Shown: positions 1-64,000 of the stretch, piece after piece
How positions within the stretch are numbered: position 1 is the first letter of the stretch
Layout of the letters: the number at the start of each line of letters is the position of its first letter
Assembly (NCBI GenBank): GCA_030765065.1
Contig: CM060977.1
Coordinates: 126,856,295-126,920,294, forward strand
DNA from: Deroplatys truncata
Taxonomy: Eukaryota > Arthropoda > Insecta > Mantodea > Mantidae
Reading direction: 5' to 3'
Length of the DNA stretch: 64,000 nt
Program-made: the position numbers and the translations under genes
Notes under the pieces: generated by a model
What the model was told of the DNA's origin: nothing
What the model saw: only the letters and a program-made list of their open reading frames with translations
Database searches by the model: none

Positions 1-164
1 TTGAAATCCCCGCCCTCCCTGGTTTTTCCAAAGTTTCTCAAAACTAGCAAATGCCAGGGGAGGTACCCTAAACTTAGATCTAGAGTATTTCCTTCCCAAG
101 TTTCCTTTCCAAACTATTATATCGTTTCATATTGAGTAAGAGAGGTCGTTAAATACTATTAAAA

Positions 165-490
165 AGTGTTTGTCTTACATTCACATGACTTTCTCTACCC
201 TTTATCGCTTATTAGTGGCTATAAAAATTATTCTTACGAAAGTTTATTTTCCTATCTACTTCGATATAAACCTTTGCAGAAATAGCTACATTAACATAGA
301 AATATATTTTCGTTATAGATACAAAGCAAATAGCACACAGATACATGCACATGACTTTTCTAAAAATGCTTTCTTATTTATTCAAGAGACATCAAAACAC
401 ATATTTCCATTGAAATCAAGATATAGAATTTTTTGTGTGGAATGCAATACCTTGTGTACCTCTAGGTACATGGTAGAGCAAATAAATATA
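165..490 (-). repeat. Y2 repeat, internally deleted
   Basis: Reads from the CATCAGA-type end (CATTCACATGACTTTCTC near 180) to the hairpin end (GGTACATGGTAGAGCAAA near 470). The middle of the element, including most of the microsatellite side, is missing, so only about 325 bases remain of the usual 0.85 kb. The open frame across it is a by-product of AT-rich repeat sequence and not a gene. Confidence 0.75.
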
Positions 491-1297
491 ATCTCTAATG
501 GCGCTTTGTGCATAAGTATCTTGCTCCAGACTAGGAAAGTTTAGACGCACTCGAGCAATATCATTACCACGAGGAGCATCATTTGCGCACTACATCCAAC
601 GATACACAGTGTAAATAATAAATGAAGTGCGTGGTGCAGCAACGGAAGTTAATACAGTAAACAAAAGGGATAATCTGCGCTGTAAAGTTGGCTGTAACGG
701 TTGTAATAAACGTGACACAGCGTTAATACAGTGCGTCCCCTGTTAACTCAATTTCCAAAAGACCAGCAACGTCCCCTTCTCAATCTACTGCCTCGCGATG
801 TATTCACACGTCATTGGCTCTCGAAAATCACCTCCTACTTCCCCACCCTCCTAGTACTGGATGTGCATCATTTTCCGCTTGGACCACTCCGCACTGCTCC
901 GAGATAGCACGGGGTTTGATTCATAGCAGTCGACTAACTCGCACACGTATCTACCGTCCCATATGCCAACCGCTACACACATGTTCCTTCTGAGCACGCT
1001 TTCTTGGGGACAGCTGCTGTGCTTCGGAAACATAACAAGGTCATACTCGCTGTGTCTAGCTTTCTTGTACTGTGCGACAACTTTAAGCGCATTTTTACTT
1101 TCCTTACTGCTTATATGTGTAGCAGAAATAACTAAGTGAACAGTTGTCAGTAAATTATATTCGGTTTTATTGTTTTGAAAAAGGAAAAAGAAAAAGAATT
1201 TATGAGACGAAGAATAAACAATGTGAACTTGTGAAATTACCCAAACAAGTTTAATTGCTTAATAATTGTACACAGCTTTAGCTAAGTGATGTTAAAA
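491..1297. other. no recognised repeat; one open frame on the minus strand
   Basis: This stretch is richer in GC than its surroundings between about 730 and 1080 and shows no repeat family seen elsewhere in the window. Its only possible coding signal is the minus-strand open stretch listed separately. Confidence 0.4.
851..1243 (-). CDS. hypothetical open stretch, possible last exon
   Basis: On the minus strand a frame stays open for about 130 codons from near 1243 to a stop at 851, long for this AT-rich DNA. The upstream half runs through a pyrimidine tract (near 1165-1200 in minus-strand reading) that would suit an intron end, with AG dinucleotides near 1105-1115 as possible acceptors. The downstream part has mixed composition and reads in part CVAVGIWDGRYVCELVDCY. 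I do not recognise the protein. The first ATG in frame is at 1033, giving 60 residues. It could be the last exon of a host gene, an unrecognised transposon remnant, or chance. Confidence 0.2.
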   Translation of the reverse strand, partial: WVISQVHIVYSSSHKFFFFFLFQNNKTEYNLLTTVHLVISATHISSKESKNALKVVAQYKKARHSEYDLVMFPKHSSCPQESVLRRNMCVAVGIWDGRYVCELVDCYESNPVLSRSSAEWSKRKMMHIQY

Positions 1298-1299
1298 TA

Positions 1300-2010
1300 C
1301 GAGGGCAGTCCAGAAAGACACAGACGTTTTGGCCTATCATGGCGATGAGTAGGGTAGAGCCGGCATCTTGGTGTCCGAACGTTCCTACATTCAGTACGCA
1401 TCCAGCTGTGATAGCGCCTGTGCCTTCCTTACTGTGCTCTCTGTGAGTTGTTAAAATGTGCGCTGCAATAGAAAATCCCGCCACTTGTGAAGTGCGGTTG
1501 CCTAAAACGAACACACCAATTGAAATTTATTGTCAACTTTGTGATGTTTACGGGCAGGGAATAATATGTGAAAGCCGAGTCAGGCAATGGTGCATTGATT
1601 TTAAAAATGGCCGTACCAATGTTCACGACGAGGATCGCAGTGGTAGGCCTAGCCTGATGAACTGTCAATGCAAATCAATGACAAAATTCGTGAAAATCGT
1701 CGTTTCATAACCACAGAACTTTCGGGACATTTTCCCCAAATTTCACGCAGTTTGGTGCATCAAATTGATGCTTTGATACTGACGCTGAACTGCATGCCGG
1801 TGTAAACCAGTGGTTGAAGTCGCAGGAGGCAGATTTCTACAGAGAGAGTATTGAAAAACTTGTGCCACGGTATGATAAATGCCTCAATTTGAATGGCGAT
1901 TATGTAGAAAAATAGCTTTTGTACCTTTCAAATGTAGATAATAAACGTTGATATTTGCATTTTGTTAATTGTTTATTTCAAAACGTCTGGGACTTTCTGG
2001 ATTTCCCTCG
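1300..2010 (+). mobile_element. mariner element, internally deleted
   Basis: Plain DNA transposon of the mariner type. Imperfect terminal inverted repeats of about 30 bases share CGAGGG..(A/G)TCCAGAAAG: left 1300-1331, right 1981-2010, flanked by TA at 1298 and 2011. The N-terminal helix-turn-helix half of the transposase is visible from 1456 (ENPATCEVR; RVRQWCIDFKNGRTNVHDED; SGRPSL) and the C-terminal tail from about 1769 to 1914 (LVPRYDKCLNLNGDYVEK then stop). The central part with the DDD catalytic triad is gone: about 135 of the usual 345 residues remain. Non-autonomous and dead as a transposase source. Confidence 0.85.
1456..1914 (+). pseudogene. mariner transposase, N and C ends only
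   Basis: The first 70-80 codons are open from ATG 1456 and carry the mariner HTH and the 'DEDRSGRPS' linker. A frameshift around 1660-1690 then leads to a segment reading ENRRFITTELSGHFPQISR, after which the sequence jumps to the tail about 45 codons before the stop at 1914. No residue of the catalytic domain (first and second Asp, SPDL.P.D block) survives. The family normally cuts and pastes between its own terminal repeats at TA dinucleotides. Confidence 0.8.
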
Positions 2011-2049
2011 TAATTCCATATGTAGTTGACTATTAAATTGTTATTTTTT

Positions 2050-2780
2050 ACTTTTTCATCTGCAGGGCACGGATATACAGATTTCATTGAAAATACATGT
2101 TTTGAGGTCCCTTAATCCCCTCAAAAAAGCATTTTTAGAAAAAGATTCCGTGTGTGTCTGAACAGCGTAACCAAAAACGAAAAGTCGGATAAATACCAAA
2201 ATTGATACTTAGGTTCAGTATACTTCAAAGATGCGACACGGAAAAGTTTCAAGAAAATACCCTCACTGCAACTATCCTTTACATGGAACATTTTTCAAAT
2301 ATTTGATTTTCTCAAAAACGGCTCTAAGGATTTTGATTAAAATATCATATATGTTTAAGATATTTTTATGGAAAATGAAATGTACATCTTGAATTTTCTG
2401 GGAATGTTCTCTAAGCCGCTTTTGCATAACTGGTAAACCGTAAGATATCATATACATTGGAGTGAACCATTTCCGAGATATTCCTAGTTATTTTCATTGA
2501 TTTTTTTTTTAATTTTCCAATAACTATACTTTTTCAGAAATTGGGATTCGTTATTAGATTTTTTTATCCTGGACATGCAAAGAGAATGGAATGCTCCACA
2601 TAGCAACCAGCTCTTAAAAGATTTGACTATCGCTTAAAGCCTACCACAGTCCTCTTGCACCTACAAGAAAATTAGAAATAAGATAGGTTCTGCAAATGTT
2701 TATAACGATTAACATGAAGTGAATGGAGAATAAGCGTTTGTACAAGAATAGAATAAGTCATGTGAGTGCAACACATCAGA
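2050..2780 (+). repeat. Y1 repeat, near full length
   Basis: Runs from a decayed hairpin end (ACTTTTTCATCTGCAGGG) through the core blocks AACAGCGTAACC, GATGCGACACGG, ATTTTGATTAAAATATCATA and TAACTGGTAAACCGTAAG to AAGTCATGTGAGTGCAACAC near 2757-2776. The microsatellite is reduced to GTGTGTGTCTG. It follows the mariner at 1300-2010 with only about 40 bases between. Confidence 0.85.
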
Positions 2781-2969
2781 TTTTTTAAAGTTAAGATACT
2801 TATGTAATTCAATATTGTATAATACGTCATATATATGTATATATATGAAACAAAAGGGTAACAGAAAACGAGATTCTACCCGTTGCTAGGGAGAATCGAT
2901 ACTCCAGGAAAATGTTCACAAGACGCCACATAGTAAACATTAATTAACAAACATTACACAATATCACCG

Positions 2970-4067
2970 TAGAAAAACAGCAGAATGGGACGCTCTGTGG
3001 AACTCACGGACTGCGAACGTGGTCAGGTGATTGGGTGTCACTTGTATCAGAAGTCTGTACGCGAGATTTCCCTAGGTCCACTGTTTCTGATGTGATAGTG
3101 AAGTGGGCATGTACAGCACAAAACCGTACAGGCCGATCTCGTCTGTTGGCTGACAGAGACCGCCGACATTTGAAGAGAGTCGTAAAGAGTAATAGGCAGA
3201 CATCTATCCAGACCATCACACAGGAATTCCAAACTGCATCAGGATCCACTCCAAATACTATGACAGTTAGGTGTGAGGTGAGAAACCTTGGATTCCATGG
3301 TCGAGCGGCTGCTCATAACCCACACATCACGCAGGAAAATGCCAAACGATGCCTCGCTTGGTGTAAGGAGCGTCAACATTACACGATTGAACAGTAGCAA
3401 AACGTTGTGTGGAGTGAGGAATCACGGTACAGAATGTGGCGATCCGATGGGAGGGTGTGGGTATGGCGAATGCCCGCTGAACGTCATCTGCCAGCGTTTG
3501 TAGTGCCAACAGTGAAATTCGGAGGTGTTGGTGTTATTGTGTGGTCGTGTTTTTCCTGGAGGGGCTTGCACCCTTTGTTGTTTTGCGTGGCACGATCACA
3601 GTGCAGACCTACATTGATATTTTAAGCACCTTCTTGCTTCCCACCGTTGAAGAGCAATTCGGGGATGGCGATTGCATCTTTCAACACGATCGAGCACCTG
3701 TTCATACGCACGGGCTGTGACGGAGTGGTTACACAACAATAACATCCCTGTAATGAACTGGCCTGCTCAGAGTCCTGACTTGAATCCTATATAATACCTT
3801 TGGGATGTTTTGGAACGCCGACTTCGTGCCAGGCTCACCGACCTACATCGATACCTCTCCTCAGTTTCACACTCCGTGAAGAATGGGCTGCCATTCCCCA
3901 AGAAACCTTCCAGCATCTGATTGAATGTATGCCTGCGAGAGTGAACGCTGTCATCAAGGCTAAGGGTGGGCCAACAGCATATTGATTTCCAGCATTATCG
4001 ATGGAGCGCGTCACGAACTTGTACGTCATTTTGAACCAGGTGTCCGGATACTTTTGATCACGTAGTG
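2970..4067 (+). mobile_element. Tc1-like element, family A, copy 1 (5' truncated)
   Basis: Similarity to copy 2 (20,687-21,932) begins just upstream of the transposase start, near AAAACAGCAGAATGGGACGC, and the left terminal repeat is absent. The right terminal repeat is intact (GGTGTCCGGATACTTTTGAT, ending CACGTAGTG at 4067) and is followed by TA at 4068. A SINE begins immediately after this TA. Confidence 0.85.
2985..3985 (+). pseudogene. Tc1 transposase, family A, copy 1
   Basis: DDE transposase of the Tc1 type, normally about 344 residues judging from copy 2. Order seen: start MGRSVELTD at 2985; the HTH region with a short deletion near 3060; second HTH block DRDRRHLKRVVKSNRQTSIQ; catalytic first block VWSEESRYRMWRSDGRVWVW after an in-frame stop near 3397 (codon TAG where copy 2 has W in EQWQNVVW); PTVKFGGVGVIVWSCFS; then FQHDRAPVHT (second catalytic Asp) and the altered SPDLNPI block near 3780, where the catalytic Glu codon has become a stop; end GGPTAY. 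At least four frame breaks. The first catalytic position reads Glu, not Asp, as in copy 2. Confidence 0.85.
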
Positions 4068-4069
4068 TA

Positions 4070-4578
4070 GGTTTACCGAGCGGATGGCTTAGGTGGTTGC
4101 GTTTGTGGCCTGCATTCGGGAGGTCATGGGTTCGCTTCCCGCGGTCGACATTCCTGACCCATGGGTTTTTTCGGAGTTTCTCCGGGTCACTAAGCGAATG
4201 TTGGGAAGGCTCATTTTCTCCCCGGAATTTCTCTTACCTCTTTCCCTCTCATTTCATCTTCCTCTTTCACGTGACAGGTTGGCTCCAGGGCTGTATTCTG
4301 ACTACTGCGACAGATGGATATGCCTGCGTATTGGAACTTATCGGCTCCGTCAATGGCGGTTGCTGCCTTGCGCGCTCTCCAACTGAGTGGTCAAGCTTGT
4401 ATCTTTTAGAGGCCTGTGCGCATCGTTATCACCTGCGTCGGCCGGTTCTGCAGCCCATACGTCACCCGCGGTTCCTTCTTCTCATCCGTTCCTCCCGATG
4501 GTATATACTCAAAAGATCCTGTGTGGGTCGAGGTGCTAGGTGTCCTCTCCGTAGCGTAATCCTAATCCTACATAGGTT
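4070..4578 (+). mobile_element. tRNA-headed SINE, family S2, full
   Basis: Head resembles a tRNA: box A-like TGGCTTAGGTGGTTGC at about 4086-4101 and box B-like GGTTCGCTTCC near 4129-4139, so transcription by RNA polymerase III is expected for an active copy. The body reads CGGAGTTTCTCCGGGTCACT and ends in a short tandem tail (AATCCTAATCCTAC). It abuts the TA that closes the Tc1 copy, so it either inserted at the edge of that element or the Tc1 landed beside it. The long open frames through it are not genes. Confidence 0.75.
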
Positions 4579-4734
4579 TGCCGCATCAGATTTAAAAACC
4601 TGTAGGAACTGAAGGAACGAACCCTGAGAAAGAGAGCTCTCCGAGAAATATCTGAACAAATCTTATGCCAATTATTAAATAGCTACCGCTGCATCCAGAG
4701 GACAACTATCATCGCGACTGGGATTCCAGAGCCA

Positions 4735-5490
4735 TTTTTTCTACCTCACCTATAATAAGTAGATAAAGGCTGTATTCCACCCAAACATTCGATGTTGAGA
4801 TTTCACTAAAAATAGAAAACCTTTTAGAAAACTGTCCGGTCTCATTTGTGAACAGCATAGCCCAAAAATGCCATGTCCGATAAATACAGAACCTGGTATT
4901 CAAGTTAAGTATCTTCCAAAGATGCGACACGAAGATTTTAAACCAAGCCCCATCCCAAACCACCCTCTAAAATGGACAATTATTAGATATTTATTTTCTC
5001 TGAACCGGCCTTAACGATTTTTTCAGATACGGTATATTTATGATATTTTTACAAATCTTTACTTTTCTGGAAATAGTCCGTGAATACCTCTCCATTCAGA
5101 AGAATTTCATATAATTATTCATAAGTGATAAACCATAAGGTAGACAAAACACGCTATACAAAAATTAGGGCTCTTTAAAACACACGATTTATTTTTTGTG
5201 CCATTAGCCATTTCTGAGTCATGCGTTATTGTTGGTTTGAATTTTTCAATACACCTTCACTCTTTTGTAGTACTCTCGCTAGTCAGTGATTTTGAGACCA
5301 GCATACTGCTCCCGCTTTTAAACATCTCCCTTTGTACTTAAAACGAAATGTGCAATGAAAGTATTTCTGCAAAGTTCTCTTTCGATCAACATGAAGTAGA
5401 TAAAGCAATAAACTTTCTTAAGAATATTTTGTAAAATCTAAATAAAGATAAAGATACTGGGCAGGGAAATTCAAGTGAACGTAACACATT
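4735..5490 (+). repeat. Y2/Y3 repeat, old copy
   Basis: Strongly diverged but collinear: TATTCCACCCAAACATTCGA, AACAGCATAGCCC, GATGCGACACGAAG, CATAAGTGATAAACCATAAG and GTGAACGTAACACATTATA can be followed in order. No GT microsatellite is left. One of the older copies by divergence. Confidence 0.75.
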
Positions 5491-6055
5491 ATATTTTGTT
5501 TCTCAACTTGGCTAAAAGAAGGTGGGTATTTGTCAAAGAAGCGAAAATGAACTATTACGGGTGACACACCTAACTTCCATAGTTTTCGATAATATTCATC
5601 TAAAATATTACTTTTCTAACCACTTTAGTGCAATCTCAATAATACCCAATATATGTAGCTGTTTTTTTCTTTTGGTTTGTTTCATTAACTTATTCTCCAT
5701 TAACTTCTATGGTGATATCGGATGCTTTGACTTATGAAACAACTCATTTACTGTAGGCCTTTAACGATTTTAGCTTAAAAGACACCTATATTTACTTCTA
5801 CGTGCATATTTCCATACTCTGCGGCAGATAGGGGAAGACTTATTTCAGAACCCCCCCCCCCCCCGTCCTAGCCGAGAGTCTACGCTGAGAAGCCGGAGCG
5901 TACACCTCTCGATCACAAAGGCAATCTACTAAATATTTTGTTACATAAAAACTAGTTTGAAGATTTTGTTATGAGCGTTGATTACTTTTTAGAAAATTAA
6001 AATGCTTATTTAAATACAAGACGACATTTATGTTTTCACTGACGTACTAATTTTT
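5491..6055. other. no gene or repeat recognised; poly-C run
   Basis: AT-rich sequence with a run of about 18 C at 5848-5865. A 71-codon open frame at 5522-5737 has no recognisable motif. Confidence 0.5.
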
Positions 6056-6955
6056 ACTTTCTCTACTACGTATAGTAAGTAGGGGAAGTATTGTATTCCA
6101 CCCAAAAATTCGATACCGAGATTTCACCGGAAATACATGTTTTGAGACCCCCTGAATCCAAAAAAAAAAAATTTTGGAAACATGTCCGTGTGTGTGTCTG
6201 TGTGTGTGTCTGTCTGTGAACAGCATAACTCAGACACGAACAGTCAGATAAACACCAAACTTGGTATTTAAGTTCAGTATCTTCCAGAGATGCGACACGA
6301 ACTTTTCAAGAAAATCCCCCCACCCCAGATTACCCTTTACATGGAAGATTTTTCGAAAATTTTAATTTTCTCAAAAATGGCTCTAAAGATTTTGATTAAA
6401 ATATCATATGTTTAAGATATTCTAATGACAAATAAAATGTATATCTTGAATTTTCTGGGAATGTCTCCAAACGTATTCTTCATTGTGAACGACTTTTGCA
6501 TAACTGGTAAACCATAAGAGATAAGACAAAATTTTACTACACTAACATGCAGATCGCGTTAAAATACACGATTTATGTCATATACATTTTGTTGTTGAGT
6601 GAACCCTTTTCGAGATATTGCTTGTTATTCCCTTAAATTTTTCAATACTAATTTTTTCAAATGGGAATTCATTATTTATTTTTTGTCTTGGATATGCAAA
6701 GAGTATTAATCTGTGGCAAAGGGAATGGTGCTGCACCTAGCAACCAGCTATTAAGAGATATGTATGTGCTTAAAGGCTACTGTATTTCTATATTGCCCTT
6801 GTAAATATATATTCCCCTTACATCTACAAGAAAATTAGCAATAAGATAGAGTCTGCAAATGTTTATCTCGATTAACATGAAGTAGACGGAGAATAAGCGT
6901 TTGTAAAAATGGTTTGTACAAGAGTAGAGAAAGTCATATGAGTGTAACACATCAA
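6056..6955 (+). repeat. Y1 repeat, full length reference copy
   Basis: The clearest complete copy. Hairpin end: ACTTTCTCTAC then CTACTACGTATAGTAAGTAG (6063-6082, stem TACTA/TAGTA with loop CGTA). Microsatellite of GT and CTGT units at 6187-6219. Core: AACAGCATAACTCAGACACG, AACTTGGTATTTAAGTTCAG, CAAAAATGGCTCTAAAGATT, TAACTGGTAAACCATAAGAG, TGGCAAAGGGAATGGTGCTG. Other end: AGTAGAGAAAGTCATATGAG then GTGTAACACATCAA. It is flanked by T runs on the same strand at both ends. Confidence 0.92.
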
Positions 6956-8103
6956 ATTTTTAAAACTATATTTGGCCTTTCGGAAAATTCTTGCTGTGTT
7001 TCATGCAGCAAGGCCTTCATTGTGTATGAATTAAACTGGTTTTATGCTTGTGTTTTAAAACTCTGGTTAACGGTGCAGGAATGGGTACTATAAATTAAAA
7101 CCTAGAAAGACAAATTTATACATTTTATAACAGTTTTCAAGGATAAAAATGCTTTAATGGCTCTAAAAGTATCCTATCTTGCAGGCGTGACCTTCCCCTT
7201 TCCTTCTTGGCCTCACTGTTTGTCTACACCAATTTTGTTGCCTGTCCGTAATCTGTGATATGCAACAGCGGAACATTTTAGTATTAGCGGACTCGCTCTT
7301 GTGTCGTGTATGTCTATTTCTATTTCTATTCTTCCGACCATTAAGTTTAATGTGTTGCACAATACATGTAGCACCCATGGTGAACTTTCAGATGACCTAG
7401 TTGATAGTATATTCCAGTCTATGTTTAGACACAGATGCTAAAAGTGCTAAACAATGGAGTAGAGAGATCACGGAATTTCAGGTTCTTGCAACTTTATATC
7501 ACGCTGTTCAATCTATACGCCTTAGTATGTGAAATTTTTCTTTTCTTCAGTAAGCGCGCGTTGATGTGAATACTTTAGGGTCCTGCTGGATTGGGTTTTT
7601 ACATAGTACCTATTCATCATTTCTGAAATAGCAGAAAACTTAAATCTAAATGCCCAGTTAGGCAAAGGACCGAGAAAGGAAGACCAAGTCAATCCTTAAA
7701 AGAATCAACGTTGTCATTTTTTGGCTTTCGCGAACAATTATAAAGAAGGCTCTTCAGACAGAGGAAGGGATTGAGAGAGGGACAGCTAACCACAAAGCAT
7801 CCTGCCACTCTGTGGTACTTGGGGTAACGTAAAGGCAGAGCAAGGTTTTCTACTGGTGAAATGAACAATAAAGTGGGACATGCTGACCACACACAATCGT
7901 CATTCATATATCAATCTATGGACAGAGGAGGGGATGCAAGCGACCATGTGGTAGGCCTTGGTTCACTACAGCTGTTGTTGCAGGAGTTTTACGGATACCT
8001 AGAGTAGGACCTAAGAACATTCAGCTGCTTTCATTGCTTCCGTTATTGTTGTACAAAATAGCATTTTAAAGTTTTTAAATTAAATTTACAGTAACAATAA
8101 ATA
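6956..8103. other. no gene or repeat recognised
   Basis: About 1.1 kb of unique-looking sequence. Two open frames of 71-72 codons on the minus strand (7163-7378 and 7689-7907) show no motif, membrane pattern or splice context that supports them. Confidence 0.5.
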
Positions 8104-8535
8104 AAGGTGTCAGACAAGGGTGTCCATTGTCACGCACGTTACTCAATTTATATATAGATGATATTGTCAGAGAATGGCAGAATAGCTTAAATGCACATTT
8201 TAAGATAAATAATATTATTTTAGATGTAATGTTATTTGCAGACGATCTGGTCTTAATAAGTGGCTCAGAATTAAATATGCAAAAAGCTTTATATTAATTA
8301 AACAAAATAAGCCAAAATTACAAAGTAAAAATATCACCACACAAAAGTGAAACATTGGCTTTCAGAGGACCCGAAACATTAAGGCAAAAATAGGAATACA
8401 AGAGACAATAAGAGTTTTAAGATATACACCAAAAGGCCAAAGAAACATTGGCAGACCTAAAAGAAGATGTACGGAACAGTTTAAATTATGAGACCGGAAC
8501 AAGCCAAAGGGTTTAAAACATGAAAGAAGATGATA
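8104..8535 (+). pseudogene. non-LTR (LINE) reverse transcriptase fragment
   Basis: LINE retrotransposon remains. The reverse transcriptase palm is readable: NKGVRQGCPLS.TLLNLYID, then LFADDLVLISGSELNMQKAL with the FADD catalytic motif near 8238, and NKISQNYKVKISPHKSETLA. After about 8390 the sequence jumps to a C-terminal tail, PKGQRNIGRPKRRC near 8430 and a short GPEQ-like ending. The 5' part and the part between the palm and tail are missing, and a stop lies just after the FADD block. Dead copy. Confidence 0.8.
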
Positions 8536-8610
8536 AATTGTATACTTATTCCACCTTGAGAATATTGTTACAAATATAATGGAAATTAATCTACCATCTA
8601 CATAAGTATT

Positions 8611-9251
8611 GGGTAGTTAAATTATATTCGAACCCACTCGCGGCCTCCCTCTACTGCGCGAGACCGCCGGCAGTCGCTGAGGAAATTACGCCGACAGAGA
8701 CAGACTAAAATCCTTACCTTATAATAGCTGTTGGAAATGTTGACCTTCTGCATTCAAACAGGCAGCATATCTCGTGTCCCACATTCTTTGATGAAACAAT
8801 AAATGCAGAGCGATATCAGAGGTGAGTTCTGATGCCGTTTTGCAATCATTTGACAGAAGAAGAGAAATTGTATGGTTGGTTCCAGCAAGATTCTGCAACA
8901 GCACAATACGGCTGCGAATCATTACATGCGATAAGAGAGCTGTTTGATAACAGAATAATTAGTGCTGATTTGTGGCCCCCCTCGTTCTCCTGACCTAACG
9001 AGTTGTGAATTTTATTTTTGGGGTTCTTTAAAAGACAAAGTGTATCGTTCCAATCCTCGTACACTACAGGAACTTAAAGAAAACATTGTGCAAGAAATCA
9101 CAAGAATTCCTGCTACTGTATTTCGGAGAGTGAGCGAGAATATTTACACGAGATATGCTGTTTGAGAGTAGAAGGTCAACATTTCCAGCATCTATTATAA
9201 GAGAGCAGCAGAGAGTGGCCGTGAGTGTGTTCAAATATAATTTAACTACCC
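8611..9251 (+). mobile_element. fold-back Tc1/mariner-superfamily element
   Basis: Ends are near-perfect inverted repeats: left GGGTAGTTAAATTATATTCG (8611) and the complement of right 9215-9251. Inside, a second inverted pair (left near 8718-8776, right near 9150-9205) is the transposase 3' end: the left arm read on the minus strand gives RYAACLNAEGQHFQQLL then stop, and the right arm read forward gives LRVEGQHFQHLL then stop (after a small deletion). Between them the plus strand keeps only the second half of the transposase. The left end is therefore an inverted duplicate of the right end and no 5' end of the parent element is present. Confidence 0.8.
8782..9205 (+). pseudogene. DDE transposase, C-terminal half
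   Basis: Plus-strand reading starts at FFDETINAERYQR and includes one stop, then LYGWFQQDSATAQ (catalytic Asp in QQDSA), LWPPRSPDLTSCEFYFWGSL, KDKVYRSNPRTLQELKENI and the tail. The last acidic residue lies 38 residues after the central Asp, as Glu in TSCEF where relatives usually have Asp. The N-terminal DNA-binding half and the first catalytic Asp are absent. The remnant at 55.8-56.3 kb is of the same general type and preserves the complementary N-terminal part. Confidence 0.8.
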
Positions 9252-9330
9252 TATAATACGTTCCCTTACTATTTACTATATAAGATAAATATATTCTTGT
9301 TTCTCTGTTTAACGTCGCCGTTGTTAGGAC

Positions 9331-9686
9331 TTACACCCCCAGGACTTACAAGTGGGTGCCATGGGGTAGTCCCTGTCGGGGATTACAGACTATGGCTCAC
9401 AGAGAACAGCCAGGATGGACGATCAGCTCGAAGCCTGGTATGAGAGTGAGGAAGGAGATGATATGAAATAACGGTCAGATGAACGAAAGGAAAGGTGATG
9501 ATGGAGCAGTTGGTGGAAAGAATGGCGAAGGTAACCGGAAAACCTGGAGAAAACCCGCCTAGACGACACAACGCCCAACGACAGTCCTGCCTTTGTCCAC
9601 CACAAATCTCACATGCGGTTTCTGGGATTGAACTCGGGCCGCCTTGTTGATAGGCGAGCCGTCTAACCACTGGGCCACGGCATGAC
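9331..9686 (-). mobile_element. tRNA-headed SINE, family S1, minus strand
   Basis: Reverse orientation of the S1 copy at 35,014. On the minus strand: GCCGTGGCCCAGTGGTTAGA (box A region) at the right end, GAGTTCAATCCCAG (box B region), GGGTTTTCTCCAGG, and the closing CTTACAAGTGGGTGC / GGACTTACA blocks at the left. About 10-15% different from the 35-kb copy by eye. No clear target duplication. Confidence 0.85.
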
Positions 9687-10101
9687 CAAAATAACGTATT
9701 AACAGTATTCAATTACTACAACATCAATTCAAGGCGGTATACATTCTCTTACTCACATACCTTTCCCATCAATGAGAGGCAACATTCCAAATAAAACCAA
9801 CTCTTATGGAGTTTTGATTGCAGGCCGCAAGCAGTTGAAAATTAAACGCCGCGAGACAGCAATTTAAACAGCATTGGAATTTAAAAGTGGCTGATTAATC
9901 AGCTGTTACAGGGAGCATGGGGATCTGATACTTTCATGAAGATTTTCTCATGTTCAAAGATACTTTTAAAGAGTAAAACAAGAAACACTTTTCGAAGAAA
10001 TCATTTTTGTACTTTGCTGTAGGCTTGTGTGTTTGTTAGAAGGCTGCAAGATATGATTATAATTAGGGCAACGCTTTTCTAATTACATATATTGATATAT
10101 A
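9687..10101. other. no gene or repeat recognised
   Basis: AT-rich spacer between the S1 SINE and the MITE at 10,102. Confidence 0.5.
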
Positions 10102-10715
10102 AAGGGTCTTTAGTATAAAACCTGACCACCCGCAAGGGGATTTGCGTCTTTGTGTCAGCACTCTATCTTCGCTTCTCAAACCTCTGTCCCTATAAACCTG
10201 TACATAAAATATAACAAAATTAACTTTTATCTCATAGCAAATTCTGTATGCGTAGATGCCACTGAAACCCTAAATTGCTGTGCTAACTTCTATAGTGATT
10301 TTCGTCATGAACGTTCATAATTTTTGTTCGGCTAATGTTTCTTATGTTAACACTGTACATCTTCGCAGGTGTTTATTGTTTTGCACTGAATCAGTAGTCT
10401 CAAATTTATTCCAAGATCTGAATTAAAGTTCTGGTAGGAGTCAACTGTGCAGGAAATTTCAGGATGAATTCTTTACGAACGCAACGAGCAAATTTGTATT
10501 TAAAATAACATTTATATACAAATATACGTTGTTCTAAAGAGAACTAGCTTCTCATCTTCGCAAATGAAAGTGGACTACTGACGCTGATGACTACGTGGTA
10601 ACTGAAGGACAGAAAGCCTGTCGAGAGTGCGGGGTGTGGGGACTGGGTAAGCCAGTCGACATAGGCTCTGATGCATAACACCGTGCGAGTGGTCAGGTTT
10701 ATATAGAAGATCCAG
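10102..10715. mobile_element. TA-flanked MITE, family M3, copy 1
   Basis: Inverted ends: GGGTCTTTAGTATAAAACCT at the left and the complement GGATCTTCTATATAAACCTG at the right, flanked by TA at 10,100 and 10,716. Blocks such as GACTACGTGGTAACTG, GGACAGAAAGCCTGTCG and CAAATGAAAGTGGACT are shared in the same order with the copy at 28,326-28,777. This copy is about 160 bases longer, with extra sequence in its middle. No coding sequence. Confidence 0.8.
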
Positions 10716-11164
10716 TACATATGCAGTGTTATCTATCAATAACACACAACACACAGATGGTGTTATTTAAACTGTTGCTCTCTCTAGAATTAAGAGATTT
10801 CTAATGCAATATTTCACAATGCTGCACCAACGAAGGCATTTGAAGAACGCAACGCAGGCCCTTGCGGTAGGTCATGCCTTATTTACTATTAGAATCATCC
10901 CTTAAACTATATACAACCATACCTCTTCAGCTAAATATGAATAAGCAATTAAACCCTTAACATCAACTTGGGGCAAATGTATTAATCTTAATAAAAATCC
11001 GCCTACTTATCTAATAGATAATGAAAACAAATTACATACTGTGCCAATATCCGTTAAATGCTTAAAAACCTGTAATAAACATGTACTCCTAACTTAACTA
11101 AAACTCCCCCTATAAGTTGGAGAGGGAGAGGGAGAGAGAGAGAGAGAAAGCTTATTTGCTTTTC
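10716..11164. other. no gene recognised; GA microsatellite
   Basis: AT-rich spacer; a GA-rich purine run lies at about 11,118-11,147 immediately before the next Y-repeat. Confidence 0.5.
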
Positions 11165-11849
11165 ACTTTTTCTACTACTTAGAGGAAGTATTGCATTTCA
11201 CCAAAAATTTGAAACCGAGATTTCACCGGAAATACATGCTTTGAGGTGCCCTGAATACAGATAAATCATTTTTGAAAACATGTCTGTCTGTGAACAGCAT
11301 AACTCAAAAGCCAAAAGTCGGATAAACAACAAATTTGGTATTTGAGTTTAGTATCTTCCAAGGATGAAACACGAGGATTATCAAGAAAATCACCCACCCC
11401 AGACTACCCTTTACATGGAACACTTTTTTAAAATTTTTATTTTCTCAAAAATAGTTCTAACGATTTTGATTAAAACATCATATGTTTAAGATATTTTACT
11501 ACACAAAAAACGTAGATCTCTTTAAAACAATCAATTTATGTCATATAATTTTTTTAGAATGAACCATTTCCGAGCTATTCCCCGCTATTTGTTTGAATTT
11601 TCCAGTGTATTTCAAATGGGAATTCGCTACCTTTTTTATGTCCTGAATATGCAAAGAGAATGGAATGCTCCATATAGCAACCAGCTCTTAAAAGATTTGA
11701 CTATCGATTAAAGCCTACCATATTCCCCTTGTACCTACAAGAAAATTAGCAATAAGATAGTTTCTGTAAATGTTTATCTCGATTAACATGAGATGGAGAC
11801 TAAGCGTTTGTAAAAATTTCGAGAGTAGAGAAAGTCATGTGAGATCAGA
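11165..11849 (+). repeat. Y1 repeat, shortened
   Basis: Complete at both ends (ACTTTTTCTACTACTTAGAG and AGTAGAGAAAGTCATGTGAG) but about 200 bases short of the reference through loss of the GT microsatellite and of part of the core around 11,490. Followed after 31 bases by another copy in the same orientation. Confidence 0.85.
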
Positions 11850-11880
11850 TTTTTCTCAATATTAAGCTCTGCTATTTTTT

Positions 11881-12017
11881 ACTTTCTCTACTACGTGTGT
11901 AGTAGGGGAAGTATTGTATTCCAACCAAAAATTCGATACCGAGATTTCACCGGAAATATATGTTTTGAGACCTCCTGAATCCAAAAAAAGCATTTTTGGA
12001 AACATGTCCATGTGTGA

Positions 12018-12062
<45 letters not shown>

Positions 12063-12823
12063 AACAACATAACTCAGAAACGAACAGTCGGATATAAACA
12101 CCAAACTTGGTATTTAGGTTCAGTATCTTCCAGAGATGCGAAACGAAGGTTTTCAAGAAAATCCTCCCACCCCAGATTACACTTTACATGGAACATTTTT
12201 CGAAAGTTTTAATTTTCTCAAAAATGGTTTTAACGATTTTGATTAAAATATCATATGTTTAAGATATTCTAATGACAAATAAAATGTATATCTTGAATTT
12301 TCCGGGAATGTCTCCAAAAGTATTCTTCATTGTGAACGACTTCTGCATAACTGGTAAACCATAAGAGATAAACAACATTTTACTACGCAAAAATGTAGAT
12401 CGCGTTAGAATACACAATTTATGTCAAATACATTTTTGTTGTTGAGTGAACCATTTTCGAGATATTGCTTGTTATTCCCTTAAATTTTTCAATACTTATT
12501 TTCTCAAATGGGAATTCGTTATTCATTTTTTGTCTTGGAACATCAAAGAGTATTAATCTGAGGCAAAGAGAATGGTGCTGCACCTAGCAACCAGCTATTA
12601 AAAGATATGTCTATGCTTAAAGGCTACTGTATTTCTATATTACCCTTGCAGATACAAAACAAGGGGGACATAGTACGCCTTAAGCAATAGCGATCTCTTA
12701 GCATGTCAAAAGATCGTTTCTGCAAATGTTTATCTCGATTAATACGAAATAGATGGAGAATAAGCGTTTGTAAAAATAGTTTGTACAAAAGTAGAGGAAG
12801 TCGTGTGAGAGTAACGCATCAGA
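11881..12823 (+). repeat. Y1 repeat, full length, variant with extra block
   Basis: Microsatellite is a long perfect GT run (about 12,018-12,058). Near 12,655-12,715 it carries an extra block containing ATGTCAAAAGATCGTTTCTG that the 6-kb copy lacks. The minus-strand copy at 26,243 has the same GATCTTTTGACATG block, so the two define a variant subfamily. Confidence 0.9.
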
Positions 12824-13499
12824 TTTTTTCTGTTTATTTTTATCCAGAAATTTGGATTCGAGCTACATGTAAACAAGATAAACACTACTTGTGCTGATCA
12901 TGTTTGTGCTTTGTTGCTGTATTCAGGAATCGTTTATGATGTAGGTAGTTCGAAACAGAAGACCAAGCGACCCTTAGTTACAATACAGCAAATAAATAAA
13001 TACCGTACAATTCCAATAGCTCAGCAACTACCAAATAATACTACTGCATGATATACTATATGCATTACTCTTTGTAGAATCTAATTTAAATTGTGAAGCA
13101 GCCTAATAATTTCCGCTAAAAGTGTATCAGATTTGTATATTAATTAATCTCCTTGCATCCAAACAGGGTTTACAACTCCTGATATGTAGCATTCTTTTAA
13201 TGAAATATTTTGAAGGCCGGTGTCAACAATAACATATGGAATAAAAGATTTTTCAAAATATTTTTTCTTTATAATCTTTCACATTAGTGAAAGCATTTTT
13301 TATGAATTAAAAAAATAATTTAAACGCACAACACCAAATATTTCAGTAATGAGTGATAATAAAATTGCAATGGTTTGGTGTACCTTCAAAGCTTTCCCAG
13401 CAAAATAAAGCTCAGTATGACAAAAAACATAACTGGCTGTTTACAGAAAATTAAAAATAAAGTTGTATTCTGATTCTTCAACGGATTACCTTATTCTTT
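12824..13499. other. no gene or repeat recognised
   Basis: Very AT-rich, no motif of any family in the window. Confidence 0.5.
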
Positions 13500-13775
13500 G
13501 TAGCCCTTACACACCCAAGGACTTACAAGCCAATGCCTTGCATCAGTAGGCAGTTCGAGAAGCAAGCAAACTCTAGATCCCAGCATATCCAGGCTGCAGA
13601 AGATGCAAATGAAATGTAGCAATGAAAGGGATGATGTGAAAACTCGTGGATCAAATTATCCAACCCAGCATTCGCCTAGCGACCGAGAAAAACTGCGAAA
13701 AAATCTTCGGTCAGATTGGTCGGCCCCGGACCTGCCGAATGCGGGCCACGTTACCGCCTTAGCCATTTCATCGGT
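13500..13775 (-). mobile_element. SINE-like fragment, family S4, minus strand
   Basis: The left part (CCAAGGACTTACAAGCC) matches the closing block of family S1, and the right part (CCCAGCATTCGCCTAGCGAC, then GGTCGGCCCCGGACCTGCCG) matches the S4 copy at 31.55 kb. The tRNA-like head is degraded. It suggests SINE families here share 3' modules with different heads or bodies. Confidence 0.6.
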
Positions 13776-14497
13776 AATAAGGTTGTATTCCTGCTGCAAA
13801 TATTACAAACTCATAATGTTTTATCCAAAATTATTACAGCCATTTTTAGGAAACAGAAGAAAATAATAAATAAATAACATTTATCACATAAACGGATGTT
13901 AGAGTTGGAACAACTTACTGAAAAATTTTACCGTCTATTTTCGAAAGGTGCTGGACTTTAGTGGTAAATTCGCTTTTATGCGAATTTCTGCTTTTGAGCT
14001 ATGCTACAGTAATAATGACCAATGCCTCTCTTTTGTCCTGTTCTAGCCGCTAGATCATCAGGTGGAGTGAGATTTTACCCCAAACTCCCTACACACCCTT
14101 TCTGCTGCGAGGCTTTTGCAGATTATGGCACTGAGTAACATAAAAACAGTCAGAGAGAGCAGAACAGAGAACGTTAGTTTAACCACAGAGTGTAAACTAT
14201 GCATTTATTTGAATGAATCATTACTTATAAGTAGGTATAGTAATTTCTAAGCATTAAAGCCAGAACGGAAGAAAATAAAGTCAACTGTTACTAGACCATA
14301 GGCAGGAAGATCACAGGAAACCATCAACCCCCATCCCTCTTACAGTTTTTAACATTTGCACACAGCGCTCCAACCGGCTTTTATCTGCATATCAGTGGCT
14401 TCAGACCGCTATTGTCCGCGTTCTTTCTATGAGTGTTGCTAAGATGAAGGCAACTGCTTCAGAATTCCCTGCTTATAAGTATAAACAAGAAGTTACT
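13776..14497. other. no gene or repeat recognised
   Basis: Nothing supported; mixed AT-rich sequence with a short GAGAGAG run near 14,152. Confidence 0.5.
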
Positions 14498-14870
14498 GGT
14501 GCGTTTACATTCACATGATTTTTCCTACCCTCTACGGTTGGTATGCAAACTACTTTTAAGAAAGTTTATTTTCCTATGTACTGCATTTTAATCTAGATAA
14601 TCATTTCCAGAAATAGCTGCATTACACATTTCGTTATAGACACAAAGGGACCAACGATAGTCAAATGTTTTAGAACTGGACGCTATATGCTGGCCTTAAA
14701 ATTCCATATTCTTTCAATGACATCGCGAGAAACAATTGAAAATCGACAGCACTTTAAAAGAATAACAAAGCATTCAACAATTCCAGCCTTTAATAACGGA
14801 TACTTCAGATAATATGGCTTAAGCCACAAAAACAGTTATTTGGAATAAATTGTGTCTTTTAAAAATATTA
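14498..14870 (-). repeat. Y2 repeat, truncated
   Basis: Begins at the CATCAGA-type end (TACATTCACATGATTTTTCC) and keeps ACGCTATATGCTGGCC and GACAGCACTTTAAAAGAATA, then loses similarity near 14,870. It lies just before a complete Y2 copy in the same orientation. Confidence 0.75.
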
Positions 14871-14959
14871 AAATTTTTGGTGCTCTGCATTTCCTTAATG
14901 CAATCATGCATTACTATTTGATTCTGCTCCAATATATCTATAATTGAATAATTAAAAAA

Positions 14960-15808
14960 TCTGATGTGATACATTCACACGACTTTCCTAACCATCTATC
15001 TTTATTAGTGGATATATGAAGTATTCTTATTCAAGCTTATTTTTCTATTTACTACATTTTAATCCAAAAACATTGCAAAAATAGCTACAGTATACATTTG
15101 TTATAGATAAAGAGAACAGCGGGTGTCAAATGTTTAAGAACTGGACTCTATATGCCAGCCTTAAATTTCATACTATCTTCATGCAATCGCGAGTAACAAC
15201 TGGAAATCGATGGGGCTTTAAAAGAATACGCATTGAACAATTCTAACCTTTAATAACGGATATCTCAGAAACGGCTTATGCCACAGAAACATTTATTTTA
15301 GGTAAACTGTGCATTTTAAAGAGATCTATATTTTTTTGTATGGTAGATTTTCGACTATCGCTTACCAGTTATAGAAGCTTATACAAAATTCCTTTCGAAT
15401 AAAGAGAAACTTCGCAGGCTATTCCCAGAAAATTCAAGGTATACATTATATTTGTCGTCTAAATCTCTTTAATATGTCGCATTTTAATAAAAATCATTAG
15501 TCATTTTGAGAAAATCTAAAATTTCCAAAAATGTTCCATGTAAAGAGTAATTAGGGTGGGTGGATTTTATTGAAAATCTTTGTGTCGCATCTTTGTAACT
15601 TACTGATGCCAAGTTTGGTATTTATCCGAACTGAAACTTTTTTTTCGAGTTATGCTATTTACAGACAGACACACGTAACTTTCTTTCCTAAAAATGCCAA
15701 TTTTGATTCAGGGACCTCAAAACATGTATTTCAGTGAAATCTTGGTATCGAACGTTTGGGTGAATACAATACTTTCCCTGCTTACTGTACGTATGTGGTA
15801 GAGAAAGT
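14960..15808 (-). repeat. Y2 repeat, full length
   Basis: From TCTGATGTGATACATTCACA to GTATGTGGTAGAGAAAGT. It shows the Y2 marker TTTATTAGTGGATATATGAA next to the end and lacks a long microsatellite (ACAGACAGACACACG only). A good reference for the Y2 subfamily. Confidence 0.88.
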
Positions 15809-16087
15809 AAAAATAGATGGAGAAAAATAAGCATATTATACTATTACAGAGAAATTAACAGTTCCTAGACACTCACTACATTCTGTTAATATTGCATAAA
15901 CTCTAGTCCACACATTTTTACCTCCGGTTTCCCATTTCAGTTTACACTTATAGCCCTGTGGGGACACGTCATGGCTTAAATTATGCCCTTTCTGCCTGTC
16001 ATAACGAGTATTCAGTCCGGAGTGCAAGATTAGTAAAGCAGGTGTGTGTGTTTGAATATGCAACCACTATGTTCGTCTGTCTATGGT

Positions 16088-16091
<4 letters not shown>
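15809..16091. other. no gene recognised
   Basis: Short spacer before a CT microsatellite; nothing supported. Confidence 0.4.

Positions 16092-16128
<37 letters not shown>
16091..16128. repeat. CT dinucleotide microsatellite
   Basis: Nearly perfect CT run of about 38 bases. Confidence 0.95.
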
Positions 16129-16129
<1 letters not shown>

Positions 16130-16224
16130 AAACACACATACCAACCCACAGGTACACTTACCTAAAAAGTACGGTTTTTAATTCAGGGAGCCCCAAGACA
16201 TGTATTTGTACTTGTAATAGCAGA

Positions 16225-16426
16225 GTCGGCAACGGTGATGGTTGTGGATAGTGGTGATGATGGTGATAGTGGTAGTAGTGGTGATGTGGTGGTGATGGTA
16301 GTGGTGGTAGTGGTAGCGATGCAAGTGGTGGTGTTTATGGTGATACTGGTAGTAGTGGTGATAGCGGTGATGTGATGGTGATGGTGGTGGTGGGGGCGGA
16401 AATGATGGTATTTATGGTGATGGTTA
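16225..16426. repeat. imperfect GGT/GAT trinucleotide array
   Basis: About 200 bases of alternating GGT, GAT and AGT units. A second array of the same composition lies at 16,990-17,095, and a SINE fragment carrying a MITE sits between them. The minus-strand reading is His- and Thr-rich and is not a gene. Confidence 0.9.
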
Positions 16427-16430
16427 AAAG

Positions 16431-16990
16431 AATTAAATTGACTTTTATTTATGGACACTCTTTAACCACTATGGTTCTAACTGCTATGGTCCTTAGCGTC
16501 CTATTCTACAGGATGGACCATTTAAGTTGAGGCTGAACAATATCTCCAAAACTAAACGTTTTAGAAATTCAAAATTTTCGTTTGTTATTTATGTTGGTGT
16601 AAGAACAATTGCAAATTAGTTTAAACAAATGTTTAATTTTTTATGAGGAGTGAGAAAAAAACATAAAAAGGGTAGATTTCCATTTAATAAAATTAAATTG
16701 ACCCTAAAATGACCATCACAACGTCCTCCAAACAAAACACGACTAATGACGTTTACTTTATCCCACATTATCAAGCAACTTTTATCAAAGGCATTTCTTT
16801 CAACGATGCTTAGTTTTGGAGATATTGTACAGTCTCATATTAAAGTGTCCACCCTGTAATTTGGGCGTGAAATATGTGAAATTTTGCTCAGAGGCCTCTT
16901 TATCGGCCTTGGGGTTCTTTTTCGTGCCATAAATCTACAACACGGGACCACCTGCTTTACTTCCCTTCCGAAGGAAGCCATGCTAAGAAT
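16431..16990 (-). mobile_element. SINE family S3, split by a MITE, head missing
   Basis: Minus-strand SINE: left part TTTATGGACACTCTTTAACC ... TCCTTAGCGTCCTATTC to 16,508, then a 348-bp MITE, then TTGGGCGTGAAATATGTGAA ... TTCCGAAGGAAGCCATGC to about 16,988. The tRNA-like head, which in the copies at 31.1, 56.5 and 58.5 kb follows the CATGCTAAG block, is replaced here by the second GGT/GAT array. Confidence 0.85.
16509..16856. mobile_element. TA-flanked MITE inserted in SINE S3
   Basis: Inverted ends of about 50 bases: left CAGGATGGACCATTTAAGTT followed by CAATATCTCCAAAACTAAAC, and the right end's complement CAGGGTGGACACTTTAATAT followed by CAATATCTCCAAAACTAAGC. Target TA duplicated at 16,507 and 16,857. 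Uninterrupted S3 copies read ATTCTATATTGGGCG at this point, which is the exact empty site. No coding sequence; terminal type fits the Tc1/mariner superfamily. Confidence 0.9.
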
Positions 16991-17095
16991 GGTGGTGATG
17001 GAGATGGTGGTGGTTTTGGCGAGTGTAATGGGAGTGTATGCTGGTGATAGTGCTCGTGATAGTGGTGATGGTGTGATGATGGTGGTGGTGATTTT
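16990..17095. repeat. second GGT/GAT trinucleotide array
   Basis: Imperfect GGTGAT/GATGGT units starting exactly where the SINE S3 head should begin. The 74-codon open frame across it is low complexity. Confidence 0.85.
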
Positions 17096-17221
17096 TAATC
17101 GTGTTTAACGCCTGTTCTTACTACATGTGGCACCACAGACGGTGGGGACTGTTGATAAGTGCAGTTAAATTATATTTATTAAAAGGAAGTTTGGGAAAAA
17201 CACATTCCAGGCCTAAGTCTA

Positions 17222-17638
17222 GGGTAAAGTCGAGTGCATGGAATCGTGCCGATATAGTGCGTAACGGTTTATGTGGGTAAATAAATACTAAAGCGCCTCT
17301 GCCACGGTCTTTACTTCACCTGAAGCCGAACTGCGTTCATAGGTTAATGTTTTGAGTCCAGACTTCTGACATTAAACCAATACCAGACGAACTGTCCAGG
17401 GGCTGACGTGAAATGTTTCCGTACTCCTCCCCTTTCGCCGCTCACCTGGACCTGACCTTTGATCACAGGTGAATACGTGTGTGTCGGACTTAATTCAAAC
17501 CAATAATCTAATAATAGATTTTCTCACGCAAGTCTGTCTGGTGTGTAACACAAATACATAGCTTTTGCAACATTTAATAGAGAAAAGCACTATAGGAAAC
17601 CAGAAGGATCCCCAAGTTTGCGTCCACTCGACTTTACC
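17222..17638. mobile_element. TA-flanked MITE
   Basis: Inverted ends GGGTAAAGTCGAGTGCATGG (left) and complement GGTAAAGTCGAGTGGACGCA (right), with TA at 17,220 and 17,639. 417 bases, no coding sequence. No second copy in the window. Confidence 0.65.
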
Positions 17639-17689
17639 TACCCTGCATTTTCAAGTTATGAAGGTTATGAAAATCCTGAAAAAAAACTT

Positions 17690-17776
17690 CTGGCAGGGAG
17701 GACTGAACCGCGCATCTCTCGTACACGAGTCCATGCCTTAATGCCTTAAGGACCTCAGCTACCCTGGAGGTGGCAG
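17690..17776 (-). mobile_element. tRNA-like SINE head remnant
   Basis: On the minus strand: GGTAGCTGAGGTCCTTAAGG (box A-like) and GCGGTTCAGTCCTCCC (box B-like) about 45 bases apart. Too degraded and without a cloverleaf acceptor stem to be called a tRNA gene. Confidence 0.45.
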
Positions 17777-18227
17777 CACCGATGATTATGACCACGATGG
17801 CGATGAAATTTCTAGATATCGTTTAGGGCTCAGCATGGCGTAGCATATGCTCAAGTAACTACAATTTTTCTGACAGGGAAAAGATGAAAGGAGGGTGAAA
17901 AGAGTCGAGTTAATTTAGGTTGTTGAAGGCAAGTGATGACGCAGCACTACGCAGTCCAATTTAAGATCTTTTGCCTGTTCCCTCTACTTTGATTGCTTGC
18001 TGTATCATCTGTCACCAATAAACACTTCCTTCTTGTTTTCATCACTCCTGGCTGAACCCTGCTTGGGCAATACGCAATAACCCTCCCACCCTACGTCATA
18101 ACGGATCAGCTTTCAGCTCATGGGTATGTGTAATAGTGTCCATTGGTTTCCAAATCCTTTGCTTGTCAGTAGTTTCATCTCCCATCTGCAGGGGTCATGC
18201 TATACTTTTATTTGCTTGTTTATTACT
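17777..18227. other. no gene or repeat recognised
   Basis: Nothing supported. Confidence 0.4.
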
Positions 18228-18560
18228 TTTTGTACCTCCCAACTTGGTGGAGAAGTATTGTAATAGATCAGAAATTAAAAATGTCATAACAGAATTACAC
18301 ACTGATGTTTCCAGAATCCATAAAAAGCATCATGAAAACGTTTTCTGTATGTGTGTACGTTTTGTCAGTGTGTGAAAAGCAAAACTCAAGACAAAAAGTT
18401 GTTTTGGTGATGCTATACGAAAATGCCTGCTCATAAACATTTCCCATCCCAAAATCTCTCCTCAAAAGAAAAGCTGTCCAAAATTCCCAAGGTTTTAGCT
18501 ATGATTCGAGGTAGCAAACTGATGACATACTGTGAAAAAGACTACATTTACAGTTGTGTA
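18228..18560 (+). repeat. very old Y-repeat fragment
   Basis: Only the order of landmarks remains: GGTGGAGAAGTATTGTAATA, then CATAAAAAGCAT, TGTGTGTACG, GTGTGTGAAAAGCAAAACTC, and CCCATCCC near 18,447. Divergence is much higher than in any other copy. Confidence 0.45.
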
Positions 18561-19639
18561 CTGTATTAAATTACGAACTTTAAAGTGTAATTTGAAAGGA
18601 TCATCTATAAACCATATAGATTATAGTCATTTTAAATTGATTATATTTTCCTTGTTATAATGCCAAGCTTTTATATTTCACAAAGTAACCAAAAGATCAT
18701 AACGTGGTATGTATCTACTCAGATTGGCACAATGGATATTGAAGGATCCGACTGCAGTGTTAGAAAGCCCAACAGTGGCCATTGGAAACACTACAGATTT
18801 TTTGGTGATAACACTGGATGACATTACTGTCTTATCACTTATCTCAGCTATGCGTTTAATATGTTGATCTTCTGTAGGTTTTATATATAAATTGAAATAA
18901 CCATATAGGTTTCTTTACCGCACAAGTAATGTGCCTATTTGTCTATGTAACGAAAAGAAAATGCACGAATTTCGACTGTTTAACTGATGTAATATTGTGG
19001 GGTATTAGTAGGTATTGTTATGCCAGACACAATATTGCGTCGCATTGGCGACGGCATTGTTGTGGTGATTTAGCATTTCTTTCGGCTTGTGTTTGAATTT
19101 CCGTCTGGCATGATACTCTTCACCTCTGGCCGGTTAGTATAGTCAGAGGGGCGATAGATGTTAGCGTTACTTTTTCTTTGGTGTGAACGTCGATCTGAGT
19201 CTGAGAATTGGTGTGTAAGGTGTAAGTTGCGTGTATGTGAGGCATCTCCCCTTAATCCTTGATATTTCCTTGTGCATTATCTTATTAATAAACCACAGGT
19301 AATGTGAATGTCGTGAAATTTGTGTAATTTGTTACAAAATCCCACGCCTGCACCGGAATGTGAACATGAAGGTCCTGGTCCTCTCGCTGTGTCTGTGCTA
19401 CGTTTTCCCCATGTGCATGTTGGAGTGACTAAAATTTAATATTTTGCTGTAAACCTTTTGGCTCCCACCCCAGCATGTATGCACCCTTTTAATTGTTTCA
19501 TTTGTATAACCCATCTTTAACTTCTGTGATTGATTTCAGAAACAACTGACTCCTTTATTTTAAATTACACATATTGTCATTAGGAAGACAACCCACTTCC
19601 ACATTCATACTTCCGGATCCTGCGGAGATTAAGGAATGA
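18561..19639. other. no repeat recognised; short signal-peptide-like frame inside
   Basis: Unique-looking sequence. An imperfect inverted pair ATGCCAGAC / GTCTGGCAT lies about 75 bases apart near 19,020-19,110. See the separate entry for the small frame at 19,366. Confidence 0.4.
19366..19428 (+). CDS. short frame resembling a signal peptide
   Basis: MKVLVLSLCLCYVFPMCMLE then stop. The ATG sits in a fair context (GTGAACATGAAGG), the first 13 residues are a basic residue followed by a Leu/Val/Cys-rich hydrophobic run, and the codons are GC-rich against an AT-rich background. It could be a first exon cut by an intron within or after the signal peptide, as in many insect secreted or cuticular proteins, but no convincing donor site is visible after it. 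A 20-codon frame can also occur by chance. Confidence 0.2.
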   Translation: MKVLVLSLCLCYVFPMCMLE

Positions 19640-19727
19640 TTTTAATTAATGAATAATCCGGCAATAAAACCCGGGACCCTTGGGTTAAGAGGCCAGAACA
19701 CTGACCACTCGACTACAGAGGCAGTGC
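19640..19727 (-). mobile_element. tRNA-like SINE head, family S5-like
   Basis: On the minus strand: CTGTAGTCGAGTGGTCAGTG (box A-like) and CCCGGGTTTTATTGCCGG (box B-like), followed by AT-rich body sequence and GGAAGTATGAATGTGGAAG, resembling the 23.8-24.1 kb copy. Confidence 0.5.
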
Positions 19728-19798
19728 AGTATTACAACCGTATTAATTATAAATAACATTTATCCGGAATGAAAATACTGTTTATTGTAGAAGACACC

Positions 19799-20644
19799 TT
19801 ACATGATACATTCACATTACTTTTTCCACCCTGAGAGTATATAAGCTATTCTTAGTAAAGCTTATTTTTATATTTATAATACTCCAAATAAAGCTTTGCA
19901 GAAATGGCTACATTACACACTTCGTTACAGATACACAGACAAAACAGCTATAGTTAAATGTTTAAGAACTGGACGTTATATGCTGGTCTTAAAACTCCAT
20001 ACTGTTTTCATGCAATTGCGAGAAACAACTGAATGTTGAAAGGACTTTAAAGAATCACCAAATGATGAAACAATGGCTTAGAAATGGCTTATACAAAAAA
20101 AAAAAACGTATTCGAAATAAATTCTGTATTGTATAAGAGATTTACACATTTGTGTAGTACGTTTTCGTCTATCGCTTAAGTTTTATCATTTATACAAGAT
20201 TATACATAATTCCTTCAGAATGAAGAGGACTTCAAAGGCAAGTCCCAGAAAATTCAAAATATACATTTTATTTATCATGTAAATATCTTTAATATATGGT
20301 ATTTTATCAAAATCTTTACAGCAATTTTAAGAAAATTAAAATATTCAGAAAATGTTCCATATAAAGGATAGTCATGGTGGGGGGGGGATTTTCCTGGAAA
20401 TCTTCGTGTCGCATCCTTGGAAGATGATGAACTTAAATATAAAGTCTGGTACTTATCAGACTTTTCATTTTTGAGTTATGGTATTCGCAGGTTGATAGAC
20501 AGACACACACCAGACATTTCTCTAAATGTGTTTTCGGAGGGATTCAGGGAGCCAGAAAATATGTATTCTGGTGAAAACTCGGTATAGAATTTTTTAGTGG
20601 AATGCAATACCTTCGCTACCTACTATGTACGTAGTAGAGAAAGT
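19799..20644 (-). repeat. Y2 repeat, full length
   Basis: From GATACATTCACATTACTTTT to ACTATGTACGTAGTAGAGAA. Contains the Y2 markers AACTGGACGTTATATGCTGG and an A run near 20,094. It ends 42 bases before the Tc1 copy at 20,687. Confidence 0.88.
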
Positions 20645-20686
20645 AGTAAATTCATAGGGTTTACCTTGCGCACTGCGACCTTCATA

Positions 20687-21932
20687 CACTACGTGATCTA
20701 AAGTATCCGGACACCTGGCTGAACATGACGTACAAGTTCGTGGCGCCCTCCATCGGTAGTGCTGGAGGTCAATATGGTGTTGGCCCACCCTTAGCCTTGA
20801 TTGCAGCGTTCACTCTTGCAGGCATACTTTCAATCAGGTGCTGGAAGGTTTCTTGGAGAATGGCAGCCCATTCTTCACGGACTGCGGAACTGAGGAGAGG
20901 TATCGATGTAGGTCGGTGCGGCCTGGCACGAAGTCGGGGTTCCAAAACATCCCAAAGGTGTTCTATAGGATTCAAGTCAGGACTCTGTACAGGCCAGTCC
21001 ATTACAGGGATGTTATTGTCGTGTAACCACTCCGCCACAGCCCGTGCAGTATGAACAGGTGCTCGATCGTGTTGAAAGATGCAGTCGCTATCCCCGAATT
21101 GCTCTTCCACAGTGGGAAGCAAGAAGGTGCTTTAAATATCAATGTAGGTCTGCGCTGTGATCGTGCTACGCAAAACAACAAGGGGTGCAAGCCTCCTTCA
21201 GGAAAAACACGACCACGCCATAACACCACCGCCTCCGAATTTCACTGTTGCCACTACACACGCTGGTAGATGACGTTCACCGGGCATTTGCCATACCCAC
21301 ACCCTGTCATCGGATCGCCACATTCTGTACCGTGATTCCTCACTCCACACAACGTTTTGCCACTGTTCAATCGTGTAATGTTGACGCTCCTTACACCAAG
21401 CGAGGCGTCGTTTGGCATTTTCCTGCATGATGTGTGGCTTATGAGCAGCCGCTCGACCGTGGAATCCAAGGTTTCTCACCTCACGCCTAACTGTCATAGT
21501 ATTTGGAGTGGATCCCGATGCAGTTTGGAATTCCTGTGTGATGGTCTGGATAGATGTCTGCCTATTACTCTTTACGACCCTCTTCAAATGTCGACGGTCT
21601 CTGTCAGTCCACAGACGAGGTCGGTCTGTACACTTTTGTGCTGTACATGTTCCTTCAAGTTTCCACTTCACTATCACATCAGAAATAGTGGACCTAGGGA
21701 TGTTTAGGAGTGTGGAAATCTCGCGTACAGACTTCCAACATAAATGACACCCAAACATCTGACCACGTTTGAAGTCCGTGAGTTCCACGGAGCGTCCCAT
21801 TCTGCTGTTTTACGATGTCTAATGACTACTGAGGTCGCGGATAATGAGTACCAGACATAGGTGGCAGCACAGTGCACCTAAGATGAAAAACGTATGTTTG
21901 TGGGGTGTCAGGATACCTTTGATCACATGGTG
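20687..21932 (-). mobile_element. Tc1-like element, family A, copy 2, both ends present
   Basis: Terminal repeats of about 30 bases: left CACTACGTGATCTAAAGTAT and complement of right CACCATGTGATCAAAGGTAT, both continuing into CC.GACACC. TA at 20,685 and 21,933. About 1.25 kb, with one transposase gene on the minus strand in the usual Tc1 layout. Confidence 0.92.
20766..21800 (-). pseudogene. Tc1 transposase, family A, copy 2
   Basis: Cut-and-paste transposase of about 344 residues. An open block from ATG 21,800 to about 21,198 gives 200 residues: MGRSVELTDFKRGQMFGCHL, IPRSTISDVIVKWK (HTH), RRHLKRVVKSNRQ, VWSEESRYRMWRSDDRVWVW and GGGGVMAWSCFS. A frame change near 21,190-21,210 breaks it. The C-terminal block 21,122-20,766 is open again: CIFQHDRAPVHTARAVAEWL with the second catalytic Asp, SPDLNPIEHLWDVLE with the catalytic Glu 34 residues later, and GGPTPY at the end. 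The first catalytic position reads Glu (WSEES) where active Tc1 relatives have Asp. Closest to intact of the transposases here. Confidence 0.9.
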
Positions 21933-21987
21933 TATGTCTCATACGTTGCGTGGAAAATAGTTATTGAAAACTAAGCTGCCATATGTA

Positions 21988-22900
21988 GGGCGAGGGTGAC
22001 AGGTTGACTATAGGGGCAGGTTTGCACATGACTCTTATTTCAGTCTTCAGTCAACATTACAGTAGAATGCAGACATAATATTCCTTGTCTCCAAATGCAC
22101 GCTCCACAGATGCGACAATCCCTTGTGAGAAGTTGTAATGTAAGGAAGCTATGAAGTTTTTTCCCGCAAGTAAATATTCGCTTCATGTGGAATTTCTTTT
22201 CCTGGGTACATATTCAATATTAAATTGCTACTAAATATTTTGTTTGAGAGTGATTTTAAGTGGCTTTATTCTTGGTATTTTAAGTATTTTAATTCCTTAT
22301 TCTTGATCGCTATATCGAGCTTCCATTAAAAAGTAGAGGGGCAAGTTAGCACAATAGAAAGGGGGCAGGTTGGCATAATGAATATCAGCAGGAGTTTGTT
22401 AAAGTGTTTTCTGGACATTTCCGATTAATTTGTGTACAGTGTTTAAATTTATTATTGCCAACTAAGTGTTTAATTAACTTTGGACATTATAACTTATTTT
22501 AAGAACCTGTTGATAAGTTCAGAAAACGTTACCCTGTGTTAGGTGTTATTACTATGATGAATCTGTAGTTATATATCTGAAGTGTCTTAATAATTAATCA
22601 TGATATTTGTTTTTAATAAATAATTTAAAACATACATTTTCCATTTAAATGACATGTAGCCAACTTGTCCCACACCATGTGCCAACCCGCCTCCTAGATG
22701 GGATAAGTTGAGTCACTACGCAATGGTTTGAAAAGTTAAAAAGTTAACTTTAAGTGGCCGTAAAATAATGACGCAGTTACTAATACTTACTGATAAAGAA
22801 ATTTATAGAGCAGTACCATGTCAGGATTGGATGAAATGCTGCTGTAATAATAATAAAAAAATAAAACTTAAACTGTATGCCAACTTGCTCCCCTCTCCCC
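21988..22900. mobile_element. TA-flanked non-autonomous element with GGGG-AAGTTGGCA ends
   Basis: Inverted ends: left GGGCGAGGGTGACAGGTTGA and complement of right GGGGAGAGGGGAGCAAGTTG, with TA at 21,986 and 22,901. The same theme recurs inside (GGGGCAAGTTAGCACA at about 22,338; GGGGGCAGGTTGGCATAATG at about 22,361; its complement near 22,657-22,695), so subterminal repeats are present. 913 bases, no coding sequence seen. Confidence 0.6.
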
Positions 22901-22902
22901 TA

Positions 22903-23790
22903 CTGTTTTAGTTGTGTGAAATAATACAAGTGCTGTAAGCGCATCATTGGAGAACGAGGAGGTATTTGAAAATACGGTATGATGTTGAGTGGTTTCTACT
23001 CCCGAGACCCTTCAATTATGCACTTACTGCACGTGTAATTTTTTGTTAATATTTATGTGTGTAACGTTCTTGCAGGCCGATTTAGATGTAGTCGGTGCAT
23101 AGAAGTCACAATTACTTAAACAAATAAACTAGAAAAGTAAAATTCCAGGCCCATTATAGAATGCATTAGAAATAAAGCATTCCCCCAGAGTATTAATTGT
23201 TTTGTACTACCAACGCTTAAAGGAATTGAACAAGGATTTAAAGCAGCTTTAAGTATAAGTAGCAATCCATACAGCCCCAAAGGTACTGAATATATCAACA
23301 CTCAAATGTAGAAACAAGGATATGTTACAATTGAAGCAGATTGCATTTGAATTTGCCCTTCTCACACACATTTGTCGATTTGAAATGTAATTTAACACGC
23401 GATAATATGATATAAGCTCGCTTCCATGAGATATTAAATGTCGCTCCACACACTACAAGAATTTAAAATGTTACTTATGCCAAAAGTGCATGATATAGAT
23501 AATTTAGACAAGGCCGAAAATGTGGAGACGGCCGCTCCCAGACACGAAGCTCAATAAAAGTCCTTCGCTGGTCGTCGAGAACTGTCACACACTGTTTTCT
23601 CCTGAAGCTCGCTCGGAGTACGCACTGGAAAGTCAGGTGATGACGACGTGTAGCCAACACAATCGCTACCTATACTAGCGGAGAGGACACAACCTGGCGA
23701 GCGCTGTAGAAACCTGGTGCAGCCAACTTCTGGTGTAAGGATGGCTGCCGGCGTAATAAGCAGGGGCTGAAAATTGTAGTTCATGAATTG
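22903..23790. other. no gene recognised
   Basis: Contains a more GC-rich patch at about 23,515-23,760 with no recognisable product on either strand. Confidence 0.4.
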
Positions 23791-24085
23791 CAAGTACATA
23801 AAAGAACTACGGCCATCTCTGCAAAACAGCCACTCGGTGAAAGAAGAGCCACAATTAGCTCATATGTCGCCTTTAACATATAGGTCATATCGGTGGCTTT
23901 TGCCATGTTGACGAGTGAACATTTAAATTCTGACACACATTCACACTCTCTTTCATACTTCCAGATTCTAGGGAGGGTGGGAAATAATCCTGGCAAAGAA
24001 AAATTTGCAACCTCCAGCCGCAAATCGAACCAGATACCTGGATTTGGAGGCTAGCATGCTAATCACCAGGCCACAGAGGTAGTCG
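23791..24085 (-). mobile_element. tRNA-headed SINE, family S5, minus strand
   Basis: On the minus strand the head reads CTGTGGCCTGGTGATTAGCA (box A-like) and CTGGTTCGATTTGCGG (box B-like), then CACCCTCCCTAGAATCTGGA and GAATGTGTGTCAGAATTTAA. The left limit is not certain. Confidence 0.6.
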
Positions 24086-24939
24086 AATTTGTATTGTATG
24101 CTATTTTTTCGACGATAGTGAATAATATAAGTAGTTGTTACACGAAAATAAAAATAATAACTTACATCTCATACTTACTATTGCATGAATCAAATTGTAA
24201 TTAATATCATTTATGATTATTAACTAATTAATATTACTTACTACTATTATTAATAAACTAAAATTATTTGTTAACATCATTTCAATGTTGAGAAGTACAG
24301 AGGAAGCAAATATCTAGGATTTAAGTAGTAAAATTCAGCTATCAAATATGATATTACATGTCTACAAAAAATATGCTTTGAAAATTTTGAGGATTTAATA
24401 TAGCTCATGCACATACTCGTACCACAATCTAAAAAAGGACAAAACACGCGCGTAGATTAGGTTGCTAGCGCTGAATGTAGGAAATTAAACTTTCCACAAC
24501 GACAGCATGAACGGGGAGTGGATCAAAAAACACCATCTCCGAAAAAGATATGTTACGGAATAAAAACAAACAATTGAATCTTGTAAAAGTAACGAAATTT
24601 GGGAAACTTGTTAACAAAACGTGTCCCTTTATAGTATTACGCTCCGTGAAGCTAATTTCCTCGGATGGGGAAGGTAGGCTATCAATTTACCGAGATAGTA
24701 GTGTTGCAGGACTAGCAACAGTAAACAAGACGAGGGTTGCTATGTTGTGCGCATGCTCTGCGGTTTTGGATCTCAATGACGGGGACTTCAATCACACGAC
24801 CCACCGCATCTCATGAAGAGGGATCCCGGCTGTACCCAACTACTGTCCTGACAGAAAACATACTACTACCAACTATACTTCTCTTCTTCTATTGCTAGTA
24901 AAATCATTCCTGTTATAGTAAAGCTAAATGGTTCACACC
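24086..24939. other. no gene or repeat recognised
   Basis: Very AT-rich to about 24,400; an 88-codon open frame at 24,550-24,816 shows no known motif. Confidence 0.4.
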
Positions 24940-25512
24940 ACTTGGCTTTGTACATTTGTCATTATTTTTCCTGATTCTCGCGATTGCATGGACAACATAT
25001 GGCGCCCCATTTTTAAACATCTGACAATCACCATTCCCTTATATCCATAATGAAATGTGTAATGTAGCTACAGGGTGATTTATGAAGAACTGCCACATTT
25101 ATTTCTTTAATTATTCTGTTCGAAATTTACTCAATGACCCAATTTTAGCACCAAATTAACCAGAATGTTCTGGAGTTTTGATTGCCTGTCTCTAGAGTCC
25201 TCCAACTAGTGGGCAACAACATGGAATAACGTGTTGAGTTGTGCGTTATGCAGGATAGAAGTCATTTAGAACATTTGTTATAGAGGTAAATTATCTCCCA
25301 AAATTCCTCTGAATTTCAGGTGTAATAAGTTGTCGACAGCGTAACTCGTTTTGAAACAATTAAAGAAATAAACGTGTCAGTTCTCCATAAATCAACCTGT
25401 ATTTCTGCAAAGGTTTATCTGCATTAAAACTAAGTAGGTAGAAAAATAAGCTTTCGTAAGAATAGTTTGTATAGCCACTGACAAACAAAAGAAGGTAATG
25501 AAACACATCCGA
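24940..25512 (+). repeat. Y2 repeat, CATCAGA-end half, split by a MITE
   Basis: Left part to 25,070 (CTCGCGATTGCATGGACAAC, GAAATGTGTAATGTAGCTA), then a 329-bp MITE, then TTTCTGCAAAGGTTTATCTG to AACACATCCGATTTT. The hairpin half is missing. Confidence 0.75.
25071..25399. mobile_element. TA-flanked MITE inserted in Y2
   Basis: Inverted ends of nearly 50 bases: CAGGGTGATTTATGAAGAAC ... TTTATTTCTTTAATTATTC on the left and complement CAGGTTGATTTATGGAGAAC ... TTTATTTCTTTAATTGTTTC on the right. TA at 25,069 and 25,400. Removing the element and one TA restores the Y2 reading GTAGCTATTTCTGCAAAGG. Its start CAGGGTG resembles the MITE at 16,509, but the internal sequence differs. Confidence 0.88.
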
Positions 25513-26242
25513 TTTTATAATCTATTTATATTTATCTTGATGTAGGTGTTCCCTTAAAGTTTATGAGAAATATTACCATCAGGAAGTGTTTTTCTTCAAG
25601 CGTCGCATTTGGTTTAAGGGTACGACTGCTGATATAACGCAGCAGGTCACGATATTTTGCGTCCAACTTTGTTGTTTAAAGTCTAGACAAGCAGAATTAG
25701 TTAGCCTTGCTATTCACAGCTGTCGAGTTCATGCAAGCCTCTCCAAAGTGACAGTAAATGACACGAGCTTGCTGGTCGACATTTCCAACGTCACATCATC
25801 CAAACTTTTATGGTGGCGTAACGCTGGTCAGCCGTATGTTTAAAACACAAACTTGATTATTTTTTATGTTTGCGATCTAGAATAACGTGACGGCGTTCAT
25901 ACACTTCCCTTTGTAATACCTCACCGCAATAGAAAAAAAATCTCGCATGTAATGTATCTGTGAAGCCAGGTTCGAAATCACTTTTCCCTGCAGGGGTTTT
26001 TAATAATTAGCATGTCTGCTTCTCATATGGACGTGTAGGTTCAACAAATCCTTTTTATGCACAATAGTAAATCTGGTAAATATATCTTCGATGGCGAATA
26101 TCACAAAGGAACAATACAAACCTTTGACACTGCTCAGGATTGAACAGATGAAGAAAATGTATACACATGGCCAGGTCTCGGATTTTGAGGACTTAAAAAT
26201 GTTCTAAAAGGTGACTATGAAATGATCAGGTTTTAAAAAAAA
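25513..26242. other. no gene or repeat recognised
   Basis: Open frame 25,586-25,843 (85 codons) has no recognisable domain; the rest is AT-rich. Confidence 0.4.
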
Positions 26243-27136
26243 TCTGATGTGTTACACTCACATGAATTTCTCTACTCCTGTACAAACTATTTTTACAAAC
26301 TCTTATTCTCCATCTATTTCATATTAATCGAGATAAACATTTGCAGAAACGATCTTTTGACATGCAAAGAGAATTAAATTTTACACCTAGCGACCAGTTC
26401 TAAAAATATTTGACTATCGCTTAAGGCCTTTAAGCACAGACAAATCCCTTAATAGCTGGTTGCTATGTGCAGCATCATTCCCTTTGCCACAGATTAATAC
26501 TCTTTGCATATCCAAGACCAAAAAAAGAATAACGAATTCCCATTTGAGAATACAAGTATTGAAAAATTTAAGGGAATAACAGGCAATATCTCGAAAATGG
26601 TTCACTCAACAAAAAAATGTATATGACATAAATTGTGTATTTTAATGCGATCTACAGTTTTTGTGTAGTAAAATTTTGTCTATCTCTTATGGTTTACCAG
26701 TTATGCAAAAGTCGTTCACAATGAAGAATACTTTTGGAGACATTCCCAGAAAATTCAAGATACACATTTTATTTGTCATGAAAATATCTTAAACGTATGA
26801 TATTTTAATCAAAATCGTTAGTCATTTTTGAGAAAATGAACATTTTCGAAAAATGTTCCATGTAAAGGGTAATCTGGGGTGGGGGAGTTTCTTGAAAACC
26901 TTTGTGTCGCATCTCTGAAAGATACTGAACCAAAATACCACATTTGGTGTTTATCCGACTATTCCATTCCGAGTTATGCTGTTCACAGCCAGACACACAC
27001 AGACACAGACATGTTTCCAAAAATGCTTTTTTTTATTCAGGGGGTCTCAAAACATATATTTCCGGTGAAATCTCGGTATTGAATTTTTGGGTGGAATACA
27101 ATACTTCCCTTACTTACTATACGTAGTAGAGAAAGT
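26243..27136 (-). repeat. Y1 repeat, full length, variant with extra block
   Basis: TCTGATGTGTTACACTCACA at one end and TACGTAGTAGAGAAAGT at the other. Carries the GATCTTTTGACATGC block also seen near 12,700, but with an adjoining short rearrangement (two partly repeated CTATCGCTTAAGGC / TTTAAGCAC stretches near 26,415-26,440). Confidence 0.88.
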
Positions 27137-28078
27137 AATAACACAGCAATTACAAAAATAAAACATGTATTTAATTTTTAAAATCAGTGTTGAGAAAGCT
27201 TTAAATGAATTCAGATATGGTTGATACGGGTTTTATGTCGTCGAGATTCCGATCTTTGCTCCGGCTGTGGCTCTGGATCTTGGTCTGGATCCCGTTCACT
27301 GTAACTTCTAATTGCCTGATTTTAAGTTACCGCTCCAACAAATCAGTTGGTATTATCGGTCTGATAATACAGTATGCATTATAGTTGTATTTGGCGCTTG
27401 TTTATTACTTATTCAGCAAACAACATTAAAGCCCAGAGCCAAAATTAAAACACGAAACTATCGTTTGGATACACAGATAGAATTATTCCATAACTTACAA
27501 AATATGCTTGTTTGAGAATCCAGTAGTGCCTACGTCAAAGTAAATCTGATCAGCGACAGTGAAACGTATAAGGTTTAGACGACGCGTCAAGAATAAACCA
27601 ATCATTTATTTTGACCTATTCGGACAAAGTTTAGTGGAACTGGCCATTAGTGTTTCAGATCATTTGCCTCTTCTTGGTCCTCCCTATATGCTAAACTACA
27701 GAATGACATCGAAGCCCGACCTTCTCGATCAACAGCACCCCGAAAGATATAAAGCAAACGGGACGTCTAGCATGTAATAGACTTGTGTGGCACTTTTAGA
27801 TTACACTGCGATGGTGACGACCACAGGATAGAACCTGCTATCACAGAGTGTTTTTAATTAACGTCCCCGCTTTTACTTGCACCATTTCCTGTCTGTTATA
27901 TATATGTTGTGATGTTTGTGTTTTTAGCGCGCACGTTTGTTCCTCCAACAAATTCAGAAAACAGCTTTTCTTTATGGCACTCCGGAGCGCAATTCCCATA
28001 AACTTGGCACAACCATAACACCTACTCGGATACAAACCTGTATTTATGTACACACTCTGAATTTCCATTCCCTTTTAG
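27137..28078. other. region flanking the candidate exon; no repeat recognised
   Basis: No Y-repeat, SINE or transposon is visible here. A short acidic/arginine-rich frame on the minus strand (27,215-27,310: SERDPDQDPEPQPEQRSESR) could be an SR-type exon fragment or low complexity. Open frames at 27,312-27,515 and 27,559-27,777 are not recognised. Confidence 0.35.
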
Positions 28079-28194
28079 TAGCGACAATTACATCCAAACC
28101 ACCTACACTTTCTAAGCGTTCTCTGCATGAAGTGAAGCGACCCATGCCATTCGCAGAACTTCTGAAGTATCCTTTTTGGATAATTACGGTAATG
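28079..28194 (+). CDS. candidate internal exon of a host gene
   Basis: A 116-bp open segment is framed by a pyrimidine-rich acceptor (ATTTCCATTCCCTTTTAG, AG at 28,077-28,078) and a strong donor (ATG|GTAAGT at 28,195). It keeps one frame, entering after two bases of a codon and leaving at a codon boundary. It reads in part ITSKPPTLSKRSLHEV and KRPMPFAELLKYPFWIITVM. The last 15 residues look like the start of a membrane helix after a basic loop, which would fit a multi-pass transporter, but I cannot assign a family. No upstream exon is identified. It lies in one of the longest stretches free of recognised repeats. Confidence 0.4.
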
Positions 28195-28274
28195 GTAAGT
28201 TGAAAAATATTCCCATTTGTGGCTACAGTAAAACTTAACGTGTTCATAAAAATCTATTTTATTGTATATTTTAG

Positions 28275-28322
28275 GAGTCAAAGACCACTAACATGAGCGA
28301 AAATTTAAATAACCTCTGCTAG
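28275..28322 (+). CDS. possible last exon following 28,079-28,194
   Basis: After an 80-bp gap, an AG preceded by TTTTATTGTATATTTTAG opens GAGTCAAAGACC, which continues the phase of the preceding candidate exon and reads ESKTTNMSENLNNLC then stop at 28,320-28,322. The M3 MITE begins four bases later. The pairing is weak on its own, and the small intron size is unusual for a large genome. Confidence 0.2.
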   Translation, partial: ESKTTNMSENLNNLC

Positions 28323-28325
28323 ATA

Positions 28326-28777
28326 CATGGTCTTCCGTATAAAAACTGACCGCGCGCACGGGGTTTTGCGTCTGGTTAGCACGACATGCCACAGCCACCG
28401 TGCCACCACTTTGTAAACCTATAAATAAAACATAACAAAGTTAACTATTACCTCATAGCAAACGCAGAAATCACTGAAACCCCAATGTTATACTAACTTC
28501 GATAGTGGCGAGCGTTGAAGATTTTCGCCAATTCCTCTAATGTTTCTTCAGGATGAGGTTTTCACGAGCGCGACCAGACGGTTCGTATTTAAAATAACAC
28601 TTACACACAAATATACCTTGCCTTCCCATCTGCGCAAATGAAAGTGGACTGCTGTTGCTAATGACTACGTGGTAACTGATGGACAGAAAGCCTGTCGTGA
28701 GTGCGGAGTGTGGGAAGTGGGGGAAACCAGCCGGCACAACGCCATGCGAACGGTCAGGTTTTATGCCGAAGACCCAG
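28326..28777. mobile_element. TA-flanked MITE, family M3, copy 2
   Basis: Ends CATGGTCTTCCGTATAAAAA and complement CTGGGTCTTCGGCATAAAAC, both continuing to CTGACCG; TA at 28,324 and 28,778. 452 bases. Shares at least five ordered blocks with 10,102-10,715. The minus-strand open frame within it is not a gene. Confidence 0.85.
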
Positions 28778-28859
28778 TAGTAGGCAGACGGAGGGACTCC
28801 AGTATCTGGAGCATACGAGGGCAACACTTAAAGTTTCTAGAAAATCAAACATGGATTAG

Positions 28860-30002
28860 TTTTAAAAAACTTAAATGATTTTATTATTTTTCACAATATT
28901 CCGCTTTAACATCAATACATTCTTGCATTCGACGAAACCAGTACTTAAAGCACTCTTCTTGAACTTTTCCTGAAGCAGTTGAGAAACCAGGTTTTTATAA
29001 TGTTTCACTGCTTTATCTGATGACGAAAAAGTGATTGCACGCATTTTATTTTAAATTTTAAAAGAAATTACCAGCTGCTAGGTCAGGACTGCGTGATGGC
29101 GAGGCCAAGGTGCTGACCTTTAGGACATCCAGATACTCAGTTAATTTTATTGTATGCGTCGATGCGTTGTCATGATGTAAAATTATTTTTCTTTTTGGGC
29201 GTTATTCACGAACTTTTTAAAACATTTGCGGCAAACACACATTTGTGTACCAATCGGCAGTAACAGTACGTCTACCTACTGATGCTGTAGTAGCAATATG
29301 GTCTTCATTAGGAAAAAAAAATATCTGATGTGTTACACTCACATGACTTTCTCTACTCTTGTACAAACTTTTTTTACAAACGTTTATTCTCCATATGCTT
29401 CATGTTAATCGAGATGTTAATCTTATTGCTAATTTTCTTGTAGATGCGAGGGGAATTGGTAGGCTTTAAGCGATAGTCAAATATTTTAAGAGCTGGTAGC
29501 TATGTGGAGTATTCCATTCTCTTTGTATTACCAGGACAAAAAATTAATAACGAATTTGAGAAAAAGTATAAGTATTGCAAAATTTAAGGGGATAACAAGC
29601 AATATCTCGAAAATGGTTCACTCAACAAAAAGAAATGTATATGACATAAATTGTGTATTTTAACGCTATCTACATTTTTTGTGTAGTAAAATTTTGTCTA
29701 TCTCTTATGGGTTACCAGTTATGTAAAAGTCGTTCACAATGAAGAATACTTTTGGAGACATTCCCAGAAAATTCGAGATATACGTTTCGTTTGTCATGAA
29801 AATATCTTAAACATATGATATTTTAATCAAAATTGTTAGAGCCGTTTTTGAGAAAATTAAAATTTTCGAAAAATGTTCCACGCAAAGGGTAATCTGGGGT
29901 GCGGGGATTTTCTTGAAAATCTTCGTGTCGCATCTCTGGAAGATACTGAACCTAAGTACCAAGTTTGGTGTTTATCTGACTGTTCGTTTCTGAGTTATGC
30001 TG

Positions 30003-30036
<34 letters not shown>

Positions 30037-30760
30037 ACATTTTTGGATTCAGCGGGCCTCAACACATGTATTCCGGTGAAATCTCGGTATCGTATTTTTG
30101 GGTGGAATACAATACTTCCCCTACTTTCTATACGTAGTAGAAAAAGTAAAAAAAACAACAAAAAACTAGCAATCAACTTCTTACCACCATTACGAATTCA
30201 TCGCACTTTTGAAGGCTTAAGCATTGGGCCGATTAACTTTTCTTTTCAGATATAATCCAAGATTCATAACTGTTGGCGATATTCTAAACCAAATTTGGAG
30301 TGCCGCCTTGGTATTTTCTCAGAGTTTTATTTTGTGCATCAATAAATGCGTTGTTGTTTTTAATCGGGAGTGAGTTTATGTGAAATCCATCGACAACAAA
30401 GCTTTCTCAAGTCTAAGTGTTATGTAAAGTGTTCTGGATTCGACTCTTACAATGCCCAATACTGCCGGAATAAATTCATAAAATGCCAATGTCTTTCTAA
30501 AGAATTATTCGAACAGTGGCAATATTTTCATCAGTAACAACAGTTCTTGGCATCATTCACGAAATTCGTCACTAAAAAAACTGTTCTCTTAAATTTGCTG
30601 TAACAATTATAAATTGTTGCCTTAGATGGGGATTCTTCATAGATGCATTTCTAAGCCGATCTTCACATTGTTTAGGCGTTAATAACGATTTAAAATCGTA
30701 AAACAGCATAGCGCAGAAATGTTCTTTAGTTCGAATTCATTTTAGGGTGAACACAAAATC
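28860..30760 (-). pseudogene. mariner transposase, interrupted and decayed
   Basis: Minus-strand order: N-terminal FFCAMLFYDFKSLLTPKQCE (HTH region) near 30,680-30,735; weakly kept middle with DENIATVRIIL; a first catalytic block decayed from GDESWIY to NSYES*I near 30,265; QCLS..KCDEFVMVVRS and the LIASFLLFF stretch at the insertion; after the Y1 repeat, EDHIATTASVGRRTVTADWY, KRKIILHHDNASTHT with the second catalytic Asp near 29,155-29,180, and the C-terminal SSSDKAVKHYKNLVSQLL and FVECKNVLMLK. Many stops and shifts; the SPDLAP block is rearranged. Not functional. Confidence 0.85.
29324..30147 (-). repeat. Y1 repeat inserted in mariner
   Basis: TCTGATGTGTTACACTCACA to TACGTAGTAGAAAAAGT, with a CA microsatellite at 30,006-30,034. 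Flanked by A runs on both sides (T runs on the other strand) that correspond to a T-rich codon stretch of the mariner gene, so the insertion point is known to within the homopolymer. Confidence 0.92.
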
Positions 30761-31138
30761 TTTAAATGATGATAATTAATGAAGTATTAGAGTAAATCGA
30801 ACAAACTACACTGCAATGAACTATGAAAACATTAGAAAGCAGCTGTAAAATATAAACAAATTTCCTTTTTTTTTTAAACAGGGCATTCTAAATTTTTTCA
30901 GTATCGCCCTCGTAGCTACGCAAGTGGGCCATAATGAGCCCTTATTGCTTCCAGCATCACTTCTGATGAAAGGAAGATATAAAGGGTGACCAGATGCGGA
31001 CCACGATGTGCGCTAGTAAGCATGGGGTGCCTAAACGTGGCACCAATCCGGATGCCAGCTAGTTCTGCCTAAGCCACTCGCAAACCCGGGGATCCCGTGG
31101 CAGACGAGACAACTCCAAGGAAGGGGGCCCCAAATTGA

Positions 31139-31420
31139 AAATTGAGTTTTATTTACGGACGTTCTTTGACTACTATGGCTCTTAGCGTCCAATTTTATAT
31201 TGGGCGTGAAAGACCGGAAATTTTGCTCAGAGATCTCTATCACGTTTGAGTTCTTTTACACGCCGTAAATCTACGACCACCGACTTTACTTCACTTCCGA
31301 AGGAAGCCATACTAAGGAATGTTACGTCCGAAAAAATCCACCGCCCTCCGTCGGGCTTCAACTCGCAACCTCAGGAACTAGAGGCCAGCATGGTACCTTT
31401 AGACCACGGAGGACGGCGAG
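31139..31420 (-). mobile_element. tRNA-headed SINE, family S3, complete
   Basis: Minus-strand head: TCCGTGGTCTAAAGGTACCA (box A region) near 31,385-31,410 and GCGAGTTGAAGCCCGAC (box B region, one change from GGTTCAA-type) near 31,350; body GAAGTAAAGTCGGTGGTCGT, AATTTCCGGTCTTTCACGCC and GGACGCTAAGAGCCATAGTA to TAAATAAAACTCAA. Confidence 0.8.
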
Positions 31421-31549
31421 GAAGCCTCAAAATTCCTGTCAAACGCCAGGGAGAAATCTTATCAGAGCGCATATTCCACCGTCCTGCTGAAACACATCAA
31501 CCGCCGTCGCCTAATTCTGAAACAGACGAAAAGAAAGAAAAGTAAATTT

Positions 31550-31745
31550 GTGGTATAAAGGGAAACAACCCAGCATTCGCATACCCACCCACGGAAACCA
31601 CGAAAAAACCATGTCAGAGTGGCCGGTCCAACGGGAAACGAAGCCAGGACCTCGCACGTTACCGCGGACACATCTCGCTCGATGGTTGAGTGCGTTAATA
31701 ACCGCTTCGCTGCTAGATACTTCGCGTAATCAGCGATCACGTGGT
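31550..31745 (-). mobile_element. SINE-like, family S4, minus strand
   Basis: Minus-strand blocks GCACTCAACCATCGAGCGAG, GGTCCTGGCTTCGTTTCCCG (box B-like), GTGGTTTCCGTGGGTGGGTA and GCGAATGCTGGGTTGTTTCC. The last two blocks recur at 13.66-13.70 kb and, more loosely, at 46.36-46.40 kb. Confidence 0.55.
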
Positions 31746-31912
31746 GCTGATCTGCTCGCAGCGGTTGCGCAATACACATTATTTTCCTTGCATTTATAGA
31801 AAACCAATAGGAAACAAGTCAAAATTAAAGCAATGTATTTTTAAAAATCCAAACATCCAGTTTTATCTGAATGCTGTAACTTTCTACCGTATACTAGAAG
31901 ATAAAAACTGTT

Positions 31913-32257
31913 CCGAAACGAACAGTCGGATAAACACCAAACTTAGTATATAGGTTCAGTATCTTTCAGAGGTGCGACACGAAGGTTTTCAAGAAAATTC
32001 CCCCACCCCAGATTACCCTTTACATGGAAAAGTTTTCGGAAATTTTAATTTTCTCAAAAATGGCTCTAACGATTTTGATTAAAATATCATATATTTAAGA
32101 TACTTTCATGACAAATAAGCTGTATATCCCAATTTCCTGGGAATGTCTTCAAAAGTATTCTTCATTTTGAACGACTTTTGCATAACTGGTAAACCATAAG
32201 AGATAGACAAAATTTTACTACACAAAAAATGTCGATCGTGTTAAAACACACATTTTT
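31913..32257 (+). repeat. Y1 repeat, left part of an interrupted copy
   Basis: Starts inside the element at GAAACGAACAGTCGGATAAA and stops at GTTAAAACACACATTTTT, where the next copy begins with ACTTTCTC. The matching right part resumes at 34,377 with TTTTATTGAGTGAACC, so three further units lie within it at its T tract. Confidence 0.85.
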
Positions 32258-32888
32258 ACTTTCTCTACTACGTATAGTAAGTAGGGGAAGTATTGTATTC
32301 CACCCAAAAATTACTAACCGAGATTTCACCGGAAATACATGCTTTGAGAACCTCTGAATCCAAAAAAAAGCATTTTTGGAAACATGTCCGTGTGTGTGTC
32401 TGTGTGTCTGTCTGTGTGTGTGTGTGTGTGTGAACAGCATAACTCAGAAACGAACAGTCAGATAAACACCAAACTTGGTATTTAGGTTCAGTATCTTCCA
32501 AAGATGCGACACGAAGGTTTTCAAGAAAATCCCCCACCCCAGGATACCCTTTACAGGGAGGATTTCTCGAAAATTTTAATTTTCTCAAAAACATTTTGAT
32601 TAAAATATCATATGTTTTAGATATTTTCATGAAAAATAAAATGTATATCTCGAATTTTCTGGGAATGTCTCCAAAAGTATTGTTCATTGTGAACGTCTTT
32701 TGCATAACTGGTAAACCATATGAGATAGACAAACTTTTACTACACAAAAAATGTGGATCGCGTTAAAATACACAATTTATGTCATATACATTTTTGTTGT
32801 TGAGTGAACCATTTTCGAGATATTGCTTGTTATTCTCGTAAATTTTTCAATACTTATTTTCTCAAATGAGAATTCCTTATTTAGTTTT
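32258..32888 (+). repeat. Y1 repeat, right side truncated
   Basis: Complete hairpin end with GT/CTGT microsatellite at 32,388-32,432; ends at ATTCCTTATTTAGTTTT, a T tract in the consensus, where the following unit starts. Its minus strand stays open for 159 codons, shared in both useful frames with other copies, so I do not treat it as coding. Confidence 0.88.
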
Positions 32889-33474
32889 ACTTTCTCTACT
32901 ACGTATAGTAAGTAGGGGAAGTATTGTATTCCACCCAAAAATTTGATACCGAGATTTCACCAGAAATACATGTTTTGAGACACCCTGAATCCAAAAAAGC
33001 ATTTTCGGAAACATGTCCGTGTGTGTGTGTCTGTGTGTGTGTGTCTGTGAACAGCATAACTCAGAAACGAACAGTCGGATAAACACCAAACTTGGTATTA
33101 GATTCAGTATCTTCCAGAGATGCGACACGAAGGTTTTAAATAATATCCCCCAACCCCAGATTACTCTTTACATGGGAGATTTTTCGAAAATTTTAATTTT
33201 CTCAAAAATGGCTCTAACGATTTTGATTAAAATATCATATGTTTAAGATATTTTTATGACAAATAAAATGTATATCTTGAATTTTCTGGGAATGTCTCCA
33301 AAAGTATTCTTTATTGTGAACAACTTTTGCATAACTGGTAAACCATAACAGATAGACAAAATTTTACTACACAAAAAATGTAGATCGCGTTAAAATACAC
33401 AATTTATGTCATATACATTCTTTTTTGTTGAGTAAACCATTTTCGAGATATTACTTGTTATTCCTTTAATGTTT
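32889..33474 (+). repeat. Y1 repeat, right side truncated
   Basis: Hairpin end intact, microsatellite at 33,016-33,050. It stops at TTATTCCTTTAATGTTT, again at a consensus T tract, and is followed directly by the next unit. Confidence 0.88.
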
Positions 33475-34376
33475 ACTTTCTGTACTACGTATGGTAAGTA
33501 GGGGAAGTATTGTATTCCACCCAAAATTTCGATACCGAGATTTCACCGGAAATACATGTTTTGAGACCCCCTGAATCCAAAAAAGCATTTTTGGAAACAT
33601 GTCCGTGTGTGTCTATTTTTGTGTGTGTGTGTCTGTGAACAGCATAACTCAGAAACGAACAGTCGGATAAACACCAAACTTGGTATTAGGTTCAGTATCT
33701 TCCAAGGATGCGACACGAAGGTTTTAAAGAATATCCCCCAACCCCAGATTACTCTTTACATGGGAGATTTTTGGAAAATTTTAATTTTCTCAAAAATGGC
33801 TCTAATGATTTTGATTAAAATATCATATGTTTAAGATATTTTTATGACAAATAAAATGTATATCTTGAATTTTCTGGGAATGTCTCCAAAAGTATTCTTT
33901 ATTGTGAACGACTTTTGCATAACTGGTAAACCATAAGAGATAAACAAAATTTTACTACACAAAAGATGTAGATCGCGTTAAAATACACAATTTATGTCAT
34001 ATACATTTTTTTTGTTGAGTGAACCATTTTCGAGATATTGCTTGTTATTCCCTTAAATTTTTCAATACTTATTTTCTCAAATGGGAATTCGTTATTCATT
34101 TTTTTGTTTTGGATATGCAAAGAGTTATAATCTGTGGCAAAGGGAATGGTGTTGCACCTAGCAACCAGCTATTAAGAGTTATGTATGTGTTTATAGGCTA
34201 CTGTATTTCTATATTGCCCTTGTAAATATATATTTCCCTTACATCTATAAGAATATTAGCAATAAGGTAGAGTCTGCAAATGTATATCTCGATTAACATG
34301 AAGTAGATGAGAATAAGCGTTTGTAAAAATAGTTCGTACAAGAGTAGAGAAAGTCATGTGAGTGTAACACATCAGA
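33475..34376 (+). repeat. Y1 repeat, full length
   Basis: Hairpin end ACTTTCTGTACTACGTATGG, microsatellite at about 33,603-33,638, and intact other end GTGTAACACATCAGA. Very similar to the preceding truncated unit (both read GGTTTTAAA.AATATCCCCCA and ACATGGGAGATTTTT), so these two are recent relatives or a local duplication. Confidence 0.92.
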
Positions 34377-34694
34377 TTTTTTATTGAGTGAACCATTTTC
34401 GAGATATTACTTGTTATTCCCTTAAATATTCCAATACTTATACTTTTTCTGGAATTCGTTATTAATTTTTTTTGTCCTGGTAATACAAAGAGAATGGAAT
34501 ACTCTACATAGCAACCAGCTCTTAAAATATTTGACTATCACTTAAAGCCTACCAATTCCCCTTGCATCTGCGAGAAAATTTGCAATAAGATTAACATCTC
34601 GATAGCTCGATTAACATGAAGTGGATGGAAAATAAGTGTCTGTAAAAATAGTTTGTACAAGAGTAGAGAAAGTCATGTGAGTGTAACACATCAG
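34377..34694 (+). repeat. Y1 repeat, right part of the copy begun at 31,913
   Basis: TTTTATTGAGTGAACCATTT through AGTAGAGAAAGTCATGTGAG to GTGTAACACATCAGAG. It starts at the same T tract where the left part at 32,257 ends, which supports nesting over an independent truncated copy. Confidence 0.8.
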
Positions 34695-35000
34695 AGTTTT
34701 TTTATTTAGAATTAATAATTTTATGAAATGCAACTTGGAAACTACATTTTATCTCATCGCTTCCAAGTTTTTAATTTGAAATTACTATATAAACATAAAG
34801 AAATTGTTGTACAGGCTTTCCTTAATTTTAATTAGTTAAGGAGAAAATATTGGTATATATTTTATTGCATTATTATTCAACTTCTCCAATATGAGTGGAA
34901 GTTAATTTCATTTAAACAAATTAATACGTTCAAACTAGTGCAAAGACATTTTAAATCTATAATTTCTTTGGTTCTCTTGAAAATTTTATTTACTAACTTA

Positions 35001-35013
35001 TAAACTATACCTG
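35001..35013 (+). repeat. target-site duplication of SINE S1, left
   Basis: ATAAACTATACCT, identical to 35,395-35,407. Confidence 0.92.
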
Positions 35014-35394
35014 TGGCGGCGCCGTGGCCGAGCGGTTAGACCGCTCGCCTCCCATCTAGGCGGCCCGGGTTCAATCCCAGGGACCTGCATGTGGGATTTG
35101 TGGTGGACGAAGCGGCGTCTGGGCGGGTTTTCTCCGGGTTCTCCGGTTTCCCCCGCCATTCATTCCACCAACTGCTCCATCATCACCTTTCCTTTCATCC
35201 ATTTCACCAACATTTCGTTTCATCTGCTTCCTTCATCCCATACCAGGCATCGGGCTGATCACCCATCCTGGATGCTCTGTCTGGTCCATGAGTGTCTGCT
35301 CCTCGACGGGCCTCTGACCCCAGGCACCCGCTTGTAAGTCCTGGGGGGTGTAAGTCCTACATAAGAGGAGGGTAAACAGATAATGAATGAATGA
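35014..35394 (+). mobile_element. tRNA-headed SINE, family S1, complete
   Basis: Head GCCGTGGCCGAGCGGTTAGA (box A) and CGGGTTCAATCCCAGG (box B) about 40 bases apart, then GGCGGGTTTTCTCCGGGTTC, a pyrimidine-rich body, CCTGGGGGGTGTAAGTCC and a tail of AATGA units. Flanked by a perfect 13-bp target duplication, typical of insertion by LINE machinery. The best-preserved and probably youngest SINE in the window. Open frames in it are not genes. Confidence 0.93.
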
Positions 35395-35407
35395 ATAAAC
35401 TATACCT
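35395..35407 (+). repeat. target-site duplication of SINE S1, right
   Basis: Second copy of ATAAACTATACCT directly after the AATGA tail. Confidence 0.92.
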
Positions 35408-36010
35408 CAAGGAGAATTTTGGATAGTGAAAAATGCCGAAAGAAAAAGGAAGTGGGAAAATAGAGTTTAAATGGGAAATTTCTCGTTTCTTCTTTATTTT
35501 TTCAAAACTGACTAAATATTTTGATTAAAATGACACATATTTTAAGATTTCTGCATGACAAATAAAATGTATATGTTAATATTTCTCAGAATAGGTTGTG
35601 AAATTTTGTATAATGAATAAAACATAAGAAATAGATAAAATCTTATTACACAAAAAATGTAGTTCTCATTAAATACAAATAATATGCATTTTTTGTAGCA
35701 TTAAACGTTTCCAATATTCTGTATTTTTCTTTTGAATTTTCAACTATTTGCACTTTTTCAAGTGGTAAACTCTTACTCGTTTTTTCCCATAGTCATGTAA
35801 TGGAATTTCAAAAGTCATTACACAGCTACGTTAAAAATCTGAGTATCGCTTTAGAATACTGTGGATAACCTACTCATAACTATAACGGAATCTATAAATG
35901 TGTAATGAAACTGTATATCTATTAACAAGAAGCAGGTAGAAATAAGATGTTGCAAGAATGGTTTGTACAACAGCGAGTAGAGAATGCCATGTGAATACAT
36001 ACATCTGAAT
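35408..36010 (+). repeat. Y3 repeat, hairpin side missing
   Basis: Diverged copy: GATTAAAATGACACATATTT, ATAAAACATAAGAAATAGAT, AGCGAGTAGAGAATGCCATG. The Y3 marker is ACAACAGCGAGTAGAG next to the end. The SINE S1 lies just to its left. Confidence 0.7.
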
Positions 36011-36013
36011 TTG

Positions 36014-36814
36014 TTACTCTAGAGAACTATGTATATTACGAAGGGGAAGTATTGTATTCCACTCAACAATTCTATGTTGAGATTTCAACGAAAATATATT
36101 TTGGGGTCCCCTGAAGCCAGAAGAAACACTTTTAGAAAAATGTCCGTGAAGAGCATAATTCATAAACAAAAGGTCGGATGAATACCAAACTTGGTATTTA
36201 GCTTCAGTACCTTCCAAAAATGCGACATAAAGGCTTTCAAGAAAATCCCCTCATTCTAAGATACCCTTTACATGGAACATTTTTTAAAATTCTTTATTTT
36301 CGGAAAGTGACTGAACATTTTGATTAAAATGCCATATATTAAAGGTATTTAGATACATGAAAAAAATATAAATTTTAAATAGCCTATGAAGTCATCTTCA
36401 TTCGGAAGGAATTTTTTATAAATGTGTATAACTGGTAAACATTAAAGATACACGAAAACATACTAACAAGAAATGCAGCTCCCTTTAAAAAAACATTTAT
36501 TTCAAATTACTTTTTTGTGTCATAAGCCATTTTTGAGATTACCGTTATTAATGGTTCGAGTTGCTCATTATTTGGTCATTGATTTAAATCAACATTCAGT
36601 TGTTTCTTATGACTGCATTGAAACAGCAGGATTTTATGGCCAGCATATAGCGTCCAGTTTTTAAACACTTGAACATCGCACGAAATATCTAATCTAGCTA
36701 TTTCTACAAAGGTTTATCTCGACAGTAATGAAAAATATGCGTTCGTAAGAATAGTTTGCAAACCCGCTAATAAACAATAGAGGGTAGAGAAGGTCATTTG
36801 AATGTAAACATTAT
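36014..36814 (+). repeat. Y2 repeat, full length
   Basis: Follows the Y3 copy head to tail with only a few bases between. AGGGGAAGTATTGTATTCCA, GTGAAGAGCATAATTC and CTAATAAACAATAGAGGGTA mark it. The GT microsatellite is lost. Confidence 0.85.
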
Positions 36815-37995
36815 AGGTTTTGGTATTATAAACCGCGGGTGCATAAGTATCTAAACCTTACATCATTAAGCAAGTGCGTTATTTTGTCTCTCGTTGTTTC
36901 GTAATAAAAGAAATTGTTGAGTTTGTAAAGAAAGTACTCCTAGGTGCTTTATCATTATTCCTGCAATGTTTCTTCCTTTATTGGTCCGAACAAATACCAA
37001 CCGGATGAAGCAATGTCGAGATCGTAACTTGCATCAGCAGTACCCTGCTTCAAAGGATCCGTCTCTCAAACGGCTACGAGGGGAAGCGAAGTAAACCTGC
37101 TTTTCTTCCTTCGCCTTGAACGAATTGGTAATTTCACTTTTTCAGTCCAAAGAGTTAAAGATAGGAAACCTGGAAAGCAACTTCCTTTGGATCTTAGAAA
37201 AGAGGACCTAGATTGATATAATTATCCTTGCGGATCGAGAATGAGCTTATTTTCAAAAGTAACCACATTCTTCACCAAGCAATAATTAGTCAACATCATC
37301 AATCTTTGTGGTTTAATTTTGTGTTATTACTGTGCTATTTGTTGCGGTCTGCTGCATTTCTAGATTTACGTTTTGAAACAATCTTGAGTTACATCAAATT
37401 TCATTGCTTGCTTTGTTATTTACTCGTTCTTATCGTGTACTATACACGATATTAGTGCACTTGGAGAAGAACGCCACTGTTTTTGTTGACAATGCCAGCA
37501 AGGGATCGAGGGAAGTGACGGACAAGGCGATAGAAGAATGTACACCTGCGCACTATAATACATTTGTAGACCTTAACCTTGCTTGTAAATGCAACTCGGA
37601 ACTGCGATATCCTCTTTGCCTCCGATGTCCCGCCCACTTGTTGCCTAACTGTTTAGTTCCCCTTCCCACCTAACGCACTCATATCTGGCGGACTAGTATA
37701 TGGACTATTCTGTATATTCAACTTAAATTCACTTTTAGGCAAAGGAATCCTTTAAGAATTCTCATTTTCTTCATTTAGGTTTTCCTTTGCAGTCTCGTTT
37801 AGACCTATGTAACCTGTAATTTCGAGCCGTGTAATATAATGCAGACATTATTGCGTTTAGCCTATAGCTTCGTCAAGTGATTCCGTGCCACGCCTGTAGT
37901 TGTTGGTGAAAGAAATAATTCTGGTGTGTTGTAATCATGTTGTTGGTAGGAGGAGAATACACCAGACTAAAGCGATACTAAGATAAAAAAAAATA
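36815..37995. other. no gene or repeat recognised
   Basis: About 1.2 kb without a known repeat. Open frames 37,228-37,455 (Leu-rich, hydrophobic) and 37,404-37,673 (89 codons) have no recognisable motif or splice context. Confidence 0.4.
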
Positions 37996-38852
37996 TCCGA
38001 TGTGATACATTCACGTGGCTTTCTCTACTCTCTATCTTTATTAGTGGATATACAAATTATTCTTACTCAAACTTATTTTTCTATCTACTACATTTTAATC
38101 CAAATAGCGAAATCCTTATTACTTTGCCGAAATAGCTACATTACACATTTCGTTATAGATAGAAAGAGAACAGCGACAGTCAAATGTTTAAGAACTGGAC
38201 GCTATATGCTGGCCTTAAATTCCATACTGTTTCCATGCAACCACGAGAAACAACTGAATATTGAAAGGACTTTCAGAAAATGACCAAGAAATGAATAATT
38301 CGAACCTTTAATAACGGATATCTCAAAACCGGCTTGCCATAAAAATTATTGGAAATAAATTGTGTTTTTTAAATAGATCTACATTTTTTGTGTAGTACGT
38401 TTTCGTCTGTCGCTTAAGGTTTACCGGTTATATAAGATTAAAAATCTATTCCAAATGAAGTGGACTTCACAGGCTATTCCCAGAAAATTCAAAATATGCA
38501 TTTCATTTTTCATGTAAAAGTCTTTGATATGTGGTATTTTAATCAAAATCGTTAAGAGTCGTTGTTTTTAGAAAATCAAAACTTTCAAAGAATGTTCCAT
38601 TTATAGGATAGTCTGGGGTGGAGGGATTTTCTTGAAAATCTTCGTGTGGTATTTTGGAAGATACTTACTCTAAATGCCAAGTTTGAACCGAATTTTGGTG
38701 TTTGAGTTATGCTGCTCATAGATAGACACACACACACACGAGCGCTTTTGATTCACAATGCCTTGAAACAAATATTTCCGATGAAATCTCGATATCGAAT
38801 TTTCGGGAGGAATACAACACTTCTCTTACTTACTATATGTAGTAGAGAAAGT
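37996..38852 (-). repeat. Y2 repeat, full length
   Basis: TCCGATGTGATACATTCACG to ATATGTAGTAGAGAAAGT. Close to the copies at 14,960 and 19,799. Confidence 0.9.
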
Positions 38853-38864
38853 AAAACATCAACA

Positions 38865-39490
38865 GATCGCTATATGATGGCTTTGAATCTCTACGCTCTT
38901 TTCATCACCGTGGGAAGAAAAGAATAGAGACGTACAACTTGACAAAAGTACAAGCACTTGAAAACTCAAACCAAAAGCGAAGAATATCTAGGAAGTTGTT
39001 AATAACACAACAAATTTGATGATGGAAATTCAATCCTTTAACGAGATCTACAATTTTCTGCGGTAACATTTTGTATCGCTCACGGTTTATCAATTATACA
39101 AAAGTCATTAAGAATTAAGAAGACCAAACAGGCTAATTCCAGAACACCTACACTTTATTTGACGCAAGTATCTTGAACATATGGTGTTTTAATCAAAATC
39201 ATTCAGAGCCAGTTTTGAGAAAATCAAAACTAATGAAGACTTTTCCATGTGAAAGGTAGTTTTAGGTGGAGGTTTTCTTGGAAATCTTCATTTTATATCC
39301 TTGGAAGACGCTGAACTGAAATATCAGGTTTAGTGTTTCACCTAATTTTCATTTTTGAGTTATACTCTTCACAGACACACACGGACCTTTTTATAATTTG
39401 TTTTATTCAGTGAGCCTCAAAGTTTGTATTGTGAAATATCGATATCGAATATTTTTGTGTGGAATCCACTGCTTCCACAGCCATCTATAT
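38865..39490 (-). repeat. Y3 repeat, partial
   Basis: Follows the Y2 copy in the same orientation. Recognisable from ATCGCTATATGATGGCTTTG, TCTTGAACATATGGTGTTTT, GAAGACGCTGAACTGAAAT and CGATATCGAATATTTTTGTG. Its CATCAGA-type end is missing. Confidence 0.7.
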
Positions 39491-39734
39491 GATTGACATT
39501 ACATGTTTCTACACGGATTCATATGTTCTACATAAGGTGAAGTATAGATAAAGAAAATAAATGGGTTTTCTTATTTTGTCGTGCACGAGATTGAAGCGAA
39601 TGGCGCCAAAATTAACCTAAATACTTATTTTCCAGGTACGAAAAATCTTAAAAATCCCAGGTAATTTGTCCACAGCCAGGAATCAAAAATGGTCCAGTTC
39701 CACCAGTAGTGCCAGATAGTATACTGAATGTTAA

Positions 39735-40485
39735 AAAAAAAGGATTCCATATTTTGAAAGGTGTCAGTATGGGCCAAAACAAGAGAAAATGTCCAGTAAA
39801 CATGGGCTCTAAAATGCATACCTTAAGAGCTATGAGTACTTGTTGATCTTCGTTACTGTGAAACATCTCTTCTGCTACAAGCTCTTTGCTATGACGTACG
39901 ACCTACAGCAGGCAGTAAACAAATGAGGATACATTACTCTGTTATTGTCCATAGACCATGCAGTAAACATCTGTTCGTGTTGTTACTGTAAACTGTATTC
40001 ACAGTTCTGGGTAAGCGCAATGCCTATCCTTATTGTGTTTTGATAAGTTTGTGGAATGCTTTTACATTATAGTTTTGTATTTAAATCTTTGGTGTATACA
40101 ACGTGCATTAATGATGTACAAACACTACGGGAAGGCCTCATCAATGTCTGCCAGAGCATCCGTGACCAACCTCATATCTTTCAGAGAGTGCGTGATTCCC
40201 TAAGACATCGGAAAGAAGCAAGCCTTACTATGATTGAACACCATATTAAGCACCTCCTTTAGCGATGGTTCACTAGTGCAGGTCGTATGTAATCGCAAGC
40301 AGATTACATTAGAAGCTATGCTGTTTCACAGTAACAGAGTAATGTGTCCTCATTTGTTTACTGCATTCTGTAGGTCATATGTAATAGCAAAGAGCTCGCA
40401 GTAGAAGAGATGTTTCACAGTAGGGAAATCAACAAGTGCTCATAGATCTTAAGGTATGCATTTTAGAGCGCATGTTTTTTACTTT
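39735..40485 (+). mobile_element. DDE element remnant, family N, copy 1
   Basis: Left end retains GATTCCATATTTTGAAAGGT and GTCCAGTAAACATGGGCTCT, matching the inverted end of copy 2 (43,212-43,894); on the right, the complementary TAAGGTATGCATTTTAGAGC block is followed by loss of the terminal repeat. Internal subterminal repeats (GAAACATCTCTTCTGCTACA / GCAGTAGAAGAGATGTTTCA) form a long imperfect inverted repeat. Confidence 0.7.
40100..40262 (+). pseudogene. transposase C-terminal tail, family N
   Basis: INDVQTLREGLINVCQSIRD, then VRDSLRHRKEASLTMIEHHI and HLL before the stop at 40,260-40,262. This is the pattern of the last 50 residues of Tc1/mariner-superfamily transposases that end in a 'GGHFEHLL'-like motif. 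Nothing of the catalytic core is present. Confidence 0.65.
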
Positions 40486-40794
40486 GCTCATGCAGACCCC
40501 GCAGTTGATGTTTCTCTACAGAAAACATAAAAGGTGTTGGTAATTTTAACAAAATATCTTGTTCTACCATTATTATTCGGAGTCATTTCACCATACGTGC
40601 CTACCATACTTGTTATTGTACATTCCCCACTCTCGCATTCTGGTGTCCTAGTGTTAACACATGATCAGTTGTGTGTACATTTATTTACTTGTTTTTATAA
40701 CTCTTCATAGAAGAATTCAGTATATTCGCGTCTTCTTTCTTCAGGTGCATATAATCCTAATTACACACAAATGTTACATCGAAGATGCTAATAA
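40486..40794. other. no gene or repeat recognised
   Basis: Short AT-rich spacer. Confidence 0.4.
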
Positions 40795-41335
40795 TTCAAC
40801 AATAATGGAACAAGTATCCCACTTCAATGACCTAGGATTTAATAATACTAGTTCTAAATTCGAAAAAGACATTCAGATGAAAGTTTTCAAATCACTTTTT
40901 GAACAATTAGAAGAACTTTAGAAAGAAACACTAAGAAAGGAAAGCAAATTAAACTCTTAAGATTATGGCTATGTCTACTGCATTATATGGCTCCGAAAAG
41001 TGTACAAGAATAAAGAGAGAGAGAGAGAGTCCATGTATATAGTCTGACAAAGTGCAATGTATGAGACATGTAAGAGGGTGCATTAAAACAGATAAAATAA
41101 GAAATGAAACAGTAAGATCACATTTGAATATTTTTTCAATTAACGACAAGCTTGATGAAAATTAAAAAAGAAGAGAAAAACTGAAAATATCACCTCGATA
41201 GATTGGCAGATGCTAGATTACCCAATGTACTTAATGAATTACCAACAAACAGGGAAGAAGTACTTTATGTAGACCTCGAAAGAGTTGGTTTGGTTATTGA
41301 GACCGGGACAGGTGATATCACCCAATCCTTGAATC
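40795..41335 (+). pseudogene. LINE 3' part, degraded
   Basis: Reads across several frames: VSHFNDLGFNNTSSKFEKDI, then ALYGSEKCTRIK at about 40,980, a GA microsatellite at 41,010-41,023, GCIKTDKIRNETVRSHLNIF at about 41,075-41,140, RLADARLPNVLNE near 41,200 and an RPGQVISPNP ending near 41,320. This is the usual C-terminal order of insect non-LTR elements (YLG, LLYGSE, DKIRNE, HL.RM, RPEQ). The reverse transcriptase itself is absent. Confidence 0.7.
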
Positions 41336-42079
41336 ATTACTTTCCAATAATCAGTGATATCTGCACGTCCGAATTCGTTCCCAAGGCCTTTGCTGGGATC
41401 TGTGGTTGACAAATACCCATCATTAAGGTTTCTTCAGGCTCCCTGGTTTCTCCCGTCCTTCCGCAGCAAGGCTCGTCATGCTTATCCTTATAAAAGTCAT
41501 TATAACTAATGTCACTCCGTCATTCTCTCAAAGTTTACGAGCATGAACTAATCTGGATAAATGTTTAAACCCAAAACGTACGGAGAAGTGTAGAGTGTAT
41601 AGAGTAAATTGAAAAAAAACCTCGTGTTTGATTTAATAAAGAGCCATTTGAATCGGAAGTCACAACCTTATTTTTTAGCCTACAATACCTGCCCTTTCTC
41701 AGTAATGTTATAATTCTTCTTAAAGTATATTCTAAGGTTATAAGATGAATTGCTCAGTCAGTATTTATGAGGTGCAGCCGAAAGAGAAAGTAACGCAAAA
41801 CGGTCGAAAATACGTATGCCATTCTCGACTATTCTTATGAACCTCTTAAAAACAAACGTGGCATTGGAAAACTAGTGCTCTCGGTCTGTTACAGACCAAA
41901 GCTGAATTTGTATATTCTCACTTGTTGCACCTTAAAGATGAGTATGGTTCTTTATTGAACTACTGCGGGTTAGGATACAGGCTTAGGACATTAAAGCTAT
42001 GTGTTAACTTTATAATTAATCTCACAGAATAAATATTATAACCTGTTAGTAATCTACGCTGACAACGCAATTTAAAAAA
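41336..42079. other. no gene or repeat recognised
   Basis: Nothing supported on either strand. Confidence 0.4.
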
Positions 42080-42733
42080 ATGATATGTTGCATTTACATG
42101 ACTTTCTCTACTCACTTTTCTAAAACTATTCATACAAAAAATTATTCCTCTGTCTACTTCACCTGTTCCAGCTTGGTGCGCGCCAGTGAGCAGCGATATA
42201 CTCCCGCCTAGCAGGAGTTTGCCTGCAGCATGCAATACAGCTCGGCACTGGGGCTAGTTGTCGATACCTCTGAATAAAGTGCTGTATGACGCTGTTCGTT
42301 CCATTTTCTTTTTGACATACAACACATTGCGGGAATCCTCCTTTTCGTTAAGCAAGAAACTGTTCTTCCCACGAAATAATCAACGGGTCTCCCCGGCTTG
42401 ACATAGTGACATATATTATGAGAAACGTAAGACCGGCAGGAAGTGCAAGCACTTATGCTATGACCTCCGCCCAGTGACGTATTGGCTATCACGCTCCCCC
42501 TCCAGCAGGGCTCCGAGCACTGTTGCTGCGTGCGCGCGAGTACTCGCACCTAGCCGAGCAAAGTTGGAATAGGCTGGTCTACGTCCTGTTGATTGAGATA
42601 AAATATTAACACATTGACAGATTTCGTTTTAGATACAAGTACACAGTAGCCTAAAGCGAAAATCAGATTTTTAAATACCGGATCGGTATGTGATGGCTTT
42701 GATTTTCCATGTTGCTTCCATGACCACGAGAAA
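42080..42733 (-). repeat. Y3 repeat fragment split by a hAT-like element
   Basis: CATCAGA-type end TGATATGTTGCATTTACATG to GTCTACTT at 42,159, interrupted by 417 bases, then resuming GTCTACGTCCTGTTGATTGA and GTATGTGATGGCTTTGATTT. It is cut off where the next Y2 copy starts (42,734). Confidence 0.75.
42160..42576. mobile_element. non-autonomous hAT-like element
   Basis: Ends CACCTGTTCCAGCTTGG and complement CAGCCTATTCCAACTTTG are imperfect inverted repeats, and the flanks GTCTACTT (42,152-42,159) and GTCTACGT (42,577-42,584) form an 8-bp target duplication with one mismatch, the hallmark of hAT transposons. It is GC-rich against an AT-rich background and carries no recognisable transposase. 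Confidence 0.75.
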
Positions 42734-43933
42734 ACATTCACATGGCTTTCTCCATCCACTTTACTTTTAAATAACGTCTGCAAACTATTCCTGCAACAAT
42801 TTTATTTATTTAACCAACATAAGCCTTTAAAGAAAGAAGATACATTACATATTCCGTTGAACGCGCAAGGAGGATAGTGTAAGCGGAAGCGATAGTTAGA
42901 TGTTTAATAGCGGGCCTCTATATTCTGGCCTTAATATTACATGTTATTTCCATGACTTCCCAAAAACAATGAAAAGAGACAGCACTTTAAGGAAATAACA
43001 AAAGTATTGAAAAAATCTCAAATTCCTGATGCCACAAAGGGGTTATTTAAAATAAATTGCGTGTTTTTTGTGTAGTACGTATTTGTTATCTCTTAAGATT
43101 TACCAGCTATACAAGATTATATAAAATTCCTTGCAGATGGAGAGGACTTCATAGGCTATTCCCAGAAAATCTAAGATGTAAATTCTATTTGTGATGTAAA
43201 AATCTTAAATACCGGGTGTTAAAAAACGTACTCCATATTTTGAGAGGTGGTATTATGAACCAAAACAAAAAAGTCCAGTAAATATGGACTCTCATAGCTT
43301 CTAATGTGATCTGCTTGCGATTACATACGAACTGCACTTGTGAAGCATCTCTAAAGGAAGTGCAGTGTGGTGCCCATTCATAGTAAGACATGCTTCTTTC
43401 CGACGTCTTAGGGAATCATGACTCTCTGAAAAACTCCAGATTGGTCACGGATGCTCTGGCAGGCATTGATGAACCTTCCTGTGGTGTTTGTACATCATTA
43501 ACGGGGGTTGCATACACCAAAAATTTGAAGATAAAACTGCAATATTAAAGCGTTTCATAAACTTATCAAAACACAAACTGATTCCATTAGAACTAATACG
43601 AATAAGCACTTACCCGGAACTGTGAATACATTTTACAGTAACAGATGTTTACTGCATGCTGTATCCATTCATGGACAATAGCAGATGAATGTATCCTCAT
43701 TTGTTCACTGTAGGTCATATATAATAGCAAAGAGCTTGCTGTAGAAAGATGTTTCACAGCAGCGAAGATGAACAAGTGCTCATATCTCTTTACGTATGCA
43801 TTTTAGGGCCCATGTTTACTGGACATTTTTTCTTTTTTTGATCCACACCACCACCTCTCAAAATATGGAAGACTGTTATTTTTGTAACACCTGGTATGTG
43901 GTATTTTAATCAAATTTGTTAGAAGCATTTTTT
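42734..43933 (-). repeat. Y2 repeat split by element N copy 2
   Basis: ACATTCACATGGCTTTCTCC to AATCTTAAATA, then the 683-bp insertion, then TGTGGTATTTTAATCAAATT to GTTAGAAGCATTTTTT, where a Y1 copy starts at a T tract. The hairpin half is missing, replaced by that Y1 copy. Confidence 0.82.
43212..43894 (-). mobile_element. DDE element remnant, family N, copy 2, both ends
   Basis: Long terminal inverted repeats of about 100 bases: left CCGGGTGTTAAAAAACGTAC ... CCATATTTTGAGAGGTGGT, complement of right CCAGGTGTTACAAAAATAAC ... CCATATTTTGAGAGGTGGT. TA at 43,210 and 43,895. The minus strand keeps a degraded transposase tail (NDVQTPQEG, CQSIRDQS, about 43,390-43,520). The Y2 sequence on either side joins exactly when the element and one TA are removed. 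Confidence 0.85.
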
Positions 43934-44745
43934 ACTTTCTCTACTACGTATAGCAAGTAGGGGAAGTACTGCGTTCCACCAAAAAATTCGATACCGAGAT
44001 TTAAACGAAATACATGTTTTGAGGCCTCCTGAATCCAAAAAAAAGTATTTTTGGAAAAATTTCCGTGTGTGTGTCTGTGAACAGCATAACTCAGAATGAA
44101 CATTCCGATAGACAAACTTGGTATTTAGGTTCAGTATCTTCCAGAGATGCGACACGAAGGTTTTCAAGAAAATTCCCCAACCCCAGATTACCCTTTACAT
44201 GAACTTTCTTCGAAAATTTTAATTTTCTCAAAAATGTCTAACGATTTTGGTTAAAATATTATATTCTTAAGATAATTTTATGACAAATAAAATGTATATT
44301 TTGAATTTTCTAGGAATGTCTTCAAAGTATTCATTGTGAACGACTTTTATATAACTGGTAAACGTAAGAGATAGACAAAATTTTACTACACAAAAAAGTA
44401 GATGGCATTAAAATGCACAATTTATGTCATAAAAATTTTTGTTCTTAAGTGAACCGTTTTCGAGATATTGCTTGTTATTCCCTTAAATTTTCCAATATTT
44501 ATACTTTTTCTCAAATGAGAGTTTGTTATTAATTTTTTTGTCTTAAATATGCAAAGAGAATGAAATACTCCACAGCTCTTAAAATATTTGACTATCGCTT
44601 AAAGCCTACCAATTCCCCTTGCATCTACAAGAAAGTTAGGAATAACATTAACATCTCGATTAACATGAAGCATATGGAGAATAAGCGTTTGTAAAAATAG
44701 TTTGTACATGAGTAGAGAAAGACATGTGAGTGTAACACACCGGAC
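43934..44745 (+). repeat. Y1 repeat, full length
   Basis: ACTTTCTCTACTACGTATAG to GTGTAACACACCGGAC. It starts within the T tract of the Y2 copy to its left. Microsatellite is only GTGTGTGTCTG at 44,067-44,078. Confidence 0.9.
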
Positions 44746-44764
44746 TTTTTATTTAGGAATTATT

Positions 44765-45060
44765 TACCATAGAGTAGTTTTCCTACAATTCATTCATAAT
44801 TTTCTCTCTCCATGAATCCATATCTTCTGCGTTTTTATCTGTTAATCCTCTAGACACCATGCTTCTTGGAACCCTGTTCATCCATTCTTCTCTTGGTCTT
44901 CATCGTCCTCTGTTTCCTTGAGCCTCCCATTCTAGCAGCATTCTAATTTTACTATCATTTCCTATTCTTTTCACATGACCGAACCATTTTGAACTTCTCT
45001 CCTTTATTTGCAATACATTCTGGTTACATTATTTCACAAATTTTTGTATGTCTAATTTCA
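44765..45060 (-). pseudogene. LINE tail, minus strand
   Basis: Minus-strand reading: SKWFGHVKRIGNDSKIRMLL, EWEAQGNRGR, PREEWMNRVPRSMVSRG and DKNAEDMDSWREK. This is the C-terminal signature of non-LTR elements (WFGHV.R, GRPR.EW). Two or more frame breaks. It is not the same subfamily as the fragments at 8.1 and 40.8 kb. Confidence 0.7.
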
Positions 45061-45409
45061 TCCATTTTTGAGATTCGAGAAGTCCTCCGCCAAAAATCTT
45101 TCTCTGTTGTTAATAACACTAATCTGCATTTTCAAACCTTTCATCAGATGATTTTTTAAAAGTAGGTGTTCCTGAATCAAGTTTTTACGCTGATTCCTGA
45201 AATAACTTCCGTTTTTTTCTATCACGTCAGGTTTTACACAAAATAAGAAGTAATGTTTTACAATTTTACAAATGAGCGTAGAAAAGTATTCAAATACCAT
45301 TTCACACAGGTAAGTTTTTATTCAAGAACATTTCAAGAATACTCTCAAGAACTGTCCTAATTTATTTCATGGCTACATTATAACAAAACAAGAAGCCCAA
45401 GTGTTTCAT

Positions 45410-45973
45410 TTAATTTTTTTCAAACTTTCTCTTCATTGACTTCCTTGCAGATCCTTGAAGATGACTGTCTCTCCTCAACATCCAACAGTAGTCGGCCATC
45501 ATAGTTTCATTCCATCTCCCCTGGTACCACCTCTCCATTTCCTTAATATCTTGGTGAAAACGTTCACCCTGCTCTTCACTATAATGTCCCAGATTTTTCT
45601 AGAAAGTAGTCGATATGTGCACCTTTACACTCATGTTACAACCCACCTTCTTGAAATTTTCCAACATTGTTTCGACAATGGCCTTGTAATTAGGATCTTT
45701 GTTATTGCATAAGAAGTTTTCAGTAACTGATCGGAAGTCGGTCCATGCTTCTATTTCTGTATCATTCATTGTCTTCTCAAAATCTTTATCCTTCATCAAT
45801 TTCTTTATTTGAGGACCAGCAAAAATTCCAGCCTTTAATTTGTGTTGTGTAATGAAGGGAACTTTCTTGGAAAGATACCTGAAGCAGGGTCCATCCTGTG
45901 GTAAAGCCCTTACAAATTGCTTCACCAAGCCCAATTTTATGTGTAGTGGCGGAAGCAATATCTTTATATCTCT
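45410..45973 (-). pseudogene. broken conserved repeat-borne coding fragment of unknown function
   Basis: Minus strand, starting near 45,973 with KILLPPLHIKLGLVKQFVRA, then FRYLSKKVPFITQHKLKAGI, FAGPQIKKLMKDKDF, NDTEIEAWTDFRSVTENFL, CNMSVKVH, GHYSEEQGERFHQDIKEMER, WYQGRWNETMMADYCWMLRR and a basic end KSMKRKFEKN with the stop at 45,410. From memory this is the C-terminal part of a protein family found in many copies in arthropod and cnidarian genomes, probably carried by a transposable element; I cannot name it. The copy is broken, with about two breaks, and the N-terminal part is missing. Confidence 0.65.
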
Positions 45974-46369
45974 ATATTTTTGAAGTAAAATTGTGAAAAT
46001 AACTGTACGTGAGAAAAAAAAGTAAAAGCAGTTCTGAAATCAGCATAAAACGTGAGTCAGAATCACTTATTAGTTTTCAGTCATCCGATATTATGCCAAC
46101 TAGTGTAATTCTTTTCTTGTTGCCTAATCATTGTCCGTATTTCTGTTTCATACAGTAATGTGCTTTGTACTATTTAATTATAAATGGCTTTTTCGTTATA
46201 TTTAAAATGTCTCTGCTCAACAATATTGAGCTCAACATTCTAATTGTTTTTCTTCTTACACTTATTATTTCTTCTACTTCTAATCTACTAGCTCCAGCTG
46301 ATTCTATGACTAATCCCAAACACTTAAAAATATACTGACCGCCGCCCACTCTGATCGTGGGGATTTCGT
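45974..46369. other. no gene or repeat recognised
   Basis: Nothing supported; some of it could be an unrecognised upstream part of the preceding coding fragment, but I see no matching motif. Confidence 0.35.
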
Positions 46370-46790
46370 GGTTTTCCCCGGATAACATAGGCGAATACTG
46401 GAGTGGTGTATATTATTACGGATTTCCTCTCATTTAATTTTCCTTTCATGTTTCAGGTTGACTCCGAGGCTGTGGTTCGGACAGTGTCGGGCAGATGGCG
46501 CAGAAGTTTGTGATTTGAAACTTCTGTTAGAGGGAAGCTTGACGAGCCTCCATACCTGGGTTGTGTTTCCCTGGTCTCAACAGAGGGACGTCCTCGAGCG
46601 ACTCTCCCGTGACCGGATAGTCAAACCTGAAACTGTTAACGCGTCTCTATCGATTTGCGCAGGCCTATGCAGGCCATACGTCTCCTACGGTTCTCTCACC
46701 TCATCCGTTCCTCCCGTGGCTATACGCACAAAGATCCATTGGGGATGGAGGTGCTAGGTGTCCCCTGTGTTAAGTAGTCCTATCCTATCC
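46370..46790 (+). mobile_element. SINE family S2, head replaced
   Basis: Shares the 4.07-kb copy's body in order: TTTCAGGTTGACTCCGAGGC, GGCAGATGGCGCAG, CTCATCCGTTCCTCCCG, GGAGGTGCTAGGTGTCCCCT and a tandem tail TCCTATCCTATCC. The tRNA-like head is absent; upstream is a CGTGGTTTTCCCCGG / GGCGAATACTGG block like that of family S4. Confidence 0.7.
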
Positions 46791-46858
46791 TCCTAAATAT
46801 ATTGACCATTCTAATTTCCTCATTGATAGCACCTTATTTTCCCTTCGTGTTAGCTTTC

Positions 46859-47106
46859 ACTTTCTCTACTACGTATAGGAATTCGTTATTCATTTTTTTG
46901 TCCTGGTAATGCAAAGAGAATGGAATACTCCACATAGGAACCAGCTCTTAAAATATATGATTATCGCTTAAAGCCTACCAGTTCCCCTTGCATCTACAAG
47001 AAAATTAGCAATAAGATTAACATCTCGATATCTCGATTAACCTGAAACATATGGATAATAAGCGTATGTAAAAAATGGTTTGTACTAGAGTAGTGAAAGT
47101 CAGTGC
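46859..47106 (+). repeat. Y1 repeat reduced to its two ends
   Basis: The hairpin end ACTTTCTCTACTACGTATAG is joined directly to GGAATTCGTTATTCATTT, so about 600 bases of the core are deleted, and the copy then runs normally to AGTAGTGAAAGTCAGTGC. At 248 bases it is the shortest copy with both ends. Confidence 0.88.
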
Positions 47107-47782
47107 ATAAGACGGTTGTTACAGTTTCATTTGAGGCAGGTAAAGGCGAGACTAGAAATTGCGTTGGTAATTGGAGGGCCACAGTCGATGTTTGCGGGAC
47201 GGCGTGTACGAAACAAGTGAATATCGCGCTGCTGGGGGTTTAGTTAATTAATGTGGTGTAGCCTATCTGCATGATGGGGAGGGTGAGGGGGAGGCAAAAC
47301 TGCAACGACTCGTCCAGAGGTCAAGCGCACACCTGCACCCGCTTACGTCGCAGTGCGCAGCATTTTGTCGCGTCCGATCTCTTTTGAACAACTCCGGGTG
47401 TGATTGTCTGAGGCTTTATATTTCATCACTACCAGTAATATCGACACACTAACGCATTTCTCTGCCTAGGTTGTTAGGAAAATTATACACTGCAATGGCG
47501 TGCATGGTATAATTTATTACTACAATAAATCCAAGTAAAAAGGGGTCATTTTCTTTCCAGGAATTGTTTATCATTTATTACATTATAATACATCATTATT
47601 TAATTAATGCAATTCTCCACTAAAATGCTGTACGGTGAACCTAACAGGTTTGTCATACAAAACATCCATAGGCTTTAAGTGTCCTATAAATATAGTTTTC
47701 TTTTAGTTTTGAAGCTATTGCTTTCCTAATGTGAATTTTCTAGTGGTATGTAAAATGCTCCACTCGATTTAAGTTTAAAAAA
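47107..47782. other. no gene recognised; GC-rich patch
   Basis: GC-rich from about 47,130 to 47,420 (GGGGAGGGTGAGGGGGAGGC at 47,276-47,295), unlike its surroundings. Possibly an unrecognised GC-rich transposon such as another hAT relative, but no ends were found. Confidence 0.35.
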
Positions 47783-48585
47783 TCTGATGTATTACACTCA
47801 CATGACTTTCTCTACTCTAGTACAAACCATTTTTTACATACGCTTATTATCCATATCCTTCAGGTTAATCGAGATATCGAGATGTTAATCTTATTGCGAA
47901 TTTTCTTGTAGATGCAAGGGGAATTGATAGGCTTTAAGCGATAGTCAATATTTTAAGAGCTGGTTGCTATGTGGAGTAATCCATTCTCTTTGCATTACCA
48001 GGGCAAAAATGAATAACGAATTCTCATTTGAGAAAAAGTGTAAGTATTGGAAAATTTAAGGGAATAACAAGCAATATCTCGAAAATGATTCACTCAATAA
48101 GAAAATGCATATGACATAAATTGTGTATTTTAACGCGATCCACATTTTTTGTGTAGTAAAATTTTGTCTATCTCTTATGGTTTACCAGTTATGCAAAAGT
48201 CGTTCACAATGAAGAATACTTTTGGACAAATGTCCAGAAAATTCAAGATATACATTTTATTTTTCACGAAAGTATCTTAAACATATGATATTTTAATCAA
48301 AATCGTTAGAGCCATTTTTGAGAAAATAAAAATTTCGAAAAATGTTCCATGTAAAGGGTAATCTGGGGTGGGGAGTGTCTTGAAAACCTTGGTATCGCAT
48401 CTCTAGAAGATACTGTACCTAAATACCAAGTTTGGTGGTTATACGACTCTTCGTTTCTGAGTTCATGTTTCCAAAAATACTTTTTTTTTGGATTAAGGAG
48501 GCCCCATGTATTTCCGGTGAAATCTTGATATGGAATTTTTGGGTGGAATGCAATACTTCCCCTCTTACTATACGTAGGAGAAAGT
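47783..48585 (-). repeat. Y1 repeat, full length
   Basis: TCTGATGTATTACACTCACA to TACGTAGGAGAAAGT. The microsatellite and the AACAGCATAACTC block are lost (sequence passes from CTGAGTT to CATGTTTCC), shortening it to about 0.8 kb. Confidence 0.9.
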
Positions 48586-49445
48586 AAAAATAGGTATGGG
48601 ACTTCGTAACGTCGATACCTCGATATATTCGATACTCGGTGATATCGAAGTATATTTAAAACTTTGAGATAAATCTTCGATAGTTTGAAATGGAAAGATT
48701 TGTATTTTTAAAAATTGTTGCATTTAACTTTATGCTAAATAAGCAATGAAAGGACCTGAGATTTCGCATTATTGCCTCACACATGTCCCCAAAAGGCTGC
48801 TGGACTATAGTTCCCGATAGACCTTGACTGCATTTCCTGTGGCTGAAAGAATGCAATACTCCACAGACTCGTATCTAAATGAAGACATGAAAAACAATGG
48901 GGAAGGAGCACAGGTACTCATGTAGCATGGAGCGTTAACTGAGTAAGAAATGAAGCGGATTTACTAAAGCACTAAATCACGTTTCTGCCATAGCCTGGCT
49001 TGGTGTTTCACTCTCAGCCATTACATTTATGACGCCGGTGAGCAAAATCTGTAAATATAGCAGAAACAAACAGAACTTAAAGAGGTTTGATGATACAGCG
49101 CATGGAAATATTTGCTATTTTTATTTGTTTGAGTTTCATGTAAAGTATATACTTGTTTGCATTCTCAAGATTGCAGCATAGAGTAGAATTTCTAGTATCC
49201 TTAAAAATAAAGTTTTTAGCACACAATATAGTTACATAAAAAGGGAAAAATGAATTTACTATTATTGTTGTTATTATTATTATACTGGTATTGTTATCAG
49301 TCTTACATAACAATGGGCGATATATAACTTGTGCTATTATTAAGATAAAACGAATTACTGCTAATTGGAAAATGTCAAACAGGAGCAACTTCGGAATTAG
49401 CATACAATTACAATTTGGTTATATGCGTTTATACACAGAAAACTA

Positions 49446-50967
49446 CACTGGTGTGCAAAACCTAAGGCCGAGATGGGTAAAGTAACATAAAAATGAATTA
49501 CTTGGTGGAAGTAGATGAAGATGCAGGAGCATGTTGCCAGAGGTCTCTCACACTTACAAAGAAAGTTGGACGTCACATGGCGTGAGTGTAGCGAGCCTAT
49601 AGTGCCAAATGGGTCTGGATCCGCAACACGGGGTAGTTGACGAAACAGAACAAGACGGTGTGTGGTAATTAGCGAGCTGTTACGGTGCAGTGTAGTGGTA
49701 TTCTTCATTGCAACATGGCCCGTAGACACCATTTGGATAACTTCACACGGGGACGAATCATCGGGAAACTGGAAGAAGGATGAAGTAAGACGAGTGTTAC
49801 TCAGGAGTTTGGAATTGCTCACCCCATTGTTTCACGTGAATGGGGAACCTTCCAAACCACAGGCACTGCTGAGGTGGTGGTCACCCACGCTCAACTACAG
49901 CAGCAGATGACCGCTAAATATGCAACAGGCAAGAAGGGATCCACGCCAAACAGCGGGTGCAATTGCAACCACATTTAACAGGATAGCTAGGCAGATAATC
50001 TCACGATACACAGTGGCACGGCAACCACACAGAGGTGGTCTCTTTGGCCGACGGCCAGTACGTTGTGTTCCATTGAAATCCGCACATCGGCGGCACCCTT
50101 TGCGATGGTCCCAAGAGCATTAAAATTGGACCAACGAGGAATGGGGTCGCGTGCTCTTCTAGGATGAGAGTAGATTAAGTCTAAGTAGTAATTCTCGATT
50201 TACCTTATCTGCCGAGAGGTGAAGACACGTAATGAACTCAGAAACATCCTTGAACATGATCGTTTTGGTGGTCCGGGTGTTATGGTTTGGGAAGGCATAA
50301 CGTTGCATGGGCGCGCCGACCTCCAAATCTTTGAACACGGTACGCTCACCAGTCAACGTTATTGTGATACTGTACTCCTTCCCCATGTGCGTCTTTTCAG
50401 GGGTGCAGTTGGCCCTGCCTTCATTTTTATGGATGACAATGCGCGTCCGCATCGAACAGCGCAAGTGAAGGATCTCCTGGAACGAGAGGATATTCGGCGA
50501 ATGGACTGGCCTGCCCGTTCCCCCGATTTAAATCCCATCGAACACGCGTGGGATGCTTTGGGGAGACGCATTGCAGCACATCACATGCACCAACGACCAT
50601 CCAACAGTTGTCAACAGCGCTGGTGGAGGAATGGAACGACCTAGCACAAGGACTGCTTACCAACCTTGTGGCCAGTATGGGAGCACGATGCACAGCATGC
50701 ATTACTGTCTGTGGTGATCATACACCCTTTTAAGCACCATGTATCTGTTTCTATAAATCTAGAGAGCCATCATATGTCGTATTGACTTTAGTGTAGCTTA
50801 TGGTCTATGAATAAAAGTGGCATTTCTGTTCGTCTCATTGCATATTTCGTTTAGTTGCCTACTGTAGCATACCGTAGCAGTACGATTCAAGTTTCATCGA
50901 GCTATGTTGCTTGGCGGTGTCACAGCATGGGAAGAGTACTTTCGTCCTTAGGTTTTGCACACCAGGG
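49446..50967 (+). mobile_element. Tc1-like element, family B, both ends present
   Basis: Inverted ends CACTGGTGTGCAAAACCTAA (left) and complement CCCTGGTGTGCAAAACCTAA (right), continuing GG.CGA; TA at 49,444 and 50,968. About 1.52 kb. Unrelated at sequence level to family A beyond the Tc1 class. The inside holds one decayed transposase. Confidence 0.9.
49715..50733 (+). pseudogene. Tc1 transposase, family B
   Basis: DDE transposase of the Tc1 class, broken. Start MARRHHLDNFTRGRIIGKLE at 49,715, a stop soon after (LEEG*), then TQEFGIAHPIVSREW (HTH). After a frame change: RQTAGAIATTFNRIA, ISRYTVARQPHRGGLFGRRP, RCVPLKSAHRRHPLRWSQEH. The first catalytic block is F*DESRFSL near 50,155-50,180. The C-terminal catalytic part is well kept from about 50,219: RNILEHDRFGGPGVMVWEGI, GPAFIFMDDNARPHRTAQVK (second Asp), MDWPARSPDLNPIEHAWDAL (Glu 34 residues on). 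A further shift near 50,600 precedes the end CITVCGDHTPF. Four or more breaks. Confidence 0.88.
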
Positions 50968-51371
50968 TATTAAGGAAAACAAAATTAAGTGAACAAGTTG
51001 TCGTTACGGATTTTTATTAAGTATGGAGTATGGACGTTCCAAAACATTATAGGTAAGGAGTATCGAGACATAGTAATATCGTTCCATCACTAATCAAAAC
51101 ATTTAACAGTACAAAACGTTTAAATGGGAGTTTCAATATTTTGAGTTTTCGGGATGTGGATATAAATTCTCAGGTAAACTGTACAGAGATTTCATCATGT
51201 AATAATTTTGAGTAATTAACAATGCTCACAAAAAGTAATACAAAAGAAGGTTTAAAATTAAAAGAAGTTCTGATAGTATTTTCATAGTCTTCTGCTTATA
51301 AAGTCATAAATTTAATGTCAATAATGAAAGTGAGTTTTGAAATTATAGACCGAGCATTTTTACTTTCTGTC

Positions 51372-51682
51372 CTGCACCGTGGCGAGGTGGATCGGAGTAT
51401 GGTGCTGTGATTCCCGGCCACGGAATGCGCCCAGGTTCAATCCTACCTATGGATTGCGGGGTTTTGGTTCCGGGTATAGGGCCGGTGCCCACTCAGCATC
51501 GTGAGGAAACTGAGGAGCTGCGATAGTCAGCGTTTCTGGCTTCCAGAGGCAACGTTCCGGTTGGGGAATGCGTGATGCTTGCCACATCCCTTAAACCGTA
51601 TCGGTTGGAGCGTGAGGCCGGCAGTTGGTTTGACAGGCTCAGGCCATTCGCGAGCTATAGTGCCGCAGGATTTATTTATTTT
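51372..51682 (+). mobile_element. tRNA-headed SINE, family S6
   Basis: Head CACCGTGGCGAGGTGGATCG (box A-like) and CCAGGTTCAATCCTACC (box B-like), about 45 bases apart; body GGGTATAGGGCCGGTGCCCA, GAGGAAACTGAGGAGCTGCG, GCGAGCTATAGTGCCGCAGG; short tail TTTATTTATTTTTG. It ends directly at the next Y2 copy. Only copy of this family in the window. Confidence 0.7.
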
Positions 51683-52185
51683 TGCATTCTCTACCACCTA
51701 CGTAGTAGGTAGAATAGGTATTGTATTCCACTCAAAAACTCGATATGGAGATTTCATCGAAAATACATGTTTTGAGGCACCTGAACCTAAAAAAGCGTTT
51801 TTAGAAAAAAGCCCGCTCGTAAGAGTGTGTGTTTGTGACTGAGCACCATTAACTGAAAAAGCAAATGTCGGTTAAATACAAAAAAAATAGTATTTAAATT
51901 CAATATTCTCCAAAGATGTTATACGAAGATTTTCAAGAAAATCCCCCACACCAAACTACCCTTCAAATGGAAAGTTTTTCGAAATTGTTGATTTTTTAAA
52001 GATGGCTCTAATGAGTTTGGTTAAAATTCCATATATTAAAGATATTCACATGACAAATAGCATATTTATCTTGAATTTTCTGGGAATAGTATGTGAAGTC
52101 CTCTTCATTCGAAGGAATTATACATAATCTTGTATAACCGACATACATTTAGCGATAGACAAAAATGCACTACACCAAAATGTAG

Positions 52186-53280
52186 TAACGCACAATAATA
52201 TTTTTACAAAAAGTTTAACAGTTAAAACAACAATAGTCACGAATGAGCTTAGACCTTTTACCTACTTTTTGACATAATCATCAAGTTTCTCAACACATTT
52301 CTCCCATCGTGATACCAGTTTTAATATGCCCTGTTCGTAGAAGTCCGTTTTCTTGGAGTATAGCCATCTGCCAGGAATTTCTTCATGGCACCAAACAGAT
52401 TAAATTCCGATGGCGCAAGTTCCGGATTGTATGGTGGATGCTGGAGCACCTCTCACACAGTGGTCCCGTGTTCAGCAAAGTCCACCATTACAACACCATG
52501 CATATCCCAGAACACCGTCACAGGCACTTTCCTAGCAGACTGAGCCACTTTGAATTTTTTATTGACTGGGAACCAGCATATTTCCACTCCATACTTGCCT
52601 GCTTGGTTTCGGGCGTGTAGTGGTATGCCCACGACTCATCACCAGTGACGATTCCTTTCAGAAAGATTCCCTTCTGCGGCGTACCGCGTTAGGTGATTCA
52701 AGCTCGTCATCATTCGCTGGCCCTTGTGGTTGTCTGTCAGGTTCTTAGGCACCCAGCGAGCACTAACTTTAGGAAATTTCAACGTGTCATGAACAATATT
52801 GTACACTGCACCATAGGAAATGTTGAACTCTTGCGATAAGGTTCGCAGTTGCACACGTCGGTTGTTCAAAATTGCCGCCTCAATGCCTTTGACATTATGC
52901 AGGGTTGCAGCTGTTACCGGCCTCCCGAAGCGTGGCGAATCACTAAGGTTCACACGGCCCTTTAGGAAGAATGCATATCATCTAGAGACATTGCTACGGT
53001 CCATACATGTCACGCATGCCCCTGTGAATATCCCTCTGTTTATGCCCTTTGGCCCACAAATATCGAACCACACCTCTCTGCTCTTCACACGTGGACGACA
53101 GTAACATGCGTGCCATCTTTGTCGAGTAGTTCACGCTTCTATCGCTAGAGCTGCACATTAAACAAGAAATACCCTCTGTAGTGAAAACTTCAATCTATAA
53201 TGTGTGAAATTGCAACATTCCAGCTGAAATACCAAGGCAAAATAAAATTATTGTGTGTTATTTTTCGATCCGCCCTCGCA
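52186..53280 (-). mobile_element. mariner element inserted in Y2
   Basis: The right end (5' of the transposase) keeps a full terminal repeat: TGCGAGGGCGGATCGAAAAA on the minus strand, then TAACACACAATAATTTTATT. The left end keeps only the inner part (TAACGCACAATAATATTTTT) and has lost about the first 20 bases. A different mariner lineage from those at 1.3 and 28.8 kb. Confidence 0.82.
52262..53116 (-). pseudogene. mariner transposase with internal deletion
   Basis: Minus strand: MARMLLSSTCEEQRGVVRYL start at 53,116; FLKGRVNLSDSPRFGRPVTA; NNRRVQLRTLSQEFNISYGA (HTH); ARWVPKNLTDNHKGQRMMTS, the mariner linker motif; a broken copy of the first catalytic region after GNLSERNRHW; VTVFWDMHGVVMVDFAEHGT; then a jump that removes the second Asp block (HDNARPH) and resumes at HPPYNPELAPSEFNLFGAMK, with Glu in place of the third Asp. 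Tail ends EKLDDYVKK at 52,262. Roughly 285 of 345 codons' worth of sequence remain. Confidence 0.85.
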
Positions 53281-53641
53281 TCTTTAAAGCACATAATTTA
53301 TTTCAAATAACTGGCACAAGCCAGATACGAGATATGCGTTATTAATGGTTTGAACTGTTCAATACTTTGACTTTCTTTTAGAATCCTTCGGTATTCAGTT
53401 GTTTCTCGCGATTGCATGGAATGGGTACGAAATTTTAAGGCTGGCATATAGCATCCAGTTCTTAAACATTTGACTATCGCTGCTCTTTGTATCTATAACC
53501 TAATGCGTAATATAGCTATTTATGCAAATTTTTATCCGGATTAAAATTAAGTAGATAGAAAAATAAAGTTCTGTAATCATTCTTTCTAGACCCACTAATA
53601 AACGATAGAGAGTAGAGAAAGGCATGTGAATGTAACACATT

Positions 53642-54051
53642 GCCATGGAACTTACAATGTCCATTTTATATTATATTTTGCACAACAATATGAGCCTATG
53701 CTTTGATTCATGTATGAATATTGATCTTCTCCTTTTTTGGCTTGTCTCGTGGTGTTATTGAAGGTTAAATAACAATAGTAACAGAACATGTTTTAGTTGT
53801 AAGCAATGCTACAGAAAACGTTTTATTTTCAGATTTGAACACGACACATAAACAAACAGGTTGCGGAGAGGGAGAGAAAGAGAGAGAGAGAGACAGAAAT
53901 ATACCAGCATACCTTGCAAAGGCTTAATCTGCTAAGATTAAGCCTGGATTTTTGGACAGGAAAACATTAGTAGAGGTGCCTTCATTGCGAGATACTAAAC
54001 TACTAAACTGCTACTATACGTGGCGGCACTGACAGAGTAGTGTACTATGCG
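53642..54051. other. no repeat recognised; possible promoter side of the 54-kb exon
   Basis: Contains a GA microsatellite at 53,869-53,893. No TATA box or initiator can be called with confidence. Confidence 0.3.
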
Positions 54052-54105
54052 ATGGAACAACCTCTCCAGGTGCTCGTCCTCTTCCTTCTGGTGTGGGTGT
54101 TGACT
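54052..54105 (+). CDS. candidate first exon encoding a signal peptide
   Basis: ATG at 54,052 opens MEQPLQVLVLFLLVWVLT, a good secretory signal core of 14 hydrophobic residues, ending at a codon boundary on a consensus donor (GACT|GTAAGA, GT at 54,106-54,107). Codons are GC-rich (CTC, CTG, GTG) compared with the flanks. Insect secreted proteins often have such a first exon. If not spliced, the frame would stay open to a stop at 54,316-54,318, giving 89 residues from this ATG with a second hydrophobic part near the end, so a small membrane protein is the alternative reading. No following exon is identified within the window. Confidence 0.35.
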
Positions 54106-55680
54106 GTAAGAGAATGCACTACAACAAATCTGTGCTGGTGTATGTCCTTAACTCTGATCTTGGGAGTGGTCACAGGAGACGAAATGAAAAGTTTAAGTTC
54201 ACTTAATTTATTTGCACACTTGTTTGTAGCTAGCCATGAATATTATTCCGCAATTATTTTAATCCTTATGGGGCTAATCTATCAAGGTGTGATCTTCCAC
54301 CCTATGTTGATTTTCTAAATTGCTAACAGCTTCTTCAAATGCTCAATCATTTGAGTAACATGAAGTTCACCCCTCGAGGAAGTTGTATATGCGAATACTA
54401 GGGTTCTGCCTTATTTATACACCCCACTAAAGACGCTATTTTTCCTACAACTATTTCGAAGCAATGTTGTGATTGGCGGTTCACATAACCGTCGTATGAG
54501 AACATTTTCTCTCGTATCTTGCATTATGACGAATTTGGAATTCCGGTTTCTGTCCCGACCTTCTCGCTATCTCTTTTCAATCTCTACTTGTCTCTCTTCC
54601 TTAAGCGTCCCTGCTGGTCATATTCAGTCAATACCTGTGCTTCGAGCTACCCTATAGTTATCTCTCCCTGCTACCTTGTGGGTTCAGGCACCTAAATTGC
54701 AAGGTTGCACGGTTAAATTGTTTCCGTTATATTTACCATACAATATATATATACACTTGGATAATGCTATTTACATTAATGCAGATATTTACAATGATGC
54801 ACCAGTGTTCCCGGTACAGCTACCTATCTGACAAAACAGTGCCGCTAGAATGCTTTGGCTAGGTTTGGACAGGAGAAATTACGCCCGAATGAGGGTACAG
54901 TACATGATTCACACTGGGAATTGTGATGTAATACGGTCTGTCTTATTTTCTGCGCGAGCCTCCTTTGCCTCCCGTCTGCACTTATTCCTCACACAAGTAG
55001 TACTATCATTGCCTTCTCGTTGTAAACAACTCGCTAAAAGTAGTTCGCGATGCAATTAACTTCATATATTTGTTGTCCAAACCTCCAGCTTTAATTCCGA
55101 TATTTAGTTAAATAAGCGGGTTATAGCGCACCTGAAACCTAGATTCTACAACGCGAATACAGACGCCGTTTTTGCAACAGTTGTAAAGAATTGCCAACGC
55201 AGTTTGTTGAGACCATGATTCGAGCACCTATTTACAGCAACATTCCAACATTCGAGGCAGGTTCCGTTTATTTTTTAACTTCGCCTTTGCCTACCCATTT
55301 GTTTGTTGTTCTGTGGCACAGAGCAATTCAACCTTTATGAGGAGCGAATAGTAATCTGACTGCATTGTTTCGTATTCATTACGCACTACAAAATTAAAAA
55401 AAAACAGATAGAGTAAGGTAAACTCGCAGAAATGCAATGTGCACATGACGTATTGTGCACAATATGCCAAATTACTTATGAATACCAAATGAGATCTACT
55501 CCACTGTAAATATGCATCAGAAATACCTATGCTATAAGTAAAATTATATGTGTGCACAAGGTTCATAGATGCTGTCATACAAAACAAGCACATCCTATCA
55601 GAAGCTCATCCGTAAGCAAGAATGTATCAACTGGTTGTCAGTGAACTTGTGCTTCCTGAGCCCAGTAGATTATACAGGGC
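54106..55680. other. no repeat or further exon recognised
   Basis: About 1.5 kb without a recognised repeat, one of the longest such stretches. This is compatible with it being an intron of the candidate gene, but I find no acceptor-framed frame worth calling. Confidence 0.35.
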
Positions 55681-55814
55681 GTAAAGTAGATTGCGGGTTC
55701 GCGGATCGAGTGTATGCGTGCTCCGCAAAATGTCTATTACACTGCGGGGTTTTCCGTTTTAAAACTCCCGCGTTACTTACTCACGAGTGAAAGTAACATG
55801 CACTATGAGTGCTA

Positions 55815-56270
55815 ACCTTGTTGAAAATGCTGTTCAGCTGCATTGAGACATTCTTGGCATCTTAGAGCTAAATTTCCATTCACACATTTTTTTATCGTCA
55901 CATGAACTATAGTCACTCTGTAGGGTTTCAATTTTAAAAAATTAGCATCTGTATGAAGCGAGGCTTATGAAAACCTCCGTCACTGTGCAACACGTCTTGG
56001 ACACTTCTTTAGTGAGCGTTCGAATGATGTACACATTTCGGCAACCTTTTTCTCTGTTGGAACATTTGCTTTTTACTTCTTAGGTTTAGGGTTCAGCAAA
56101 ACCGTTGTGCTAAACTTGTTGACCAGACGTCTAACAGTTTCTGTACCTATAACTGGAATAGCTGAACATTTTTCTTGAAATTGTGTACACACCGGTGTAC
56201 ATAATTCGGTTTTTACATATGAATCGCACATACAAATTCTTTGTTCAAGTGTGATATTTTCGGTAGGCAT
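55815..56270 (-). pseudogene. DDE transposase, N terminus fused to C-terminal tail
   Basis: Minus strand from MPTENITLEQRICMCDSYVK at 56,270 through ETVRRLVNKFSTTVLLNPKP, an HTH N terminus of the Tc1/mariner superfamily; then KKCPRRVAQ and LKLKPYRVTIVH in other frames (the 'SSA..LKL.PYK..VVQ' part). It jumps to CVNGNLALRCQECLNAAEQH and FQQG, the last residues before the stop in this family. The catalytic core is deleted. The tail matches the CLNAEGQHFQ tail of the 8.6-kb element, so both derive from related parents. Terminal repeats were not identified. Confidence 0.7.
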
Positions 56271-56519
56271 TTTAGTGGACTAATAAAATCATCTAATGTA
56301 ATTCACACACAACACGCACTTTTTAAATAAACTTTCACTTTTGAGATGCGCAACGAATATACTTTAATATTTACAGCTCGAACAGGGCAGCAACTGACAC
56401 AGTATAACACAGCTAATAAACGCATTCTTGAGCGGGTCACTCACCGCTGGTGCGCTAGCGGAAAAGTACTGAGGACACTGCAGTGAAAGACAACTACGTT
56501 TACGAGATCTGTGGTACTT

Positions 56520-56800
56520 GTTTTTATTTATGGACGCTCTTTAACTGTTGTGGTCCTTAGCGTCTCATTCTATATTGGGCGTGAAAGACCGGAAATTTTG
56601 CTCAGAGGCATTTTTATCAGGCTTCAGGTTCTTTTTCCGTGCCGTAAATCTACGACACGGGACCACCGGCTTTACTTTGCTTCCGAAGGAAGCCATGCTA
56701 AGGATTTTTACGCCCGAAAAAATCCATCGCTCTCCTACAGGTTTGAACCCGCGTCCTCGGGAAGTAGAGGCTACCAGTACACCACGGAGGATGACAGTTT
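56520..56800 (-). mobile_element. tRNA-headed SINE, family S3, nearly complete
   Basis: Minus-strand head TCCTCCGTGGTGTACTGGTA (box A region) and GCGGGTTCAAACCTGTAGGA (box B region), body GAAGCAAAGTAAAGCCGGTG and AATTTCCGGTCTTTCACGCC. A Y3 repeat starts about 35 bases to its right. Confidence 0.85.
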
Positions 56801-56836
56801 GTGGTACGGCTATAAATCGAACGCTTGGTATTAATT

Positions 56837-57604
56837 ACTTTCTCCTCTATTGATCTATTGTAAGTAGAGGAAGTATTTCATTCTGCCTAAAAATCCGATA
56901 TAGATATCTCATTGAAAATACTGCATTTTAAGAAAACGGTCTGTGTGTGATCGGCGTAATTCAAAAATAAAACTCGAATTGTTATTCAGTTTGAACATCT
57001 TCAAAGGGTGTGACAAGCAGATTTTCAAAAAAATCTCGCACCTCCATAAATACCTTTTACGTGGAAAGCTATTTTTTATTTCTTCAAAAAACGACTCTAA
57101 CAGTCTTTATTAAAATTCCGTATACTTAAGGTATTTGCATGACAAAACATGTATATCTTGAATTTCCTCTTCATTCTGAATGACTTTTATATAACTAACC
57201 ATAAAGGGCAAGGATAGAAAAAAATCTTATTACGCAAACAGTAAACGTAGATCTTGTTAAAACACATTATTCATCTCAAACTTTTTTCTGGGTTAAGCAT
57301 TTCCGAGATATTGTATATTATTAGTTTGAATTTTCAAATACTTATACTTTTATCGTATGGTTAATCACTGCTCGTTTTATATTATGAGCATGGGGAAGCA
57401 TGGCATTTCAAAGCCGTCATATAGTGACTCACGTTTTAAAAACCAACTGTCAGTTTAGCCGGCTGTATCCTTCTTAAATCTAAGACGAAATATGTGAATG
57501 CGTAATGAATCTCAGTTAACAAGAAGTAGATAAAAGAATAAGACTTGTAAAAATAGTTTACAGAAGAGCGAGTAGAGAAATTCATGCGAATGCAACAATA
57601 GTCA
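56837..57604 (+). repeat. Y3 repeat
   Basis: Diverged copy with the Y3 end GAAGAGCGAGTAGAGAAATT; AAGTAGAGGAAGTATTTCAT, AACTCGAATTGTTATTCAGT and TTGCATGACAAAACATGTAT can be followed. No microsatellite beyond GTGTGTGA. Confidence 0.75.
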
Positions 57605-57719
57605 TCTTTTTTTTTATCGGAAGCATTATGTCGGAAAGGGGTTAATGAAATGGATGCACAAATAAACACTATATATTAAACGCATTCAGGTAGCTGGTTT
57701 CTACGGCTGGCTGGAAAAT

Positions 57720-57805
57720 TTCGAGCCCAGCAGGTTCACTCGTGAGGATTTGAACTCATACTTGCAGCGTAATGCATTCCTGCACCAACACGCTGGTTGA
57801 ATTCC
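57720..57805 (-). mobile_element. tRNA-like SINE head remnant
   Basis: Minus strand: AACCAGCGTGTTGGTGCAGG (box A-like) and TATGAGTTCAAATCCTCACG (box B-like). No body or tail is recognised. Confidence 0.4.
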
Positions 57806-57885
57806 GGTAATCAATTTTCACCAAAACAAAAGAAAGATTGTTTCGAAATAAATATTGCTTAAAGAGAATGTAGCACTTTTAAGAT

Positions 57886-58100
57886 TACTGTATGTATGTA
57901 TGTATGTATGTATGTATGTATGTATGTATGTATGTATGTATGTATGTATGTATGTATGTATGTATGTATGTATGTATGTATGTATGCATGCATGCATGCA
58001 TGCATGTATGTATGTATGTATGTATGTATGTATGTATGTATGTATGTATGTATGTATGTATGTATGTATGTATGTATGTATGTATGTATGTATGTATGTA
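57886..58100. repeat. long TATG tetranucleotide microsatellite
   Basis: About 53 uninterrupted units of TATG (ATGT register) with a central switch to CATG units at about 57,984-58,006. The open frames on both strands (MYVC and HTYI repeats) are trivial products of the repeat. Confidence 0.97.
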
Positions 58101-58551
58101 CGGTTTTATTTTTGAAAACCGCTCTTTACATCGTAAAGACACAATGACTCCATCCACAACCGGAACCGGAAGTATTTTATAAACAGGTGTAATTGGAACA
58201 AGCCGTGCAACGGACAGCACCATGCTGATCTAAAATAGGGAAGTGTATTTATTGGCCAGGGTTTTAGCTCAATCTCTCATAGTCACGCTGCCATATAGAA
58301 GATACGCGTCTGAGCTAAATTGGATCGCGAACCCCGATCTAACAGAGTATCTTTTTATTAAATGAAACAAGGTTCTGCCAGATCTATTTTCAGATAAGTC
58401 CTTGTGATATGTATTTAAGATCCTGCACCTCAGGGCCCGTCAGAAGGCCCCAAATTTCAACTTTCTTAATTAAACAACCCGGAAAATGCCTTTTATAGAA
58501 CCTGATGTAGAGATTTGTCCCTCCACAGCTTTCCAAATACAAATTAGTTTT
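58101..58551. other. no gene or repeat recognised
   Basis: Nothing supported. Confidence 0.4.
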
Positions 58552-58830
58552 ATTTTGAACGCTCTTTAACTGCTGTCGTTCTTAGCATCCCATTCTATAT
58601 TGGGCATGAAGGACAGGTAATTTTGCTCAGAGGCCTCTTTATCAGGCTTGAGCTTCTTTTACGTGCCGTACAGTTACGACACGGGATAACCAGATTTACT
58701 TATCTTCCAAAGGAAGACATGCTAAGAATTTTTATGCCGAAAAAAATCCATTGCTCTCCGCAGAGTTTGAACCCGCGACCTTGGGAACCAGAGGCTGGCA
58801 TGGTAACCACTACTCCACGGAGGACCACCC
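58552..58830 (-). mobile_element. tRNA-headed SINE, family S3, complete
   Basis: Minus-strand head TCCTCCGTGGAGTAGTGGTT (box A region) and GTCGCGGGTTCAAACTCTGC (box B region); body CTTCCTTTGGAAGATAAGTA and TACCTGTCCTTCATGCCCAA; ends TAAAGAGCGTTCAAAATAAA. Together with the 31.1 and 56.5 kb copies it defines the complete S3 structure. Confidence 0.87.
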
Positions 58831-59401
58831 CTAACTTCCCAGTGGCACCCTCAATCCCAGTACCAACTACCCCTTCCGTCTGTGATTACCACCTTCCTGT
58901 TTTAAGCAACCCCAGAGTTTTCCACCCCAAGATTGGCTACAATATATGCTATATGATATACTGCTACTTTTCAAAATATTTACAAGATAATAGCTGGGAT
59001 CGCCTTTCAAACAATCAACGAGCTCAGTGTTACTTCACTGCCAATAACATCCGATAATTAGCAGTATGCTGCTCACGAACTAATTAGTGATAATTTATTT
59101 CTCCTGCATTACTTGTTTTATTACCGTGGTCTCTGTTCAGAAAATATGTAGTTATCTCTATTGGGCGGTTCATATGTAGTTACAACCTCAACTGCACAGT
59201 TGTTATTATAATAGCTTAATTTGATATATCTCACTGGTTCCACCTGAAATAAAATTTAATAAACTATGTGTGTTTTGCTGACAAACTTGTAATGAGTAAA
59301 TCACTACCGTGGTAATCATGATTGTAAAAAATGTAGAATCCGTAATTACTTCACCAAGAACGTCACTTCTATTACGCACATAATTTCACTTGGCTTTTAA
59401 A
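58831..59401. other. no gene or repeat recognised
   Basis: Nothing supported. Confidence 0.4.
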
Positions 59402-59620
59402 CTCAAGTTTCACATGGCTTTCTCTATACTTTATCGCTTTTTAATGGGCGTACCAATTATATTTACAAAAGTTTATTTCGCTATCTACTTCATTTTAATC
59501 CAGATAAACCTTTCAGGAAATACCTGCATTGCACATTTCGTTACAGATACAAAGGGAATAGCGATAGTCAAATGTTTAAGAACTGGACGTTATATGCTGG
59601 CCTTAAAACCTCTTCTAACC
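59402..59620 (-). repeat. Y2 repeat, CATCAGA-end fragment
   Basis: CTCAAGTTTCACATGGCTTT to ACGTTATATGCTGGCCTTAA, about one quarter of the element. Confidence 0.8.
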
Positions 59621-60395
59621 TTTACCATACTCCAATTTGTATTTTAACATAACAATTAATTAGTTACTGTTAATCAAATGAAGTATGCATAATTTGACGA
59701 GGTAGAGAGGTTAGTTCCATATTCCATTTTCGTGTACCTAACGATAAATTTAGTGTTAAGTGCTAATGAAAGGTAACTATTAAACAGTTACCTACAGTAA
59801 CAACAAGCAAGAGCCGTCAACCCAGTTCCACTCCGCTGCCCAGAGAGTCGCCAACCGAAAGTGGTTTTTCTCCATAGAGTTTTCCATTAAGGCTGTACCT
59901 ATTTTATATACAATCCCCCCTGCTTGCACAGGGTCGGAGGTGAATACCCCACTTACGCTCATCAACCAATCAGAGGACTATTACGGTCCAGCCACCGTCT
60001 ACCAACTCTCCAGGTTGGTGCCGGAAGACATTGAAACATCTCACAACCCCGCCTGGACTTCGCCCAGACGTACCCAATCTCCCATGGGTGTCAGGAACAA
60101 CTGCCACACCGAGTCCAACCCAATCCGAAAACTCCCTTTCAGAAGGGGCTCATGTTCGGCTCGAAGGATTTCAACGGTGACTTCAGAAGTACTACAAATG
60201 CGAGCGATTCGCAACGCTGCACCACGGCAGCTAAAGGGGTCGGAACCTTCCTTACGGGGATAGCCAAACGAGTGCTTGCAGTTTTCCAGCTTAACGAATT
60301 GGGCTTTCAGCAATGTACATCTCATTCATGCCTTATTCTGGTTTATAAATATATTGCTCAAAAACCAGTAACTGGTTTCTTCTAAATTCATTTTT
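59621..60395. other. unassigned; GC-rich island
   Basis: From about 59,930 to 60,310 the sequence is GC-rich. The minus strand is open from 60,325 to 60,041 (94 codons; in part RIARICSTSEVTVEILRAEH and PMGDWVRLGEVQAGL), but I do not recognise it and no splice or promoter context decides. It may be an exon, a processed fragment or part of an unknown repeat. Confidence 0.25.
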
Positions 60396-60534
60396 ACTTT
60401 CTCTACTACGTATAGTAAGGGAAGTATTGTATTCCACCCAAAAATTCGATATCGAGATTTCACCGGAAATACATGTTTTGAGACCCCCTGAATCCAAAAA
60501 ATGCATTTTTGGAAACATGACCGTGTGTGTCTGT
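60396..60534 (+). repeat. Y1 hairpin-end arm, plus orientation
   Basis: ACTTTCTCTACTACGTATAG to ACCGTGTGTGTCTGT. It faces the opposite arm at 60,541-60,838, giving an inverted duplication with a spacer of only a few bases. Confidence 0.9.
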
Positions 60535-60540
60535 ACCCAT

Positions 60541-60838
60541 CCACGTAAAGGGTACTCTGGGGTGGGGGATTTTCTTGAAAACCTTTTTGTCGCATCCTTG
60601 GAAGATACTGAACCTAAATACCAAGTTTGGTGTTTATCCGACTGTTCGTCTCTGAGTTATGCTGTTCACAGACAGACACACACACAGGCACACACACAGA
60701 CACCACACGGACATGTTTCCAAAAAGGCTTTTTTTGATTCAGGGGGTCTCAAAACATGTATTTCCGGTGAAATCTCGGTATCGAATTTTTGGGTAGAATA
60801 CAATACTTCCCCTTTTTACTATACGTAGTAGAGCAAGT
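60541..60838 (-). repeat. Y1 hairpin-end arm, minus orientation
   Basis: CACGTAAAGGGTACTCTGGG to ATACGTAGTAGAGCAAGT, with a CA/CAGA microsatellite at 60,676-60,707. It contains about 150 bases more of the core than the facing arm. Confidence 0.9.
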
Positions 60839-60840
60839 AA

Positions 60841-60921
60841 TAAGCTTTAGTAAGAATAGTTTGCATATCCACTAATAAAGATAAAGTAGAGAAAGGCATG
60901 TGAATGTATCACATTATATGT
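60841..60921 (+). repeat. Y2 CATCAGA-end fragment
   Basis: AAGCTTTAGTAAGAATAGTT, CACTAATAAAGATAAAGTAG, GCATGTGAATGTATCACATT. It may be the remaining end of a Y2 copy that received the inverted Y1 pair. Confidence 0.8.
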
Positions 60922-61349
60922 TTTAATTATTCAATTATAGATTTATTAGTATTCCTTCTTGGAGCAGAATCCAATAACAATGCATTCTATCACCTGTGCT
61001 TCGATTCGATTAGCTCCTGCCTCACAAGAGAGTTTCTCATTACACCACGAATTGTTCAGTGGTATTTTATTTAATTCAGATCTGCAGTTCTGCTTGGCAT
61101 GAAAGCTAATAAAATTAGTGCATGCTTTCAGAATGATGAAACAGATAAGCCACTTCAATGATTATACTAAAAGTGCAAAAAATTGCATCGTATTCACACT
61201 GTAATCACTTCAGTGATTATACAAAGTACAAAAAAAATGCGTCGCACTTGCATTTTAATCACTTCAGTTATTATGCTAAAATACTAAAAATGGCATTGTT
61301 CTCACAATGTAGTTATCTTACTGAGTCCCCCACATGAATATAATTTTTT
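60922..61349. other. no gene recognised; short local direct repeats
   Basis: Three imperfect copies of a ~65-base unit (ATCACTTCAGTGATTATAC with AAAAATGCATCG) lie at about 61,140-61,310. No gene. Confidence 0.45.
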
Positions 61350-62087
61350 ACTTTCTCTACTACATATAACAAGTAGGGAAAGTATTGCATTCCACCAAAC
61401 AAAAATTCGATGTCGAGATTTCATAAGAAATATATGCTTTGAGGTCCCTTAACCACAAAAAAGTATTTTTAGTAAAAGGCCCATATGTGCGTCTATGTGT
61501 GTGTGTGAACAGCATAACTCAAAAACGAAAAGCCGGTTAAATACAAACTTGATATTTAAGTTCAATATCTTCCGAAGATGCGACACGAAGATTTTCAAGA
61601 AAATCCTCAACTATCCTTTACATGGAAAAATTTATTTTCTAAAAAATCGCTCAACGATTTTACTCTTCATTTAGAAGGAATTTTATATAATCTTACGGGC
61701 ATATAACCGGTAAACGTTAAAGCGATAGATGAAAATATACTACAAAAAAATGTAGATCTCTTTATAACGCAAAACCTATTACAAATAACCTTTCTAGAAT
61801 CGGGCATTTCTCAGATATCTGTTATTAATTGTTTGAATTGTTCAATACCTAATCATTCTTTTAAAGTCCTGTCGATTTTCGGTTGTTTCTCGGGATATGG
61901 AAAGAGTATGGAACTTTAAGGGCAGAGTATAGCGTCCTGTATTAAAGCATTTCACTGTAACTTTCCCTTTGTATCCAAAACGAAATGTGTAATGTAGCTA
62001 TTTCTGGAAAGATTTATCTCGTTTAAAATGAAGTACAAGTATATCTCTAATAAGCGATAGAGAAGGACATGTGAAAGTATCACATCA
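61350..62087 (+). repeat. Y2 repeat, near full length
   Basis: ACTTTCTCTACTACATATAA to AGAAGGACATGTGAAAGTAT and CACATCA. Followed after seven T by a Y1 copy in the same orientation. Confidence 0.88.
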
Positions 62088-62094
62088 TTTTTTT

Positions 62095-62938
62095 ACTTTC
62101 TCTACTACGTATAGTAAGTAGGGGAACTATTGTATTCCACCCAAAAATTCGATACCGAGATTTAACCGGAAATACATGTTTTGAGACCCCCTGAATCCAA
62201 AAAAGCATTTTTGGAAACATGTCCGTGTGTGTGTCTGTCTGTGTGTGTGCGTCTGTGAACAGCATAACTCAGAAACGAACAGTCGGATAAACACCAAGTT
62301 TGGTATTTAGGATAAGTATCTTCCAGAGATGCAACACGAAGGTTTTCAATAAGATCCCCCCACCCCAGATTACCCTTTACATGGAACATTTTTCGAAAAT
62401 TTTAATTTTCACAAAAATGGCTGTAACGATTTTGATTAAAATATCATATGTTTAAGATATTTTCATGACAAATGAAATGTACATCTCGAATTTTCTTGGA
62501 ATGTCTCCAAAAGTATTCTTCATTGTGAACGACTTTTGCATAACTGGTAAACTATAAGAGATTGACACAATTTTACTACACAAAAAATGTAGATCGCGTT
62601 AAAATACACAATTTATGTCATATACATTTTTTTTGTTGAGTGAACCATTTTCGAGATACTGCTTCTTATTCCCTTAAATTGTCCAATACTTTTTCTCAAA
62701 TGGGAATTCGTTAGTCATTTTTTATGTCCTGGACTTAAAAAGAGAATATAGTGCGCCATAAAGGAACCAGTTCTTAAACGATTTGACTATCGCTTAAAGC
62801 CTACCATATTTCCCTTGCATCTACAAGAAAATTAGCAATAAGATTAACACCTCGATTAACATGAAGCATATTAAGAATAAGCGTTTGTAAAAATAGTTTG
62901 TACAAGAGTAGAGAAAGTCATGTGAGGTAACACAACTA
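62095..62938 (+). repeat. Y1 repeat, full length
   Basis: ACTTTCTCTACTACGTATAG, microsatellite at 62,224-62,257, and AGTAGAGAAAGTCATGTGAG. The junction with the preceding Y2 copy is a bare T run. Confidence 0.92.
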
Positions 62939-64000
62939 ATTTTTTTCTTTGAATTGATGCAGAGTTCACTTTAGAAAATGTCAGATGGAGTATCAAAATA
63001 TGCTTAAGGTATAATTTTTGTGGCTACAATGATTAAGCATATCACATTAGGGAGGAAATTATAGCTTACAAGATCACACAAATACTAAAAATGCCATTTA
63101 GTCAACCCCTAAAACCTGGACCAGGAAACCCGCGTTACGACTTTATATTAGAAATCCAGCTTTCGTATCTAAGTTCACCAACTGGAAACGGTGATCTGCT
63201 CGAAGATTTTTGGTTAGACACCTCAATGTTGTTGTGTTAGTGTATGCAAAACTTGTTTTAGGTTTTTTGACACTGATTCATGTCATCAACAAGAACTGAA
63301 CTCTTCTGTAGGGCATTTAACCTATGCATGGACTGATAATTCATCCAGCACAATTCGCTTCGGGATCAAATGTCAATCAGATCACCATTCGGATCGACTA
63401 CTTTGATCCCTAAGGGACTAAACGCCACGTAACCAAAACCATCACAACCACAGCACTCCACAGAAAGAATACCTCCAAGTGCAGTAAGTCCTCATTTCGT
63501 AGAAATCAGCTCAATACCACATACTGTAATTGTTCTTTGTCATAATGATTTAAGTTATTTATAGAATAAAATAATATTGAATAAATTAACTTATTGTTTT
63601 TACAGCCTACTGTGTATAAAATAAGACTGAGGATATTGATACAGATCCTGAGTCCTTTTGCCACTTGATTTTCAAATGTAATTTAAATTTCTAACTGTCG
63701 ATATTAGAACAAAAGCATACTCGTACTTGTTGCCTTCCATTTTATGAATTGTTGCAAATGTTGCTGTGTGAATAACACCTGCAAAATAATTCTAAAAAGC
63801 TCGAATATTCATACAAACAAGTAAACTCTGCCTTATGTAAGGATTACGAAGTAATTGATGTAACAGTAACAATATAGTGTTTAAAGGTGACGAAATTGCG
63901 ATGCAAGTTTGGAAGTCGAATAGTGATAGAAATAGGTTATTCAACGTAGGGGGACGCCTCGCGTACCACTCCTAGGAGGAAGGGATGAGGTGAAGGAACC
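62939..64000. other. no gene or repeat recognised
   Basis: The last kilobase holds no motif of the families above and no convincing exon. Confidence 0.4.

Follow-up and report, generated by a model that had tools for sequence, protein, structure and literature searches.

Abundance and distribution of the Y repeat

The window, meaning the whole stretch of 64,000 bases of Deroplatys truncata DNA analysed here, is crowded with copies of a single interspersed repeat family, Y. An nhmmer profile built from 10 copies in the window gave 44 matches on both strands, covering 20,923 of the 64,000 bases (32.7%), and blastn with 7 copies recovered 19,804 bases, in 35 intervals after merging. The first-pass annotation, which had seen about 33 copies in both orientations filling about a third of the window, is borne out by these figures; its span of 2050-62938 was roughly right, although slightly too small. 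The overall extent of the matches and the principal copies are listed below.

170..62944, strand not applicable: extent of all 44 Y matches (nhmmer)
6052..6961, + strand: full-length Y, long-tail form, the reference for placing the parts (nhmmer model 1-872, 925 bits)
11877..12829, + strand: full-length Y, 22 bases 3' of another Y piece at 11493-11854 (nhmmer)
14954..15812, - strand: full-length Y, older group (nhmmer, grouping)
19804..20645, - strand: near-full Y, older group (nhmmer, grouping)
26238..27138, - strand: full-length Y, the first reference (nhmmer)
29318..30151, - strand: full-length Y, short-tail form (nhmmer, alignment, grouping)
31912..34700, + strand: head-to-tail Y array (nhmmer)
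37991..38856, - strand: full-length Y beside and within an older Y, used in an empty-site comparison with locus L009 (nhmmer)
43931..44749, + strand: full-length Y (nhmmer)
47777..48588, - strand: full-length Y (nhmmer)
62091..62944, + strand: full-length Y abutting the 3' end of another Y at 61661-62087 (nhmmer)

Outside the window, Y was found by nhmmer in 15 of 20 stretches of 10 kb picked at round coordinates, where it accounted for 15.1% of the bases of this 200-kb sample. The profile gave no match on reversed or dinucleotide-shuffled versions of the window and the sample. Exact matches to the 33-base 5' terminus of Y number 125,280 across the 4.29-Gb genome, compared with none for the reversed control. 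Copies are thus not confined to this locus; confinement was what the first-pass annotation had named as counting against it, and its suggestion that the family could be a major component of the genome stands. The 22-base 5' end had no occurrence in viral contigs or in bacterial and archaeal genomes, and three strings from the 5' end were absent from the literature searched. No transposase was found within Y, as had been noted from the sequence alone: the longest frame within Y among the listed open reading frames (164 aa), the one Y frame searched, had no Pfam match. ARAGORN predicted no tRNA in the window, and the Pfam search found pieces of Tc1-like transposases there.

Across the window and the sample, 29 near-full copies fell into a group of 15 (mean divergence 6.9% from its own consensus, with longer and shorter tails near the CATCAGA end), a group of nine (12.9% from its own consensus) and five singletons. 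Several subfamilies therefore exist, as had been proposed; the third of the three forms said to differ next to CATCAGA is, on this grouping, an older group that differs throughout.

Anatomy of Y

The alignment of 10 copies makes evident the shared ends and ordered core described by the first-pass annotation, which had placed the CATCAGA end first; by the convention used for Helentron-associated interspersed elements (HINEs) this orientation is reversed, and CATCAGA is the 3' end. From 5' to 3', Y consists of a 12-bp subterminal inverted repeat (subTIR) with a nested palindrome, a TG/TGTC microsatellite, the 3' partner of the repeat, a short 3' palindrome and CATCAGA. In the reference copy the parts lie as follows.

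6056..6067, + strand: 5' subterminal inverted repeat ACTTTCTCTACT, preceded by TTTTT
6064..6077, + strand: palindrome TACTACGTATAGTA, nested in the 5' subTIR (the 'IR' of DINE-1), read from the alignment
6183..6218, + strand: microsatellite TGTCTGTGTGTG, of varying length among copies
6923..6934, + strand: 3' subterminal inverted repeat AGTAGAGAAAGT, the exact reverse complement of the 5' subTIR, counted back from the 3' end
6936..6952, + strand: 3' palindrome ATGTG..CACAT (ATATG in this copy), then CATCAGA (here CATCAAA) and TTTTT

The pair ACTTTCTCTACT / AGTAGAGAAAGT is 12 bp long in the Y consensus, where the minimum for HINEs is 11 bp, and GTAGAGAAAGT is kept exactly in 16 of 41 Y 3' ends. 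The repeat is asymmetric, being terminal at the 5' end and internal at the 3' end, where 22 nt plus about six Ts separate it from the end of the element. The 3' palindrome, ATGTG-7-CACAT, is found in the Y consensus and in the coding partner described below; by folding alone it is weak and no stronger than in shuffles, and TACTACGTATAGTA, evident by sequence, likewise folds as a single strand no better than shuffles. The ends of canonical Helitron1 elements (5' TC, 3' CTRR, insertion at A/T) are absent, Y being bordered by T-run/ACTTTC and CATCAGA/T-run.

Insertion into T-runs without target-site duplication

Y inserts in T-rich DNA without target-site duplication. Against a background of 31%, the share of T was 76-94% at each of the five positions before 51 Y 5' ends and 85-96% at each of the five positions after 46 3' ends; a T was missing at the border in 4 of the 51 and 7 of the 46. 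Direct repeats of at least 4 bp outside T-runs were found in none of 22 copies with both flanks (0.04 by random pairing); with T-runs included they were found in 10 of the 22, compared with 12.2 by random pairing. When the flanks of 26 full copies were joined, six aligned across the junction, two of which read as empty sites within T-runs. The first (L011:7033-7892) is nested in another Y, its 3' border being extrapolated by 10 bases; the second, less clean, compares window positions 37990-38856 with L009.

These data bear on a possible origin of Y as a MITE, belonging to a cut-and-paste DNA transposon that has terminal inverted repeats. Such an origin would fit the Tc1-like pieces in the window and the presence of an inverted repeat near either end of Y, and DINE-1 elements were themselves formerly classed as MITEs, according to excerpts of PMC4067079. 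The repeat of Y, however, is terminal on one side only, none of the 22 copies is flanked by a duplication outside T-runs, both empty sites are T-run insertions without one, and the matching coding element carries Rep and PIF1 domains. We consider this reading highly improbable and, unless duplications appear at young copies, already refuted. No more credible is a retroelement, either SINE-like or present as solo LTRs. The A-rich and T-rich ends and the very high copy number of Y would suit it, and early papers placed DINE-1 with non-LTR retrotransposons (PMC4067079, in excerpt), but Y inserts without duplication, its precise 5' and 3' ends are similarly frequent (48 and 43, respectively, among 115 nhmmer matches), it has subTIRs, the window has no Rfam match at gathering scores, and the 3' end of Y is shared with an element encoding a Rep-helicase.

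A Rep-PIF1 element shares its 3' end with Y

Rep (PF14214) and PIF1 (PF05970) domains occur together in a single open frame of 2,324 aa at four places, C9:66068003-66070636 being one of them. The Rep motif in the one copy read is VEFQMRGSPHEH, in phase, and includes RGSPHEH, with S before PH, which is the Helentron form of the motif (PMC4067079, in excerpt). Among 20 other Rep loci, the Helitron form QKRGLPHAH was present in 10, and the other 10 gave no match in the motif search. Y matches occurred in only two (L038 and L045) of the 20 PF14214 loci L029-L048. In L038 a Y 5' end is joined to a Rep gene; this locus was rejected as a partner, the gene running in the opposite direction and being cut off before the motif near Y position 337, and was taken for a chance junction.

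The 3' border of the partner falls between a probe shared among its copies (L051) and an unshared one (L052), and between these lies a Y 3' terminus that matches profile positions 833-872 (E 2.6e-8), with as many as 38 of 40 bases identical. The exact 3' 39-mer of the partner occurs 48 times genome-wide: 40 occurrences lie 3' of a Rep match (at 4.7-5.0 kb in 39 and 6.2 kb in one), one is near a PIF1 match and seven are unlinked. For the linkage counts, 53 Rep rows (for the probes) or 55 (for the 39-mer), mostly those matching profile positions 8-190, were picked by eye from 152 matches; the 3' probe lay at 4.6-4.9 kb in 34 of 53, and the probe search scored 40 candidates, so that absence in the other 19 carries little weight. 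On the 5' side, L058, which corresponds to Y model 346-404 (E 6.7e-14), precedes Rep by 3.5-3.9 kb in 9 of 16 listed places, and L059, which corresponds to model 603-750 (E 2.4e-23), precedes it by 3.7-5.9 kb in 35 of 40 scored places. L059 had been considered as the 5' end of the partner and was rejected when it proved internal to the element. Because the pieces run 603-750 and then 346-404, part of this region may be captured or tandem Y and not an ancestral leader.

The same genome thus harbours a Helentron-type element that shares the 3' terminus of Y and has Y sequence in its 5' region. On the 3' side the two have GTAGAGAAAGT in common, which places them together under the family rule of a subTIR of at least 11 bp given in excerpts of PMC4067079. 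Over the last 60 bp, identity between them reaches 67% in the best of 41 Y ends, short of the 80% that the same source asks of one subfamily. The partner is a young element with long open frames and near-identical copies, and is much rarer than Y.

Since this Rep-PIF1 element matches Y at the 3' terminus and includes Y sequence in its 5' region, Y is very probably a non-autonomous Helentron derivative of the DINE-1-like or HINE type, for which copying by rolling circle may be presumed; its anatomy, T-run target, lack of duplication, abundance, arrays and shared 3' end are all as observed here. It is of an already known kind, and so not uncharacterised in kind as first annotated, since it has the defining parts of DINE-1/HINEs and sequence in common with a Helentron-type element. 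An unlikely variant is that Y belongs with Helitron2, its partner having no endonuclease, and hence would not strictly be a HINE. Helentrons fall together with Helitron2, which they resemble in their termini (PMC5148889, in excerpt), and the partner endonuclease is putative; yet the serine in the Rep motif is that of Helentrons (one copy; PMC4067079), and the frame may continue for up to about 750 codons from where the PIF1 match begins, as far as an in-phase TAA in L049, which leaves room for an endonuclease, Helentrons being characterised by an AP endonuclease at the C-terminus.

Comparison with known elements

As a probable non-autonomous Helentron, Y resembles DINE-1/INE-1 of Drosophila and the HINEs of mites and mosquitoes, as described in excerpts of PMC4067079, in its subTIRs of at least 11 bp, 5'-nested palindrome, microsatellite and 3' palindrome, its T-run target without duplication, its lack of coding capacity and a copy number above that of its Helentron. 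The likeness described here is one of architecture. Unlike mite HINEs, whose 3' subTIR lies 38-60 bp from the end (PMC4067079), Y has it closer, at a distance within the range of about 20-40 bp of Fusarium Helitron2. The Cg_HINE of the Pacific oyster likewise has a 5' subTIR, IR and GTCY-type microsatellite on the left, a 3' subTIR and palindrome on the right and an oligo-T target (PMC7492417, in excerpt); the aligned Y copies differ from it in having no central satellite array, their middle being an ordered core of several hundred bases. The partner is like autonomous Helentrons in its Rep and PIF1 domains in one long frame, its RGSPHEH motif and its Y-type 3' end. HINEs have been taken for MITEs or retrotransposons, since their ends are unlike those of canonical Helitrons.

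In grasshoppers, Helitrons make up 17-22% of assemblies of about 4 Gb, all families summed (PMC7754599, in excerpt). Y is similar in being a rolling-circle element with a comparable share of a large genome, and dissimilar in that its ends are non-canonical and that this single family accounts for about 15% of the sample. About 15% of a 4.3-Gb genome from one family, together with a Helentron-type element with the same 3' end, would tie genome growth to rolling-circle elements.

Head-to-tail arrays and a possible mechanism

The array at 31912..34700 lies within a host Y (model 175-520 at 31912-32256 and model 536-872 at 34378-34700). It comprises two 3'-truncated inserts, at 32255-32887 (model 2-629) and 32886-33469 (model 2-583), and one full copy at 33472-34381. 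Inner copies of tandemly repeated Helitrons are often 3'-truncated (PMC7492417, in excerpt), as in the window at 32255-34381. Among 99 consecutive listed pairs of 5' termini in the first 16.4 Mb of contig 1, those less than 1 kb apart comprised 14 on the same strand and none on opposite strands. This bias, the head-to-tail arrays and a 497-bp tandem array in L013 with a Y piece inside are what would be expected if Y were mainly a dispersed satellite spread by recombination rather than a mobile element. That possibility is nevertheless slight: among 115 matches there are only seven places where a Y piece adjoins an intact Y 5' end in the same orientation, copies occur in both orientations with precise ends and differing flanks, and empty sites exist.

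For Y as a non-autonomous Helentron, we infer that the Helentron protein or its ancestors moved it by rolling-circle steps; any current copying of Y by the Helentron of today would be conjectural, because the partner's exact 3' terminus is nearly restricted (41 of 48) to places with a Rep or PIF1 match. Y would retain the ends seen by the Rep-helicase (subterminal inverted repeats, 3' palindrome and T-run borders) and no gene. The protein, encoded elsewhere in the genome, would nick one strand at a Y end, rolling-circle replication would peel off a single-stranded copy, and this would enter a T-run, leaving the target unduplicated. Repeated or incompletely terminated rounds could then yield head-to-tail arrays whose inner copies are without 3' ends.

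A bolder proposal, which we put forward tentatively and consider doubtful, is that about one-seventh of the 4.3-Gb genome consists of one HINE family, whose 5' ends number several hundred thousand, that the only coding element linked to it by sequence has about 50 listed copies, and that head-to-tail concatemers truncated at internal T-runs account for much of the increase. If so, Y would preserve a natural archive of read-through and false termination in rolling-circle replication, and would act as a source of satellites. As tandem copies without 3' ends occur, Y offers a large natural sample on Helentron termination.

Abundance and distribution of the Y-repeat

The first-pass annotation had proposed that the Y-repeat is one interspersed family, present in both orientations, which could be a major component of the genome. 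Self-comparison of the window confirmed a single family of ~0.85–0.95 kb in both orientations, and a profile built from 10 window copies (873 positions, the model coordinates used below) matched 44 stretches of the window (20,923 bases). The same profile matched 71 stretches (30,162 bases) in a sample of 20 × 10 kb, chosen at round coordinates on 13 contigs, and gave no matches in reversed and dinucleotide-shuffled window and sample DNA. Copies were present in 15 of the 20 sample stretches, so that Y is not confined to the window locus, and its mean share of the sample was 15.1% (bootstrap 8.6–22.2%). Provided that the sample is fair, this corresponds to roughly 0.65 Gb of the assembly searched (4,289,915,091 bases in 818 contigs, contig 16 alone comprising 707 Mb). 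The window occupies C3:126856295-126920294 of this assembly.

Independently of this sample, we counted the exact 33-base Y 5′ terminus in the whole genome and found 125,280 occurrences (62,568 and 62,712 on the two strands), compared with none for the reversed pattern, which bears out the expectation of a major genome component. This density predicts 5.8 exact termini for the sample and 1.9 for the window, where 4 and 3 were seen, respectively; the sample is therefore not enriched for Y. Recognisable 5′ ends (29 per 200 kb of sample) extrapolate to a rough figure of ~620,000 genome-wide. Exact termini were around five times rarer than the genome mean over the initial 16.4 Mb of contig 1 (C1).

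Among 29 near-full copies, we distinguished a 15-copy group with a mean divergence from consensus of 6.9% (4.1–18.3%), an older 9-copy group at 12.9% and five singletons, and these differing divergences indicate several waves of Y.

Structure and insertion sites

Aligned in one orientation, Y copies consist, from 5′ to 3′, of a T-run, ACTTTCTCTACTACGTATAGTAAGTAGGGG, a (TG/TGTC)n microsatellite ~120 bases from the start, a conserved core that gives way to a variable stretch, and then AGTAGAGAAAGT, CATGTGAGTGTAACACATCAGA and a T-run. The initial 12 bases are repeated exactly, in inverted form, as AGTAGAGAAAGT, 22 bases short of the 3′ end. The palindrome TACTACGTATAGTA overlaps this 5′ repeat, and another (ATGTG..CACAT) is found at the 3′ end. 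Folded as single strands, the palindromes were not stronger than shuffles; their support comes from position and conservation.

Y copies are bordered by T. Each of the five positions before the 5′ ends was T in 76–94% of cases (n=51) and each of the first five after the 3′ ends in 85–96% (n=46), against a background of 31%; the border position lacked T at 4/51 5′ ends and 7/46 3′ ends. With T-runs excluded, none of the 22 copies with both flanks had direct repeats of ≥4 bp (0.04 by random pairing), and with T-runs included 10 of the 22 did (12.2 by random pairing). We also compared the joined flanks of 26 full copies with the window and the sample, and alignments spanned the junction for six queries. 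Four of these were rejected as empty sites, being due to an adjacent duplication or to adjoining pieces of Y. The other two are read, from alignment, as putative empty sites. The copy at L011:7033-7892 (a sample stretch) lies inside the T-run of another Y in opposite orientation, and uninterrupted Y relatives align through the site without duplication, its 3′ border being extrapolated by 10 bases. The copy at window 37990-38856, compared with sample stretch L009, points in the same direction, although the junction differs by 4 bases.

A Rep-helicase partner element

The genome contains at least 152 matches to Rep (PF14214; 150 of 291 candidates scored), which are of at least two kinds. The first carries QKRGLPHAH, the Helitron form, in 10 of 20 loci fetched, often with stops, while the second has long open frames with PIF1 in the same frame, four of them exactly 2,324 aa. 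This second kind, hereafter the partner, was followed through pieces of one copy on contig C9, the Rep motif of which (VEFQMRGSPHEH, in phase) is of the type given as the Helentron form in PMC4067079.

The partner is ~10 kb long, with a Y 3′ end and Y sequence toward its 5′ side (seen in internal pieces of the 5′ region). Probe recurrence placed the end of the C9 unit between 66,072,963 and 66,073,400, as probes L049-L051 had many copies at 86–100% identity and L052 matched itself only, among the candidates scored. In this gap we found GTGTAGAGAAAGTTATGTGAATGTAACACATCAGATTTTTTT, a Y 3′ end with up to 38/40 bases identical to Y copies. The partner's exact 3′ 39-mer occurs 48 times genome-wide: 40 sites have a Rep match on their 5′ side (39 at a distance of 4.7–5.0 kb, one at 6.2 kb), one is near a PIF1 match and seven are unlinked. 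On the partner's 5′ side, probes L058 and L059 correspond, in Y orientation, to model 346-404 and 603-750. Of 40 places scored for L059, 35 lie 3.7–5.9 kb upstream of Rep, and of 16 listed for L058, nine lie upstream of Rep; the remaining seven (98–100% identity, no Rep among the rows used) may be young Y copies.

Three observations speak against the present partner being the direct parent of Y: its terminal 60 bases share no more than 67% identity with those of Y, its exact 3′ end is rarely found away from coding copies, and its 5′ region holds Y pieces in an order that differs from Y itself. Y probably derives from an earlier Helentron of the same lineage, the present one being a cousin.

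L059-to-Rep distances vary in steps of ~62–63 bases (4024, 4150, 4212, 4275, 4331 and so on) and several partner open frames differ in length by multiples of 21 codons, perhaps reflecting a variable-copy minisatellite in the leader or N-terminal part.

Classification of Y

Together, the anatomy, the target and the linked Rep-helicase fit best with Y being a HINE, a non-autonomous Helentron; as a member of this family, it would be copied by rolling circle. HINEs and Helentrons are already described in earlier papers (PMC4067079; PMC5148889; PMC7492417). In morabine grasshoppers, Helitrons are given as 17–22% of ~4 Gb assemblies (PMC7754599), a figure that, unlike ours, sums over Helitron families. 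The Y family did not appear among the listed titles inspected on Helentrons in Orthoptera and on DINE-1/HINE in insects, from a collection that leaves out most subscription journals. As far as could be tested from these papers, the kind of element is known, the Y family itself would be new and its scale is unusual.

Head-to-tail arrays

Three Y copies interrupt one Y in the window: two with 5′ ends that stop at model 629 and 583, then a full copy. The listed 33-mer places extend only over the initial 16.4 Mb of contig 1; among 99 pairs of neighbouring 5′ termini there, 14 were <1 kb apart on the same strand and none on opposite strands (0.3–1.4 expected). Some of the 14 are mirrored within inverted duplications, so not all are independent. 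Ten spacings were 443–671 bases, below full element length, and fit inner copies without 3′ ends, as noted for Helitrons in PMC7492417; the arrays may also have arisen from simple nesting, then loss.

Mirrored, equally spaced termini on C1 (8,177,198/675 and 8,187,200/678; 13,833,714/834,157 and 13,842,629/843,072) suggest the inverted duplications. A tandem array with a period of 497 bases (87% of bases agree when it is shifted by one period) occupies 4456-7449 of sample stretch L013; its units hold a Y piece (model 277-599), and we read it as a Y-seeded satellite.

Other repeats in the window

Other repeat features of the window
20769-21809, 2948-3397, 50192-50644: Tc1-like transposase pieces in separate frames (HTH_Tnp_Tc3_2, DDE_3)
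57889-58100: (TGTA)53 microsatellite, nearly perfect (99% matches)
31139-31414, 56522-56791, 58541-58825: three within-window repeats, possibly one further small family (by eye from frames, unaligned)

Another interspersed repeat, at 10152-10718, was found at 39 other places in the genome with 77–83% identity, among 40 scored of 1,418 first-look candidates.
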